A stretch of DNA of 64,000 nucleotides from Blochmannia endosymbiont of Camponotus sp. (GTDB lineage: Bacteria > Pseudomonadota > Gammaproteobacteria > Enterobacterales > Enterobacteriaceae): contig NZ_CP097759.1 in assembly GCF_023586365.1 (NCBI RefSeq), positions 372,001 to 436,000 on the forward strand, written 5' to 3'. Below, one piece after another: positions 1-64,000 of the stretch. Position 1 is the first letter of the stretch; every line of letters begins with the position of its first letter. Both the position numbers and the translations under genes were made by a program. The notes under the pieces are model-generated. The model did no database searches. It was not told the DNA's origin and saw nothing but the letters and a program-made list of their open reading frames with translations.

Positions 1-618
1 ATCTGCTAAAACAGTGCCAGCGGTAGAAAGAATAACGTCACTTTCTGCACGGAAACGTTGTACATCTTGACGCGCCTGAATAGATGTAATCCATTTGCTT
101 TCTCCAGAAGACATAGCGGTCCTGCCATCTAGAGATGCGGCTAATTTCAATTTAACCCATGGAAATCCAGTACGTATACGTTTGAGAAATCCTTGATTTA
201 TTGATTCAGCTTCAGGTAACATTAGACTATGTTGTACTTCAATACCTGCTTGTTGTAACAAATGCAAACCGCGTCCTCTTGCGTAAAAATGAGGATCTAA
301 CATAGCTACAACAACACGTTTAATTCCTGCATTAATTAATGCGGTAGTGCAAGGAGGAGTACGTCCGTAATGACTACATGGTTCCAAAGTGATGTAAGCA
401 GTTGCTCCTTGTGCTAAATTTCCAGCAATACGTAACGCATGTATCTCAGCATGTGCTTCCCCTGCTCGTATGTGATATCCCTCTCCTATAATTTTATTAT
501 TGAGAACGATAACACATCCTACATTAGGATTAGGCATTGTAGTAAAGCGTCCTTTCCATGCTAATTGGAACGCTCGTGTTAAAAATCTTTTGTCATGTGG
601 GATAATATTATCTGTCAT
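1..618 (-). CDS. ribD: Riboflavin biosynthesis deaminase/reductase RibD, 5' part only
   Basis: The first 206 codons are present; the gene runs off the left edge (the E. coli protein is about 367 aa). RibD deaminates and then reduces the pyrimidine intermediate of riboflavin synthesis. Visible are the cytidine-deaminase-like zinc site HAE (H56, catalytic E58) and the two zinc cysteines in PCSHYGRTPPC (C81, C90), followed by the start of the reductase domain (KLAASLDGRTAMSSGES). The start is the ATG at 618, where the N-terminus MTDNIIPHDKRF leads into the family's GRFTTxPNPNVGCV. I see no frameshift in the part present. Riboflavin is a plausible nutrient for the host, which is inference. Confidence 0.95.
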   Translation of the reverse strand, partial: MTDNIIPHDKRFLTRAFQLAWKGRFTTMPNPNVGCVIVLNNKIIGEGYHIRAGEAHAEIHALRIAGNLAQGATAYITLEPCSHYGRTPPCTTALINAGIKRVVVAMLDPHFYARGRGLHLLQQAGIEVQHSLMLPEAESINQGFLKRIRTGFPWVKLKLAASLDGRTAMSSGESKWITSIQARQDVQRFRAESDVILSTAGTVLAD

Positions 619-778
619 AGTATCATGAGATCGTGAAACTAAATATATTTTTATATGATCAATTTTTATTAATAAAAAAATAATTTAAACTCGATATTAC
701 GAGAAAGCTGTTGTTTTGGATCTTTCGATCAGGTTATGACATTAATACATTATTCAGTAAATGTTGAAGTTATAATTA

Positions 779-817
779 AGCATGCGACAATCGTACGATA
801 TACGATTGTCGCATGCT
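779..817. repeat. Perfect 17-bp inverted repeat, 5-nt loop
   Basis: Arms 779-795 and 801-817 are exact reverse complements around the loop CGATA (796-800). The arms contain GCATGCGACAATCG and are much richer in G+C than the flanks. The sequence past the stem on the minus strand is TTAATTATAAC, not a typical terminator tail. It could be a structural element, a terminator between secF and ribD, or a product of templated mutation. Confidence 0.85.
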
Positions 818-897
818 AATATTTTATTACATAATAATGTATTAGATCGCATTTGTTTATATGTTAATTGTAATAATGTTTCTTGATGATTAAATAT

Positions 898-922
898 GTA
901 TGCGTTAATATGTAACGCATAC
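898..922. repeat. Perfect 10-bp inverted repeat, 5-nt loop
   Basis: Arms 898-907 (GTATGCGTTA) and 913-922 are exact reverse complements around ATATG. It is the second of the clustered hairpins between secF and ribD, and its sequence is unrelated to the one at 779-817. Confidence 0.8.
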
Positions 923-1022
923 TGTAATATTTTTATAAATTTAATTTTATTTAAAATATAAGTCGTACATCATTTATACACTGTAAAAAAATACTTATGG
1001 CGACAAAGTAATATTTGTCAGC

Positions 1023-1055
1023 GTTACTATAGTAACAAAATACTATTGTATTTTG
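1023..1055. repeat. Two adjoining short hairpins after secF
   Basis: 1023-1036 is the perfect palindrome GTTACTATAGTAAC. It is followed by arms 1036-1043 (CAAAATAC) and 1048-1055 around TATT. Both lie 40-75 nt past the secF stop codon on the minus strand. They may stabilise the mRNA end or terminate weakly. Confidence 0.6.
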
Positions 1056-1095
1056 ATGTTTGTTAAGCAAATATATAAAATCAGCAGTGAAAATT

Positions 1096-2016
1096 TTATT
1101 TTTTTTTATTAATTTTTATAAAATGATCACGCGCAGTACCAAATTTGAATGCTAACGCTGAAGCTATATATATAGATGATACTGTACCGATAATAGTACC
1201 AAATAATAAAGTAACTGCAAATCCATGTAATATATCCCCTCCCCAAATTAGTAGTATCAGTAGTACCATAATAGTTGTAACTGAAGTTATAATAGTTCTA
1301 CTTAATACTTGACTCAATGAGATATTAAATATATCTATAGATTTTGATACAGGTATATAATAGAAATTTTCTCTAATTCTATCAAAAATGACAATTTTAT
1401 CATTAATAGAGTAACCAATAGCTGACATTAGAGCGGCAATAATGGTGGAATCTATTTTAATAGCAAATAAGGATAGTATACCTAAAATAACTATCACATC
1501 ATATGTTAAAGATACGACTACTCCAGTTGCTAATCTCCATTCAAAACGAAAAGTTATATATACTAAGATACATATTAATGCGACCAATAACGCTATTATC
1601 CCTGTATTTATCAGTTGACTATGAACGCTGGGGCCAATCCAATTTACTTGTTTAATGAAAAAATTTTGAGCAATACTTTTTTGTAAAGTATGTAGTACTA
1701 TACTTATAGTATGTTGGTTGATCTTATTTTCATTAGGATCCAATGGTAATCGTATCATTATATCTTTCGGAGAACCAAAATACTGCACGATAGGGTTTTT
1801 GAATCCTGATTGAACTAAAATATTTTGAATATTAATGAGATTTACATCTTTTTCTGAAGTAATTTCAACTGACATACCTCCAGTAAAATCTAACCCCCAG
1901 TTAAAGCCACGCGTTATCATAATACAGCATGAAATGAAGAATAAAAATATTGATAAAAAAAATATTAAACGTTTCCATGCAAGAAAATCATAAATTTTAT
2001 AATAAGTTTCACTCAT
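1096..2016 (-). CDS. secF: Protein translocase subunit SecF
   Basis: SecF is the smaller partner of the SecDF complex, which uses the proton gradient to help SecYEG finish export. About 306 aa against 323 in E. coli. The sequence shows an N-terminal membrane segment, the family motif RGFNWGLDFTGG, a periplasmic part, the conserved FRFEWRLATGVV, and five further hydrophobic segments ending in a lysine-rich tail. I chose the ATG at 2016 (MSETYYKIYDF); a TTG five codons upstream at 2031 is also open, and neither has a good Shine-Dalgarno. It is the last gene of tgt-yajC-secD-secF, 60 nt after secD. Confidence 0.95.
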   Translation of the reverse strand: MSETYYKIYDFLAWKRLIFFLSIFLFFISCCIMITRGFNWGLDFTGGMSVEITSEKDVNLINIQNILVQSGFKNPIVQYFGSPKDIMIRLPLDPNENKINQHTISIVLHTLQKSIAQNFFIKQVNWIGPSVHSQLINTGIIALLVALICILVYITFRFEWRLATGVVVSLTYDVIVILGILSLFAIKIDSTIIAALMSAIGYSINDKIVIFDRIRENFYYIPVSKSIDIFNISLSQVLSRTIITSVTTIMVLLILLIWGGDILHGFAVTLLFGTIIGTVSSIYIASALAFKFGTARDHFIKINKKK

Positions 2017-2076
2017 TTTAAATAAATTCAATTAAAATGTATAAAATTAGTATATATAATCTAAAAACTTAAAAAA

Positions 2077-3936
2077 TTAAATGGATAGCTTACTAATACG
2101 TCTTTTCCCATAGACTAAATTAACAACGGCGCGAGTACCGACAATAGATGTAAGCATTGATGTTCCTACTCCAATAATAGTAGTAATAGCGAATCCTTTA
2201 ATTGGTCCTGTACCAATTAAATATAGTATAATAGAAGTAATAATAGTTGTGATATTTGCATCTACAATACTAGTAAGCGCTTTACGATATCCTGTGTATA
2301 TAGCATATTGTACCGGTTTACCTTGTTTTATTTCTTCTTTGATTCTTTCATTAATTAAGACATTTGCATCCACAGCTACGGATAAAGTCAATATTATTCC
2401 CACTATACTCGACATAGTTAACACTATTCCTGGGATTATAGACATCGTACTTATCATGAGTGTTAAATTAGCGATTAAGGCAACACTAGCGATTAATCCA
2501 AAATAATGATACCATAAAATCATAAAGCATATAGAAGTCAATAATCCTAAGGCACATGCGGTAAATCCCCGTATAATGTTTTGTTTACCGAGTGTAGGAC
2601 CAATCATTCGTTCTTCTTCAATATAAATAGGCGCCTCTAAAGTGCCCATACGTAATAATAACGAAAGATGACGTGCTTCATTTAAATTGTTGATTCCGGA
2701 AATACGAAAATTATCACTTAATTGAGATTGAATAGTAGCAACGTTAATAATTTTTTCATGTTTAATCAAAATAGCATCACCTTTCGAATCTTTTTTTCCG
2801 CTATCTTTGTATTCTACGAATAAAGTAGCTATTGCTTTACCAATATTATTTTTGGTAAAATTAGAAATTAAGATGCTACCTGTTTTGTTTAAAGAAATAT
2901 TCACTTGAGGTCGATTATATTCATCTAAACTAACATTAGAATTAGTAATTTTTTCTCCAGATAACACTATTCGTTTATATAATGGTATTAAATAACCATT
3001 ATTGCTTAGTTTTATCTCAGAATCTTCTGGAATTAAATTATTACTTATTTCAAATTCACTTATTGCCGAATTAACCAATCGAAACTCCAGGCTTGCCGTG
3101 GTACCAAGCATATCCTTGATCTTTTCAATATCTTGAAAACCGGGTAATTCTATAATAATACGATCACTTCCATGACGTTGTACTAATGGCTCAGTAATGC
3201 CTAACTGGTGTATACGATGATGTAAAATGGTACAATTTTGATGTATTGTGTGTTCACGAATTGCGTTTTTTTTTCTTTCAGAAAAAATCACATGTAATTT
3301 GTTAGTCCCCATCGCATGCAATATTAGATCATTATCTATTTTAGATAAAGGTGAAATTGCTTTATTTCTATAATTAGAATTTTGAAAATTAATTTCAATA
3401 TCATGATTTTTAATTTTGTATATTTTTAAATAGGGAATGTTTTTTTCAAATAAGATAGTTCTTAAAGAATCAATATATTGTTCTTGGAATTTATCTAGCA
3501 CGGCTTTTGTATTTGCATGTATTACAAAATATATTCCACCGCATAAATCTAATCCTAATTTTATGGGCTTAGCTTTTATTGCAGATAACCAATACGGTAT
3601 GTTTGGAGTATTACAAAGTAATATCTGATACTTCTTTGAAAAAATAGTTGATAATTTTTGGTAAGCTTGAAGTTGATCTTGTTCATGAAAAAATTGTATT
3701 CGAATTTTATTTTCTTGCAATACAATAGATTTATTAATTATTTTTTCGTGTGTTAGTATTTTTTTAACTTGACACAATAAGATATTATCTAGTTCTTGAC
3801 AGGTTTTTTTTAAAGTATACTGGGTAATGTATATTGTAGGATGATCCCCATAGAAACTCGGTAATGTGTAGATTATACTAGTAACGAATACTAAGATAAC
3901 CGCAAGATACTTCCATAATGGATAATTATTTAACAC
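2077..3936 (-). CDS. secD: Protein translocase subunit SecD
   Basis: SecD pairs with SecF in the inner membrane; its large periplasmic P1 domain pulls exported proteins. Length 619 aa, close to E. coli (615). The GTG start at 3936 gives MLNNYPLWKYLAVILVF, nearly identical to the E. coli N-terminus. Landmarks are LGLDLCGGIYFV near residue 130, the P1 domain, and the C-terminal six-helix block with AVDANVLINERIKEE. It lies 33 nt after yajC and 60 nt before secF. The P1 region is more diverged than the membrane block. Confidence 0.96.
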   Translation of the reverse strand: MLNNYPLWKYLAVILVFVTSIIYTLPSFYGDHPTIYITQYTLKKTCQELDNILLCQVKKILTHEKIINKSIVLQENKIRIQFFHEQDQLQAYQKLSTIFSKKYQILLCNTPNIPYWLSAIKAKPIKLGLDLCGGIYFVIHANTKAVLDKFQEQYIDSLRTILFEKNIPYLKIYKIKNHDIEINFQNSNYRNKAISPLSKIDNDLILHAMGTNKLHVIFSERKKNAIREHTIHQNCTILHHRIHQLGITEPLVQRHGSDRIIIELPGFQDIEKIKDMLGTTASLEFRLVNSAISEFEISNNLIPEDSEIKLSNNGYLIPLYKRIVLSGEKITNSNVSLDEYNRPQVNISLNKTGSILISNFTKNNIGKAIATLFVEYKDSGKKDSKGDAILIKHEKIINVATIQSQLSDNFRISGINNLNEARHLSLLLRMGTLEAPIYIEEERMIGPTLGKQNIIRGFTACALGLLTSICFMILWYHYFGLIASVALIANLTLMISTMSIIPGIVLTMSSIVGIILTLSVAVDANVLINERIKEEIKQGKPVQYAIYTGYRKALTSIVDANITTIITSIILYLIGTGPIKGFAITTIIGVGTSMLTSIVGTRAVVNLVYGKRRISKLSI

Positions 3937-3969
3937 AAAATATTATCTCAATCTATATAAAATTGTAAA

Positions 3970-4317
3970 TTATAATGCTTTCATAGTGCCTTTAGGTAAA
4001 ATAGCAGTAACGCAATCGCGCTTAATCAATATTGCGTTATCACTAGTATCATTTCTGTCGTTGAGAATAACAAAGATATAACCTGTTTCTGTAACTTTCA
4101 CTACACGCCCAACTAACCCCCCATTAGTTAGGATTTCGTCTCCTTTAGAGATGGATCTTAATAATTCTTTATGAATTTTATTACGTTTTTGTTGTGGTCT
4201 AAAGATCATAAAATAAAAAATCCCAGCAAAGACTGTTAACATAATCACTAAGGAATACGGATTACCCTGAGGATTAGCATTGACACTTGCCCAAGCAGTA
4301 TTAGTAAATATGTTCAT
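3970..4317 (-). CDS. yajC: Sec translocase accessory protein YajC
   Basis: A 115-aa protein with one membrane helix (about residues 19-38, SLVIMLTVFAGIFYFMIF) followed by the family motif RPQQKRNK and a small cytoplasmic domain containing KGDEILTNGGLVGRV. YajC associates with SecDF and SecYEG. The ATG at 4317 has AGGAAATATAC before it. The order tgt-yajC-secD-secF is that of E. coli, with 72 nt after tgt. Confidence 0.95.
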   Translation of the reverse strand: MNIFTNTAWASVNANPQGNPYSLVIMLTVFAGIFYFMIFRPQQKRNKIHKELLRSISKGDEILTNGGLVGRVVKVTETGYIFVILNDRNDTSDNAILIKRDCVTAILPKGTMKAL

Positions 4318-4389
4318 GTATATTTCCTGTTTTATAGAATAGTTTGAATCATTGGGTTTAATTAAAAAATACTGAATGTAAATTCAGCA

Positions 4390-7054
<2,665 letters not shown>

Positions 7055-7657
7055 ATGGTATTAGTTAGTCATTGTGCTCCAGATTTTACTTCTTCCGCAG
7101 TATTAGGAAGCGGCGAAATTATAGATAATTTTAATTTATCAAATTATATTAATAAAAAAGAAGCAATAGTGTTTTTTTGGCCTATGGATTTCACTTTTGT
7201 ATGTCCATCGGAGTTAATTGCTTGCGACAAACGTTATGTTGAGTTTCAGAAACGAAATGTGGAAGTTATTGGAGTTTCTATAGATTCAGTTTTCGTTCAC
7301 AATGCTTGGAGAAAAATTCCTGTAAGTCAGGGAGGGATTGGATTATTGAAATATCCTATGGTTTCTGATATAAAACGTGAAATTATTAAAAAATATGGTA
7401 TTGAACACTCAAATAAAGGCGTGGCTTTACGCGCTTCTTTCTTAATAGACAAATCGGGAGTTATACGTCATCAAGTAGTTAATGATTTGCCTTTTGGTAG
7501 AAATTTTGATGAAATGATTCGAATGGTAGATGCCTTGCAGTTTCATGAGGTTCATGGTTTGCTTTGTCCCGCTCAATGGGATAAAAATAAAAAAGGACTA
7601 GAAGCGTCACAGAAAGGGGTAGTCGATTATCTTTCCGACAATTTCTCTCAATTATAG
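7055..7657 (+). CDS. ahpC: Alkyl hydroperoxide reductase / 2-Cys peroxiredoxin
   Basis: A typical 2-Cys peroxiredoxin of 200 aa that reduces hydrogen peroxide and organic peroxides. The peroxidatic cysteine is C50 in DFTFVCPSE and the resolving cysteine is about C171 in LLCPAQW. It resembles the eukaryote-like Prx1/TsaA type (as recalled for Buchnera) more than E. coli AhpC. The ATG is preceded by AAGGA at good spacing. No ahpF reductase lies nearby, so it probably takes electrons from thioredoxin (inference). It is probably a monocistronic unit, with its own promoter at 6940. Confidence 0.93.
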   Translation: MVLVSHCAPDFTSSAVLGSGEIIDNFNLSNYINKKEAIVFFWPMDFTFVCPSELIACDKRYVEFQKRNVEVIGVSIDSVFVHNAWRKIPVSQGGIGLLKYPMVSDIKREIIKKYGIEHSNKGVALRASFLIDKSGVIRHQVVNDLPFGRNFDEMIRMVDALQFHEVHGLLCPAQWDKNKKGLEASQKGVVDYLSDNFSQL

Positions 7658-7769
7658 CTATATGTATATATTATATAGCGGTAAAGTAATAGGTTGTGCT
7701 GTTTGATGGATATAGGTATAAAATTATAATCAAAAATTATTTAAATTGTAAAAAGTTGACATACAATTA

Positions 7770-7843
7770 TGCCGATAATAGGATTTGAACCTATATCCTT
7801 CGCATTACGAATGCGCTGCTCTGCCTATCTGAGCTATATCGGC
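7770..7843 (-). tRNA. thrW: tRNA-Thr (anticodon CGU)
   Basis: On the minus strand the cloverleaf runs from GCCGATATAGCTCAG to TATCGGC with discriminator A. The anticodon loop TTCGTAA gives CGU. It is nearly identical to E. coli thrW. CCA is not encoded. It reads ACG codons. Confidence 0.95.
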
Positions 7844-8052
7844 ATTTGTTTGCTAAAACACTCGCGCGGATAATCTAATATCTCTACTTTTCCGTAGGGC
7901 ACAAAGCGTCCAGTTCACTGAAGCATACACGGACCTAAGTGTATCAAATGTGTACAAAAAAAACAAGTAAATACATTTTTGTTTTTATTTATATGATTTC
8001 CATTATGGATGGGTTGCGCGTTAACATCAATTTTCATTATTTCTCACGAAAT
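7844..8052. other. Spacer with a short GC-richer island, gmhA to tRNA-Thr
   Basis: The bases at about 7860-7945 are clearly less AT-rich than other spacers (for example CTCGCGCGG and CGTCCAGTTC). They match no RNA family I can recognise and form no long perfect stem. It may be the tRNA leader and promoter region, a decayed gene, or a small RNA. Confidence 0.35.
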
Positions 8053-8631
8053 TCACACCATTTCTTTCTCTATAAGCAGGATAAGTAAATGAATTATTTT
8101 AATATGAATTTCTTGAATATGATCAAGATAACTTGCATATGGCGCGCAAATTTCTATATCTATATAATCGGATAATTTGTTTTCTTTTTTTTCTCCGGTC
8201 AAAAAAATTATTTTCATACTTTGTTTGTATGCTGCTTCTATAGCATATAGAATATTAGTTGATTCTCCGGAAGTAGAGATAGCAAATAGTACGTCTTTCT
8301 CATTTCCAACAGATTCAATATAACGAGAAAAAACATATTTGTATCCAAAATCATTACTGACACACGATAAATATGAGGGATCAGAAATAGCTATCGCTGC
8401 ATAACCTGCGCGATTGCTTCTATAGCGTCCGGTTAGTTCTTCTGAAAAGTGCATAGCATTACAGTGTGAACCACCATTTCCACAGGACAAAATTTTCCCT
8501 CTTTTTTTAAAAGTATTAGCAATAAGTTTTGCAGATGATTCTATTGCTTGAATGTTATGTTTTTCACGAGAAAACATCTGCATTATTTTTATAGTTTCAT
8601 TAAATTCGTTATAAATTAAATCATGATACAT
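8053..8631 (-). CDS. gmhA: Sedoheptulose 7-phosphate isomerase
   Basis: GmhA converts sedoheptulose 7-phosphate to D-glycero-D-manno-heptose 7-phosphate, the first step to the heptose of the LPS inner core. At 192 aa it equals the E. coli length. The SIS-domain phosphate loops are visible: [13 protein letters not shown] near residue 52 and [11 protein letters not shown] near 117. The ATG at 8631 has AAGGAGTAATT before it, a strong ribosome site. Keeping it implies that some heptose-bearing lipopolysaccharide is still made (inference). Confidence 0.95.
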
Positions 8632-8861
8632 AATTACTCCTTCAAAATAATAAATATATATATTGTTATGATATTATGCATTATGCCGAACTAATAAATT
8701 AGAGACATGAATTTTTTTTTATAATTATTCATAAAAAATATATTTATTTTCAATTTAAAACTTATCTGTAATATAGAGTATATTTATACTTACAAGCGTA
8801 TCTACTGTTTCCATTTTATTATAAGAAACAATCCGAAAATTATTATTTTGTTACATCATTA

Positions 8862-9611
8862 TTATTGTCGCCATATACAGCATTTATTGAGCTGTTGTAT
8901 ATTATCTAAATATTCTTCGTGAGCTAATTTTTCTTGTTCGTTAGCATAAATTATTTTTAATGATGTTTTATTTACACATTTTGTATTGTTTGGGCCCATT
9001 ATATTACTCATTTTATTATTTGATATGTTTGTATTCGTTATGTCCATAAATTTCATTTTTATTTGGCCTCCACTCATAGACAAAAATACATTAGCTAAAA
9101 GTCGTGCATCAAGCAATGCGCTATGTAAATTGCGTCGATTATCATTATTAATAAAATAACGCTCGCATAATGCATCTAAACTGTTACGTTGTCCTGGAAA
9201 TTTTTTTCTAGCTAATTTTAAGCTATCAATTATAGTGCAGTAAGATTCTATTGTTTTTGAGTTTGCGTTGCAAATTCGTAATTCTTGATTAAGAAACCCT
9301 AGATCGAAAGGAGCATTATGAATAATTAATTCACTGCCGCGAATGAATGTTAAAAATTCATTTATTATTTCTGAAAAAGTTGGTTTATTTTTTAAAAATT
9401 GATCGCTAATTCCATGTATCTGGATGGCTTCGATATCAATCATACGATTTGGTTTCAAATAAATATGGAATGTATTATCAGTTAGATGACGGTTTATTAT
9501 CTCTACTGCACCTATTTCAATAATCCTATGTCCTTCATAATGTGGTCCAAACTTGTTCATTCCAGTGGTTTCAGTGTCTAAAACAATTTGTCGTATAATA
9601 TTAGTGCTCAT
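8862..9611 (-). CDS. dnaQ: DNA polymerase III epsilon subunit (3'-5' proofreading exonuclease)
   Basis: A 249-aa DEDDh exonuclease, against 243 in E. coli. Exo I is LDTETTGMN (D12, E14), Exo II lies around IHNAPFDLGF, and Exo III around HSALLDARLL with its histidine and aspartate. The C-terminal part that binds the polymerase alpha subunit is shorter on conserved features but ends with CIWRQ, like CLWRA in E. coli. It is divergent from rnhA with 58 nt between the start codons, as in E. coli. Confidence 0.95.
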   Translation of the reverse strand: MSTNIIRQIVLDTETTGMNKFGPHYEGHRIIEIGAVEIINRHLTDNTFHIYLKPNRMIDIEAIQIHGISDQFLKNKPTFSEIINEFLTFIRGSELIIHNAPFDLGFLNQELRICNANSKTIESYCTIIDSLKLARKKFPGQRNSLDALCERYFINNDNRRNLHSALLDARLLANVFLSMSGGQIKMKFMDITNTNISNNKMSNIMGPNNTKCVNKTSLKIIYANEQEKLAHEEYLDNIQQLNKCCIWRQ

Positions 9612-9669
9612 AGCTTTTCATTTGTGTCACACTAGTTATTTGAATTGAAATGATAATATATCCTATAAT

Positions 9670-10125
9670 ATGTATAAAAAAATAGAAATTTTTACGGATG
9701 GATCATGCCTTGGTAATCCAGGTCCAGGTGGTTGTGCTGCGATATTACGATATAAACAACATAAGAAAGAATTTAGTGTTGGATACCGCTTAACTACCAA
9801 TAATCGTATGGAATTAATGGCAGCTATTATCGCATTAGAATCACTTAAAAATCCCTGTCAAATCATTTTAAATACTGACAGCCAATATTTATTACATGGT
9901 ATTACTCAATGGATTCATATATGGAAAAAACATCACTGGAAAACTTCTGAAGAAAAATTAGTGAAAAATATTGATTTATGGCAACGGTTAGATGTAGCGA
10001 TACAAATTCATGGTGTTATACATTGGAATTGGCTAAAAAGCCATACTGGGCATCCAGATAATGAACGATGCGATCAATTAGCTCGATTAGCTGCTAAACG
10101 CCCTCTACATGAAGATTTTTATTAA
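9670..10125 (+). CDS. rnhA: Ribonuclease HI
   Basis: RNase HI cuts RNA in RNA-DNA hybrids. At 151 aa it is near the E. coli length of 155. All four catalytic acids are in place: D10 ([14 protein letters not shown]), E48 (NNRMELMAA), D70 (NTDSQYL) and D135, with the partner histidine at H125 ([16 protein letters not shown]). It shares a short intergenic region with dnaQ, which runs the other way. Confidence 0.96.
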
Positions 10126-10392
10126 TGATAATAATATTACCGGAATCAGTATTATTACATAATTCATTATATATAAAGTTCTTATTTATTGAAATTCTTA
10201 TGAATTAAACTTATGTATCTTTTGATTTAACCCTGACACAACGTTATTTATTTGTAATTTACGAAATTTCTGTTGCGCTTATATTTATATTGAAAACAAC
10301 TAATCTAAGTACTAAAAATAATATTTTTACCCATTGAATATTTCTGAAAAAATTTTAAAATACTTATTTTTAAATTTGCATCACTATGACTA

Positions 10393-11151
10393 ATGATGAA
10401 TCTTATGAGAGTCCCTGCATTAAACACTAATTATATTTGGTTTTTATATAATTATAAAAATGAATGCATAATTATTGATCCTGGAGAAGAAACAAGGGTA
10501 CTAGATGTTTTAAAAAAATTCCAATTTAAATTACGAGCGATTTTATTAACCCATAATCATATTGATCATGTCAATGGAGTAGCCCCGTTAATTCAACATT
10601 TTCCAAAAACAATTGTTTATGGTCCCGTGGAAACTAAAAATCATGGCTCTCACTTCTTAGTATCAGAGGGAGATGATTTTGTATTATTACACAAAAAATT
10701 TAAAGTTCTTAATTTGCCTGGGCATACATCCGGGCATATTGGGTTTTATAGCGCACCCTGGTTATTTTGTGGAGATACTGTATTTTCTGCGGGTTGCGGT
10801 AAAATTTGTGTAGGATTCGCTCAACATATGTATGAATCTTTTTTAAAAATTAAACATCTTCCTCATAATACTTTAATTTTCAGTGGACACGAATATACTT
10901 TATCTAATGTTAATTTTGCTATTTCTGTTTTACCTCAAGATCCATTCATTATTAACTATCGCAATAAGATTATTAGATTGCATAACAACAACCAACCCAC
11001 CGTGCCAACAACGCTAAATTTAGAACTAAAGGTTAATCCTTTCTTTCGTTGTGGTAACCCAGATATAAAAAAATCATTAAATTTACCCTGTAACCTTAAA
11101 GAAGAATGGCGAGTTTTTTCTGAATTACGTAAGAAAAAAGATTTGTTTTAA
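10393..11151 (+). CDS. gloB: Hydroxyacylglutathione hydrolase (glyoxalase II)
   Basis: GloB hydrolyses S-lactoylglutathione to lactate and glutathione, completing methylglyoxal detoxification. A metallo-beta-lactamase fold of 252 aa (251 in E. coli) with the metal motif THNHIDHV, then LPGHTSGHIG, FCGDTVF and SGHEYTLSN. Two adjacent ATGs (10393 and 10396) could start it, without a visible Shine-Dalgarno. No gloA is in the window. It follows rnhA after 267 AT-rich bases in which I see nothing. Confidence 0.94.
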   Translation: MMNLMRVPALNTNYIWFLYNYKNECIIIDPGEETRVLDVLKKFQFKLRAILLTHNHIDHVNGVAPLIQHFPKTIVYGPVETKNHGSHFLVSEGDDFVLLHKKFKVLNLPGHTSGHIGFYSAPWLFCGDTVFSAGCGKICVGFAQHMYESFLKIKHLPHNTLIFSGHEYTLSNVNFAISVLPQDPFIINYRNKIIRLHNNNQPTVPTTLNLELKVNPFFRCGNPDIKKSLNLPCNLKEEWRVFSELRKKKDLF

Positions 11152-11463
11152 TCTTTATTTTAGTGCAAGTTACTGAATTTCAGCGATTGCCTCTTATTAT
11201 AATTTTTTATTTTAAAAATTAATTACATTTCTAATTAAAACTTTTTTAAATTTTATATCTTATACAAATGTTAGTTCTAACTGTAGTACAATATTATATT
11301 GATGTTTAGTATGTTTTTTATTTTCTATAAACAAATAAAAAACTCGTTAATTATTATAATAATTTATCTATTTATATAGATACAAAAAAATCAACCTATC
11401 TATATTATTTTTTAACTAATTTATAATCATCGATGATAGAATTATATTCTGTGCCAGTTTAAA
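11152..11463. other. Gene-free spacer between gloB and the 5S gene
   Basis: AT-rich sequence between the converging gloB and 5S rRNA genes. The only feature is a perfect 12-nt palindrome ATCATCGATGAT near 11427-11438, just past the 5S 3' end; without a clear U-tract it is at best a weak terminator. Confidence 0.5.
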
Positions 11464-11582
11464 TACTTGGCGGCCCCCTACTCTCGCATGAGGACACCCC
11501 ACACTACCATTGGTACTACGACATTTCACTTCTGAGTTCGAAATGGAATCAGGTGGTACTATCGCGCTAATGCCGCCAAGTA
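11464..11582 (-). rRNA. rrf: 5S ribosomal RNA, standing alone
   Basis: On the minus strand the 119-nt sequence starts TACTTGGCGGCATTAGCGCG and ends with GCCGCCAAGTA, closing the terminal stem. The universally conserved stretches CGAACTCAGAAGTGAAA and GATGGTAGTGTGGGG (here with an A before TGGTAG) are present. No 23S or 16S gene is adjacent: gloB lies on one side and aroE on the other. A good promoter lies about 50 nt upstream, so it is probably transcribed by itself. Confidence 0.95.
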
Positions 11583-11632
11583 TGATCTTTTCATAATGAA
11601 TCAAACATCAATAAATCAATTCAAAATCCCAT

Positions 11633-11660
11633 ATTATATAGATTTTTTTTTAAAAATCAA
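11633..11660 (-). promoter_or_regulatory. Predicted sigma-70 promoter of the 5S gene
   Basis: On the minus strand TTGATT (11660-11655), a 16-nt spacer that is mostly A/T, then TATAAT (11638-11633). Transcription would start near 11626, about 45 nt upstream of the mature 5S end. The consensus -10 box and the position between aroE and the 5S gene support the call. Confidence 0.6.
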
Positions 11661-11772
11661 AATAAACTCTACAAATTATAGATTTCATCTACGCAATAAC
11701 CTTTTAATAATAATAAATCTCTGATAAAAGTATCATACCCTGTATTTATTTTATTATCAAATCAATACAATT

Positions 11773-12648
11773 TTACATATAAAGTGCAGATCTTAAATGA
11801 TTTATCACAGGATCAATAGTAGGAAATAAATTATGCCATAAGAAAAATGAATGAGCTGCTTGTCCTACTAACATACCTAATCCGTCTGCACAATAATTTG
11901 CCCCATTTTTTTTACACCATGTTATAAACAACGTATCTTTTTTTGTATAAAATAAATCATAACATTTAGTATCCGGAGTAACAAGAAAAGATGGTATTTT
12001 TGGAATAGTATTGTGTATATTGCTGGTTGTGGCGTTAATAATTAAACTATATTTATTCGTGTCATAACGTAATTTATATAAGGGTAGACATGATATGTTT
12101 TTATATCCTATTTCCTGATAATAAGATGTTATTTCTTGTGCTCTAGAGAACGTTCTGTTTACTATATTTATGTGACATGTTGTTATAGTAGTCAATAACA
12201 TAGGAATAATTCCTTTTGCAGCGCCCCCAGCGCCAATTAACAGAATTGACGTTACCATAGTGGTGAGTTGATCATGAGAAGCGATATGATTGTTATTATC
12301 TAACCAATTAAGACGTTTTAAATCACTAATAAATCCTACACCATCAGTATTATCTCCCAGTAAAGTACCGTTTTTTAGTTTTTTTATCGTATTAACCGAA
12401 CGAGCTTGTTCAGCTCGTTCGGTTAATTGATTACACAAAAAATATGCATTTTCTTTAAATGGAGAAGTAATATTTGCTCCCAATCCGCCTAACTTAAAAA
12501 AATTATGTAATAAATCATTAAAATTATCTTGTACTGCCAATTTAAGGTGATATTCTTTTGATATTCCAATTTCATGTGCAAATAATGCATAAATTTCTGC
12601 TGATTTGCTATGTCTAATTGGATTACCAAAAACAGCAAAAGAGCTCAT
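11773..12648 (-). CDS. aroE: Shikimate dehydrogenase
   Basis: AroE reduces 3-dehydroshikimate to shikimate with NADPH on the way to chorismate. At 291 aa it is longer than E. coli (272) through small loop insertions. Catalytic K65 (NITSPFKE) and D102 (LLGDNTDGVGF) are present, as is the nucleotide loop GAGGAAKGI. The ATG at 12648 has AAGGAG before it. It follows tsaC by 26 nt and is probably cotranscribed. Codons 74-86 lie within a perfect 16-bp inverted repeat. Confidence 0.95.
   Translation of the reverse strand: MSSFAVFGNPIRHSKSAEIYALFAHEIGISKEYHLKLAVQDNFNDLLHNFFKLGGLGANITSPFKENAYFLCNQLTERAEQARSVNTIKKLKNGTLLGDNTDGVGFISDLKRLNWLDNNNHIASHDQLTTMVTSILLIGAGGAAKGIIPMLLTTITTCHINIVNRTFSRAQEITSYYQEIGYKNISCLPLYKLRYDTNKYSLIINATTSNIHNTIPKIPSFLVTPDTKCYDLFYTKKDTLFITWCKKNGANYCADGLGMLVGQAAHSFFLWHNLFPTIDPVINHLRSALYM
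12391..12427. repeat. Perfect 16-bp inverted repeat inside aroE
   Basis: Arms 12391-12406 and 12412-12427 are exact reverse complements around TGTTC. They lie in codons 74-86 of aroE, which encode the conserved stretch NQLTERAEQARSVN, and the reading frame is intact. The arms contain CCGAACGAGCT and are richer in G+C than the gene around them. Confidence 0.9.
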
Positions 12649-12674
12649 CTATTTATCTCCTTGAATAGTAGAAA

Positions 12675-13259
12675 TTATTCACGAATTATTTTACCAGTCA
12701 TAACATCTCTAATTGTTGAGGGATTGGGGCTTCCAAATATATCTTCATGCATGATAGATATGTTATGTCCAAGTTGATCGTGTACTTCTGCAATAGTACG
12801 TGTGGGAGGCTGCCCAGATAAATTTGCACTAGTAGATACCAAGGGTTTTCCAAAAGCTAAGCAAAGACGTTGAATTGGTTCAAAATGACTGACTCGTACT
12901 GCTAAAGAAGAAAATTGACCCGTTAACCAATATGAGCTATTAGATTTTGACGGAAATACCCATGTCACCGGCCCAGGCCAAGTAGCAAAAACTCGTGATA
13001 GTTGGCTTGCATTTAAGCAACTATCGTCAATATACTTAAGTAATTGTGTGTAATTAGCGGCAATTAAAATTAAACCTTTCTTCCAAGATCTATTTTTTAT
13101 TTTTAGTAAAGTGAATATCGCTTTTTTATTATCAGGATCACATCCTAAACCAAATACTGATTCTGTAGGATAAACAATCACTTTACCTTGGCTTAGTTGT
13201 ATAAGTAAATCTTTCATATTTGATGCAGGAAATGTCCTTATTTTAGATTGTGATTCCAA
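12675..13259 (-). CDS. tsaC: Threonylcarbamoyl-AMP synthase (YrdC family)
   Basis: TsaC makes threonylcarbamoyl-AMP from threonine, bicarbonate and ATP, the first step of t6A37 modification of ANN-reading tRNAs. 194 aa (E. coli 190). Family features are YPTESVFGLGCDP, GLILIAANY, WPGPVTWVFP and STSANLSG. The longest frame starts with TTG at 13259; the ATG at 13217 (MKDLLIQLSQGKVIVYPTE) would remove 14 residues, and I cannot decide between them. Partners TsaB, TsaD and TsaE are not in this window. In E. coli too it neighbours aroE. Confidence 0.92.
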   Translation of the reverse strand: MESQSKIRTFPASNMKDLLIQLSQGKVIVYPTESVFGLGCDPDNKKAIFTLLKIKNRSWKKGLILIAANYTQLLKYIDDSCLNASQLSRVFATWPGPVTWVFPSKSNSSYWLTGQFSSLAVRVSHFEPIQRLCLAFGKPLVSTSANLSGQPPTRTIAEVHDQLGHNISIMHEDIFGSPNPSTIRDVMTGKIIRE

Positions 13260-13690
13260 TTAATGATTTCATAAAAGTAGCATATTTTATTATTTTATTT
13301 AAAATAAGGTGTTTAAAACAATAAATTGTCAAGTATTAGTTAAGTAACTTTTAAACTTATATGTAATATCTATAATAATTTAAGATTCTTATACATCAAT
13401 TATTTTTTAATAAAATATAGTTATATATTTTATTAAATATTTTGCGGTACAGCGTACGTTATTTTTGTATGTATTTAATACACGTTAAATATTTATTTAA
13501 TTATTTAATTCAACAACAAGTTCTGGATATCAAGAACAATTCCAAATGTCATTGATTCCTTAATGAAATTTTTATTTCAATATATTATCATTTACGAATA
13601 TAAAATATTTATTATCATATCTTGATTATATTCACAAGTCACTAGATAATATATAGAAATTAAAAATTTTACGTAATAATTTTTTATTTT
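13260..13690. other. Gene-free divergent spacer, tsaC to def
   Basis: 431 bases between divergent tsaC and def. In E. coli this interval holds topoisomerase-like yrdD, smg and smf (dprA), none of which can be recognised. Promoters for both directions must be here but the AT-rich sequence offers too many candidates. Confidence 0.5.
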
Positions 13691-14212
13691 ATGTCAATAT
13701 TAGAAATACTGTATTATCCTGATAAACGCCTTAGAACAATCGCTGATCCTGTTGTTGCAGTATCTGATGATACTAATCAAATTATAAATGATATGTTTGA
13801 TACTATGTATTTTAAAAAAGGTATTGGATTAGCTGCAACACAAGTCAATATTCACCAACAAATTATTGTTATTGATCTTTATAAAAAACACAAACAACGT
13901 TTAGTTTTTATTAATCCTGTTATTATAAAAAAAACAGGTGTTATTAGTATTCCTGAAAGTTGTTTATCTATTCCTCAAATATACGAGATTATTCCGCGTT
14001 CAGAAAAAATAACCATTCAATCATTAGATCAATATGGTAATCAATTTGAGATGGAAGCTAATAATTTATTAGCAATTTGCATTCAACATGAAGTAGATCA
14101 TTTATTTGGAAAACTTTTTATCGATCATTTGTCTCCACTAAAAATCAAAAAAATTCATAAAAAAATAAAAAAACTATCTAAAATATTTAAAAAAAGTCAG
14201 TTCTCTCTTTGA
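13691..14212 (+). CDS. def: Peptide deformylase
   Basis: Removes the formyl group from new proteins. 173 aa. The three motifs are GIGLAATQ, ESCLS (usually EGCLS) and QHEVDHL, whose cysteine and two histidines bind the metal, with the catalytic glutamate in HEVDH. The glycine-to-serine change in motif 2 is unusual, though the metal-binding cysteine stays. The C-terminus is lysine-rich. It is followed by fmt after eight bases, the usual def-fmt pair. Confidence 0.95.
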   Translation: MSILEILYYPDKRLRTIADPVVAVSDDTNQIINDMFDTMYFKKGIGLAATQVNIHQQIIVIDLYKKHKQRLVFINPVIIKKTGVISIPESCLSIPQIYEIIPRSEKITIQSLDQYGNQFEMEANNLLAICIQHEVDHLFGKLFIDHLSPLKIKKIHKKIKKLSKIFKKSQFSL

Positions 14213-14220
14213 TATATATT

Positions 14221-15189
14221 ATGGTACATTCAAAATCATTACGTATTGCTTTTTTTGGAACCACAAGTTTTGCGGCGTGGCATTTATATACATTGGCTCA
14301 CTTATCTACGCATCAGGTAATAGCAGTGTTTACTCAAGAGATGCAAGTACCTAAATGTAAATCCTTTTTATCTTTGTATAAAATAGCAAAAAAATATAAT
14401 ATATCGTTATTTCAATCTCGTATTTTATCTATTTCTGATATTATTTATATTATTAAAAAAATTGACGTGGATTTGATAGTAGTTGTGTCTTATGGATTAA
14501 TTTTACCTCAAGAAATATTAAATATACCACGACTAGGTTGTATTAATGTACATGGTTCACTATTGCCTCGTTGGCGCGGACCAGCGCCAATTCAGCGTGC
14601 ATTAGAACATGGTGATTTCATTACAGGAGTAACCATTATTCAAATGGATTCAGGAATAGATACTGGAGATATCTTGCATATTATGCCTTGCAAAATTTTT
14701 CCAAAAGACACTAGTTATACTCTTTCTAATAAATTAATGAATATTGGATCTACCATGTTATCTCAAGTACTGGATCGGTTTGTATTAGGTACATCTACTC
14801 TGATACCTCAAGATGCAAGTTATGCTACATATGCGCATAAATTAAATAAACAAGAAGCACGTATCAATTGGAATTTATCAGCAATCCAATTGGAACGATG
14901 TGTCCGAGCTTTTAATCCATGGCCAATTAGTTATTTTCAAATAAAAAATGATCGCATTAGAGTATGGGATGCCGAAGTAAGCAATCAAAACATCAATAAC
15001 TACTCTTCGTCATCACCTATATTACCTGGTACCATATTAGCAACTAATTCAAACGGTATTTATGTTGGCACTGGTGCTGGAATATTAATACTTACCGCGC
15101 TACAAATTTCAGGAAAAAAAATAACATCTGCGCACGATATTCTTAATGCATACAAAGAATGGTTCAGACCTAACTCTGTGTTAGAATAA
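14221..15189 (+). CDS. fmt: Methionyl-tRNA formyltransferase
   Basis: Formylates Met-tRNA for initiation using 10-formyl-THF. About 322 aa from the ATG at 14221 (MVHSKSLRIAFFGTTSFA), which matches the E. coli N-terminus; a TTG at 14209 overlapping the def stop is open in frame but less likely. The catalytic region NVHGSLLPRWRG and the later SGIDTGDIL with its aspartate are intact, and the C-terminal tRNA-binding domain is present. rsmB and trkA, which follow in E. coli, are gone; rplQ converges after 66 bases. Confidence 0.95.
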   Translation: MVHSKSLRIAFFGTTSFAAWHLYTLAHLSTHQVIAVFTQEMQVPKCKSFLSLYKIAKKYNISLFQSRILSISDIIYIIKKIDVDLIVVVSYGLILPQEILNIPRLGCINVHGSLLPRWRGPAPIQRALEHGDFITGVTIIQMDSGIDTGDILHIMPCKIFPKDTSYTLSNKLMNIGSTMLSQVLDRFVLGTSTLIPQDASYATYAHKLNKQEARINWNLSAIQLERCVRAFNPWPISYFQIKNDRIRVWDAEVSNQNINNYSSSSPILPGTILATNSNGIYVGTGAGILILTALQISGKKITSAHDILNAYKEWFRPNSVLE

Positions 15190-15255
15190 AATGATCGAGA
15201 TATGTTTGTTTTCGTTATTAGACTTAATTATATATATCCCTATGTTATTTCTTTT

Positions 15256-15633
15256 TTATATTTTTTGTTTTATTTTAGATCGTTCCACTAGTTCTATATA
15301 TGCCATTGGAGCGTTATCTCCTTTACGTAATCCACATTTTAGTATGCGAGTATATCCTCCAGGTCTATTATAGAAATGCGGACTAATTTGCGTGAACAAT
15401 TTTGTAACAACATCATTATTTCTAATTTTAGAAAAAACTAGACGACGATTTGCAATCGTATCCACTTTACTACGCGTAATCAACGGCTCAATAATACGGC
15501 GCAATGCCTTAGCTTTAGATAAAGTAGTTTTTATTATTTTATGAATTACCAATGAAACAACCATGTTTTTAAACATAGCCTTACGATGAGCACTAGTTCT
15601 GTTTAATTTAGAACCGCTTTTTCGATGACGCAT
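15256..15633 (-). CDS. rplQ: 50S ribosomal protein L17
   Basis: 125 aa, nearly full length (E. coli 127), beginning [20 protein letters not shown] and keeping the conserved [10 protein letters not shown]. It is the last gene of the alpha operon, transcribed from rpoA, with 39 nt between. Its 3' end faces fmt at 66 nt with no obvious terminator hairpin. Confidence 0.97.
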
Positions 15634-15672
15634 AATAAATTACCTTTGTTTTAAACATTAAATTATCCATGA

Positions 15673-16665
15673 TTAATTATCTAAAATATTCGTAGGAGGC
15701 CAATTTTCTAAACGTGTTCCCAAAGATAATCCACGAGATGCTAATACATCTTTTATCTCTGTTAATGATTTTTTTCCTAAATTAGGGGTTTTTAATAGTT
15801 CTACTTCTGTTCGTTGTACTAGATCTCCAATATAGTGAATAGATTCTGCTTTTAGACAATTAGCAGAACGTACAGTCAGTTCTAAATCATCAACAAGGCG
15901 TAATAAGATTGGATCAAATTCTGGTTTTTCTTCTTTATGTTCTGGTTGATGTATGTCCCTCAAATCAATAAATGCTTCAAGTTGTTCAGACAAAATTGTT
16001 GCTGCGCGCCTAATTGCTTCTTCCGGTTCTATAGTTCCATCCGTTTCCATATCAATAATTAGTTTATCTAAATCTGTACGTTGCTCAACGCGAGCAGCTT
16101 CTACATTATAAGAAATCCTTTCTACCGGGCTATAGCATGCATCTAATAATAACCGACCAATTGGTAAGATATCTGATTCAGAATTAAACCGAGAAGAAGC
16201 TGGAACATAACCTCGTCCACGCTGTACTTTAATACGCATACTAATAGATGCATTTCTGTCAGTTATATGACATATAATATGATTAGGGGTAACAAGTTTT
16301 ACACTATTGCTATCATACAAAATATCATTTGCGATTACAGGCCCAATACCGGATTTTTTCAAAGTTAAAGTAACACTATCTTTTCCTTCAATTCTAATCG
16401 CTAATTTCTTTAAGTTGAGTAAAATCTCTAAAACATCTTCTTGTATACCTTCTTTTGCACTATATTCATGTAACACCCCATCAATTTCAACCTCTGTTAT
16501 AGCATATCCAGGCATTGAAGACAGTAAGATACGACGTAGAGCGTTTCCTAAAGTATGACCAAATCCTCGTTCTAACGGCTCCAAAGTAACTTTAGCGCGT
16601 GTTTCAGTAATTTGTTCAATATCTACTAAACGTGGCTTTAAAAATTCTATTACAGAATTCTGCAT
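15673..16665 (-). CDS. rpoA: RNA polymerase alpha subunit
   Basis: 330 aa against 329 in E. coli. The N-terminal dimerisation domain shows [25 protein letters not shown]. The C-terminal domain that contacts UP elements and activators is complete, with [20 protein letters not shown] and [21 protein letters not shown]. Keeping a full C-terminal domain suggests that promoter UP-element contacts remain. The start has GAGGAAAC before the ATG. Confidence 0.98.
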
Positions 16666-16702
16666 GTTTCCTCTCTTTTTTTTACTATTTCACAAATTTT
16701 AC

Positions 16703-17326
16703 TTATTTTGAATATAATTCGATAATCAAATGTTCATCGATATTTGCAGATAATTCTCTACGCTCTGGATAACGTTTAAATAAACCTTGTAGTTTAATGG
16801 GATCTACTTCAATCCATGCTAATTTTTCTCTTTGCTGCTCAGAAAGCTCTAAAGAAGCACGAATCCTAGATTGATTATATGATTTTTTATGTATTTTAAT
16901 TACAGTATTAGGCGCAACTTGGTATGAAGCTATATTAACGATACGATTTTCAACCATAATGGATTTATGACTGACTAATTGACGGGCTTCAGCACGTGTT
17001 GCTCCAAATCCCATACGATACACAGTATTATCCAATCTGCTTTCTAATAATTTTAATAAATTTTCACCAGTATTACCTTTAATACGTGCAGCTTTCTTAT
17101 AATAATTAGAGAATTGACGCTCTAAGATGCCATATATACGTTTAACTTTTTGTTTTTCTCTTAACTGTATTCCATAATCTGAAAACCGAGATTTACGCAT
17201 ATTATGTTGCCCTGGAGGTTGTTCAAGTTTACATTTAGAATCAATAGCACGAATACCAGATTTTAAAAAAAGATCTGTACCCTCACGACGACATAATTTA
17301 AGTTTAGGTCCTAAATATTTAGCCAT
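16703..17326 (-). CDS. rpsD: 30S ribosomal protein S4
   Basis: 207 aa with the S4 RNA-binding domain ([23 protein letters not shown] and following) and the N-terminal [12 protein letters not shown] region. S4 is a primary 16S-binding protein. In E. coli it represses the alpha operon by binding its mRNA near rpsM; whether the site survives here cannot be judged. It is located between rpsK and rpoA as in E. coli. Confidence 0.98.
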
Positions 17327-17366
17327 ATTTTTTTTTATTCCTTACAAATAAACTAATGAATCTTCT

Positions 17367-17759
17367 TTAGACACGGCGTTTTTTAGAAGGACGGCAACCA
17401 TTATGAGGAATTGGGGTGACATCAGTAATGCTAGTAATATGAAATCCTGCCGCATTTAACGCTCGTACCGCAGATTCACGTCCTGGTCCTGGCCCTTTAA
17501 CCATAACTTCTAAATTTTTTATTCCATATTCTTGAACTATTTCAGCACAACGCTCTGCTGCTATTTGCGCAGCAAATGGTGTAGATTTTCGAGATCCTCT
17601 AAATCCAGAGCCTCCAGCTGTAGCCCATCCTAAAGTGTTACCTTGCTTATCACTAATAGTGATTATAGTATTATTAAAAGATGCATGTATATGGGCTACG
17701 CCATCTAAAATTTGTTTTTTGAGCCGCCTGCGCGCTCGAAGATTGGATGATTTAATCAT
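17367..17759 (-). CDS. rpsK: 30S ribosomal protein S11
   Basis: 130 aa, one longer than E. coli, with [33 protein letters not shown] and the C-terminal [11 protein letters not shown]. It forms part of the platform near the mRNA exit. Highly conserved; the only variable part is the first ten residues. Second gene of the alpha operon. Confidence 0.98.
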
Positions 17760-17799
17760 TTTATATGTGTGCTTTTTTATTTATTAATACTTATTTAAA

Positions 17800-18156
17800 T
17801 TATTTGTTCATTGACTTACGAGGGCCTTTACGGGTTCTGGCATTTGTTCTAGTTCTTTGCCCCCGTACTGGTAAATTACGACGATGACGTAATCCTCGGT
17901 AAGTACCAAGATCAATTAAACGTTTAATATTTAGAGTTACTTCTCGACGTAAATCCCCTTCTACGATATATTCATCAACTGCATCACGTAATTTATCTAT
18001 ATGAATTTCAGACAATTTACAAAGTTGTATATGCTCATCTATACCTGTATTCAAACAAATTGATCGCGCACGGGATTTTCCGATACCATAAATAGACATT
18101 AAAGCAACAACGGCATGTTTTCTATCAGGAACATTGACACCTGCTATACGCACCAC
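17800..18156 (-). CDS. rpsM: 30S ribosomal protein S13
   Basis: 118 aa, the E. coli length. It starts with GTG at 18156 (GTG GTG CGT ATA, giving M-V-R-I-A-G) with AGGAG ten bases upstream. It contains [17 protein letters not shown] and the basic tail [22 protein letters not shown] (conserved). S13 contacts the P-site tRNA and forms intersubunit bridges. First gene of the alpha operon, after rpmJ. Confidence 0.97.
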
Positions 18157-18201
18157 TATTCTTATACTCCTAAAAGTTAATTATTCTATGTTGAACAACA
18201 A

Positions 18202-18318
18202 TTATCCTTGTCGTTGTTTATGCTTTGGATCTACGCGACAAACTACACGAACAACGTTATGTCTCTTCACAATTTCACAATAACGACATATTTTTTTCAC
18301 TGACGTACGTACTTTCAT
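18202..18318 (-). CDS. rpmJ: 50S ribosomal protein L36
   Basis: A 38-codon gene on the minus strand, ATG at 18318 and TAA at 18204-18202. The protein begins [20 protein letters not shown] and ends DPKHKQRQG. The zinc ligands C11, C14, C27 and H33 of the zinc form are present. It sits between secY and rpsM exactly as in E. coli. Confidence 0.97.
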
Positions 18319-18364
18319 AATTTTTCCTATAATCATATTAATCATATGTATATGATTTGTTTAA

Positions 18365-19702
18365 TCAATAATTAAAATGTTTCAGATTTGCTTTTTTAAG
18401 CACAGAGTCATATTGACTAGACATCATTAAAGTTTGTATTTGGGTCATAAAATCCATAATTACCACAACTACAATAAGTAAAGATGTTCCTCCAAAATAG
18501 AAAGGGACTTTCATAGCAATTCTCATAAACTCTGGCACTAAACAAATAAATGTAACGTATATAGCGCCAATGAAGGTCAAACGAATCATAATTTTATTAA
18601 TATATTTTGCAGTTTGTTCTCCCGGTCTAATCCCGGGAACAAATGCTCCCGATTTTTTTAAATTTTCAGCTGTTTCGCGCGGATTAAAGACTAAAGATGT
18701 GTAAAAAAAACAAAAAAACATAATAGCTGCCGCGTAAAGTAAAATATATAGTGGTTGACCTGGTTGTAGATACAAAGAAATAATAGTTAACCATTGCCAA
18801 CTAGTGGTACTGCCGAACCAAGAAATTACAGTACCCGGGAACAAGATGACACTAGAAGCAAAAATAGCAGGAATGACACCAGCCATATTTACTTTAAGTG
18901 GTAAATGTGTACTTTGAGCAGCATAAATACGACGACCTTGTTGGCGTTGAGCATAATGTACTAAAATGCGACGTTGTCCCCGCTCCATAAATACAACAAA
19001 AAAAGTAATACTCAATACCAAGCAAATAATTAAAATTAATATAAAAAAATGTAGCTCATCTTGTCTCACTTGTTCTATGGTATGTCCTATAGCCAATGGT
19101 AAGCCAGCAATTATCCCCGAAAAAATAATAATTGAGATACCATTGCCTATGCCTCTGTTAGTGATTTGATCGCCTAACCACATTAAAAAAACAGTACCAC
19201 AAACAAGACTAATAATTGCTATACAATAAAAAGAAAATCCCGGATTAATCACTAACCCCGATACATTAGGCAAACTAGTGACAATGCCTACTGATTGTAA
19301 TATTCCAAGTATTAAAGTACCATAACGAATATACTGGTTAATTATTCTCCTGCCACTTTCTCCTTCTTTTTTAATTTCTATTAAAACAGGATGTACTGCA
19401 GTTAACAGCTGAACAATAATTGAAGCTGAAATATATGGCATAATTCCTAAACTAAAGATAGAAGCGCGACTTAAAGAGCCTCCAGAAAACATATTAAACA
19501 TCTCGATAATAGTACCGTGTTGTTGTTCAATAATTTGCGCCAAAACAATCAAATCTACCCCTGGAATTGGAATAAATGATCCTACACGAAAAATGATTAA
19601 AGCGCCAATCACAAACATAATTCTACGTTTCAAGTCGCTTAATCCGCCTTTGATACTTTGAAAAGTAGATCTAGATCGTTGTTTATTAGTAACTGTCATC
19701 AT
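18365..19702 (-). CDS. secY: Protein translocase channel SecY
   Basis: 445 aa with ten predicted membrane helices; the core of the SecYEG channel. Conserved landmarks are [14 protein letters not shown] [33 protein letters not shown] with the plug region, the cytoplasmic loop [17 protein letters not shown] that contacts SecA and ribosomes, and [18 protein letters not shown] at 19702. It is in the spc operon between rplO and rpmJ, 10 nt after rplO. Confidence 0.98.
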
Positions 19703-19712
19703 TTTAATTCAA

Positions 19713-20147
19713 TTACTCCTCTATTTGACCGCCTACAGATTGAATTGCAGTTCGCGCTCCTTTACTAACGCGTAATTTACGTATCGTGATAGGACGTTTA
19801 ATTTCGCCAGACATTATAATTTTAACAAACTTAATTTTGCGCCTAACAATATTATAGGTTTTTAAAACATTTAAATCTATTATTTTATCTAAAATATGAG
19901 ATAAATCAGATAATCTAATTTCTTGAGTAACCATAGCCTTTCGAGATACAAATCCAAACTTTGGTAATCTACGGTATAAAGGTGTCTGTCCTCCTTCAAA
20001 TCCAAGACGCACCTTACCTCCAGAACGAGATTTTTGTCCTTTATGTCCACGACCCCCTGTTTTACCTAATCCAGATCCTATGCCTCGACCTACTCGTTTA
20101 CTTAAATGTTTAGCTCCTCTGGACGGAGAAATAGTATTAAGATACAT
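19713..20147 (-). CDS. rplO: 50S ribosomal protein L15
   Basis: 144 aa, as in E. coli. The N-terminal glycine- and arginine-rich extension [23 protein letters not shown] reaches into 23S rRNA; the C-terminal globular part ends [12 protein letters not shown]. The ATG at 20147 has GGAG ahead of it. Normally rpmD stands directly upstream, but here only the broken remnant at 20177-20338 is found. Confidence 0.97.
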
Positions 20148-20176
20148 GATTCACTACTCCACTTTGGACCGTGTAA

Positions 20177-20338
20177 CTAATTTAATCTAATCATACCACG
20201 GATGGCAGGTGCATCAATTATTTCAACAGTATTTTTATACAGCACAATCCCTCCTCAACCCACCATATATATTCTTATTTTTAGGATATAAACCTGCGAT
20301 AACATTCCAATCTGAATAAACTTAATAGTTTCTAACAT
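20177..20338 (-). pseudogene. rpmD: Decayed 50S ribosomal protein L30 gene
   Basis: The remnant lies between rpsE and rplO, the rpmD position. On the minus strand the frame from the ATG at 20338 reads [11 protein letters not shown]..., like MAKTIKITQTR of L30. It meets an in-frame TGA after 27 codons where the family has the glycine of GLGL, then continues KNTVEIIDAPAIRGMIRLN and stops at a TAG about eight residues before the normal end. TVExxDxPAIRGMI is the L30 C-terminal signature. A stop in the core, an altered N-terminal half and a lost C-terminus indicate a pseudogene. A GGAGGG-ATT-GTG just after the stop could in principle restart a 22-residue peptide. L30 is dispensable in many bacteria. 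Confidence 0.85.
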
Positions 20339-20846
20339 AATGATAATAACCTAAAATTTCTCTAATAGATTTACCTCGTTTTTCTGCAATCATTTCAGGA
20401 GATTTCATGCCTTGCAACGCATTTATAGTTGCACGCACTATATTAATAGGATTTGTAGATCCATAAGCCTTTGCTAATACATTATGTATTCCAACTACTT
20501 CTAGTATAGCACGCATTGTAGTACCAGCAATAATTCCAGTTCCTTCAGAAGCAGGTTGCATATAAATACGAGAACCTGTATATACCCCCCTAACTGCGTG
20601 TTGTAAAGTACCTTTATATAAGGAAATAACTACCATATTACGACGAGCTTTTTCCATTGATTTTTGAATTGCTGATGGAACTTCACGAGCTTTACCGTAA
20701 CCAAACCCTACTCGCCCATTTACATCTCCTACCACAGTTAGAGCTGTAAAACTAAATACACGACCTCCTTTAACTGTCTTGGATACTCGATTTACTGTGA
20801 TTAACTTTTCTTGCAATTCACCAGGTTGTTTATCAGTATATTTCAT
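20322..20846 (-). CDS. rpsE: 30S ribosomal protein S5
   Basis: 174 aa. The N-terminal double-stranded-RNA-like domain ([22 protein letters not shown]) and C-terminal part ([33 protein letters not shown]) are conserved. E. coli S5 ends just after EEILGK; here the end is [13 protein letters not shown], about seven residues longer, and the gene overlaps the dead rpmD start by 17 nt. The old stop was evidently lost while rpmD decayed. Confidence 0.97.
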
Positions 20847-20861
20847 ATTATTTACCTTGCT

Positions 20862-21215
20862 TTAAAAGCTTAACCCAGTTTGCCTAGCGCAATCAGCCAA
20901 CGTTTTCACTCTACCATGATATTTAAATCCAGAACGATCGAAAGATACATTTATGATACCTTTTTTTATTGCCCGTTCCGCAATAATTTTGCCTACTATA
21001 GCTGCAGCTTTTTTATTACTAGTTACTGTTAATTGACTAGAAATTAATTTTTCCGTAGTAGAAGCTGCAACTAAGACGTTAGAATTATCTTTTGAAATTA
21101 TTTGTGCATAAATATGCCGACAAGTTCGATGTACCACTAATCTTATCGCATCTAATTTATACAATTTTTTTCGTGTTCTCATAGCTCTTTTGATACGAGC
21201 ATCTTTTTTATTCAT
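20862..21215 (-). CDS. rplR: 50S ribosomal protein L18
   Basis: 117 aa as in E. coli. It binds 5S rRNA; the conserved [14 protein letters not shown] and [17 protein letters not shown] ends are clear. ATG at 21215. It stands between rplF and rpsE in the spc operon, with 15 nt to rpsE. Confidence 0.97.
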
Positions 21216-21246
21216 CTTACATGATTCTCTATATAATTGATAATAA

Positions 21247-21816
21247 TTATTTTTTCTTAGTATCTTTGTTATGCACTATTTCATCGATATAACGAATACC
21301 TTTGCCCTTAAAAGGTTCAGGAGGGCGAAGTGCTCTCAGGTCTGCAGCAACTTGTCCGATAAGTTGTTTATTCATCCCTGTTAAAATAATTTCGGTTTGA
21401 CTTGGACACGTTGCTGCGATTTCAGTAGGTAGTATATAGTCAATGGAATGAGATAAACCGATGATTAGGCTAATGATATTATCCTGAATAGATACGCGAT
21501 AACCTATTCCTACTAGCTGCAGTGTTTTAGTGAAGCCTGTTGTAACGCCAATAATCATGCCATTAATTAATGCACAGGTTGTTCCTATCAAGGCTTTATT
21601 TTTGACATTAAAACTGTTGTTGCTACAGACCATCAATTTTGATGTATCATGCAATTGTACATCGACCGATTTGTGTAATATACGAGTTAATGTACCAAGC
21701 GTACCTGTAATAGAAATGCTATGGTTTTCTACTATTATATTTATAGCTATTGTTTTAGGAACAAAAATGATCGTTTTACATATATAGCGCGACAATATTT
21801 TGGTATTAAGACACAT
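21247..21816 (-). CDS. rplF: 50S ribosomal protein L6
   Basis: The C-terminal half is classical ([39 protein letters not shown]). The start is uncertain. The ATG at 21816 has GGGGAG ahead of it but adds seven residues and overlaps the rpsH stop by 11 bases. A TTG at 21795 gives [14 protein letters not shown], which aligns base for base with the E. coli start (MSRVAKAPVVVP) but lacks a Shine-Dalgarno. I chose the ATG. The N-terminal domain is more diverged than the C-terminal one. Confidence 0.93.
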
Positions 21817-22201
21817 AACATATAATCTCCCCACCAACATTAAGCTGACGAGCTTTATTATCTGTGATTACACCTTTAGAAGTAGAAATTATAACAATAC
21901 CCATACCAGACATTACCTGAGGTAGTTCCTTTCTCTTTTTATAGATACGTAATCCAGGCCGACTAATACGTTTTATAATATCTATGACGGGTTTTCTTTT
22001 TTGATAATATTTTAAAAATACTTCCAGAGTTGGTTTGATGCTATTTTTAATATTATATTTCTGTATAAATCCTTCTTCTACTAATACATGAACAATCGCT
22101 ACTTTCATTGCAGAAGATGGAGTACAAACTTTTTCTTTTTTGGAAATTTGCCCGTTACGTATAGTAGTTAACATATCCGCGATTGAATCTTGCATACTCA
22201 T
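21806..22201 (-). CDS. rpsH: 30S ribosomal protein S8
   Basis: 131 aa, beginning [18 protein letters not shown] and ending [12 protein letters not shown]8 binds the central domain of 16S rRNA and, in E. coli, represses the spc operon by binding near rplE. The last codons overlap the likely start of rplF. Confidence 0.97.
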
Positions 22202-22232
22202 TATAGCTCCAAGCAGTAAAATATTGTTACAA

Positions 22233-22538
22233 TTACCAACTAGATTTCCTTAAACCAGGTATTTCGCCGCGCATGGCAGCTTCGCGCACCTTCATACGGC
22301 TCAATCCAAATTTTCTTAAAAAAGCGTGGGGACGTCCAGTATGACGGCAACGATTACGTCGTCTAGATGGACTAGAATCACGTGGTAAAGTCTGTAATTT
22401 TAAAACCGCATTCCAACGTTCCTCATTAGGAATGTGTTGATTAATAATAATTTTTTTTAGAGAAATACGTTGTGTATAATATTTATTAACTAATTTTAAA
22501 CGCTTTATTTCACGTGCCTTTATAGATTCCTTGGTCAT
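22233..22538 (-). CDS. rpsN: 30S ribosomal protein S14
   Basis: 101 aa, the long zinc-free type, with [17 protein letters not shown] and the conserved tail [32 protein letters not shown]. It helps position the head of the 30S subunit. Spacing is 32 nt to rplE and 31 nt to rpsH. Confidence 0.97.
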
Positions 22539-22570
22539 GATTAACGCTCCTTCTATTTGAAGTAATACGA

Positions 22571-23110
22571 TTATTTTCTAAATGGAAAGCGAAATGCAGT
22601 TAACAAAGCATGCGCTTCATTATCAGAAATGGTATTAGTAGTAATAGTAATATCCATTCCTCGCATATCATCCACAGTATCATAATCAATTTCTGGAAAG
22701 ATAATTTGCTCTCGGATTCCAATACTATAATTACCATGCCCATCAAAAGATTTAATAGATAACCCGCGAAAATCACGAATACGAGGCATAGCAATAAAAA
22801 TAAATCTTTCTAGAAATTCCCACATACGCGAACCTCGTAAAGTTACCTTACATCCGATTGGTTGACCTTGACGAATTTTAAAACTAGAGATAGATTTACG
22901 TGCTGTGGTGATTACTGGTTTTTGTCCTGAAATTACCATTAAATCTGCTACTGCTTTTTCCAAAATCTTTTTGTTAATAACAGATTTACCTACTCCCATA
23001 TTAATAGTAATTTTTTTAATTTTAGGCACTTGCATAATAGATCGGTAATTAAATTTATGCATTAAATTTTGTATTATATTGTCTTTATAATAATCATATA
23101 ATTTAGTCAT
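22571..23110 (-). CDS. rplE: 50S ribosomal protein L5
   Basis: 179 aa, the E. coli length. L5 carries 5S rRNA into the central protuberance and touches P-site tRNA. Conserved parts are [37 protein letters not shown] and [23 protein letters not shown]. Confidence 0.98.
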
Positions 23111-23122
23111 ATATTATTCCAA

Positions 23123-23443
23123 TCATTTAACTATATCCCCAGTAGACTTAAATATACGTATTTTTTTTCCATTTTGTATTGTAAAACCTATACGATCTGC
23201 TTTATTTAAAGTAGGGTTAAATATTGCAATATTAGATAAATCAACGGACGCTTCTTGCTCAAGAATACCCCCTGGTTGATTTTTATTGGGGATAGGTTTT
23301 TGATGTTTTTTTACTAAATTTATTCCTGTTACTATAACCCTACCTTTATCATAAAAAACACACTTTACTTTTCCCTTTTTTCCTTTATCTTTTCCACTTA
23401 ATACAATAACTTCATCGTTACGTTTAATTTTAGCTGCTGCCAT
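23123..23443 (-). CDS. rplX: 50S ribosomal protein L24
   Basis: 106 aa with the KOW motif [18 protein letters not shown] at residues about 9-26 and [16 protein letters not shown]. It nucleates early 50S assembly. Start ATG at 23443, preceded by GGAGAG; between rplN and rplE as usual. Confidence 0.97.
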
Positions 23444-23458
23444 ATATAATACTCTCCA

Positions 23459-23830
23459 TTAAAGCACCTCGGGGGCTAAAGAAATAATCTTCATAAATTT
23501 TTCGTTGCGTAATTCGCGAGTTACTGGACCAAAAATACGAGTACCTATAGGTTGGATGTTGGTATCATTTAATAATACACAAGCATTATTATCGAATCTA
23601 ATAACAGATCCATCCAGACGGCGTACACCTTTTTTCGTACGTACTACAACAGCTTTTAATACATCGCCCTTTTTCACTTTAGCGCGTGGTATTGCTTCCT
23701 TAATAGCAACTTTGATAACATCTCCTATATTAGCATAACGACGACCAGATCCTCCTAATACTTTAATGCACATTGCATATCGTGCCCCAGAATTATCGGC
23801 AACATTTAAAATAGTGCGTTCTTGAATCAC
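23459..23830 (-). CDS. rplN: 50S ribosomal protein L14
   Basis: 123 aa, [20 protein letters not shown] at the N-terminus, starting with GTG at 23830 behind GGAG. First gene of the spc operon. The 127-nt gap to rpsQ is where an spc promoter is expected; a TATAAT on the minus strand (23882-23877) lies there, but without a convincing -35 box, so I do not list it separately. Confidence 0.97.
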
Positions 23831-23957
23831 ACAATTACTCCATAGTAGTGATTGAATGTAAATTTTTAAAAGATATATTATATATATGTTTATATATTTT
23901 TGATGTATTAGTTTCAGTTAAATAGTTTATCATTGATTCATATGACTATTATCTTTT

Positions 23958-24215
23958 TTAAAAATTAGATTTTTTTATAATAGAAGTTAGTATCCAAGAT
24001 TTTGTTTTAGAAATAGGACGGCATTCTTGTACTTCAACAAGATCTCCAATATTAGTCTCATTATTAGGGTCATGTGCATGTAATTTAGTAGTACGTTTAA
24101 TAAATTTTTCATATGTTGAATGTTTAATTAATCGCTCTATAGCAACAACGACAGATTTATTCATTTTTTTGTTGTTACATACGCGACCTAGTAGGATGCG
24201 AATCCGACCACTCAT
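23958..24215 (-). CDS. rpsQ: 30S ribosomal protein S17
   Basis: 85 aa with [21 protein letters not shown] and [18 protein letters not shown]. It binds the 5' domain of 16S rRNA. Last gene of the S10 operon, 14 nt after rpmC. Confidence 0.97.
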
Positions 24216-24229
24216 GGAATACTCTCCTT

Positions 24230-24442
24230 TTATACTTTTTTATTATTTGACAAATAATTTTTGATAGACGCTATATTGCGACGTACTTTTTTTAATAAAT
24301 GCAATTGTTTTAATTGACCTGATTTTAATTGTATACGTAAATTAAAATGCTCACGTAATGCTTTTACTAACTCTGATTGAAGCGATGTAACAGTAACAGT
24401 GTCATTTTTTTTTTGATTTAATAATTTGATGATGTTATTCAT
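24230..24442 (-). CDS. rpmC: 50S ribosomal protein L29
   Basis: 70 aa, seven longer than E. coli. The helical core [18 protein letters not shown] is conserved but the first 25 residues are not, and they include NQKKND coded by a run of ten A's. Its ATG shares one base with the rplP stop (TAATG), a translational-coupling arrangement. L29 lies at the exit tunnel near L23. Confidence 0.93.
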
Positions 24443-24846
24443 TATCTTCCTATTAAAGTGGTTTTCACTGGTAATTTTGATGCACCCAATTTAAAAGCAT
24501 TATAAGCTAGTTCTTTTGGTACTCCATTTATTTCATATAATATTTTTCCTGGTTGTATCAATGCTACCCAATATTCTACATTACCTTTTCCTTTCCCCAT
24601 GCGCACTTCGAGAGGTTTTTTGGTAATAGGTTTGTCTGGAAACACGCGAATCCATATTTTTCCTTGACGCTTTATAGCACGACTTATAGCGCGTCGTGCT
24701 GCTTCAATTTGACAAGATTTTAATCGCCCGCGGCTAATAGCTTTCAAAGCAAATTGCCCAAAACTAATATTGTCGTTTACTTTTGTTCCCCGGTTACGCC
24801 CTTTATGCATTTTACGAAATTTTGTGCGCTTTGGTTGCAGAAGCAT
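24442..24846 (-). CDS. rplP: 50S ribosomal protein L16
   Basis: 134 aa, [20 protein letters not shown] at the start. It has the conserved [41 protein letters not shown] split over two strands, and PGKILYEI. It sits near the A-site tRNA. Stop codon overlaps the rpmC start by one base. Confidence 0.98.
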
Positions 24847-24857
24847 TATATTATCCT

Positions 24858-25565
24858 TTATATGCGAGTTTTATGTTTTTTCTTGCTAACATTATTAATC
24901 GTTTGATCCGATGAATATCCTGTATTCAGTAACACATCTCCTAAAATTTCCCCTTTAAAAACCCACACCTTAATTCCAATTACACCATACGTAGTACGTG
25001 CTTCTGAAAGACTATAATCAATATCAGCACGTAAGGTATGTAATGGAACCCGTCCTTCTCTGTACCATTCAGTACGAGCAATCTCAGCTCCGCTTAGTCT
25101 CCCGCTTACTTCTACTTTAATTCCTTTAGCTCCTAAACGCATAGCGTTTTGTACCACACGTTTCATTGCCCTCCTAAACACTACTCTACGTTCTAATTGA
25201 GATGCGATATTATCAGCTAACAGCTTGGCATCTAATTCTGGTTTACGAACTTCAGCAATATTGAGTTGAGTTGGAACACCAGAAATTTTTGCTATATTTT
25301 TACGTAATTTTTCAATATCTTCTCCCTTTTTTCCAATTATAAGACCAGGTCTAGCTGTATAAACAGTTACTCTTATGCTCTTAGCAGGACGCTCAATAAT
25401 TATACGGGATACTAAAGCTTTCGAAAGCTTTAGTATCAAAAACTGCCGTACTTTAAAATCATTCCCTAAATTGTCAGAAAAATCTTTGTTATTTGCGTAC
25501 CAGGTAGAATGCCACGTCTTGGTAATACCTAAACGCACCCCATTTGGATGTACCTTTTGACCCAT
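24858..25565 (-). CDS. rpsC: 30S ribosomal protein S3
   Basis: 235 aa with the type-II KH domain ([21 protein letters not shown] near residues 72-90) and C-terminal part with [28 protein letters not shown]. It is part of the mRNA entry channel helicase. Residues 43-53 ([11 protein letters not shown]) differ from E. coli more than their surroundings and are coded by a perfect 30-bp palindrome (25408-25437). Confidence 0.98.
25408..25437. repeat. Perfect 30-bp palindrome inside rpsC
   Basis: The 30 bases are their own reverse complement, centred between 25422 and 25423; one half is GATACTAAAGCTTTC. They code for residues 43-53 of S3, and the frame is intact. No loop bases are present. Confidence 0.92.
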
Positions 25566-25599
25566 TTTTAAATGCTCCGTCCGTTTAAATATAATTTTT

Positions 25600-25929
25600 T
25601 TAATTAGATACTACTATAGTAAGATGACTTGTTCGTTTCATAATTTTATCTGATCGCCCTTTTGCGCGCGGCATAATTCTTTTAATAATAGGCCCGTTAT
25701 CGACAAAAATTTTAATAATTTTTAAATTATTAACATCTGAACTGTCGTTATGTTCCGCATTAGCAATAGCAGATTCTAAAGTCTTTTTTACTAATTCGGC
25801 GGATTTTTTGTTGGTATACTTTAAGATATCAAGCGCCTGAGATACTTTTTTTCCTCGTACTGTATTAACTACTAAACGAAGTTTTTGAGCAGAAGAACGA
25901 ATATAACGGCATCTAGCAATTGTTTCCAT
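25600..25929 (-). CDS. rplV: 50S ribosomal protein L22
   Basis: 109 aa (E. coli 110) with the long beta-hairpin that lines the exit tunnel ([20 protein letters not shown]) and [10 protein letters not shown] at the end. The N-terminus [20 protein letters not shown] matches the family. Confidence 0.97.
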
Positions 25930-25979
25930 ACCAAAATTCCCTCTATAACATATCTTATTTTAAGATCATAACCATATCT

Positions 25980-26261
25980 TTAATAATGTTTTTTTGTTTT
26001 TTTATCAACTGAATGACCCCGATACGTACGAGTTGGAGCAAATTCACCTAATTTATGTCCAACCATTTCATCTGATATAAATATGGGTATATGTTGACGT
26101 CCGTTATGCACTGATACAGTTAATCCAATCATTCTTGGAAAGATTGTTGATCGCCGTGACCAAGTCCTAATAGGTTTTTTATCACCTGTTTCTATTGCTT
26201 TTTCTACTTTTTTTAGAAGATGCAAGTCAATAAACGGCCCTTTCTTAATAGAACGCGACAT
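25980..26261 (-). CDS. rpsS: 30S ribosomal protein S19
   Basis: 93 aa: [55 protein letters not shown]. It is located in the 30S head with S13. The order rplB-rpsS-rplV is as expected. Confidence 0.98.
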
Positions 26262-26287
26262 ATACTGTATTCCTAATCCTTCAAATT

Positions 26288-27115
26288 TTATTTATTACGA
26301 TGAGATAATATAAACTTATTAGTACGTTTATTGCTACGGGTCTTTTTTCCTTTGGTTTGTATTCCCCAAGGAGATACGGGATGTTTTCCAAAATTCTTAC
26401 CTTCTCCACCTCCGTGAGGATGATCGATTGGATTCATGGCCGTTCCCCGTACAGTAGGGCGAGTCCCACGCCATCTGTTAGCTCCAGCTTTACCTAACAT
26501 ACGTAACATATGTTCAGCATTACCAACCTCTCCTACAGTTGCTCGGCACTCACAGCGAATTTTTCGTATTTCACCAGATCGCAGACGAAGTATCATATAC
26601 TCTCCATCACGAGCTACAATTTGTATGTAAGATCCTGCAGATCGGGCTAATTGCCCACCTTTCCCTGGTTTCATTTCTACATTATGAATAGCCGATCCTA
26701 TCGGGATATTACTCATAGGCAAAGCATTGCCTGGTTTTATTGGAACATTCATTCCAGAACTTACGAAATCTCCTATTTTCACATCTTTTGGAGCTAAAAT
26801 ATAACGATACTCCCCATCTCTATATGAAAGTAATGCTATATTTGCTGAACGATTTGGATCATATTCTAAACGTTTGATTACAGCTTCAATCCCATCCTTA
26901 TTGCGCTTAAAATCAATTATTCTATAACGTTTTTTATGCCCCCCTCCTATATGTCGTACAGTAATACGGCCGTAATTATTACGCCCTCCTGATCTATTAT
27001 TAATTTTATTGGATAATAATGAAGAAAAAGGATTCCCTTTATATAAATCAGGGTTCACTAATTTAGTTACATGCCGTCTACCCGGAGAGGTTGGATTGCA
27101 TTTAATAATAGGCAT
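26288..27115 (-). CDS. rplB: 50S ribosomal protein L2
   Basis: 275 aa (E. coli 273). L2 lies near the peptidyl-transferase centre. The important C-terminal segment with [16 protein letters not shown], including the functional histidine of that loop, is intact, as are [19 protein letters not shown] and [15 protein letters not shown]. One of the most conserved proteins in the window. Confidence 0.98.
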
Positions 27116-27138
27116 CTCTTTTAATCTTCCGTATTTAT

Positions 27139-27441
27139 CTATTCTACTGTATTGATAAAATCAATTTTTTGGCCTTTTTCTAAAACAACATATGCTTTTT
27201 TCCAGTTGCTACGGCGACCAATTTTATTAGCCGTTCTTTTAGATTTTCCTGAGACTATTATAGTGTTAATAGTATCTACTTTCACAGAAAATAACATATT
27301 GATAGCATTCTTAATATCTGTTTTAGTTGCATATTTTGCTACTTTAAAAGAAAAAACATTGTTGCGTTCCAATGTAATGGACGTTTTTTCAGAGACATGT
27401 GTCGATCTCAGTATTTTTAATAAACGTTCTTGATAAATCAT
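27139..27441 (-). CDS. rplW: 50S ribosomal protein L23
   Basis: 100 aa, the E. coli length. It is the docking site for trigger factor and SRP at the tunnel exit. Conserved: [42 protein letters not shown]. The ATG overlaps the rplD stop by four bases (ATGA). Confidence 0.97.
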
Positions 27442-28070
27442 ACTAACTGCTTCTCAATTTTCTTGATTACGCTATCAGCAATTAAAGTAACGTTAAAATT
27501 TATTAAACTTACTGGATCTATATGCGTTGCAGTACGCACTTCTACTTTATGAACGTTACGTGATGCTAAAATCAAATTTTTATCCAAAAAATCGGTAAAA
27601 ATCAATATGCTTTTTTTTGGAGTTATTGTTCTTAATTTTTCTAATAATAATTTAGTTTTTGGTTCTTTTATAAATAAATTTTTTACTAAAAATAAACGAT
27701 TATCACAAACTAATTTAGATAAAATGCTCCTTATTGCCCCTCTGTACATTTTTTTATTTATTTTTTGAACATATAGCTTAGGTTTAGCCGCGAAGGTTAC
27801 TCCGCCAGAACGCCAAATAGGACTTTTTACCGATCCAGAACGCGCGCGACCGGTACCTTTTTGACGCCAAGGCTTTTTATTAGAACCCGAAACTTCTGAT
27901 CGACTCTTTTGAGATCGAGTACCTTGACGAGAATTAGTTAAGTAAGTAGAAATCACTTGATGTATTAGTGCCTTATTAAAAGGACATTTAAAAATTTCAT
28001 CAGATACAGAAAATTTATCTAAATCTGGAATACTGACTTCCGTTGTAAAATCCCTGATTTCTAATTCCAT
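27438..28070 (-). CDS. rplD: 50S ribosomal protein L4
   Basis: 210 aa, about nine longer than E. coli, the extra residues lying mainly at the N-terminus. The tunnel loop is clear: [18 protein letters not shown] and [17 protein letters not shown]. In E. coli L4 also represses its own S10 operon by acting on the leader. Its ATG directly follows the rplC stop with no gap. Confidence 0.96.
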
Positions 28071-28724
28071 TTATATTTTCTCTCTAATAGTTGTTTTAAC
28101 AGACTTTTTAATAGATAAATTACCGCCAATTATTCCTGGAACAGCACCCTTAACTAACAATAAATTAAGTTTTACATCAACATTAACAACATCTAAATTT
28201 TGTACCGTAACTTTATAATTTCCTAATTGCCCTGCCATTTTTTTACCTTTAAATACTCTACCAGGAGTTTGATTTTGACCGATAGATCCAGGAGCTCTGT
28301 GTGACAGTGAATTACCATGACTTGCATCTTGCATATGAAAATTCCAACGTTTTATTGTACCTGCAAAACCTTTTCCTTTAGAAATTCCTGTAATATCAAC
28401 TTTTTTAACATTTGTAAAAATCTGTATAGTGATAATATCTCCTAATGATATCTGTGACATTCCTTCTTCTTCACAACGAAACTCCCACACACCACGACCA
28501 GCATCAACTCCTGACTTTATCATATGCCCTGCTTCTGGTCTATTAATATGTTTAAAGTTTTTAATGCCAGTAGTTACTTGAACTGCGCAATATCCATCGT
28601 TTTCAATATTTTTTATTTGTGTTACACGATGCGGTGTTATTTCAATCATAGTTACAGGGATAGATACTCCATCTTTATTAAACAAACGAGTCATACCTAA
28701 TTTTTGACCAATTAGACCTTGCAT
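28071..28724 (-). CDS. rplC: 50S ribosomal protein L3
   Basis: 217 aa (E. coli 209). The [15 protein letters not shown] start and the conserved [20 protein letters not shown] and [20 protein letters not shown] are present. The glutamine near the HRAxGSIG segment is where PrmB would methylate; prmB is not seen here. Confidence 0.97.
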
Positions 28725-28823
28725 GATTATGGATACAACCCCTCTGTTACTTTTAGTACAAAATTGTTATTAGTATTTTACACATAAAACACAAATAAAT
28801 GATTATGATGTATCTTCAGTATG

Positions 28824-29337
<514 letters not shown>

Positions 29338-29365
29338 AGTGTACCAGTAAACAAATAAAAAACAA
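29338..29365 (-). promoter_or_regulatory. Predicted S10 operon promoter
   Basis: On the minus strand TTGTTT (29365-29360), 16 nt, then the extended -10 TGGTACACT with TACACT at 29343-29338. The position gives an E. coli-like leader. A second TATAAT lies further upstream with a poorer -35 box. Confidence 0.5.
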
Positions 29366-29457
29366 GATTAATCAGAATAAAATTCCAAAATATTATCGGA
29401 AAATTTTTAATATTAAAAATATTATAAACAATTTATGTCATTTTGATAAGTATGTAA

Positions 29458-29928
29458 TTATTTTTTCAACTGTGATTGTATGTAATTATGCATACCAATT
29501 TTTATCATGAGATTTAGCTCTGTTTCTAAAAAATCGATGTGCTTTTCTTCGTCTTTAAGAATCTGTATCATTATATCCCTGGATATATAATCTTGTATTG
29601 AATCAGCGTATTTGATGCCTTTTCGTAAATTTTCAATACTATGAAATTCTAAACTAAGATCAGTACGTAAAATATCTTCAATATTTTTTTTAATGTTTAA
29701 TGGATCAAATTTCCTCAAGGTAGGCATACCTTCCAAAAATAAAATACGTTTTGCATAAAGATCTGCATGGTCCAATTCATCTACACATTCTTGATATTCT
29801 ATCTTATTAAGACGTTCTAATCCCCAGTTTTTAAAAATTTTAGAATGTAAAAAATATTGGTTTACAGCGATCAGCTCATCGCTCAACAAATTATTAAGAT
29901 GAGTAATAATGTGATCATCTCCTTTCAT
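29458..29928 (-). CDS. bfr: Bacterioferritin
   Basis: 156 aa, four-helix iron-storage protein that forms 24-mers. All ferroxidase ligands keep their E. coli positions: E18, E51, H54, E94, E127 and H130. The haem ligand M52, however, is leucine here (VDELDHAD where E. coli has IDEMKHAD), so haem binding at the dimer interface is probably lost while iron oxidation and storage remain. The ATG is behind an excellent TAAGGAGGTGTT. In E. coli bfr lies near the S10 operon too; bfd is absent. Confidence 0.95.
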   Translation of the reverse strand: MKGDDHIITHLNNLLSDELIAVNQYFLHSKIFKNWGLERLNKIEYQECVDELDHADLYAKRILFLEGMPTLRKFDPLNIKKNIEDILRTDLSLEFHSIENLRKGIKYADSIQDYISRDIMIQILKDEEKHIDFLETELNLMIKIGMHNYIQSQLKK

Positions 29929-29996
29929 AACACCTCCTTAGATAAGGTATCGACATACATTATATTGTTTAATTTTGAAATATGAATTAAATATTT

Positions 29997-30027
29997 AAAA
30001 ACCATCATCAGTATCACTACTGATGAT
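29997..30027 (-). terminator. Rho-independent terminator of the tRNA operon
   Basis: Perfect 10-bp stem ATCATCAGTA / TACTGATGAT (30004-30013 and 30018-30027) with a four-base loop, followed on the minus strand by GG and TTTTT. It lies 45 nt after tRNA-Thr(GGU), the last gene of the four-tRNA unit. Confidence 0.75.
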
Positions 30028-30071
30028 CGCCTATCTCCTTATTCTTAATAATAGAAGATACATGACGCCAG

Positions 30072-30144
30072 TGCTGATAAGCAGATTCGAACTGCTGACC
30101 TCACCCTTACCAAGGGTGTGCTCTCCCAGCTGAGCTATATCAGC
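30072..30144 (-). tRNA. thrT: tRNA-Thr (anticodon GGU)
   Basis: Minus-strand cloverleaf from GCTGATATAGCTCAG to TATCAGC with discriminator A; the anticodon loop TTGGTAA gives GGU. It corresponds to E. coli thrT. CCA is not encoded. Confidence 0.95.
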
Positions 30145-30165
30145 ATAATTCAGTTACATTATATA

Positions 30166-30237
30166 AGCGGACAGTGGGAATTGAACCCACATCATCAACT
30201 TGGAAGGTTGAGGTAATAACCATTATACGATGCCCAC
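30166..30237 (-). tRNA. glyT: tRNA-Gly (anticodon UCC)
   Basis: Minus strand, starts GTGGGCATCGTATAATGG; anticodon loop CTTCCAA gives UCC. The acceptor stem contains two G-U pairs (U2-G71, G5-U68). Discriminator U, as in E. coli glyT. Confidence 0.95.
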
Positions 30238-30310
30238 TATTACATAATAAAAAATCTGTATTCTTGATATTATAATAATGTATGTATTTGTTGTTTATAT
30301 ATAATTAAAA

Positions 30311-30392
30311 TGATGGGGGAAGGATTTGAACCTTCGAAGTCTACGACGACAGATTTACAGTCTGCTCCCTTTAGCCACTCGGGAACCCCATC
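30311..30392 (-). tRNA. tyrU: tRNA-Tyr (anticodon GUA)
   Basis: 82 nt with the long variable arm of bacterial tRNA-Tyr. Minus strand starts GATGGGGTTCCCGAGTGG; anticodon loop CTGTAAA gives GUA. G34 is a substrate for Tgt encoded at 4390-5496. Confidence 0.95.
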
Positions 30393-30405
30393 AAAATATT
30401 ATAGA

Positions 30406-30478
30406 TGCCGGTAAAAGGATTCGAACCTTTGATCTACTGATTACAAATCAGTTGCTCTTCCTATTGAGCTACACCGGC
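30406..30478 (-). tRNA. thrU: tRNA-Thr (anticodon UGU)
   Basis: Minus strand, GCCGGTGTAGCTCAATAGG at the 5' end; anticodon loop TTTGTAA gives UGU. First gene of the thrU-tyrU-glyT-thrT unit, in the E. coli order, next to coaA. Confidence 0.95.
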
Positions 30479-30748
30479 ATCACTTTAATGTCATTTAAAA
30501 CGAAAATGATTCTATTTTTATAAACATACGTTTTGCAACAAACTTCGTTAAACTATTGTATTTGAGATACAAAAATTATTCAAAACATTTGTAAAAAATA
30601 AATACATTTTAATAAAATTAAAATTATTAGTTATTTCATGAGCTTCCATTATAATACATAATTATAATTAAATCTTTTATTTTGATCAAGTATTTACATG
30701 AAGTTTCATTCTATAAGATAAGCATTTATCTATGATAATAGAAACAAT

Positions 30749-31690
30749 ATGTTACATGTTTCGTCTGTTCCATTTTTAACTTTCAATCGCAAGGAATGGT
30801 CATCTTTTCGAGAGGAGATACCATTAATATTATCTCCAAGAGAAATCCTCAATTTAAGAAGAATAAATGATAATCTTTCTATGAATGAAGTAATAGAAAT
30901 TTATTTACCATTATCTAGATTGCTTAATCTATATATTTGTTCACATATAAAACGACAAAATATTTTAGAACAATTTTTAAGTATTCAAAACCAACATATA
31001 CCATATATTATTGGTATCGTTGGCGGAGTCGCTGTCGGGAAAAGCACTACAGCTAGAGTTTTACAAGCTTTGCTTAGTAGATGGCCTGAACACCGTGTTG
31101 TGGAATTAGTAACAACTGATGGATTTTTGCATTCTAATAAAGTATTAAAAAAACGACGTTTAATGAAAAAAAAAGGCTTTCCGCAATCTTATGATATGAC
31201 TAATTTAGTAAATTTTGTTTCCAAAGTTAAATCTGGAGTTCAATCAATGACAATTCCTGTATATTCTCATGTAATATATGACATTATTCCTAATGTTCAA
31301 CAGGTAATTTATAAACCAGATATTCTTATTTTGGAAGGATTAAATGTTTTACAAACTAATTACGATTATCATTATAACTTACCTTGTGTTTTTGTATCTG
31401 ATTTTGTTGACTTTTCTATTTATGTTGATGCTCCAGAATATTTACTACAAGAATGGTATATCGATAGATTTTTGAAATTTTGTTACACTACTTTTTCTTA
31501 TCCTGATTCTTATTTCTATCGTTATACTCAATTATCTAAAAAAAATGTAATTTCTATTGCTTCGCAAATATGGACTAAAATAAATAAACTGAATTTGCAA
31601 GAAAATATTTTACCTACCCGGGAACGCGCAAATTTAATTTTAAGAAAAGACGTAAATCATATAATAAACAACGTTCAATTAAGAAAATAA
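30749..31690 (+). CDS. coaA: Pantothenate kinase (type I)
   Basis: Phosphorylates pantothenate, the controlled step of CoA synthesis. 313 aa (E. coli 316). The P-loop is [19 protein letters not shown] near residue 94; also [28 protein letters not shown] and ILEGLNVLQ. It is convergent with birA and stands next to thrU, as in E. coli. The 270-nt gap to the tRNA genes probably holds promoters in both directions. Confidence 0.96.
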
Positions 31691-31891
31691 CAACAATTAT
31701 AAAAAATAATAATTTTAACTCTTTATGGTTATCGTTAGTATCCATTTTTTTATTACTGAAACATTTAGACCTAATCATATTAGATTACAATAACTATGGG
31801 ATGTATGTTAATTACATGATTATTTTAATGGTTAATATCGTATAGATTCAAAATATTTTAATATTAAAATTTTTAAATAAAAATTATATTT

Positions 31892-32716
31892 TTAAGATAT
31901 ATAAACAGAAATATTATTTCCAGAGTAATAACATACTGAACTCGTTTGATCCACTATTAGGGCTCCATGTATATTTATCCCGAGAGCTGTGCCACATATT
32001 GTACGACTCCCAACTAATAATGTGACTGGTTTATTATATAAACAGTCAAAAACTTTCCAATATGTAATAAATGGAGTAAACCCAAAAAGCATAAAATCTT
32101 TTAATTTCTTACGCAATACATGAATAAGCGTTGCGACTAAAATATTGCGATCAATCATGATGCCGATATCCATTAAATCAATCCAATTTTTACCAATTTT
32201 AGTATTTAATGTGGCATGCGTGCGTATAGATAAATTAATACCAATACCTATTATTATATGAGTAATATTATCAGTTCTTGTTATAATTTCGATTAAAATT
32301 CCTGCCAATTTTCGTCCATAAATATACAAATCATTAGGCCATTTGATTTTAATCTGAGACGCGCCTAAATTCTTTAATATTTTTGCCACAACAATGCTTA
32401 TCATTAAGCTAAATTCAATCATCGTTGGCGGAATCTTATTTAATTTCCAATAAATAGATAAGCAAATACCTTCTCCAACAGGCGTCACCCAAATTTTATC
32501 ACGTCTTCCTCTTCCTTGTGTTTGGTGTTCTGTAACACAAGCGTCGCCCGATTTTACATGTGGAATGTTGTCTATTATATATTGGTTGGTTGAATTAACT
32601 CTATTTAACACAATTACCCTACCTTCGGGTAATTGTGTTAAAATTTCAGATTCGTTTAAAAAAGGGTGGAATGTGGGAAAACTATAATTTTCATTATACC
32701 TTAGCAAGGTTTTCAA
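31892..32716 (-). CDS. birA: Biotin-protein ligase lacking the DNA-binding domain
   Basis: Attaches biotin to acetyl-CoA carboxylase BCCP. The catalytic and C-terminal domains are present (VNSTNQYIID, EHQTQGRGRRDKIW with the biotinyl-AMP loop GRGRR, KIKWPNDLY, GRKLAGILIE). About 274 aa against 321 in E. coli: the alignment begins near E. coli residue 55, so the N-terminal winged helix that represses the bio operon is gone. No in-frame ATG exists near the N-terminus; I use the TTG at 32716 behind GGAG, and in-frame TAA codons lie just upstream. Codons 25-38 are within a perfect inverted repeat. Confidence 0.93.
   Translation of the reverse strand: MKTLLRYNENYSFPTFHPFLNESEILTQLPEGRVIVLNRVNSTNQYIIDNIPHVKSGDACVTEHQTQGRGRRDKIWVTPVGEGICLSIYWKLNKIPPTMIEFSLMISIVVAKILKNLGASQIKIKWPNDLYIYGRKLAGILIEIITRTDNITHIIIGIGINLSIRTHATLNTKIGKNWIDLMDIGIMIDRNILVATLIHVLRKKLKDFMLFGFTPFITYWKVFDCLYNKPVTLLVGSRTICGTALGINIHGALIVDQTSSVCYYSGNNISVYIS
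32604..32642. repeat. Perfect 16-bp inverted repeat inside birA
   Basis: Arms 32604-32619 and 32627-32642 are exact reverse complements around the seven-base loop TACCTTC. The arm core is ACACAATTACCC. It lies in codons 25-38, near the 5' end of the gene, which remains in frame. Confidence 0.88.
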
Positions 32717-32862
32717 ATCTCCAAAAAAATAAATTGATATTTATATTTAATTTCATTAAATTCTACTACGCAAATATATTTTTAATTCTATTTTCAAATA
32801 AAAATTATTAGAAATATATCTAACTTCAAATTTTGGGATAACATACATATAGTAATTATCTA

Positions 32863-33897
32863 CTACATGAATAATTTTTTTGGATTTATTTCTCCATAAT
32901 TACCAATTAGTCTCACTTCAGGTTGTAAATAAATATTAAACTTCTCTGCAACCTTATTATATATGTACAGAGCTAGCGCTGCAATTTCAGTTCCAGTAGC
33001 TATTTTTTTGCTATTAATCAATACTAATGCCTGTTTAGGATATATTGCTGCTTCCCCAAAAACATAACCTTTTAGTTGACAATGTTCTATTAACCATCCT
33101 GCTGATAATTTTATCCTACCATCTTTTTGACAATAATAAGGCATATTTGGATACATTTGAGACAAACAACGTGCTGTTTTAATATCTATTATTGGATTTT
33201 TAAAAAAACTACCAGCATTTCCCACCAAAACAGGATCTGGTAATTTTTTATGTCTAATTATGTAAATAAAATTAAAAACTTGACGAGGTGTAATATGAAA
33301 TTTGTCTAAATGAGCTAATTCATGATAATTTAATATAGGTTTCCACTTTTTACGCAATCTCAATCCTACAGCCACGATTGCATATTTCTCCAAACAATTT
33401 CTAAAAATACTATCTCTATATTTGAAATCACATTCAGAACAAGCGAAACGAATTTTTTTTCCACTATATAAGTCTATTGCATCTACATACTCACATATTT
33501 GAGATAACTCAACGCCGTAAGCCCCAATATTTTGAATTGGAGCAGCCCCCACATACCCTGGAATACATGCTAAATTTTCTAGCCCCGGTATGTTTTTTTT
33601 GATAGTATAAATTACCAATTCGTCCCATTTTTCTCCAGCTCCAACATGTAATTGCCATGCCGTTTCATTCTCTGTAATAAAAATACCCTTTATCCTATTT
33701 AATAATATTGTTCCAACATAGTTTTCTAAAAATAAAATATTACTACCGCCTCCTAAAATAAGAACAGGCTTGCCTTTACTATAAGCTTTTCTCCAAAACT
33801 TTAATAATGTATGCTCATGATGTGCCGTTACTATACTTTTAGCAAATGCATTAACTGAAAAAGTATTAAATGATTTTAATTGAAAGCGATGCTTCAT
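32863..33897 (-). CDS. murB: UDP-N-acetylenolpyruvoylglucosamine reductase
   Basis: Makes UDP-N-acetylmuramic acid with NADPH and FAD for peptidoglycan. 344 aa from the ATG at 33897 (MKHRFQLKSFNTFSV, like the E. coli start); a TTG at 33918 is also open. Key parts: ILGGGSNILFLENY for FAD, IQNIGAYGVEL, YRDSIFR, GNAGSFFKNP with the catalytic serine, and PEVRLIG with the glutamate. It precedes birA by 146 nt, larger than in E. coli because birA lost its 5' end. Confidence 0.95.
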   Translation of the reverse strand: MKHRFQLKSFNTFSVNAFAKSIVTAHHEHTLLKFWRKAYSKGKPVLILGGGSNILFLENYVGTILLNRIKGIFITENETAWQLHVGAGEKWDELVIYTIKKNIPGLENLACIPGYVGAAPIQNIGAYGVELSQICEYVDAIDLYSGKKIRFACSECDFKYRDSIFRNCLEKYAIVAVGLRLRKKWKPILNYHELAHLDKFHITPRQVFNFIYIIRHKKLPDPVLVGNAGSFFKNPIIDIKTARCLSQMYPNMPYYCQKDGRIKLSAGWLIEHCQLKGYVFGEAAIYPKQALVLINSKKIATGTEIAALALYIYNKVAEKFNIYLQPEVRLIGNYGEINPKKLFM

Positions 33898-34233
33898 ACA
33901 TTTACTTATTTTAAACAAAGGTATTAAGTATATTATTTTTATGATAATTATTAAATTTTATTCATACATCGATCCGTAATTTCAATTATACTAAAAATAT
34001 AATTGCATTTATTTTATTTTCAGTTGCTGTATAATATCAGTTCTTATCTTTTTTTATCATTATAAAACAATTATTTAATTTATAATTTTCAACATAAAGT
34101 ACGAATAAAAATTTATGCTATATTGTACGGGAACATGAAAAAATAGCCATTATATATCAATATACAATGTGATTGCTTTATTAAAATTATTCAAAATTTT
34201 TAAAATAATCTCATGTTAGAAATTTTCTAAATT
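33898..34233. other. Gene-free spacer between clpB and murB
   Basis: 336 AT-rich bases with a small hairpin (33983-34005, CAATTATA around CTAAAAA). This is a synteny junction: in E. coli murB follows rrnB and clpB precedes rrnG. I see no rRNA remnant. The murB promoter should be here. Confidence 0.5.
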
Positions 34234-36819
34234 TCATTGAATAAAGACGATTGTATTATTTACAACATCTAAAGTAATTTTTTTACCTAGCAGCAATTGC
34301 CCAGATATTATCTTTTGAGATAATGAATTTTCAATGTGTTGTTGTATAGCACGTTTTAACGGACGTGCACCGTATACCGGATCAAATCCAATTTTTGATA
34401 AAAATACCAGGACTGCATTAGTGATGTTAGTATTCGGATATCCTTTTTCTTCTAAACGATCACACAAGCGCTGTAGTTGAATACTAGCAATTTTCATAAG
34501 ATGTTCAAGGCTAAGTGGATGAAACACTACTATTTCATCTATTCTGTTAATAAATTCTGGCCGAAAATGTTGATTAACTATGTTTAATACTGTAACTTTA
34601 ACTTCTTGGTAATCTACAATTCCAAAACGTTTTTGAATGAAATCCGACCCTAAATTAGATGTCATAATGATGACGGTATTATTAAAATTTACCGTACGTC
34701 CATGCCCATCTGTTAAGCGCCCATCGTCTAAAACTTGTAATAATACATTAAAAATTTCTGAATGTGCTTTTTCTATTTCATCTAACAAAATAACAGAATA
34801 TGGCCTACGACGTATCGATTCAGTCAAATATCCCCCTGATTCATATCCAATATAACCAGGAGGAGCTCCTAATAATTTTGATACAGAATGTTTTTCCATA
34901 AATTCAGACATATCAATACGTACCATTGCATTACTAGTATCGAAAAGAAAAGTAGACAATGCTTTGCACAATTCAGTTTTTCCTACCCCAGTAGGCCCTA
35001 AAAACATAAATGAACCAATTGGACGTTTAAGATCAGATAATCCAGAACGACTCCGACGAATAGCATGAGATATTGCCTTGACTGCTTCATTTTGCCCAAC
35101 AACTAATTGATGCAAAGCATGTTCCATATCTAATAATTTATCTTTTTCACTTGCTAACATGCGAGATACGGGAATACCAGTCCAACGAGATAATACTGCA
35201 GCAATTTCTATATCAGTAACACAATTTCGTAAAAGACGTATTTTTTTATTATTAGATTGCAATATTGTAGATAGTTTTTTTTCTAATTCTGGAATCTTAC
35301 CATATTGTAGTTCAGACATACGCGCTAAATCACCAATGCGGCGTGCTTGGTCGATAGCAATTTTTGCTTGTTCTAAATCAGATTTAATATTTTGAGCGTT
35401 AGATAAAGAAACTTTTTCATTTTTCCATTCTTTTTCAAGCTGAATACACTCTTGTTCTTTTTGAATTAACTCAGTAGTTAAGAGGTTTAATCGTTTTGTG
35501 CTAGCATCATCTGATTCTTTTTTTAATGCTTGTTGTTCTAATTTCAACTGTATGATGCGCCGTTCTAATCTATCTAATTCTTCTGGTTTAGAGTCTATTT
35601 GTATACGAATGCTAGAAGCAGCTTCATCAATCAAATCAATGGCTTTATCAGGTAACTGACGATCAGAAATATATCGGTGTGATAAAATTGCAGCAGCCAC
35701 TATTGCTGGATCAGTAATGTGAACGTTGTGATGCAATTCGTAACGTTCTTTTAACCCACGAAGAATAGCTATGGTATCTTCAACGCTAGGCTCGGAAATG
35801 AATATTTTTTGAAAACGTCTTTCTAAAGCTGCATCTTTTTCAATATATTTACTATATTCATCAAGTGTAGTTGCTCCTACGCAATGTAACTCACCTCTAG
35901 CTAGTCTTGGTTTAAGCATATTACTTGCATCCATTGCTCCATCAGTTTTACCCGCTCCAACCATAGTATGTAATTCATCAATGAATAAAATGATATTACT
36001 ATCTTCTTTAGATACATCATGTAATACGCTTTTTAAACGCTCTTCAAACTCTCCTCTATACTTTGTTCCCGCTAACAATCCTCCCATATCTAAAGCTAAT
36101 ATGCGACTATGTTTGAGTCCTTCCGGGACCTCACCATTAATAATACGTTGCGCTAATCCTTCCACAATAGCAGTCTTTCCTACTCCCGGTTGTCCGATAA
36201 GAACAGGATTATTTTTGGTACGCCTCTGTAACACCTGAATAGTACGACGAATTTCTTCATCTCGACCAATAACAGGATCAAGATTACCTTGTTCTGCAAA
36301 TTTAGTTATATCTACAGTAAATTTTTGCAACGCTTGACGTTGAGATTCTGATTGTTGATTGTCAACCGCGCGATTATTACGTATATAGTTTGTTGATTTT
36401 TTTATATTTTCTGGAGCTACTCCAAATTTTTTTAATAAATCATTTAATGCTCCATGAGATTCAATGGCTGCTAAAACGAACATTTCTGAAGCAATAAAAG
36501 TATCATTATGTTTTTGTGCTAATTTATCACATAAATGCAATATTCTAATTAAATCATGAGAACATTGAATATCTCCACCAATACCTTCTACCTTCGGTAT
36601 ACGATCGCATGCTTCTTCAACTAATGTAGTGAACTGATACATATCAATCCCAGCGTGCTCCAGTACCTGATATACTGATCCATTTTTTTCTTTTAAGAAA
36701 GCGAGCATCACATGAATAGGTTCAACAAACTGATTATCTTTTCTAAGTGCTATAGATTGAGCATCAGAAATAGCTAATTGAAAATCATGAGTAAAATGAT
36801 CTAACCGCATAACATTCAT
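34234..36819 (-). CDS. clpB: Disaggregase ClpB
   Basis: An 861-aa Hsp100 ATPase that rescues aggregated proteins with DnaK. Order: N-terminal domain (about 1-145), first AAA module with [12 protein letters not shown] near residue 208, the coiled-coil middle domain (about 405-530), and second AAA module with [14 protein letters not shown] near 609, ending with [17 protein letters not shown]. The first Walker A has Q where E. coli has E. The ATG at 36819 has AAGGGG before it; the third in-frame ATG-like position (36810, MRLDHF) matches the E. coli start. I found no convincing heat-shock promoter. Confidence 0.96.
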
Positions 36820-37113
36820 TTTCCCCTTATAATAATAACTAAATAATTACATACTGTTAACTGATATGCATATGTATTGATATGGCGATTAATTACTTAA
36901 AATTCAACCATCTAAACCACTGGAATAAAAGCATATTTTTATTCGTCTCAAGATCAATACAACCATAAATTTATCAATATATGGTATTTAACTACAGTGA
37001 ATTTATGATGTAATTTTCCGAGAAAAATCATAAGTCAGTAATTATATTTAGTAATAATAGTACACGACAAAAATCTCTATTATAGAAATAGATAACGCTA
37101 TTTAACATATCTT

Positions 37114-38076
37114 TCATTTTTTTCTTAATATATTTATCAATTTTATAATATCTTTCGGTAAAGGTATATCCCATTTCATTTTTATTTTAGTAATAGGATG
37201 ACATAATTGCAACGTAGTTGCGTGTAATGCTTGACGATTTAAAACATGTAAACAGTCATTGACTGCATCCGATACACCCTTAATAAAATAAGTTGATTTG
37301 CCGTATTTATGATCTCCTAACAATGGATGATTAATATAAGCCATATGCACACGAATTTGATGAGTTCTTCCAGTTTCAAGGCGTACACGAATTCTAGTAT
37401 ACATTCCAAATGATTCTATGATAGAATAATGGGTTATAGCCGATTTTCCCATAGGGTTAACTGTCATGCGAGTACGATGAACAGCATGTCTTCGAATAGG
37501 TTGGTTGATTGTTCCTTCATTATGTAAAAAATTTCCAAGAACTACCGCGTCATATTCCCTAATAATTTTTCTTTTTTTAAATAATCGTAACAAACTATGA
37601 TATGCAATCATAGTTTTAGCGACGACCATTAAACCAGTAGTGTCCTTATCTAACCGTTGAACAATACCTGATCGGAATACTTCCGTGATAGCTGGATATT
37701 TATATAACAAAGCATTTAGTATAGTACCTGAATGATTGCCGGCACCAGGATGAACTACCATATTTTTTGCTTTATTTATTACTACAATATCATTGTCTTC
37801 ATATACAATGTCAAGAGGAATATCTTGAGGAACTATACTATCATTATCGACATCAATAATATCTTTTATTTCAATAAATTCACCGCCCATCATTTTTTTT
37901 TTAGGTATAATAACCGTCTGATTATTAACGTTTACTTTTTTAGAGAGGATCCAACATTTTATTTTAGAACGTGAATAATTTGGCAGTAATTCAGAAAGAA
38001 CACAATCTAATCGTTTTCCAGATTGAGATACCTGTACAATCATAGGTTTTATAATATAAGATTCAGATGTTATCAT
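37114..38076 (-). CDS. rluD: 23S rRNA pseudouridine synthase D
   Basis: Makes pseudouridines 1911, 1915 and 1917 in helix 69. About 320 aa from the ATG at 38076, aligned with the E. coli start; an open TTG at 38109 is less likely. An S4-like domain (RLDCVLSELLPNYSRSKIKCW) precedes the synthase domain with VQRLDKDTTGLMVVAK, where the catalytic aspartate is kept but the usual H of HRLD is Q. Also GRTHQIRVHMAYINHPLLGDHKYG. In E. coli yfiH lies between rluD and clpB; it is absent here. Confidence 0.95.
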   Translation of the reverse strand: MITSESYIIKPMIVQVSQSGKRLDCVLSELLPNYSRSKIKCWILSKKVNVNNQTVIIPKKKMMGGEFIEIKDIIDVDNDSIVPQDIPLDIVYEDNDIVVINKAKNMVVHPGAGNHSGTILNALLYKYPAITEVFRSGIVQRLDKDTTGLMVVAKTMIAYHSLLRLFKKRKIIREYDAVVLGNFLHNEGTINQPIRRHAVHRTRMTVNPMGKSAITHYSIIESFGMYTRIRVRLETGRTHQIRVHMAYINHPLLGDHKYGKSTYFIKGVSDAVNDCLHVLNRQALHATTLQLCHPITKIKMKWDIPLPKDIIKLINILRKK

Positions 38077-38200
38077 ATTGATATGCGGGTGAATGCTAAA
38101 TTTAACCAAATTGTTGTATGGTGCATTTATTTAAACAAATATACATACATATTATTTGCTAATATTTATATATTACTAGGGAGTATTAATAAAAAGTTTT

Positions 38201-38944
38201 ATGAGACGTATTCAACACTATACAACAACGATATTAATTATTAGTATCATTATGATTTCTTATACCTCTGCTTCTGTTAACATTTTACATGCTTCTGCTT
38301 ATGATCTGTACAAATCTGCTGAAGATAAATTGTATAACGCTGATTATAAAGAAGCTACACAGGATTTGATAAATTTGCAAAATTTGTATTTATTAGACCC
38401 TTGTCCGCAACAAATTTATTTAGACTTAATTTATGCTCATTACAAATTAAACGATTTAAAATCCGCAAATAATTATGTAGAACATTTTTTCAAATTATAC
38501 CCTAATCATAAACATTTTGATTATGTATTATACATGCATGGCGTAATCAACATGTGCTTAGACGAAGACAATAAAAAATTAATAAAATATTTAAATATAA
38601 ACTGGTTTGATCGTAATCCCATGTATGCATGTATAGCATTCCATACCTTTGTAAGGCTTATACGTCAATATCCGGATAGTCGATATTCTGTAGACGCTTA
38701 TAAACGTTTAATTTTTTTAAAAAACAGAATAGCTGAATATGAACTTTCTATTGTGAAATTTTATTCTAAAAAATATGCTTATATATCAGTAATAGCGCGC
38801 GTAGAAAAAATGTTATATCACTTTCCAGATACTCAAGCAACTCGTAAAGCACTGTATTATATGCAGCAAGCTTATCAAAATATACATTTGCCAGATCAAG
38901 CTAACAAAGTAGCAAGAATCATTGCGGCTAATCCAGCATATTAA
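38201..38944 (+). CDS. bamD: Outer-membrane assembly factor BamD, apparently not lipidated
   Basis: A 247-aa TPR protein of the BAM complex that inserts outer-membrane beta-barrels; length as in E. coli (245). TPR-like repeats run from YDLYKSAEDKLYNADYKEA, with DLIYAHYKLNDL, FDYVLYMHGV and HFPDTQATRKALYYM. It has a hydrophobic signal sequence (about residues 9-24) but no cysteine in the first 65 residues: E. coli has LAGC. A signal-peptidase I-like HASA-Y may be used instead. It is divergent from rluD, 124 nt apart, as in E. coli. Confidence 0.93.
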   Translation: MRRIQHYTTTILIISIIMISYTSASVNILHASAYDLYKSAEDKLYNADYKEATQDLINLQNLYLLDPCPQQIYLDLIYAHYKLNDLKSANNYVEHFFKLYPNHKHFDYVLYMHGVINMCLDEDNKKLIKYLNINWFDRNPMYACIAFHTFVRLIRQYPDSRYSVDAYKRLIFLKNRIAEYELSIVKFYSKKYAYISVIARVEKMLYHFPDTQATRKALYYMQQAYQNIHLPDQANKVARIIAANPAY

Positions 38945-39165
38945 AGCAATATACTTTTATAAGTATAACATCTATGTTAGTAGATATCATATGATTAAAA
39001 CAATGTTTAAAACATGTATTAATTGAATTAACATATACATATAATATACATAAGGAATGTAATATTTATCCATACAAATAAATATCAATTTATAATGATA
39101 CTAGTGACATTACGGCAACCACAATTGACTAAAATATTATATTTGAATATTAAAATATTACGGTA

Positions 39166-40074
39166 ATGAGTTTTGTTATGATTTACAAATCTATCGTGCA
39201 TATAGCATTTCTAGGTCCTAAAGGATCATATTCTCATATTGCCACTATGCAGTATGCTAGTAACCGCCATTTTAATCAAGTAATAGAGCATAGTTGTCGA
39301 AAATTTGATGATATTTTTGATTTAGTAGAATGCGATTATGCAGAATATGGTGTAGTTCCTATCGAAAATTCTAGTTCTGGATTAATTGATGAAATAGGTG
39401 ATTTATTACTAAACACCCGATTGTTGTTAGTAGATGAAATTACTATTCCTATAAAGCATTGTATTTTAGTTAATAATCATACTGATATAAATCAAATTCA
39501 AATTATATACAGTCATCCTCAACCTGTTCAACAATGCAGTGAATTTTTAAAACATTTCTCGGAATGGAAAATTGTATTCTGTGAAAGTAGCGCAGTTGCC
39601 ATGAAAATAGTATCTAAACTAAATCAATCTAATTCAGGAGCTTTAGGTAGTATGCAAGGAGGACAAATTTATGGATTGCATGCACTATTGACATATAATC
39701 TTTCTAATTCTCATAAAAATACAACTAGATTTATTGTTTTAAAAAGTAAAAATATTGCAGTTTTTAATCATTCTATGGCCGCAAAAACCATTCTTATTAT
39801 CTCTATTGAGAAGCAATCAGAGAAATTATGTGAAATATTAAAAGTATTACAATTTTACAATACTAAAATAACTTATTTAAGACCACGTCTTTTATCATAT
39901 GAAAAATCAAAAAATATAGTTATTATTGAAATGATGGCGCATATAAATGACATATACATACAAAATATTCTTACAGAATTACAAAAAATCGCTTATTCAT
40001 TAAAAATATTAGGTTGTTATCAAGTGACGCCGCCTACTGATGAAATTTTCCATTATAATAGAAAATTATTATAA
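39166..40074 (+). CDS. pheA: Prephenate dehydratase without the chorismate mutase domain
   Basis: Converts prephenate to phenylpyruvate. The 302 aa begin where the dehydratase domain starts (VHIAFLGPKGSYSHIA), and the catalytic TRF is in NTTRFIVL near residue 186. E. coli PheA has about 100 further N-terminal residues with chorismate mutase; only 221 nt lie between bamD and this gene, so the domain is gone. The C-terminal ACT domain is still there, but the phenylalanine-binding ESRP is replaced by RPRL and the GALV region by EKLC. Feedback inhibition is probably weakened or lost. Confidence 0.94.
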   Translation: MSFVMIYKSIVHIAFLGPKGSYSHIATMQYASNRHFNQVIEHSCRKFDDIFDLVECDYAEYGVVPIENSSSGLIDEIGDLLLNTRLLLVDEITIPIKHCILVNNHTDINQIQIIYSHPQPVQQCSEFLKHFSEWKIVFCESSAVAMKIVSKLNQSNSGALGSMQGGQIYGLHALLTYNLSNSHKNTTRFIVLKSKNIAVFNHSMAAKTILIISIEKQSEKLCEILKVLQFYNTKITYLRPRLLSYEKSKNIVIIEMMAHINDIYIQNILTELQKIAYSLKILGCYQVTPPTDEIFHYNRKLL

Positions 40075-40303
40075 TTATATGTTATTGACCATGTCATTTA
40101 AAAGCTAAATACAGCAAATAATAGATATGTAATAGTATGGTACTATTTCAACAATATTAAAAAATAAATACACAATTAGTATATAAAATAATATTCAAAT
40201 TAAAAATTATCTTATATAGGAAACTTTTGGATCGAAACAAATATAATTTAATTAAAAATTATTAAATATAATTACATATAAATTATTAAGATTATTATTT
40301 ACG

Positions 40304-41431
40304 TTATACATTATCTTTATAATTATTAATTTGACGCAATATTTTACGACTTTCTTCAAAAAAAAGATCGGTATATGAACCAAACCAATTTTGAATTTTT
40401 TTAAATTGATCAATAAATTCTTGTTTTTTATTCCGCTCTAATAATATCAAAAGCCTACCTAATCTTCTATAATAACGTTTAATTAATATGAGATTGTTTT
40501 TGGAATTCATGATGATATCTGCATATAACTGAGGATCTTGAGCAAATAATCTCCCTATTGTTATTAATTTTAATCGAAATGTGGGCGAAGAAAGAGACAG
40601 CATTTGTTTTAAATTAACGTTTTCTTTTGAAAAATAATATCCAGTTACAAAAGTAATAAAATGACATAATCCTTGCATAATACTCATATATTGATCATGT
40701 TCTGTTGTATTGCAGAAATGTAACCTTGCGCCCCACAATTGTATTTGCTCTAATAACCATTGATACGATTCTGGATAACGTCCTTCGCAGTAAATTACTA
40801 CTTGTTTTACCATACTTCCATAATCTGGGTTGAACATAGGATGTAATCCTAATACTGGACCACTATGTATAGCTAATATAGCGTTTAAGGATATTTTTTT
40901 TACAGATGATAAATCTACTATAATGCAGTTTTGAGGTAAATATGATAATTTATCAACTACATCAGTAACTGAATGAATAGGAACACTGATGATCACCATA
41001 CCGGCATCTGTCAGCATTGATTTTCCATGTACCCAGTCGCCTTTATCTAAAATTCGTACTTTATATCCAGATAAAGTCAACATTTTATAAAATAATTGGC
41101 CCATTCGCCCTTTTCCACCAATTATAACAACTGGACCTAAATTTGGATGCAACGTTTTAAATCCTTTTTCATTCTCATTAGAATAAGATTCACTTATAAT
41201 ACGGCGCAATATATCTTCTACTAAATCTGGAGAAATACCTAATTCTAATGCTTCTCGCCTCCGACTGGCAACCAACATTTCTTCTCTATCTGGTGAATAA
41301 ATAAACAATCCATAACGACTTTTTATTTCTCCTACTTCAGAGACTAAAGAAAATCGTTTAGATAATAACTTTAATAAATTCTGATCTATTTTATCGATGC
41401 TGTTTCGCAAAGTATTTAATTTCTTTGTCAT
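40304..41431 (-). CDS. tyrA: Chorismate mutase / prephenate dehydrogenase (T-protein)
   Basis: 375 aa with two domains as in E. coli (373): AroQ-type chorismate mutase at about 1-90 ([34 protein letters not shown]) and NAD-dependent prephenate dehydrogenase after it ([18 protein letters not shown]; the catalytic histidine in [12 protein letters not shown]). With PheA trimmed, this is the only chorismate mutase in the window, so it must feed both Phe and Tyr. Its ATG overlaps the aroF stop by four bases (ATGA). Confidence 0.96.
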
Positions 41432-42513
41432 GCCATTCCATCTCCTGATATACGATTGATAAGAAATGGTTTTAATTCTTTATGCAAATCATACAGTAAG
41501 TGTTTGGTTGTTTTCCAATCTATGCACGCATCGGTAACTGATACCCCGTATTGAGTTGTAGAAGATGATAAATTTATAGATTGATTGCCAGGATAAATAT
41601 AACTTTCAATCATCAATCCAATAATAGACCGGTTTCCATATTTAATTTGATGTAAAATAGACCTTGCTACATCAATTTGACGACGATAATCTTTGTTAGA
41701 ATTACCATGACTGCAATCTACCATTAATGCTAAGGGCAATCCTGCTTCTTTTATTTTTTTTTCACAACCAATAATATCTTCGGGATAATAATTAGGATTT
41801 TCTCCTCCTCGTAAAATTATATGAGCATTAAGATTACCTTTAGTATGTAGTAAACATACTTGACCCGATTGATTAATGCTAATGTAACGATGAGGCATCA
41901 TTGCAGCGTGTATCGCATTAACTGCATTAGAAAAATTTCCATTAGTACTATTTTTGAATCCTACAGGCGTACACAATCCAGAAGCTATTTCTCGATGTAT
42001 TTGGGATTCTGTAGTACGCGCCCCAATAGATGACCAACTGAATAGCTCTCCAATATATTGTGGAATATACGGATTTAATACTTCAGTAGCAAGTGGTAAT
42101 CCAATTTTTATTAATTTAACCAACATATGTCGAGCAGTCTTTAAACCCAATTCAATATCGTTGGAGCCATTCATATGCGGATCGTTAATTAATCCTTTCC
42201 AACCAATACTAGTACGAGGTTTTTCTAAATATACACGCATAACGATATATAATTGATCCTGCAATTCTGTTGATAAGGTTTTTAATTTGTCAGCGTAATC
42301 AAAAGTGGCATTAACATCATGAATAGAACAAGGACCGCATATCACCAGTAGGCGCGGATCGCGTCTGTGAATAATATTCATAATTATATTTTGAGAATCC
42401 GCGATGGTTTTCTGTTCCAAATGTGTTACAGGAAATTGAGTTTTTAATTGTTCAGGAGTAATTATTGAATATGTGTTATTGACATAGACACTGTGGCGCT
42501 CATTTTTCTGCAT
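41428..42513 (-). CDS. aroF: DAHP synthase, AroF (tyrosine-sensitive) type
   Basis: Condenses PEP and erythrose 4-phosphate, the entry step to chorismate. 361 aa, closest to E. coli AroF (356). Conserved: [43 protein letters not shown] and [13 protein letters not shown]. The N-terminus reads [11 protein letters not shown]; residue 8, asparagine in E. coli and involved in tyrosine inhibition, is serine, while the PQY proline is kept. AAGGA precedes the ATG. It is cotranscribed with tyrA. Confidence 0.95.
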
Positions 42514-42984
42514 ATTATTATCCTTGATATAATTAGGTATTATATAATAAGTTCATGAAACTAAAATGATCATAAAAATGATAATATATATCATATTATG
42601 ATACACATATAAAACTAATGTAAATATAGTTTTATATTATTATTGTTAATAAATTATTATAAATTGATTAACTGAGTTACATTTAATTTTTGAACTTATA
42701 TGAGATTCTGTTAATAATGTAAGCACACGTATCTATGTGAATGTATTATTACTCATATAACACATGGTATGGAATGTAGTTTTTAAAATTTTAACATATG
42801 TCACCGTTATTTTAATGACGTATGACTTTTTAAAAAATTTTAATATTAAAATATTTTGAATTAATTGATTATGTTATGCAAGATAAATATATCTGAATGA
42901 CTATAAAACTGGTTTTACAATTAACACTAAGCGTTTACTTGATAATATATATAAGCTTATATTGAATACTTTTAATAAAAAATA
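42514..42984. other. Gene-free spacer between rplS and aroF
   Basis: 471 AT-rich bases holding no recognisable gene or leader peptide. The aroF-tyrA promoter (and in E. coli a TyrR box) would be expected close to 42540-42700; I could not identify either with confidence. Confidence 0.5.
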
Positions 42985-43335
42985 TCATGAATGCGTACGT
43001 ACTTTAATTCGTGCTGATTTTCCGCTAAGATTACGTAAATAATATAACTTAGCACGACGAACGATACCAAATCGTTTAATTTTAATTTCTTCAATCACAG
43101 GAGAATATGATTGAAATACTCGTTCTACACCCTCTCCACTAGAAATTTTCCTTACAGTAAACGCAGAATGTAATCCACGGTTTTTAGTAGAAATAACCAC
43201 ACCTTCAAAAATTTGTAGGCGTTTTTTACTACCTTCAATGACCCATGTTTTCACTTCTATTGTATCACCTGGGTGTAAGTGCGGTATGCTTTTTTTCATT
43301 TGTTTTTTTTCAAAATTATTTATTGATTCGCTCAT
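42985..43335 (-). CDS. rplS: 50S ribosomal protein L19
   Basis: 116 aa (E. coli 115) with [22 protein letters not shown] and the C-terminal [21 protein letters not shown]. It lies at the subunit interface. Last gene of rpsP-rimM-trmD-rplS, five nt after trmD. Confidence 0.97.
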
Positions 43336-43340
43336 ATATA

Positions 43341-44105
43341 TTATTTCCTATTTTTTTTGCTTAATAATAAGCATTCATTTTTAAATTCGGAAAGTAAATT
43401 TTTTTCCTCATCAGTTAATTGCGTATCATTAAGTAAATCCGGTCTTTTAATCCAAGTACAACCCAAAGCTTGTTTTTGTTTCCAACGATGAATCCTATCA
43501 TGATTTCCTGATAATAATACCGATGGTACCTTCATACCATCAAAAGTTTCTGGTCGAGTATAATGTGGACAATCTAATCTTCCTTTGGAAAAAGAATCTG
43601 ATTCTTTTGAATCTTGATTTCCTAATACGCCAGGAAGAACTCTAGATATCGCATCTATTAATACCATTGCTGCTAATTCTCCTCCGCTAAGTATATAATC
43701 TCCTATGGACCACTCTTCGTCAATTTCCGTTTGAATTAATCTTTCATCAATACCTTGATATCTACCACAAACTAAAATCAATTTCTGATGATCATATGCT
43801 AATTTATATACATATTTTTGCTCCAGCTTTCTTCCTTGAGGAGAAAGATAAATCACTTTAATATTATTTCCTAATTCATCTTTTGCTTGATTGATTGCAT
43901 TTCTCAGGGGTTCAATCATCATTAACATGCCCGGCCCTCCTCCATAGGGACGAGCATCTACGCTGTGGTGTCGATCATATGTAAACACGCGCGGATTCCA
44001 CAATTTTATAGCAAGAATACCCCTTCGAATTGCTCGACCTACTATTCCGTAACGGACAATAGACTGAAACATATCCGGGAATAAAGTGATCACACCTAAC
44101 AACAT
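43341..44105 (-). CDS. trmD: tRNA (guanine-N1)-methyltransferase
   Basis: Methylates G37 next to the anticodon in tRNAs reading CUN, CCN and CGG, which prevents +1 slippage. 254 aa (E. coli 255). The trefoil-knot SAM site is formed by [20 protein letters not shown] and [14 protein letters not shown]; the catalytic aspartate region [10 protein letters not shown] is present. Confidence 0.96.
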
Positions 44106-44130
44106 ATTTTTTATACTTTATTTTAAAAAA

Positions 44131-44700
44131 TTAAAAATTAGGATCCCAATCTACGGTAACAATACGCGTGACAAGATTAACATTTTTAATAACTCTCTTG
44201 ATAAGAAAAGGAATAAGGCAGTTCTTGACTTTATAAGAATTATACTGATGTATTTTTACTACCAAAACATCATTTGCTGTAGTTTCTATTATACTGATAA
44301 TATCTCCTAAAAGGACTCCCTGTACAGTAATTACTACACATCCTATTAAATCTTTCCAATAATATTCATCATCCTTTATACATGGAAATTGTGTTTCATC
44401 AATAATGATATCACAATGACTTAATGATTGAGCAGCATCTCTGTTTGAGATTCCTCTCATTTTAACGATATAACATTTCCCAATCAGTTTCCATTTATCT
44501 AAAAAAATTTCTTTCCATGTAGATTGGATGATAGTAAAATACGGACTATAATAAAACATATTATCATGTTTTTCAGTAAATGCAATTATCCGTACCCACC
44601 CTAATATACCATATGCGCCCATTATTCTTCCTATCACTACGGGATGAAGTGGCGGCGTTGTAACATTCTCTTTGTCTCTTGAATATTCATCGTGTTTCAT
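44131..44700 (-). CDS. rimM: 16S rRNA processing protein RimM
   Basis: A 189-aa 30S maturation factor with an N-terminal RimM domain ([16 protein letters not shown]) and C-terminal PRC barrel ([15 protein letters not shown], ending VDWDPNF). It binds S19. Its ATG overlaps the rpsP stop by four bases. The C-terminal region is diverged but complete. Confidence 0.95.
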
Positions 44701-44933
44701 AAATTCTTTATCAATTTTAAAACACGATTAGATGGACTCGCTCCTCTGTGTAACCAATATTTTATACGTTCTGTATTTACATGTAATCCAGCACGATCCC
44801 CAAATGTAATTGGACTAAAAAATCCAACACGTTCAATAAAGCGGCCATCACGTGCATTTCTACTGTCAGTAATAACTATGTGATAAAAAGGAGTTTTTTT
44901 ATGACCCCCCCGCGCTAATCTAATTCTTACCAT
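44697..44933 (-). CDS. rpsP: 30S ribosomal protein S16
   Basis: 78 aa (E. coli 82), [20 protein letters not shown] at the start and [16 protein letters not shown] near the end. First gene of the rpsP-rimM-trmD-rplS operon, 92 nt after ffh on the same strand. Confidence 0.97.
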
Positions 44934-45025
44934 AAGTATATAACCTTAAATTAATAACCAAAAAATCAATAAACTTATAATCAAGGATATGAATATATCT
45001 ACCTATTTCAACAACAAAATATTTT

Positions 45026-46387
45026 TTAATTAATTGTAAATTTAGATGATATTTTATTTTTTAATGTACTTATTATTCGAAATACTTCATTCTTATTTAT
45101 TTTCTGTATTGTAATACGTATATGATTAAATGTGTTTAATAACTTTGTAACATCCTGTACATGTACTCCAGATCCATTAGCAATACGTTTTTTTCTAGAT
45201 CCTGTAATTATTTTGGGATTCATACGCTCTTCCGAAGTCATAGAGTTAATTATAGCTTCCATACGTGTGAACGTATTGTCATGAGTATATGATTGAATAC
45301 TATCTAAGTTCACCCCTAGATTAAGAGGTAGTTTACTTATTATTTTATTAATTCCTCCCATACTACGTATCTGTTTTATATAACCTAAAAAATCATATAA
45401 ATTAAAATCTGTATTGTTTTTATTAATGTGTTTTTTTTCTTTAACCCATTCTGCTTGGTTATCAATATCTTCGATTAATGAAAGTATATCACCCATCCCA
45501 AGTATGCGTCCAGCTATTCTGTATGAATTGAAAGGCTCTAATGCATCGATTGTTTCTCCTGTTCCTATGAATTTTATGGGTTTTCCAGTAAGATATTTAA
45601 TAGATAAAGCCACGCCTCCACGTGAATCCCCGTCTAACTTAGTTAGAATAATTCCGGTTAATGGCAAAGTTTTATTGAACACATTTATACTATTAATAGC
45701 TACTTGTCCAATCATAGAATCTACAATGAATAAAGTTTCTATTGGATTAACAAAACCATGCATTTCAGATAGTTCTGAAAGCAAATAATCATCTGTATCT
45801 AAGCAACCAGCAGTATCTATTAACAAAACATCATAAGACAGTGATCGTGATGCAATGACTGCTGCTTTCAATATATCAATTGGTTTATTCTGAACATTAC
45901 AATCTTCAAAAAAAATTATATCTTCAGATTTTATCAATGATTTTAATTGTTGCATGCCTGCCGGTCTATACACGTCAGTTGACGCTACTAATATTCTTTT
46001 ATTTTTTTTTATTTTTAAAAATTTCGCAAGTTTTCCGGTAGTAGTAGTTTTCCCAGAACCTTGTGCGCCTACTATTAATATTATTGATGGTATTTGAGTA
46101 TTTAAATTTAAATCATTTGATCCTTTTCCCATAATTTTTACTAAAGAGGAATGCATAATTTTAATAAATTCTTGACCTGGAGTTAAATGTTTGTTTATAT
46201 CGTTTCCTATTATGCCTTCTTTAACTTTATTAACAAAACTGTGTACTACGGGTAATGCTACATCTCCTTCCAGTAAAGCAATCTTAACTATATTTAAAGT
46301 TTCTTTAATATTGTTTTCTGTTAGACGCCCAGAACCAACAATATTACGTATTGATTGTGATATTTTATTGGATAAGTTTTTAAACAT
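45026..46387 (-). CDS. ffh: Signal recognition particle protein Ffh, diverged
   Basis: 453 aa GTPase that binds signal sequences and 4.5S RNA. N domain (ALLEGDVALPVV), G domain with P-loop GAQGSGKTTTTGKL near 107, DVYRPAG, LTKLDGD. The G3 motif, DTAGR in the family, is DTAGC (C195). The insertion-box segment TGQDA is IGQVA. The M domain keeps the RNA-binding SRKKRIANGSGV, but the last 58 residues contain no methionine, where E. coli is methionine-rich. Probably functional yet unusual. ffs is not in the window. Confidence 0.94.
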   Translation of the reverse strand: MFKNLSNKISQSIRNIVGSGRLTENNIKETLNIVKIALLEGDVALPVVHSFVNKVKEGIIGNDINKHLTPGQEFIKIMHSSLVKIMGKGSNDLNLNTQIPSIILIVGAQGSGKTTTTGKLAKFLKIKKNKRILVASTDVYRPAGMQQLKSLIKSEDIIFFEDCNVQNKPIDILKAAVIASRSLSYDVLLIDTAGCLDTDDYLLSELSEMHGFVNPIETLFIVDSMIGQVAINSINVFNKTLPLTGIILTKLDGDSRGGVALSIKYLTGKPIKFIGTGETIDALEPFNSYRIAGRILGMGDILSLIEDIDNQAEWVKEKKHINKNNTDFNLYDFLGYIKQIRSMGGINKIISKLPLNLGVNLDSIQSYTHDNTFTRMEAIINSMTSEERMNPKIITGSRKKRIANGSGVHVQDVTKLLNTFNHIRITIQKINKNEVFRIISTLKNKISSKFTIN

Positions 46388-46478
46388 TTCTATGGCTCAA
46401 AATCAAAGCAAATATACGAACAAATTTAATTATATGATCATATTGAATAATCATAAACACAATCTTTAATATTCCTAG

Positions 46479-46496
46479 CCTTCATTATAATGAAGG
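46479..46496. repeat. Perfect 18-bp palindrome upstream of ffh
   Basis: CCTTCATTATAATGAAGG is its own reverse complement. It lies 92 nt upstream of the ffh ATG and 61 nt past the tRNA-Arg 3' end on the minus strand. No U-tract follows, so an operator or structural role is as likely as termination. Confidence 0.7.
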
Positions 46497-46556
46497 AAAA
46501 GTGTTTATATAATTAATTAAATTTTTTACTATTCAATAATTTCAAATAACACACAA

Positions 46557-46630
46557 TACACCCGAGAGGATTTGAACCTCCGATCGCTCGGTTCGTAGCC
46601 GAGTGCTCTATCCAATTGAGCTACGGGTGC
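46557..46630 (-). tRNA. argQ: tRNA-Arg (anticodon ACG)
   Basis: Minus strand, GCACCCGTAGCTCAATTGG at the 5' end; anticodon loop CTACGAA gives ACG (A34 becomes inosine via TadA). The first acceptor pair is G1-U72 instead of G-C. E. coli has four arg copies (argV, Y, Z, Q) between serV and the next gene; here one. Confidence 0.94.
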
Positions 46631-46644
46631 ATCGTCGCTACTAA

Positions 46645-46735
46645 CAGTGAGGGAGGGATTTGAACCCTCGACACAGCGTTAAAACCATATACTCCCTTAG
46701 CAGGGGAGTGCCTTCAGCCACTCGGCCACCTCACT
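46645..46735 (-). tRNA. serV: tRNA-Ser (anticodon GCU)
   Basis: A 91-nt class II tRNA with long variable arm. Minus strand starts AGTGAGGTGGCCGAGTGGC; anticodon loop CTGCTAA gives GCU. The first acceptor pair is A1-U72, discriminator G. The order csrA-serV-argQ matches E. coli. Confidence 0.95.
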
Positions 46736-46779
46736 GAATATTTTATCCATTCCAGTTATTGGTCTATTTTGTTTTTTCT

Positions 46780-46848
46780 TATGATCAAAAAATTCTCTGT
46801 TACATTACGTTGTTTTTATGTAATTTACAACTAAATTTTTTGGTCATA
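46780..46848. repeat. Nested dyad between csrA and tRNA-Ser
   Basis: Outer arms 46780-46794 and 46834-46848 pair over 15 positions with one T-G; the inner arms TTACAT (46800-46805) and ATGTAA (46818-46823) pair inside. The 69 nt could form one long stem. No U-tract follows on either strand. Unassigned; a csrA 3' structure or small RNA is possible. Confidence 0.5.
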
Positions 46849-46890
46849 AAACTACTAGTTTAGAAAATTATTTTTAAAAAAATAACAAAT

Positions 46891-47076
46891 TTAGCACAAG
46901 TTCTGTTGTGATTTTTCAGCTTTGATACGTTGATAAATTTCTTCTCGGTGTATAGATATCTCCTTGGGAGCATTTACACCAATACGAACTTGGTTCCCTT
47001 TAATACCTAATACAGTTACTGTAACCTCATCTCCAATGACGAGAGTTTCACCAACTCGTCGAGTCAGAATAAGCAT
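46891..47076 (-). CDS. csrA: Carbon storage regulator CsrA
   Basis: A 61-aa homodimeric RNA-binding protein that binds GGA motifs near ribosome sites. Sequence nearly identical to E. coli: [39 protein letters not shown]; the RNA-contacting R6/R7 and R44 region is retained. AAGGAG precedes the ATG. Retention of a global regulator in such a genome is noteworthy. No CsrB or CsrC RNA is visible here. Confidence 0.97.
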
Positions 47077-47263
47077 TCTTTACTCCTTGAAAAATTCAAA
47101 TAACCGGACTTCTTGAATTTTACTATTTTTAAAATTTCTGAACAACATGAATAAACATCTGCATATGATATTTATACTTTTTGTAAAATTTTAGCACGCC
47201 ATTTTAAGAACACATTAATGATTTTTTATTTTAAAACAACTTTTAATATAATTATGTAATTAT

Positions 47264-49903
47264 TTACAATATATTATGTAATAAGGAATTTACTTCAATA
47301 GATACTTTGGATGTAGTTACCATATTGTTAATACCGGCTTGAGCAAAATCAGGTCTACCTCCACCTTTTCCGCCAAGGATATTTATGATACATTGAACTA
47401 AAGATAGAGCATTTATGCGATTACGTTCTATTAAATCTTTAGTTACAGCTGCTACTAAATTAATTTTGTTGTTTTTATTGATATTAATAAGAATAATCAC
47501 TCCTGATTTTAACTGATATTTAATACAATCTGTCATATTAAGTAACGTTTTTGGCGTCATATTAACAACTTGCTTAATTAAGACTCGTACATCTTTAATA
47601 TAACAAATATCCTTAATGAAGGATAAACTTTGTTGTATAGTCTGTTGACTTCTTAAAGAATCTATTTCTTTTTCTAATTTTTGATAACGACATTTAAATT
47701 CATGTATTTTACTTAAAATATTTTTATCATCACTTTGAGTCGATTGAAAAATATTTTTAAGTAACATTTTATATTGACGTATTATAGATAATGCTACGTT
47801 ATTAGTTACCGCTTCAACACGTCTAATACCAGCAGCAATGCTACATTCTTTGGTGATTACAAATATACCAATTTCTCCAGTATGCTCAGCATGGGTTCCT
47901 CCGCATAATTCAGTAGAAAAATTTCCTATTTTTAGAACACGAACTTTTTTGTCATATTGTTTATTTATCAACATTACAACTCCACTATCTCTAGCTACTT
48001 CTATTGGCATAACGTCAACTGTAATAGGAGAATTCTTCCAAATTTGCTCATTTACAATATTTTCTACTGTATTCATTTGTTTTGTCGTCATCATTTCATG
48101 ATGATAAAAATCAAACCGTAAGTATCGATCGCTTACCAAAGATCCCTTTTGCGTTACGTGAGATCCGAGAACTTGAGACAACGCAGCATGCAGTAAATGC
48201 GTAGCGGAATGATTTAAAGAAATACATTTCCTTTTATGTTGATCTACTTGAGCAACTATTTCCTCTCCAACGCTAATAGTCCCGCTATTGACTATTCCTA
48301 AATGACCTATTGTTGGTCCATATTTTTTCGTATTGGTAACCTGAAAACGTCCAGATACAGTATTTAATTGACCACAATCCCCAATTTGACCCCCAGATTC
48401 TCCATAAAAAGGAGTATTATTCAGAATCACTATTCCTTCTTCTTCTGTATAAATTGTATTTATTGATTTATTGTTTTGGAACAATGCTATTACCCGGGAT
48501 TTACAAGTAAGTTTATCATACCCAACAAATATGCTTGATGCATTACAAAGTGATAACTGGGCATAAGTTATATTAAATTTATTTGATTCTTTCGCACATT
48601 TTTTTTGTGTCAACATAGCTTGATCAAATCCTGATTGATCTACATATATGCCACGTTTTAAACAGACATCTCGAGTCAATTCAAATGGAAATCCATAAGT
48701 ATCATATAAATTAAATGCCACTTCACCATTTAGACAATCTCCTTTTAATCGTATTAATTGTTTTTCTAATAATTCTAAACCTCTTTTTAAAGTATCTTGA
48801 AATAATTTTTCTTCACTAAGTAAAATTTCTGCTATAAAATCTTTCTTTTCATGTAAAGTATCAACTATATGATGCATATATTTAACAAGAGGAAAAACTA
48901 ATTTGTAAAAAAAAATATCATTTACACCTAACCTTTTTCCATGCAGAATAGCTCTACGAATAATACGGCGTAATACATAACCGCGTCCTTCATTAGAAGG
49001 AAGGACTCCATCTTGGATTAAAAATGAACATGTACGAATATGATCAGCGATCACATACACAGATCTATTTGTATCGATATCATTAATTTTCATAATTCGA
49101 GATATAGAAGATATTAATTTTTTAAATACATCAATAGAAAAACTACTATTTACTCCTTGTAAAATTGAAGTAATACGTTCTAAACCCATTCCAGTATCTA
49201 CTGATAGCATAGGAAGTGATAAAATATGACCGTTTTCTTGACGATCAAATTGTATAAATACTAAATTCCAAATTTCAACATATCTTTCCCCAAATTCTTC
49301 TAAACTGCCAGGAGGTCCTCCTTGAAATCGATCGCCGCGATCATAAAATATTTCTGAACAAGGTCCACAAGGCCCAATATTTCCCATTTGCCAAAAATTA
49401 TCAGAATCACAAAAATCATTTGTATTGCTACCAATTCTAACAATATGTTCATTAGGGATATCTATTTGTTTTGACCAAATATCATAAGACTCATCATCGC
49501 AAATATGCACTGTTGCCCATAATCTATTTTTAGATAAATTGAACCAATTAACGTCAGTTAATAACTCCCAAGCAAACTGAATGGCTTCACGTTTAAAATA
49601 ATCTCCAAAACTAAAATTACCTAACATTTCAAAAAATGTTAAATGTCGTTCAGTATATCCAACATTATTTAAATCATTATGTTTACCTCCAGCACGTACA
49701 CAACGTTGCACGGTAGCAACACGCTTAAATAATGGCTGATCAATTCCTAAAAATATGTTTTTAAACTGATTCATACCGGAATTAGTAAATAATAACGTTT
49801 GATCACTATTCGGAACCAAAGTACTGCTTGAAATAATTTCATGTCCTTTTTTTTTAAAAAAATTAAGAAATTCTTGACGAATATCATCAATATTTTTATA
49901 CAT
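47264..49903 (-). CDS. alaS: Alanyl-tRNA synthetase
   Basis: About 879 aa (E. coli 876) from the ATG at 49903 ([20 protein letters not shown]), which matches the family start; 26 upstream in-frame codons to 49981 overlap the predicted promoter and are not coding. Class II catalytic core with [15 protein letters not shown] and [13 protein letters not shown]; editing domain with [19 protein letters not shown] and the zinc residues in [13 protein letters not shown]-terminal oligomerisation domain with [14 protein letters not shown]. In E. coli AlaRS also represses its own gene. Confidence 0.96.
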
Positions 49904-49938
49904 ATAGATTCCATCATGTAATAAAATTCCACGCACAT

Positions 49939-49967
49939 ATACATAGCTTGTATAGCTATGTATTATA
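49939..49967 (-). promoter_or_regulatory. alaS promoter -10 box with a dyad over the start site
   Basis: On the minus strand TATAAT is at 49967-49962; the -35 match is weak. A perfect 10-bp inverted repeat (arms 49939-49948 and 49954-49963, core ACATAGCT, loop TGTAT) begins at the end of the -10 box and is centred near the predicted start (about 49955). E. coli AlaRS is known to repress alaS by binding a palindrome flanking its start site, so this may be that operator. Confidence 0.55.
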
Positions 49968-50800
49968 AACAATTTTTGCAAAGATAGAAATCAAAATTAC
50001 AGAATATTATTTATATTTAAATTATACGGAAATTCATTTTTTTGAATAAACGTTACTAATTATTACTAATAATATAATAACTTACTATTTTACAAATAAA
50101 TTTCAAAAATTATAAATTTTAAAATTTTTATAAATAATTTTTTATATTCATCTATAATAGATAAGTATTTAAGTAACGTATAGAAACTATTTCTATAGAT
50201 AATTTTAAAAACATGAATGTAATTTTTGGTCGATAATATATCGTTTGTGTTTATTAAATATTGTTTCTAACAACATTTCATGAATATATGTATAGATATA
50301 TATTTCAATGTTATTTTGAGATAAATCAGAACACATCAAGGTATATTGTCACTTTTAATATAATATTCCTCAAATGCCATTATCATTTTAAACATATTTT
50401 TTTTTGCAACAACATTAATGCAATATAATATAATGTTTCACGTTTACCGTAATTTGATTGCGCACTCAAATTGTAATAAATTTTATTGTTTTGATTAATA
50501 TCATAGTCGCATAAAAACATTATTATATATACGCGATACTATTTTTATAAAGTTAAACAAAATGATCTTTCTTGCAGACTTAATATATATCAATAGAATA
50601 TATATCTAATGTATACACCTGCAAATAAAATATAAAATTATGTACATGTATTTTTACATTAATAACTGACCAAAATTATTCAAACTAAGATATCTTAAAT
50701 AATCATGAAATCAATTCAATCACAAAAAGTAATATTTACTTGTACAAATGTAATATTTTTGTACATTCGAAATAAAATATTAATTCGTAATCAATTTAAA
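49968..50800. other. Gene-free stretch of 0.8 kb between nlpD and alaS
   Basis: AT-rich, with no frame that looks coding on either strand. In E. coli recX and recA stand directly upstream of alaS; neither is found here. The right end lies directly downstream of nlpD; I see no terminator. Confidence 0.6.
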
Positions 50801-51748
50801 TTACCTATTTTGGAGATAACATAAAGGATCTACAGATTTTCCTTTATATCTGATTTCAAAATGTAATTTTACTTCATTAGTCCCGCTGTTACCCATGGTT
50901 GCAATCTTGTCGCCCATTTTAACTGTTTGTTGTTCAGCAACCAATATCATATCGTTGTGCGCATAAGCGCTAAGATAGTTATTATCATGTTTGAGGATAA
51001 TCAAGTTACCGTATCCTTTCAATGTATTCCCAACGTATACTACTTTTCCATTAGCGGCAGCCAAGATAGGCTGACCTAAAGCGCCGGATATATCAATTCC
51101 TTTATTACCTCTTTCAACATCAGAAAAAGTATTAATAATTGTACCATTTGTTGGCCAATACCAATCTTTGACTGTTACTAAGTCTGACGCTGTTGAACGA
51201 GACATCATATTACAAGACATCTCCATATTAGGATAAGTATTATTATACGCCCTAGAATAGAATAATTGTTTTTTAACAAAAAATAATATTTTTTTAAAAA
51301 TATTATTGCCGCTGTTAAAAGGAATAAAAATTTCTCTTAAGAATTTTTCAAAATACAACCACATTGTATTATGATGTACTATTAAAACTTGATTTACTTT
51401 TAATACATTTACATCTTTAATATTATTTGTTTTTGCTAAATTTAAGCAACTATTTCCTGTAATCCAAGCAATATAAAACAAAGTATCACCTGATTTTACT
51501 GTATATGTAGACTTGTGATAAGAACCGTAATTTGTATGATTGTACTTATGAATATTAGTAACATCGGGTGTTTGCTGTGGATGTCGTATGTTTTTCTTTT
51601 TATCTTGAGACATATAGATAGTAGCATCAGAATTCGTGGAATATGACGCGCATTTACTATGGTATCTACGGATATTATCACTAGAACATCCCTCTAGAAA
51701 TACAAGAAATACTATTATATAAATTATCGATCTGCTATCTACTAGCAT
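50801..51748 (-). CDS. nlpD: Murein hydrolase activator NlpD
   Basis: 315 aa lipoprotein: signal sequence with lipobox-like VFLEGC (cysteine about 21), a LysM domain (about 80-125, STYTVKSGDTLFYIAWITGN), a low-complexity linker, and a C-terminal M23/LytM domain (KGIDISGALGQPILAAANGKVVYVG, KLHFEIRYKGKSVDP). The LytM zinc ligands are degenerate, as in E. coli NlpD, which activates the amidase AmiC at the septum. The gene downstream in E. coli, rpoS, is not present. Codons 148-156 form a 12-bp AT hairpin (51282-51307). Confidence 0.92.
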   Translation of the reverse strand: MLVDSRSIIYIIVFLVFLEGCSSDNIRRYHSKCASYSTNSDATIYMSQDKKKNIRHPQQTPDVTNIHKYNHTNYGSYHKSTYTVKSGDTLFYIAWITGNSCLNLAKTNNIKDVNVLKVNQVLIVHHNTMWLYFEKFLREIFIPFNSGNNIFKKILFFVKKQLFYSRAYNNTYPNMEMSCNMMSRSTASDLVTVKDWYWPTNGTIINTFSDVERGNKGIDISGALGQPILAAANGKVVYVGNTLKGYGNLIILKHDNNYLSAYAHNDMILVAEQQTVKMGDKIATMGNSGTNEVKLHFEIRYKGKSVDPLCYLQNR

Positions 51749-52346
51749 AATAGATGTGCTAAACTCCTCTGCTCCCTGCTTATTTTCTATTGATAATTTA
51801 TTTGTTTAAGAATCATACACTATATGAATAACTCATAAACTCAACGCACATTCCAATACTGCGCATTGAAAATCAGTATATAATACTTACTGTATGCATA
51901 CAACAATAGAATTATTTTTAGTAATTTTTTAGAATCATTATTATATATTTTTAATATCTACACATTTTTGTTTTATCGACAAAAATCATCAGTCTATATT
52001 ATATATACAAACGAATAAGTATCTTATAAGATTGAATAATTTCGTATTTTTTTATAAATCATATATATTTATATTTAATATACATGTCAAATATACACAC
52101 CATACGATAATATGCATCCTCGTCTTTATATAAGACCTGATGATACTTGGTGGTAATAATTTACTAATGAATCATAAATACCAGAATATAACATGTATTT
52201 TGTATATTGATTTAGATAAAATTAGTCGCACATCATTATAATCGTAATAATCATTAAAAGAATTTTTTAGATAAATGTATTATATTGATAGACATATATG
52301 TTCTATGGAATAGAAATATACGTATTTTTACTATTTTAATAAATAT
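51749..52346. other. Gene-free spacer between ispF and nlpD
   Basis: 598 AT-rich bases. In E. coli truD, surE and pcm stand between ispF and nlpD; I find no remnant long enough to recognise. The nlpD promoter should be at the left end. Confidence 0.55.
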
Positions 52347-52820
52347 TTAACGTGTTAGCAACACGACCGCTATACACGCAATACCTTCAGATCGGCCAAT
52401 GGATCCTAGTGTGTCAGTCGTGGTGGCTTTTATATTGATACTAGTTACTGAACAATTTAAGTCTTGAGATAAATGATGTTTCATCTGATAAATATATGTG
52501 TTTATCCTTGGGATTTGTAAGATTATAGTAATATCTATATTCTCTAACAAATATCCTTGCTTGGTAATTTTTTCCCAAGCAATTCGTAACAATTTTCGAC
52601 TATCTATATTATTATATTTAGCATCAGTATCTGGAAACATCGACCCAATATCCCCGTAACAAGCAGCTCCCAGTAAAGCATCAATTAGCGAATGCATCAT
52701 CACATCGCCATCAGAATGTGCTTTAATTCCTTTCATACAGGGGATACTCACCCCTCCAACGATAAGCGGTCGACATCCTCCAAATTGGTGCACATCAAAC
52801 CCATAACCAATACGTAACAT
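52347..52820 (-). CDS. ispF: 2-C-methyl-D-erythritol 2,4-cyclodiphosphate synthase
   Basis: 157 aa (E. coli 159). A trimeric MEP-pathway enzyme. The metal site is GFDVHQFGG (D and H) and a later histidine in [20 protein letters not shown]; the C-terminal [21 protein letters not shown] contains the substrate loop. It follows ispD by 14 nt, the usual ispD-ispF pair. Confidence 0.96.
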
Positions 52821-52834
52821 ACTTACAGTCCTTG

Positions 52835-53542
52835 TTAAGTTTTTTTATATAATTTAGATAAATAAAAGTTAGCTAATTTTAAATCATTTTGATGAGTAAC
52901 TTTTATATTATCAGAACGACCATGTATCAAAATGGATTTATATCCACAATATTCTACAGCTGATGCTTCATCAGTAACAGTTACTCTATTTTTTAAAGCT
53001 TTTTTAAGACAATATTTTAAAAGATCATAATTAAACAACTGTGGAGTTAAAGCATGCCATAAATTTTCACGATCTACTGTATATCTTATAAAGTTAGTTC
53101 CACAGTAAGTTCGTTTAATAGTATTACAGATTGGTATTGCTAAAATTCCACCTACTTGAGAAAATTTTGTGATCTCAAAGAGCCGCAATAAATCCTCATG
53201 ATGTAAACAAGGGCGCACCGCGTCATGCACAATAACCCAAACTGATTTTTTTACATGCCGCAATCCAGCCATAACTGAATCAGCTCGTGTGTGTCCTCCG
53301 ACAACTACGCTAACTCTAGGATCGTAAGAAATAGATAATTGATGAAACCAACGATCACGCGCATTAATCACCACGATGCAATGACGAATGCATGATTGAC
53401 ATAATAAGGCATGCATGGAATGTTCAATCAAAGTTTTGTCGCCTATGGTACAATATTGTTTCGGTAATAAACTTTTCATGCGTTTTCCAGTACCTGCTGC
53501 CGGAAGGATAGCAGTAATGTATGGAATTTTTTTTTTCAACAT
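52835..53542 (-). CDS. ispD: 2-C-methyl-D-erythritol 4-phosphate cytidylyltransferase
   Basis: About 235 aa (E. coli 236). The nucleotide-binding start [19 protein letters not shown] is clear, also [16 protein letters not shown] and [13 protein letters not shown] chose the ATG at 53542 ([17 protein letters not shown]); a GTG at 53557 is open. Ten consecutive A's follow the start region and code for the lysines, a possible slippage site. It makes CDP-methylerythritol for isoprenoids. Confidence 0.95.
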
Positions 53543-53613
53543 ATTTAATATAAACACCCATGTATATCAAAATAATTAAACCACCGCTGACTTTTATTTA
53601 ATTAATATTGCTG

Positions 53614-53889
53614 TCACAATGTTATTAGATAAAAAGTTTCACCGAGTTTAATCATACCAAGATCATATCGTGATCGTTCCTCAATTGCTTCATATCCATG
53701 AAGTAAATCATAAATTTCATATAATAATTGATCGTTACGAGCTTTTAGTTCATCAATATTATTAATATTTTTATATGATGTAATTGTATTATGGATATTT
53801 ATTAAATCACAAATACCATTTTTTCCCAACCAAAGCGAATATTGTAACCAAGTCAACAATACTAACAACATGCAATTTAACTTGTTCAT
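53614..53889 (-). CDS. ftsB: Cell division protein FtsB
   Basis: 91 aa from the ATG at 53889 (a TTG at 53901 is open). One membrane helix ([19 protein letters not shown]) then a coiled coil (about 40-70, [16 protein letters not shown]) and the conserved end GETFYLI; E. coli is 103 aa, and the variable C-terminal tail is absent. FtsB forms the FtsQLB complex at the septum. It precedes ispD as in E. coli. Confidence 0.94.
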
Positions 53890-54256
53890 TTTTTTCGTCA
53901 ATCATTATATTTTATATTAATTAATCGATTATATTCACCATATAATCAACTCGCTGTTACTGAGAATGAATGAATATCTATTAAATAGATAATTATAGTT
54001 ATTAAATATAATAATGTAGTTATTTGATATAAACTTATAATACATGTTGGAATAATTGTTTTAAAAATCATCATAAATTATTACAATTTTATTATAAAAG
54101 AGTATTTCTTTTTTGAAAGATTTATTTTAATCATAAAATAATAAAACAGTTTCTATCAAAACAAAATAGTCTTTATTAAAGATAGCGTCTAACCATCATA
54201 AAATATAATCATTCATACAAATTATTAAGTATATAAATTTATGTTACGTATCTATA
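53890..54256. other. Gene-free spacer between cysC and ftsB
   Basis: 367 AT-rich bases after cysC and before ftsB, both on the minus strand. E. coli has ygbE here; I find nothing coding, and no clear terminator for the cysGDNC unit. Confidence 0.5.
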
Positions 54257-54892
54257 TTAGATGGATAGGTCTATTTTAAACAAATACTCAATACACGATG
54301 ACCGCAATATTTGATTAATTAATTCTATGATCGATTTTTGACCATCTAAATATATATCTGGTTTTTTTGGTCGTTCGTAAGGAGCACTTATACCAGTAAA
54401 ATTTTCTATTTCACCTGATCTAGCTCTTTTATACAAACCTTTCGAATCACGTTGTTCACACACATGAAAGGGTGTATCAACAAATATTTCAATAAAATGA
54501 TTGATAGGAAACATATTGCGTACCATTTGACGCTCACGATGATAAGGAGAAATAAAAGTAGCTAATACCACTATGCCAGCATCAACCATCAATCGCGCCG
54601 TTTCTCCTACTCGACGTAGGTTTTCATGTCGATCATGATCGCTAAATCCTAAATCCCGACACAATCCATGTCGGATATTATCTCCATCCAACATATACGT
54701 GCTGATATTTCTATGATGTAGTTTTGTTTCTAAAACATTAGCTAAAATTGATTTACCGGATCCTGACAGCCCTGTAAACCATAATAATATAGCACGATGT
54801 TTATGTAAAAGCTCACGATCTTGTTGTGTTATACAACAGGTATTCCAATAAATATTTTTATTGGATATACAATTGATATTCTTATGAATCAT
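54257..54892 (-). CDS. cysC: Adenylylsulfate kinase
   Basis: Phosphorylates APS to PAPS. About 211 aa from the ATG at 54892, 13 nt after the cysN stop; the long upstream extension of the frame lies inside cysN and is not coding. P-loop GLSGSGKS, then [35 protein letters not shown] and [18 protein letters not shown]. Last gene of cysG-cysD-cysN-cysC. The order cysGDNC is, as recalled, that of Buchnera rather than E. coli, where cysG lies apart. Confidence 0.95.
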
Positions 54893-54905
54893 AAGATGAT
54901 TGTCA

Positions 54906-56336
54906 TCATGATAAGTCTTGGACTTTCCAATGGGGAAAGTGAAAACGAATAAATTCATGGAATGCCAATTCAAATTCACTGTAATTTTTATTATCATTAA
55001 GCTTATGGCGTGCAATAAGAGTACGAACCATTCCAGCTCCTACAGTTTCATTAGTTAATAGATCAATAAATATCATGCTCCCAGTTGTTGGATAATGAGA
55101 ATATTGATCTAATATCAATGGCTCATCAAATAACAACTTTATTAATCCAATTCCATTGAGTGGTATTGTGTTTGTCTTTTGAGATTGCAAGGTATTGATA
55201 TCTATTTCGTATTCTATATTTTTTACCTGTGCTCTTATAACTTTAGTAGCGATCTTGACATTAAAATATTGATTTTTTTTTAATGCTTCTTTTTTCATCC
55301 ATACCACATCTACCAACGCATTCTGAACAGGTGTAATAATGGTATTCGAATCAATTATCATATCTCCGCGACTAACGTCAATATCATCTTCCAAAGTTAT
55401 AGCGACTGCCTCTCTAGCCCTAGCCTCTGTCTGATCCGCATTAAATTTAATAATACGTTTAATAGTAGAAATGGTATTTGAAGGAAAAATATTAACACGT
55501 TGTCCAACATGCATACTACCAGAAGCAATAGTGCCAACATAACCTCTGAAATCTAAATTATGACGAATTACATACTGTACTGGAAAACGTAATTCTTGCT
55601 GATCAAAGTGTAAGGAATCATTAATATGAATATCTTCTAACATTTCCAACAATGTGGGTCCGTTATACCACTTCATATTTGTTGATAATGTCGCAACATT
55701 ATCTCCGTCTACAGCAGATATTGGAATAAATATTGTATGTATCTCAGTCGGTAAATGTTTCTTAGCAAATTCTAAATATTCTTTGCTAATTTTTTCAAAT
55801 ATTTTTTGATTATAATTGATTAAATCCATTTTATTAATTGCCACTATAATATACTGAATGCCTAAAAGCACAGTGATAAACCAATGCCTTTTAGTTTGAC
55901 TCTGTATTCCTTTACGAGCATCAACTAATAAAATAGCCAATTCGCTAGTAGAAGCGCCAGTAACCATATTTTTTGTATATTCTATATGCCCTGGAGTATC
56001 AGCAATGATAAATTTACGTTTTTTAGTAAAAAAATAACGATAAGCTACATCTATAGTAATGCCTTGTGCGCGTTCCGATTGTAATCCATCTACCAGCAAT
56101 GCTAAGTCTAATTTATTTTTTTGAGTACCAATTTTCTTGCTATCCGTATGAAGAACAGATAACTGATCATCATAAATTTGATAAGAATCATGTAACAATC
56201 GTCCTATCAAGGTGCTTTTACCATCGTCTACGCTACCACATGTAAGAAATCGCAACAACATTTTATGTTGTTGCGCATATAGATAATTTTCAATTCCTCC
56301 ATGATTGATAATTTCCTGCTCTATGGTGCTAATCAT
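54906..56336 (-). CDS. cysN: Sulfate adenylyltransferase subunit 1 (GTPase)
   Basis: About 476 aa (E. coli 475). An EF-Tu-like GTPase that drives APS formation by Cys[18 protein letters not shown] (P-loop), [23 protein letters not shown] and NKMDLINY are visible. The ATG at 56336 has AAGGGAT before it and gives [14 protein letters not shown] as in E. coli; the frame upstream overlaps cysD. It follows cysD after 10 nt. Codons 21-29 form an 11-bp perfect hairpin. Confidence 0.96.
56251..56275. repeat. Perfect 11-bp hairpin inside cysN
   Basis: Arms 56251-56261 and 56265-56275 (core CGCAACAACA) pair exactly around TTT. The residues encoded (QQHKMLLR) are those conserved in E. coli except M for S, so part of the symmetry may come from codon choice. 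Confidence 0.7.
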
Positions 56337-56346
56337 AATGATCCCT

Positions 56347-57261
56347 TTAGAAATAACCTTGACGTTTTTTGCTTTCCATAGATCCGGATTGATCAAAATC
56401 AATAATTCGACCTTGACGCTCACTTTTCTTAGATATTAACATTTCCTCAATTATTTCAGGTAATGTCTCTGCTTGCGATTCAATCGCTCCGGTTAATGGC
56501 CAACACCCCAACGTACGAAATCGTACCATACGTGTTTCTATAAATTCTTCAGATGTAAGATTGATTCGATCGTCGTCTACCATAATCAAATTACCATTTC
56601 TACAAATTACGGGTCGATTTTTAGCTAGGTATAATGATACTATATCAATTTTTTCAAAAAAAATATATTGCCAAATATCTAATTCTGTCCAATTGGATAA
56701 AGGAAATACACGAATACTTTCTCCTTTATTAATTTTGCCATTATAATTATACCATAATTCCGGACGTTGTTTTCTAGGATTCCAACAATGAAATTTATCT
56801 CGAAACGAATAAATCCGTTCTTTAGACCTAACTTTTTCTTCATCACGGCGAGCGCCTCCAAAAGCTGCGTCAAAACTATATTGATGTAACGCTTGCTTTA
56901 ATCCTTCTGTTTTCATAATATCCGTATGTTTAGCACTACCATGAATAAATGGGTTAATCCCCATAGATATACCTTCTGGGTTTTTATGTACTAATAACTC
57001 TAAATCATAAGATTTAGCAGTATTGTCTCGAAATGTATACATTTCATGAAATTTCCAACCAGTATCTATATGTAATAAGGGGAAAGGCAGTGCACTAGGA
57101 TAAAATGCTTTTCGAGCCAAATGTAACATTACTGAAGAATCCTTACCAATAGAATATAGCATAACTGGGTTTTGAAACTCAGCAACTACTTCACGAATAA
57201 TATAGATACTTTCTGACTCTAATCTATGAAAATAAGTCATATGCTTTCTATTGTAGATCAT
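56347..57261 (-). CDS. cysD: Sulfate adenylyltransferase subunit 2
   Basis: 304 aa (E. coli 302). The catalytic half of ATP sulfurylase, an N-type ATP pyrophosphatase with the PP-loop [10 protein letters not shown]. Also [20 protein letters not shown] and [18 protein letters not shown] at 57261 behind AAAAGGATAAT. It follows cysG by 16 nt. Confidence 0.96.
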
Positions 57262-57277
57262 ATATTATCCTTTTAAC

Positions 57278-58708
57278 TTATATCAAATTAATAATTGAAT
57301 TAATAGGATAGTAATTCAATGCTTTTTGACCAAACCAATTGATTTTACTATGTAATGACACCACATCGCCAATAACCAACAAAGCAGGATAATTAGCCAT
57401 TTTCGCCAACTTTTCTAATTCAATTAAGGTCCCAATTAAAATTTTTTGATCTTGATATGTCCCTCGACTAATTACAGCAACGGGGGTATGCATATTTCTC
57501 CCATGGATGATTAGATTATTCCTAATACTTATAGCATTAAGCTTACCCATGTAAATTACTAATGTCTGTTGATTGTTTGATAAACTGTTCCAGTTAAATT
57601 GATTATCGCCACTTGCATTATGCCCTGTAATAAAAACAACGCTATGAGCATACTTTCTATGAGTTAAAGGAATACCAGAATAAGCTGTGACACCGATTCC
57701 TGCTGTAATACCAGGAACTACTTGAAAAGCAATACCTGCCTCTGATATTGCTTGCAATTCCTCACCGCCCCGACCAAAAATAAATGGATCTCCTCCTTTC
57801 AATCTAACGACTTTATTTCCCTTTTGCGCTAATTGTACTATAAATTGATTGAGTTTTTTTTGAGCAATTGAATGATTTCCAACACGTTTTCCAACACAAA
57901 TTTTATCGGCATCGCGCCGGGCTAAGTCTAAAATATCTGAATTTATTAAGTAATCGTATAGTATGATATCTGCTTGTTGCATCACTTGCAACCCTCTGAT
58001 AGTTAACAATCCTATATCTCCGGGCCCTGCCCCTACTAACGTGACGTGCCCTTTTTTATTATTCTTATCGTTTATAGAGCTGTTGAGCGCATAGTTAAAA
58101 ACTTTATTGGCTTCTTTAGGGCGACCTTGTTCCATTAAGGTAGCAACCTGCCCATTATAGAATATTTTCTCCCAAAACTGACGCCTAAGTACTGTATCTA
58201 CAATATGCTGTTTTACTTGATTACGCCATGCTCCCGCCAATTTTGCTACAAATCCCAGAGACTTTGGTAATAACAATTCAAGTTTTTCACGTAAAATACG
58301 CACTAATACAGGTGCTTTTCCACAAGAAGAAATTCCTATTAACACGGGATTACGATCAACAATAGCAGGGAAAATAAATGAACATTTATTCTTATCGTCT
58401 ACAGTATTTATTAAAATATTGTGTTTTTCAGCATTGTGGTATATTAAAGCATTTAATTTAGAATCATTGGTTGCTACAATCACTAAAATTACTTTATTTA
58501 ACATAATAGGTTGAAAATTTTTACTAATCCAATTGATACTTTGTGTAATTAAAATTTTTTTTAATTCTGTACAAAGGGCGGGCGCTACTAATGTAATAGT
58601 AGCGCCCGCCCTTTGTAGCATTTGTATTTTTCGCGCAGCAACAGTACCTCCTCCAACTACTAGCACTGGCCTATTTTTGAGATCAATAAATATCGGTAAA
58701 TATTCCAT
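57278..58708 (-). CDS. cysG: Siroheme synthase (trifunctional)
   Basis: 476 aa (E. coli 457). The N-terminal part is precorrin-2 dehydrogenase/ferrochelatase (VLVVGGGTVAARKIQML for NAD, then CGKAPVLVRILREKLE). The C-terminal part is uroporphyrinogen III methyltransferase (LVGAGPGDIGLLTIRG, VVRLKGGDPFIFGRGGEE, VVPGITAGIGVTAYSGIPLTH). It supplies siroheme for CysI. Codons 31-47 lie in a GC-rich 21-bp perfect inverted repeat. Confidence 0.96.
   Translation of the reverse strand: MEYLPIFIDLKNRPVLVVGGGTVAARKIQMLQRAGATITLVAPALCTELKKILITQSINWISKNFQPIMLNKVILVIVATNDSKLNALIYHNAEKHNILINTVDDKNKCSFIFPAIVDRNPVLIGISSCGKAPVLVRILREKLELLLPKSLGFVAKLAGAWRNQVKQHIVDTVLRRQFWEKIFYNGQVATLMEQGRPKEANKVFNYALNSSINDKNNKKGHVTLVGAGPGDIGLLTIRGLQVMQQADIILYDYLINSDILDLARRDADKICVGKRVGNHSIAQKKLNQFIVQLAQKGNKVVRLKGGDPFIFGRGGEELQAISEAGIAFQVVPGITAGIGVTAYSGIPLTHRKYAHSVVFITGHNASGDNQFNWNSLSNNQQTLVIYMGKLNAISIRNNLIIHGRNMHTPVAVISRGTYQDQKILIGTLIELEKLAKMANYPALLVIGDVVSLHSKINWFGQKALNYYPINSIINLI
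58570..58617. repeat. Perfect 21-bp inverted repeat, GC-rich, inside cysG
   Basis: Arms 58570-58590 and 58597-58617 are exact reverse complements around ATGTAA (58591-58596). Each arm holds AAAGGGCGGGCGCTAC or its complement, far richer in G+C than the gene. It encodes LQRAGATITLVAPALCT of the dinucleotide-binding domain, still a good match to the family, and the frame is intact. The most striking repeat of the window. Confidence 0.95.
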
Positions 58709-58924
58709 GGTATTACGTCGATTACTTTAAGTATAGTAAATATAAAAATTTTAATATATATATATAATATGATTATACAAGTACAAAATTACAATTAGAA
58801 TAATAGTTCTATGTCTTCATTTTTTAATTGTATTCTCTACAATCATAAAATGTCTATATATAAATATTTAATAATGACTAAAATATGAGAACACATACTA
58901 TCTCAAATAGGATACTGTTAACAA

Positions 58925-58946
58925 CCTTCCATATTATCCTGGAAGG
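58925..58946 (-). terminator. Candidate terminator of cysJIH
   Basis: A 7-bp stem CCTTCCA / TGGAAGG (58925-58931, 58940-58946) with an 8-nt loop, 63 nt after the cysH stop. The minus-strand tail TTGTT is only weakly U-rich. It lies in the 300-nt gap between cysH and cysG, which otherwise shows only AT-rich sequence. Confidence 0.45.
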
Positions 58947-59008
58947 AATTATCATATAATAATGCAAATAAAGTATAATCACATAAATATTTCATATAAA
59001 CAATAAAT

Positions 59009-59773
59009 TCACTCAATAATATGTAAACCACATTCACGTTGTAGTCCAAAAAAACGTGTATCTTCTTCTTTCATACCAGGTTCCCATTTTCTGCTAGTAT
59101 GTACATCTCCTATTGATACATAACCTTTTTGTCGCAATGGATGATATTCCAAAGAATGTTTTTCAATGTATCTATGAATCTGAAGAGAATTCCAATCAGC
59201 GATAGGCAGGAATTTAAAAATTCCATTTTGAATAGTTATTATTGGTAATTTTTTACGACTATCTGACTGATTTCTCCTTAATCCTGCAAACCATGTTTCC
59301 ACTTTCAGCGTCCTTAGAGCACGATGCATAGGTTCAACTTTGTTAATAGCGTTGTATTGTTTGATTCCTTTTGCACCCTGTGTCCATAATTTACCATATC
59401 GTGCTTCTTGCCATGCTGCAGATTGATTCGGAGAAAATACATGTAAATTTAATTGCATTTTTTCTGTTAATCGATCGATAAATCGATATGTTTCTGGAAA
59501 TAAATAACCAGTATCAATTAAAATAATCGGAATATTGGGATAATAATGAGTAGTTAAATGTAAACTGACTGATGACTGAATACCAAAACTTGAAGATAAT
59601 ATTGCTTGCTTAGGTAAATATTCTACAGCCCATCTGAACCTATCTACCGTATTTAAAGATTCTAAATATTGATTGATTTTAGTTAAAATCAACTTCTGTT
59701 CATTAATGTCTAGTGAATTGAGTTCCGTAAAAGTCCAGCAATGATTAATAACATTTAATGGTTTATTCATCAT
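59009..59773 (-). CDS. cysH: PAPS reductase
   Basis: Reduces PAPS to sulfite with thioredoxin or glutaredoxin. 254 aa (E. coli 244). Conserved: [15 protein letters not shown] (PP-loop-like), [34 protein letters not shown] and the C-terminal catalytic cysteine in RECGLH. Only that one cysteine motif, so it is the PAPS (not APS) type. It begins with ATG-ATG overlapping the cysI stop by 11 nt. Confidence 0.96.
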
Positions 59774-61493
59774 AAAAATCTTTTTCAGAATTTATAACAG
59801 CATGAACTATCCCAGACCTTACTACATAATCTCCGTAAGATTCGTGATTATTTCTCTCTTGTGCCCAACGACTAATAGTCATATCAAGGATGTTTAAAAT
59901 ATCATTTTCCGTAATATTTTCTTTGTACAATCGAGGAATACGCGTACCGATATTATTACCTCCTAAATAAAGATTATAACGCCCAATTGATCTTCCTGTT
60001 AATCCAATTTCTGATAACATCGCACGAGCACAACTGTTAGGACAACCTGTTACCCGTAAAATAATAGCATCTTTTTCTAATCTATATTTAGACATGATAT
60101 TTTCTATTTTAGTAATAAATTTTGGTAAAAATCGTTCTGCTTCTGCCATTGCTAATGGACAAGTAGGAAACGCTACACATGCCATAGATGCTTTTCGTTG
60201 CGGTGTAATATCATCATTGATTACACCATATTTTCTTAATGTACTTTCAACCATTAATTTATTGTCCTTAGATACTCCAGAAATAATTAAATTTTGATTT
60301 GCAGTCAATCTAAAAGAACCTGAATGTATTTGCGCAACTTCTGCAATCCCATGTTTTAACAATTTACGGGGATTATTATTTGATATTCTTCCGTTTTCTA
60401 TAAACAAAGTAAGATGCCAATAATCATCAATACCCTGCACCCATCCAAATCGATCGCCTCTATCCGTGAATACATAAGGATGAATTGGATGAAATGTTAC
60501 TCCAGAACGACGTTCAACTTCTGATTTAAATGTTGTTACTCCAACTCGATCTAAAGTATATTTTGTTTTCGCATGTTTACGATCGGATCTATTTCCCCAA
60601 TCTCTTTGTATTGTAACTACTGTTTCTGCAATTTTTAAAACATCTTTTGTAGAAATATATCCAAATTCGCTAGCTTTACGAGGATATGTAGTAGTATCTC
60701 CGTAAGTCATTGCTAATCCTCCACCTACTAACACATTAAAACCAATTATTTGATCAGTGTTATCACCTCTGATAGCAATAAAACTAAGATCGTTAGCATG
60801 AACATCTACATCGTTTATAGGTGGTATCGCAATTGCTATTTTAAATTTACGAGGTAAATAAGTAGCGCTTAAAATTGGCTCAGAGTCTGTAGATTCTGTT
60901 TTTTTTGAATCTAACCAAATTTCTGCATATGCATTAGATTTTGGCAGTAAATATGAAGAAATACTTTTCGCCAATTCCCATACCTGATGATGTAATGTTG
61001 ATTCCATTGGATTAGCTGTGCATATTACATTACGATTTACATCACCAGCAGTAGCTATAGAATCTAATCCCAATTCATTCAATAAACGATGCACATTTTT
61101 CAAGTTAGGTTTTAATAAACCATGTAATTGAAAGGTTTGCCGAGTAGTAAGACGTATCGTGCCGTATAAAGTATATTTTTCTGAAAAATCATCGATTGCC
61201 AACCATTGCGCCGGCATAATCACGCCACCTGGTAAACGACAACGTAACATCATATTAATTAGTGGTTCTAGTTTTTGATTTGCTCGTTCCACACGTACAT
61301 CGCGATCATCTTGTTGATACATTCCATGAAATCTAATTAATTGAGCATCTTCTGTATTAAATCCACCGGTTAAATTATTGTCTAAATTTTGGGCAATAGT
61401 ACCTCTTAGAAAGTTGCTTTCTTGTTTGATTCGTTCATTATCGGATAATACCAGTATATTTTTATCATTGTTATTATTATATTTTTTGTTCAT
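59763..61493 (-). CDS. cysI: Sulfite reductase hemoprotein (beta subunit)
   Basis: 576 aa (E. coli 570). Reduces sulfite to sulfide with six electrons on a siroheme coupled to a 4Fe-4S cluster. The four cluster cysteines are in [14 protein letters not shown] and [13 protein letters not shown]. The ferredoxin-like half-domain start ([26 protein letters not shown]) is intact. Its ATG shares one base with the cysJ stop (TAATG). Confidence 0.97.
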
Positions 61494-63313
61494 TAGTAAA
61501 TATCTCTCTGATAACGATGTTGTATCCGCATGTTATGCCAAAATTCATTCGCTTTGTCTAAACCCATACTCCCGTGTTTAGATGTTAACATAACTAAAGC
61601 CTTATTTACATCTTGAGCCATATGTTGAGCATCACCACATACATAAATATGCGCTCCTTCTTGAATCCATGACCAAAGTTCTACGCTATTACTTAACAAT
61701 TTGTTTTGCACATAAATCTTATTATTTTGATCTCTGGACCAAGCTGTATCAATTTTGGTTAATAAACCATCTCTGAAATAACGTTGCCATTCAATTTGAT
61801 AAAGAAAATCGTCTATAAATCTTAAGTTCCCAAAAAACAACCAGTTTTTTCCTGATGCATTATCTGCAGATCTTTGCTGCATAAAAGCACGAAACGGAGC
61901 AATGCCCGTTCCAGCTCCAATCATAATAACTGGAACATTAGGATTTTTTGGTAGCCTAAAATTATTATTAGGTTCAATAAAAATACGCATTTTTTCATCT
62001 TCTTTTATGCGATCTACTAAATAACCACTCGCACCACCTGTTCTAAAGCGTTCATTTGTCTTATAACGTACTACGCTTACAGTAATATGTATTTCATCTC
62101 CTACCTCTGATTGAGCGGAAGAAATGGAATAAAATCGGGGTTTCATAGGACGCAATACTTGCAATAACTCTTTCGGAGTTATTGCAATTGATACTCGATG
62201 CATCATTTCAATTATAGGCGTAGTTAAAATAAATTTATTTAATTTTTCTGAATTGCAGAATAAATCCAACAACATTTTATCTTGAGCAATAGTAGCTATA
62301 TTTTTTACGACAACAGAAGTATTATGAGTTAATTCATAATGTTTCTGTAACGCTTCACTAAGAAACATTGGCTCTTCTTTAACTTGTACTTGTTCAGTTC
62401 CTTTCAACCTTAATACTTCTAATAACTCATTAATAAGATTAGGATCATTTTCATACCACACTCCTAACGCATCTCCTGGTTGATAATGTAAATCAGAATC
62501 AGCAATATCTATCTCCAAATGATGCACATCTTTAAGTGAATCACGGCTAGTAATTTTGTATCGGGCTGATAAACAAGCAATTAATGGATATTCTTTGTTA
62601 CATACAGTGTGATTTACTTGTTCAAGACTGCAACTTTTATTATTTTGATTAAATATAGAAGGAGATGTTATTTTATTTTTTAATAAAAGAACTATTTTTT
62701 TTCTCCATACATTAGCTTCTTCTTTAAAATCGATATCGACATCGACTCGATCGCATAATCGATGCGCCCCAAGTTCTTCTAATCGGTGATCAAAATCTTT
62801 TCCAGCTTTAGCAAAATATTCATATGATCGATCGCCAAAACTAAATACCGCAAAATGAGTATTTGTCATTTTCACTGCTTTATTAGAAAACAAATACCTA
62901 TATAACGCAATTGCTTCTTCTGGAGGTTCTCCCTCTCCATAGGTGGAAGTAATAATAATTAATAATGTTTCTTTAGAAATTTTCTTAAATTTGTAATCCC
63001 CAGCATTAAACAACATGACATCTAGATTAATCGCATGAATATCATCGCGTAATTTCTCAGCTAATTGACGTGCATTTCCAGTTTGAGAAGCAGATATTAA
63101 AGTAATTGTTTTATTACAACGAACACCTTCTATTTTAGTGTTTTCAGAAATATCAGTTATTTTGTTAGGTTCTGCAACATTGGCTAATCCCCATAAATAT
63201 CCAGATATCCAAATCAGTTGAGAACTGGACAAAGTAACTAAAAATGATCGAATATAATCTAATTGTTCCGAAGTTAACGGTGTTATTTCATTATGTGCTG
63301 TTTTTTTCATCAT
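61493..63313 (-). CDS. cysJ: Sulfite reductase flavoprotein (alpha subunit)
   Basis: 606 aa (E. coli 599). Flavodoxin domain with FMN loops SASQTGNAR and [12 protein letters not shown] (residues about 70-210), then FAD domain ([27 protein letters not shown]) and NADPH domain ([29 protein letters not shown]) ending RYQRDIY. It passes electrons from NADPH to CysI. The linker after the flavodoxin domain is AT-rich and variable. First gene of cysJIH. Codons 376-385 form a 12-bp hairpin. Confidence 0.96.
62159..62187. repeat. Perfect 12-bp inverted repeat inside cysJ
   Basis: Arms 62159-62170 and 62176-62187 (TTGCAATAACTC and its complement) pair exactly around TTTCG. It encodes AITPKELLQ in the FAD domain; the frame is intact. 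Confidence 0.8.
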
Positions 63314-63927
63314 TCAATTAAACTACTCAATTTTGTTTCATAGAAAACAAATCTTACAAATTGGTAAGAATGCGCATATTTTTAAAAATATTAATATATC
63401 CATGTAACCTATTTTATTTGGGTATTAAATAATATAGGTTACTAACATATATAAATAAATTTAATTTGAAAATTTTTTAGATCTCATTAAAAAACATTTT
63501 TTGAGAATTATTTCTTGTTATTTTAAAGCAACATGAACTGCAATAAAACATAAAATGCATCTACTTCAGTAGAAGTTATTATAGTAGCAATATAAAATAT
63601 ATGCATATAATCAATTATTCAAATTTTTTGAAATTAATAAGAAATAATTTACAACACAATACAATAAAAACGCATTAAGAATTAACTATATTACTCATAC
63701 TCATATATACATTTATATAAGCTCTTGTTTGGTTCATAGCAATAACTATATATATTTTCCATATCAAAAAACACGCAAAATAATTACCTTTTAATTGATG
63801 CTCTATTATTATATAGAACATGCAAACTGTTTCATCTTTTAATTTTTCTATAAAAATGTTCTTTTATCTAATTTTATATATATACTTTTAATATACTGAA
63901 TTACAGCATCAACTATGTGACATCAGT
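63314..63927. other. Gene-free spacer between eno and cysJ
   Basis: 614 AT-rich bases. A dyad GTAACCTAT / ATAGGTTAC (63404-63412, 63434-63442) with a 21-nt spacer lies about 90-130 nt upstream of cysJ, where a promoter or activator site would be; I cannot tie it to CysB. No recognisable gene; queD-like genes of the E. coli interval are absent. Confidence 0.5.
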
Positions 63928-64000
63928 TTACTTTTTAAATCTATAAAACACTCCCTTTTTTCCTAACATTTCTTCTATACGAATTAGTTGATTGTATTTA
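63928..64000 (-). CDS. eno: Enolase, last 23 codons only
   Basis: The minus strand enters the window in the frame KYNQLIRIEEMLGKKG..., and stops at TAA (63930-63928). KYNQLIRIEExLG is the C-terminal signature of enolase, which converts 2-phosphoglycerate to PEP. The final residues differ from the E. coli tail. The rest lies beyond the right edge. eno is also the next retained gene after the cys cluster in E. coli order. Confidence 0.85.
   Translation of the reverse strand, partial: KYNQLIRIEEMLGKKGVFYRFKK

What the first reader, a model, noticed from the sequence alone, without database searches (positions are those of the whole stretch)
12391..62187. Long perfect inverted repeats embedded in intact genes, each with its own sequence
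Perfect inverted repeats with arms of 11-21 bp and loops of 0-7 nt lie inside cysG, aroE, birA, rpsC, cysJ and cysN; the ribD-secF spacer has one with 17-bp arms. The arms are not related between sites, so this is not one mobile palindromic element. All host genes stay in frame. By my rough estimate (chance pairing about 0.3 per position at this base composition), arms of 15 or more with loops under 9 should appear well under once in 64 kb; there are five. One explanation is template switching at near-palindromes during replication, turning them perfect, in a lineage with few repair genes. Another is selection for mRNA structure.
Basis: partly seen in the sequence, partly recalled or inferred. 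Interest (0 to 1): 0.75.

Follow-up and report, generated by a model that had tools for sequence, protein, structure and literature searches.

The report
Self-matching DNA hairpins inside symbiont genes
In a bacterium that looks like an ant symbiont, many genes carry short stretches whose two halves mirror each other, and comparison with sister species suggests that copying errors at DNA hairpins keep the halves matched and sometimes flip the bit between them.

Summary
All seven named inverted repeats are perfect and in place; five have arms of 15 or more, against a mean of 0.03 in codon-preserving shuffles. The excess is confined to short loops and recurs in 160 kb sampled elsewhere in the genome. 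It is strongest in a nine-species group including this one, weaker in five deeper genomes of the genus, and slight in 20 other small genomes.

Sister species favour a DNA-level cause. Among privately changed pairs, both arms changed together in 7 of 37 for arms of 20 or more, but 44 of 2165 for arms of 6-7. Loops are exactly inverted between species at 6 of 32 diverged loci with arms of 12 or more, two inside genes. cysG shows amino-acid changes in both arms with pairing kept. Mismatch types and codon register do not point to RNA selection.

Best reading: template switching or equivalent hairpin conversion. Single-step creation is compelling at a few sites (rpsC), but polarised pooled tests show no excess. 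No repair-gene loss tested explains it. The mechanism is known elsewhere; spacer palindromes in this genus were reported in 2010.

The parts
58570..58617 (.). cysG palindrome, arms 21, loop 6; near-perfect in 9 species, with mirrored substitutions between species
   Evidence: 22-24 of 24 pairs in 7 of 9 species, 21/24 in G007, 17/18 in G004 (6-bp deletion); 7-13 of 22 pairs in four deeper genomes, G005 not aligned there
12391..12427 (.). aroE palindrome, arms 16, loop 5; private paired T-A to C-G change here; 5-nt loop exactly inverted between G011 and G013
32604..32642 (.). birA palindrome, arms 16, loop 7; paired changes between species
25408..25437 (.). rpsC palindrome, arms 15, loop 0; perfect only in this one of 9 aligned species, through three private changes in one arm (M-Q to I-L)
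62159..62187 (.). cysJ palindrome, arms 12, loop 5; 12/12 pairs in four species, 11/12 in G008, 7/12 in the other four
56251..56275 (.). cysN palindrome, arms 11-12, loop 3; 11-12 of 12 pairs in 8 of 9 species
779..817 (.). ribD-secF spacer palindrome, arms 17, loop 5; 14 bases of one arm are a private insertion
51282..51307 (.). nlpD A+T-only palindrome, arms 12, loop 2; two adjacent changes, private among five species, complete one arm
30803..30843 (.). type I pantothenate kinase (coaA-like) site: 12 of 17 pairs here, 17 of 17 in G010 and G011; 7-nt loop exactly inverted in G013 (15 of 17 pairs)
44034..44067 (.). trmD site: 8 of 14 pairs here, perfect only in G013 of 9 aligned species

Best explanation
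These are ordinary stretches of gene or spacer that passed through a DNA hairpin during replication. When a nascent strand or single-stranded template folds back, the polymerase copies one arm using the other as template, or crosses to the complementary strand and back. Each such event either copies a new mutation from one arm to the other (or erases it), or inverts the loop, or occasionally builds or extends an arm. Once an arm exceeds about a dozen bases with a short loop, these events recur often enough to keep the arms largely matched across species, even in coding sequence, so both arms evolve together. Shown: the excess, its confinement to short loops, coupled arm changes, loop inversions, amino-acid changes in both arms of cysG. 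Inferred: that replication template switching, rather than repair or recombination within an extruded hairpin, is the enzymatic route. Not shown: how most of the repeats first arose.
For: (1) Excess over codon-preserving shuffles in the window and elsewhere in the genome (in 160 kb, 6 genic with arms >=12 against 0.40, and 4 with arms >=16 against 0.00 in 30 shuffles). (2) Only short loops. (3) Coupling: of pairs privately changed in a focal species, the compensated share is 44 of 2165 (arms 6-7), 15 of 387 (8-9), 3 of 81 (10-11), 3 of 49 (12-14), 3 of 46 (15-19), 7 of 37 (>=20); arms >=12 together 13 of 132 (Fisher p about 1e-5, not corrected for shared loci). Spacers of 30-60 nt give 2.0-2.7% up to arms of 11. 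(4) Exact loop inversions: 7 of 810 loci with arms 6, 11 of 518 with arms 7-8, 3 of 80 with arms 9-11, 6 of 32 with arms >=12 (loci binned by position); in the last class 18 comparisons against 0.30 expected from base composition. Two are inside genes: pantothenate kinase GCCATTG to CAATGGC, aroE AAAAC to GTTTT. (5) A spacer palindrome with 38-39 bp perfect arms in four species is replaced in G008 by a perfect 45-bp version carrying 8 and 7 private substitutions in its two arms. (6) cysG: RAGA..VAPA in one group, RVGA..IAPT in the other, with pairing kept.
Against: Most changes in long repeats are one-sided (110 of 132 pairs), so conversion is incomplete. Eight of the 13 compensated pairs with arms >=12 come from G008, for which the direction of change is unknown. 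A simpler count over repeats shared by three or more of five species is less clear: 22 of 115 variable pairs compensated against 6 of 72 at 20-99 nt spacers in the 160 kb, but 9 of 47 against 6 of 31 in the window region. Long-arm controls with long spacers are too few (1 of 27 changed pairs). Polarised tests show no general rise of mismatch-to-match changes and no net gain of multi-base inverted copies. Private changes are not consistently confined to one arm. No repair-gene loss tested predicts strength.
Confidence: 0.72

Rival explanations
1. Selection keeps mRNA hairpins (stability, translation pausing) or transcription terminators; paired changes are ordinary compensatory substitutions.
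For: Several repeats persist across 5-9 species with paired changes. Convergent spacers hold slightly more repeats than their share of length predicts (15 of 65 against about 10, my sum).
Against: Exact loop inversions are not predicted. G-U mismatches are hardly commoner than A-C on the mRNA strand (84 v 78; diluted by sites paired in few species). Codon register is flat (10/9/14) although wobble-to-wobble pairing would be cheapest. 21 of 32 repeat groups are listed as perfect in one species only (one of them, at 42607, is paired in others too). rpsC, pantothenate kinase and aroE changes replace amino acids.
Confidence: 0.15
2. Inversion and conversion occur by RecA-independent recombination or repair at extruded cruciforms rather than by polymerase template switching.
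For: Gives the same loop inversions and arm matching; sbcD and recA are not found.
Against: The 14-base insertion that completes one arm in the ribD-secF spacer needs new DNA synthesis. The data otherwise hardly separate the two.
Confidence: 0.11
3. Chance, low G+C or codon constraints, or assembly error.
For: The genome is 30% G+C in the window; A+T-only repeats are expected more often.
Against: Codon-preserving shuffles; chance level at long spacers in the window; the longest arm in the window is G+C-rich for this genome (cysG 57%); several of the same sites recur in other genomes of the genus.
Confidence: 0.02

Closest known systems
Quasipalindrome-associated template-switch mutation in E. 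coli (PMC7202029: search listing and passages; Ripley 1982 seen only in its reference list)
   Same: Hairpin arms are made to match through a template switch.
   Different: There: imperfect repeats corrected in reporters. Here: natural repeats kept matched across species; no general correction excess found in imperfect ones.
Template switching in yeast coding genes (PMC8604942: abstract and passages)
   Same: Arm homogenisation and exact spacer inversion inside coding genes, inversions with arms over 9 bp and short spacers, amino-acid replacements.
   Different: There: strain-level events in 39 genes of a eukaryote. Here: a bacterial chromosome, with repeats carried across species of a genus.
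Coding palindromes in nematomorph mitochondria (PMC6649704: abstract, passages, whole discussion)
   Same: Perfect inverted repeats inside coding genes, gained and lost between species, conversion proposed.
   Different: There arms reach 284 bp, and the word spacer does not occur in the main text, so I saw no report of loop inversion; here arms are mostly 11-24 bp in genes.
Long palindromes in Blochmannia genomes (PMC3017870: abstract start and passages only)
   Same: Same genus, if the recalled identification holds. They counted 20, 10 and 6 large palindromes in three genomes, all but two at least partly in spacers.
   Different: They argued that spacer palindromes would decay without selection; coupled arms and inverted loops give a mutational alternative, and the short coding ones are additional.
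Template switching creating and maintaining RNA hairpins (PMC8794818: abstract and outline)
   Same: One process both creates stems and restores pairing, mimicking compensatory change.
   Different: There in RNA genes, where structure is functional; here in protein genes and spacers.

Membership tests
Template-switch mutation at inverted repeats | Arms homogenised: change in one arm copied to the other | tested here: met
   Compensated share of changed pairs rises from 44 of 2165 (arms 6-7) to 7 of 37 (arms >=20); a coarser count agrees in one of two regions
Template-switch mutation at inverted repeats | Spacer inversion between long arms | tested here: met
   6 of 32 diverged loci with arms >=12; 7 of 810 with arms of 6
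Template-switch mutation at inverted repeats | Short spacer | tested here: met
   Excess at loops 0-7; about chance level at 20-99 in the window
Template-switch mutation at inverted repeats | Clustered one-step changes that create symmetry in one arm | tested here: inconclusive
   Clear at rpsC and 779-817; pooled gains do not exceed losses (7 v 0; 0 v 5)
Template-switch mutation at inverted repeats | Depends on replication / polymerase | not testable with these tools
   Needs reporters or mutation accumulation
Functional RNA hairpin under selection | G-U tolerated more than A-C | tested here: not met
   84 G-U v 78 A-C, 134 other, at 33 genic sites
Functional RNA hairpin under selection | Conserved in place across related species | tested here: inconclusive
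   Some shared by 5-9 species, 21 of 32 groups perfect in one species only
Mobile palindromic element (REP/RPE-like) | Arms related between sites | tested here: not met
   Arm sequences differ between window sites; a 401-base piece around the cysG site, the only site searched genome-wide, matches only its own place, on both strands

The most novel reading that the evidence does not exclude
In this lineage short palindromes behave as self-perpetuating elements inside essential genes: once formed, hairpin copying keeps both arms alike against point mutation across species, so that separate residues of one protein change as mirror images (clearest in cysG) for mutational, not functional, reasons.
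Probability: 0.4. Interest if true: 0.78.

Novelty: new member of a known kind. Interest (0 to 1): 0.6.

Why it matters
If right, it gives a natural bacterial system, with 14 single-contig genomes in one genus, in which template switching can be followed across species inside coding genes. It offers a mutational explanation for palindromes in this genus that were read as selected. It also warns that compensatory changes and multi-residue substitutions in such genomes need not mean RNA structure or adaptation. The gradient within the genus lets one ask which change in replication raised the rate.

Tried and rejected
Repair-gene loss as the cause. sbcD, recA and recJ: 0 of 14 genomes. xseA: 0 of 14 over the cut-off, weak fragments in 3. 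mutS: only G005, 1 of 14, with one stop codon inside the match. ExoI: 13 of 14, not G003. polA: 13 of 14 over the cut-off, partial in G005. rnhA: 14 of 14. None of these eight families separates strong from weak lineages. In 20 other small genomes mutS does not go with fewer palindromes: with an open mutS 15 genic repeats (arms >=12) against 4.7 expected (10 genomes), without 2 against 2.6 (10 genomes; G104 and G066, with broken matches, counted as without).

A clade-only onset was rejected. On 70 kb each, five deeper genomes seemed nearly to lack coding palindromes (1 with arms >=14), but 80 kb more from each gave 6 against 0.16 expected.

Imperfect-repeat correction as a general high-rate process was not seen once polarised. 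Unpolarised versions looked positive, but decayed old palindromes produce the same signal. In one search the rows for longer loops at 13-14 of 14 include outer parts of long palindromes and are not clean controls.

Multi-base clusters creating against destroying an exact local inverted copy, other settings than those in the text: 20 v 20 (flank 3, two changes), 11 v 7 (flank 4, two), 8 v 7 (flank 2, three), 32 v 34, 16 v 20, 10 v 10, and 0 v 2 (flank 4, three). With G008 as focal species the direction is unknown.

The terminator reading of spacer repeats: 33 co-oriented, 17 divergent, 15 convergent, close to the summed lengths of such spacers, convergent slightly over.

The genome-contig scan and the E. 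coli collection gave no match.
Full report
WHAT WAS CHECKED. The window is bases 372001-436000 of a single-contig genome of 790,497 bases. Its genus group in the held set has 14 genomes.

THE REPEATS ARE REAL AND IN EXCESS. One search finds all seven repeats named, at the stated places. With codon-preserving shuffles of genes and dinucleotide-preserving shuffles of spacers (60 per genome) the window has 8 repeats with arms >=12 and loops 0-9 against a mean of 0.37, and 5 with arms >=15 against 0.03. Inside open reading frames the counts are 6 (arms >=12) against 0.12, and 4 (arms >=14) against 0.02. The same search at spacers of 20-99 nt in the window gives about the chance level. Pooled over the 14 genomes, loops of 0-7 nt hold about twelve times more repeats per loop length than loops of 20-99 (94 over 8 lengths v 83 over 80 lengths, arms >=10, arm G+C >=0.2; my sums).

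HOW WIDE IT IS. In another 160 kb of this genome there are 4 genic repeats with arms >=16, and none in shuffles. Counting genic repeats with arms >=14: nine related species including this one have 31 in 621 kb of the window region (1 to 7 per genome) against about 0.3 expected, and five of them 22 in 800 kb elsewhere against 0.4. The five deeper genomes of the genus have 7 in 750 kb against about 0.4; G005 has none. Twenty other small genomes of the same family, chosen by me from 119, have 4 in 800 kb against about 1.3; these stretches are not homologous to the window. Sister species share many sites, so the counts are not independent.

WHAT SISTER SPECIES SHOW. Alignments of nine species over the window and of five over 160 kb show two kinds of site. 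Some are private. In rpsC only this species is perfect, through three private changes within seven bases of one arm that alter two residues. In the ribD-secF spacer 14 bases of one arm are a private insertion. In trmD only G013 is perfect. Others are shared but not static. cysG keeps 22-24 of 24 pairs in seven of nine species (21 of 24 in G007; 17 of 18 in G004, which has an in-frame 6-base deletion), while the arms differ between groups by mirrored changes, including amino-acid changes on both sides. In four deeper genomes 7-13 of 22 pairs match. A spacer palindrome with 38-39 bp arms in four species appears in G008 as a perfect 45 bp version with 8 and 7 private substitutions in the two arms.

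ARMS CHANGE TOGETHER. Taking repeats perfect in a reference species, and only pairs at which all reference species agree, I counted private changes in each focal species (eight focal species in the window region, five in the other). Among changed pairs the compensated share was 44 of 2165 for arms 6-7, 15 of 387 for 8-9, 3 of 81 for 10-11, 3 of 49 for 12-14, 3 of 46 for 15-19 and 7 of 37 for arms of 20 or more. Arms >=12 together: 13 of 132 (Fisher p about 1e-5 against arms 6-7; loci recur across focal species, so the p value is optimistic). Spacers of 30-60 nt give 2.0-2.7% up to arms of 11; longer arms are too few (1 of 27 changed pairs). Eight of the 13 are in G008, the outgroup of its four comparison species, so there the direction of change is unknown, though the arms still differ together. 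Most changes in long repeats remain one-sided (110 of 132). A coarser count, over repeats shared by at least three of five species, gives 22 of 115 variable pairs compensated against 6 of 72 at spacers of 20-99 nt in the 160 kb, but no difference in the window region (9 of 47 against 6 of 31).

LOOPS ARE INVERTED. Among repeats kept at 70% or more of pairs in both species, with loops of 4-12 nt that differ at two or more places, the loop of one species is the exact reverse complement of the other at 7 of 810 loci (arms 6), 11 of 518 (arms 7-8), 3 of 80 (arms 9-11) and 6 of 32 (arms >=12) (loci binned by position). In the last class base composition predicts 0.30 comparisons; 18 were seen. Two of the six are coding: pantothenate kinase, 7 nt, M-P-L in G011 against I-N-G in G013, and aroE, 5 nt. 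Two of the six loops are A+T only (TTATA, TATAT) and weaker evidence. Selection on RNA pairing or stepwise substitution does not predict this; passage through a DNA hairpin does.

RNA SELECTION. On the mRNA strand of genic repeats G-U mismatches (84) are hardly commoner than A-C (78); the test is diluted by repeats that are paired in few species. Codon registers of 33 genic repeats are 10, 9 and 14; the wobble-to-wobble register (10) is not favoured. Spacer repeats follow spacer length by orientation, with convergent spacers slightly over.

RESULTS AGAINST A SIMPLE STORY. If imperfect repeats were perfected often, mismatched pairs should become matched more often at short loops. Polarised, they do not: 0.0173, 0.0179 and 0.0194 at 10, 11 and 12 of 14 matches for loops 0-8, against 0.0153, 0.0189 and 0.0181 for loops 20-99. 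Clusters of three or more private substitutions that create an exact local inverted copy (flank 3) number 7 against 0 that destroy one in the window region, but 0 against 5 in the other 160 kb; other settings are about even. So maintenance and loop flipping are supported, while the way most repeats arise is not. Insertions and step-wise extension of an existing core are possible.

WHY HERE. sbcD, recA and recJ are not found in any of the 14 genomes, xseA is missing above its cut-off, and mutS is found only in G005. These losses are shared by strong and weak lineages, and mutS does not track palindromes in 20 other small genomes. The cause of the high level is open.

WHAT IS KNOWN. Template switching between inverted-repeat arms, with arm homogenisation and spacer inversion, is described in yeast genes (PMC8604942, abstract and passages). 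Coding palindromes with proposed conversion are described in nematomorph mitochondria (PMC6649704, passages and whole discussion). Template switching as a creator and keeper of RNA hairpins is in PMC8794818 (abstract and outline). E. coli quasipalindrome reporters are in PMC7202029 (passages). Large palindromes in three Blochmannia genomes, all but two at least partly in spacers, were counted in 2010, with the remark that spacer palindromes would likely decay without selection (PMC3017870, passages). In the titles and abstract starts listed by my searches of the open library (one search listed 10 of 20 papers) I saw none on coding palindromes, arm conversion or loop inversion in this genus; subscription journals and preprints are not held.

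VERDICT. A real and strong feature of this lineage, best explained by recurrent hairpin-mediated template switching. Mechanistically it is a new member of a known kind; its persistence in bacterial protein genes is the interesting part.

Noticed in passing
58570-58617 (ortholog in G004): The G004 cysG gene carries a private in-frame 6-base deletion inside the palindrome; what remains is still paired (17 of 18).
   Followed up: partly
G005 (L065-L068, L165-L168): The genome with the lowest identity to the window of the 13 relatives has the only mutS match (one stop inside), only about 283 residues of polA matching, and no genic palindrome with arms of 14 or more in 150 kb.
   Followed up: partly
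L157-L160 (G012, 300-380 kb): A perfect palindrome with arms of 66 bp was found in this 80-kb sample.
   Followed up: no
G003: The only one of 14 genomes without a match to the ExoI C-terminal family, yet palindromes are not stronger there.
   Followed up: partly
G129, G020, G060 (L137-L138, L111-L112, L123-L124): Three other small genomes have a marked excess of long palindromes over shuffles, mostly outside genes (8, 5 and 4 with arms of 14 or more in 40 kb each, against 0.53, 0.33 and 0.07).
   Followed up: no
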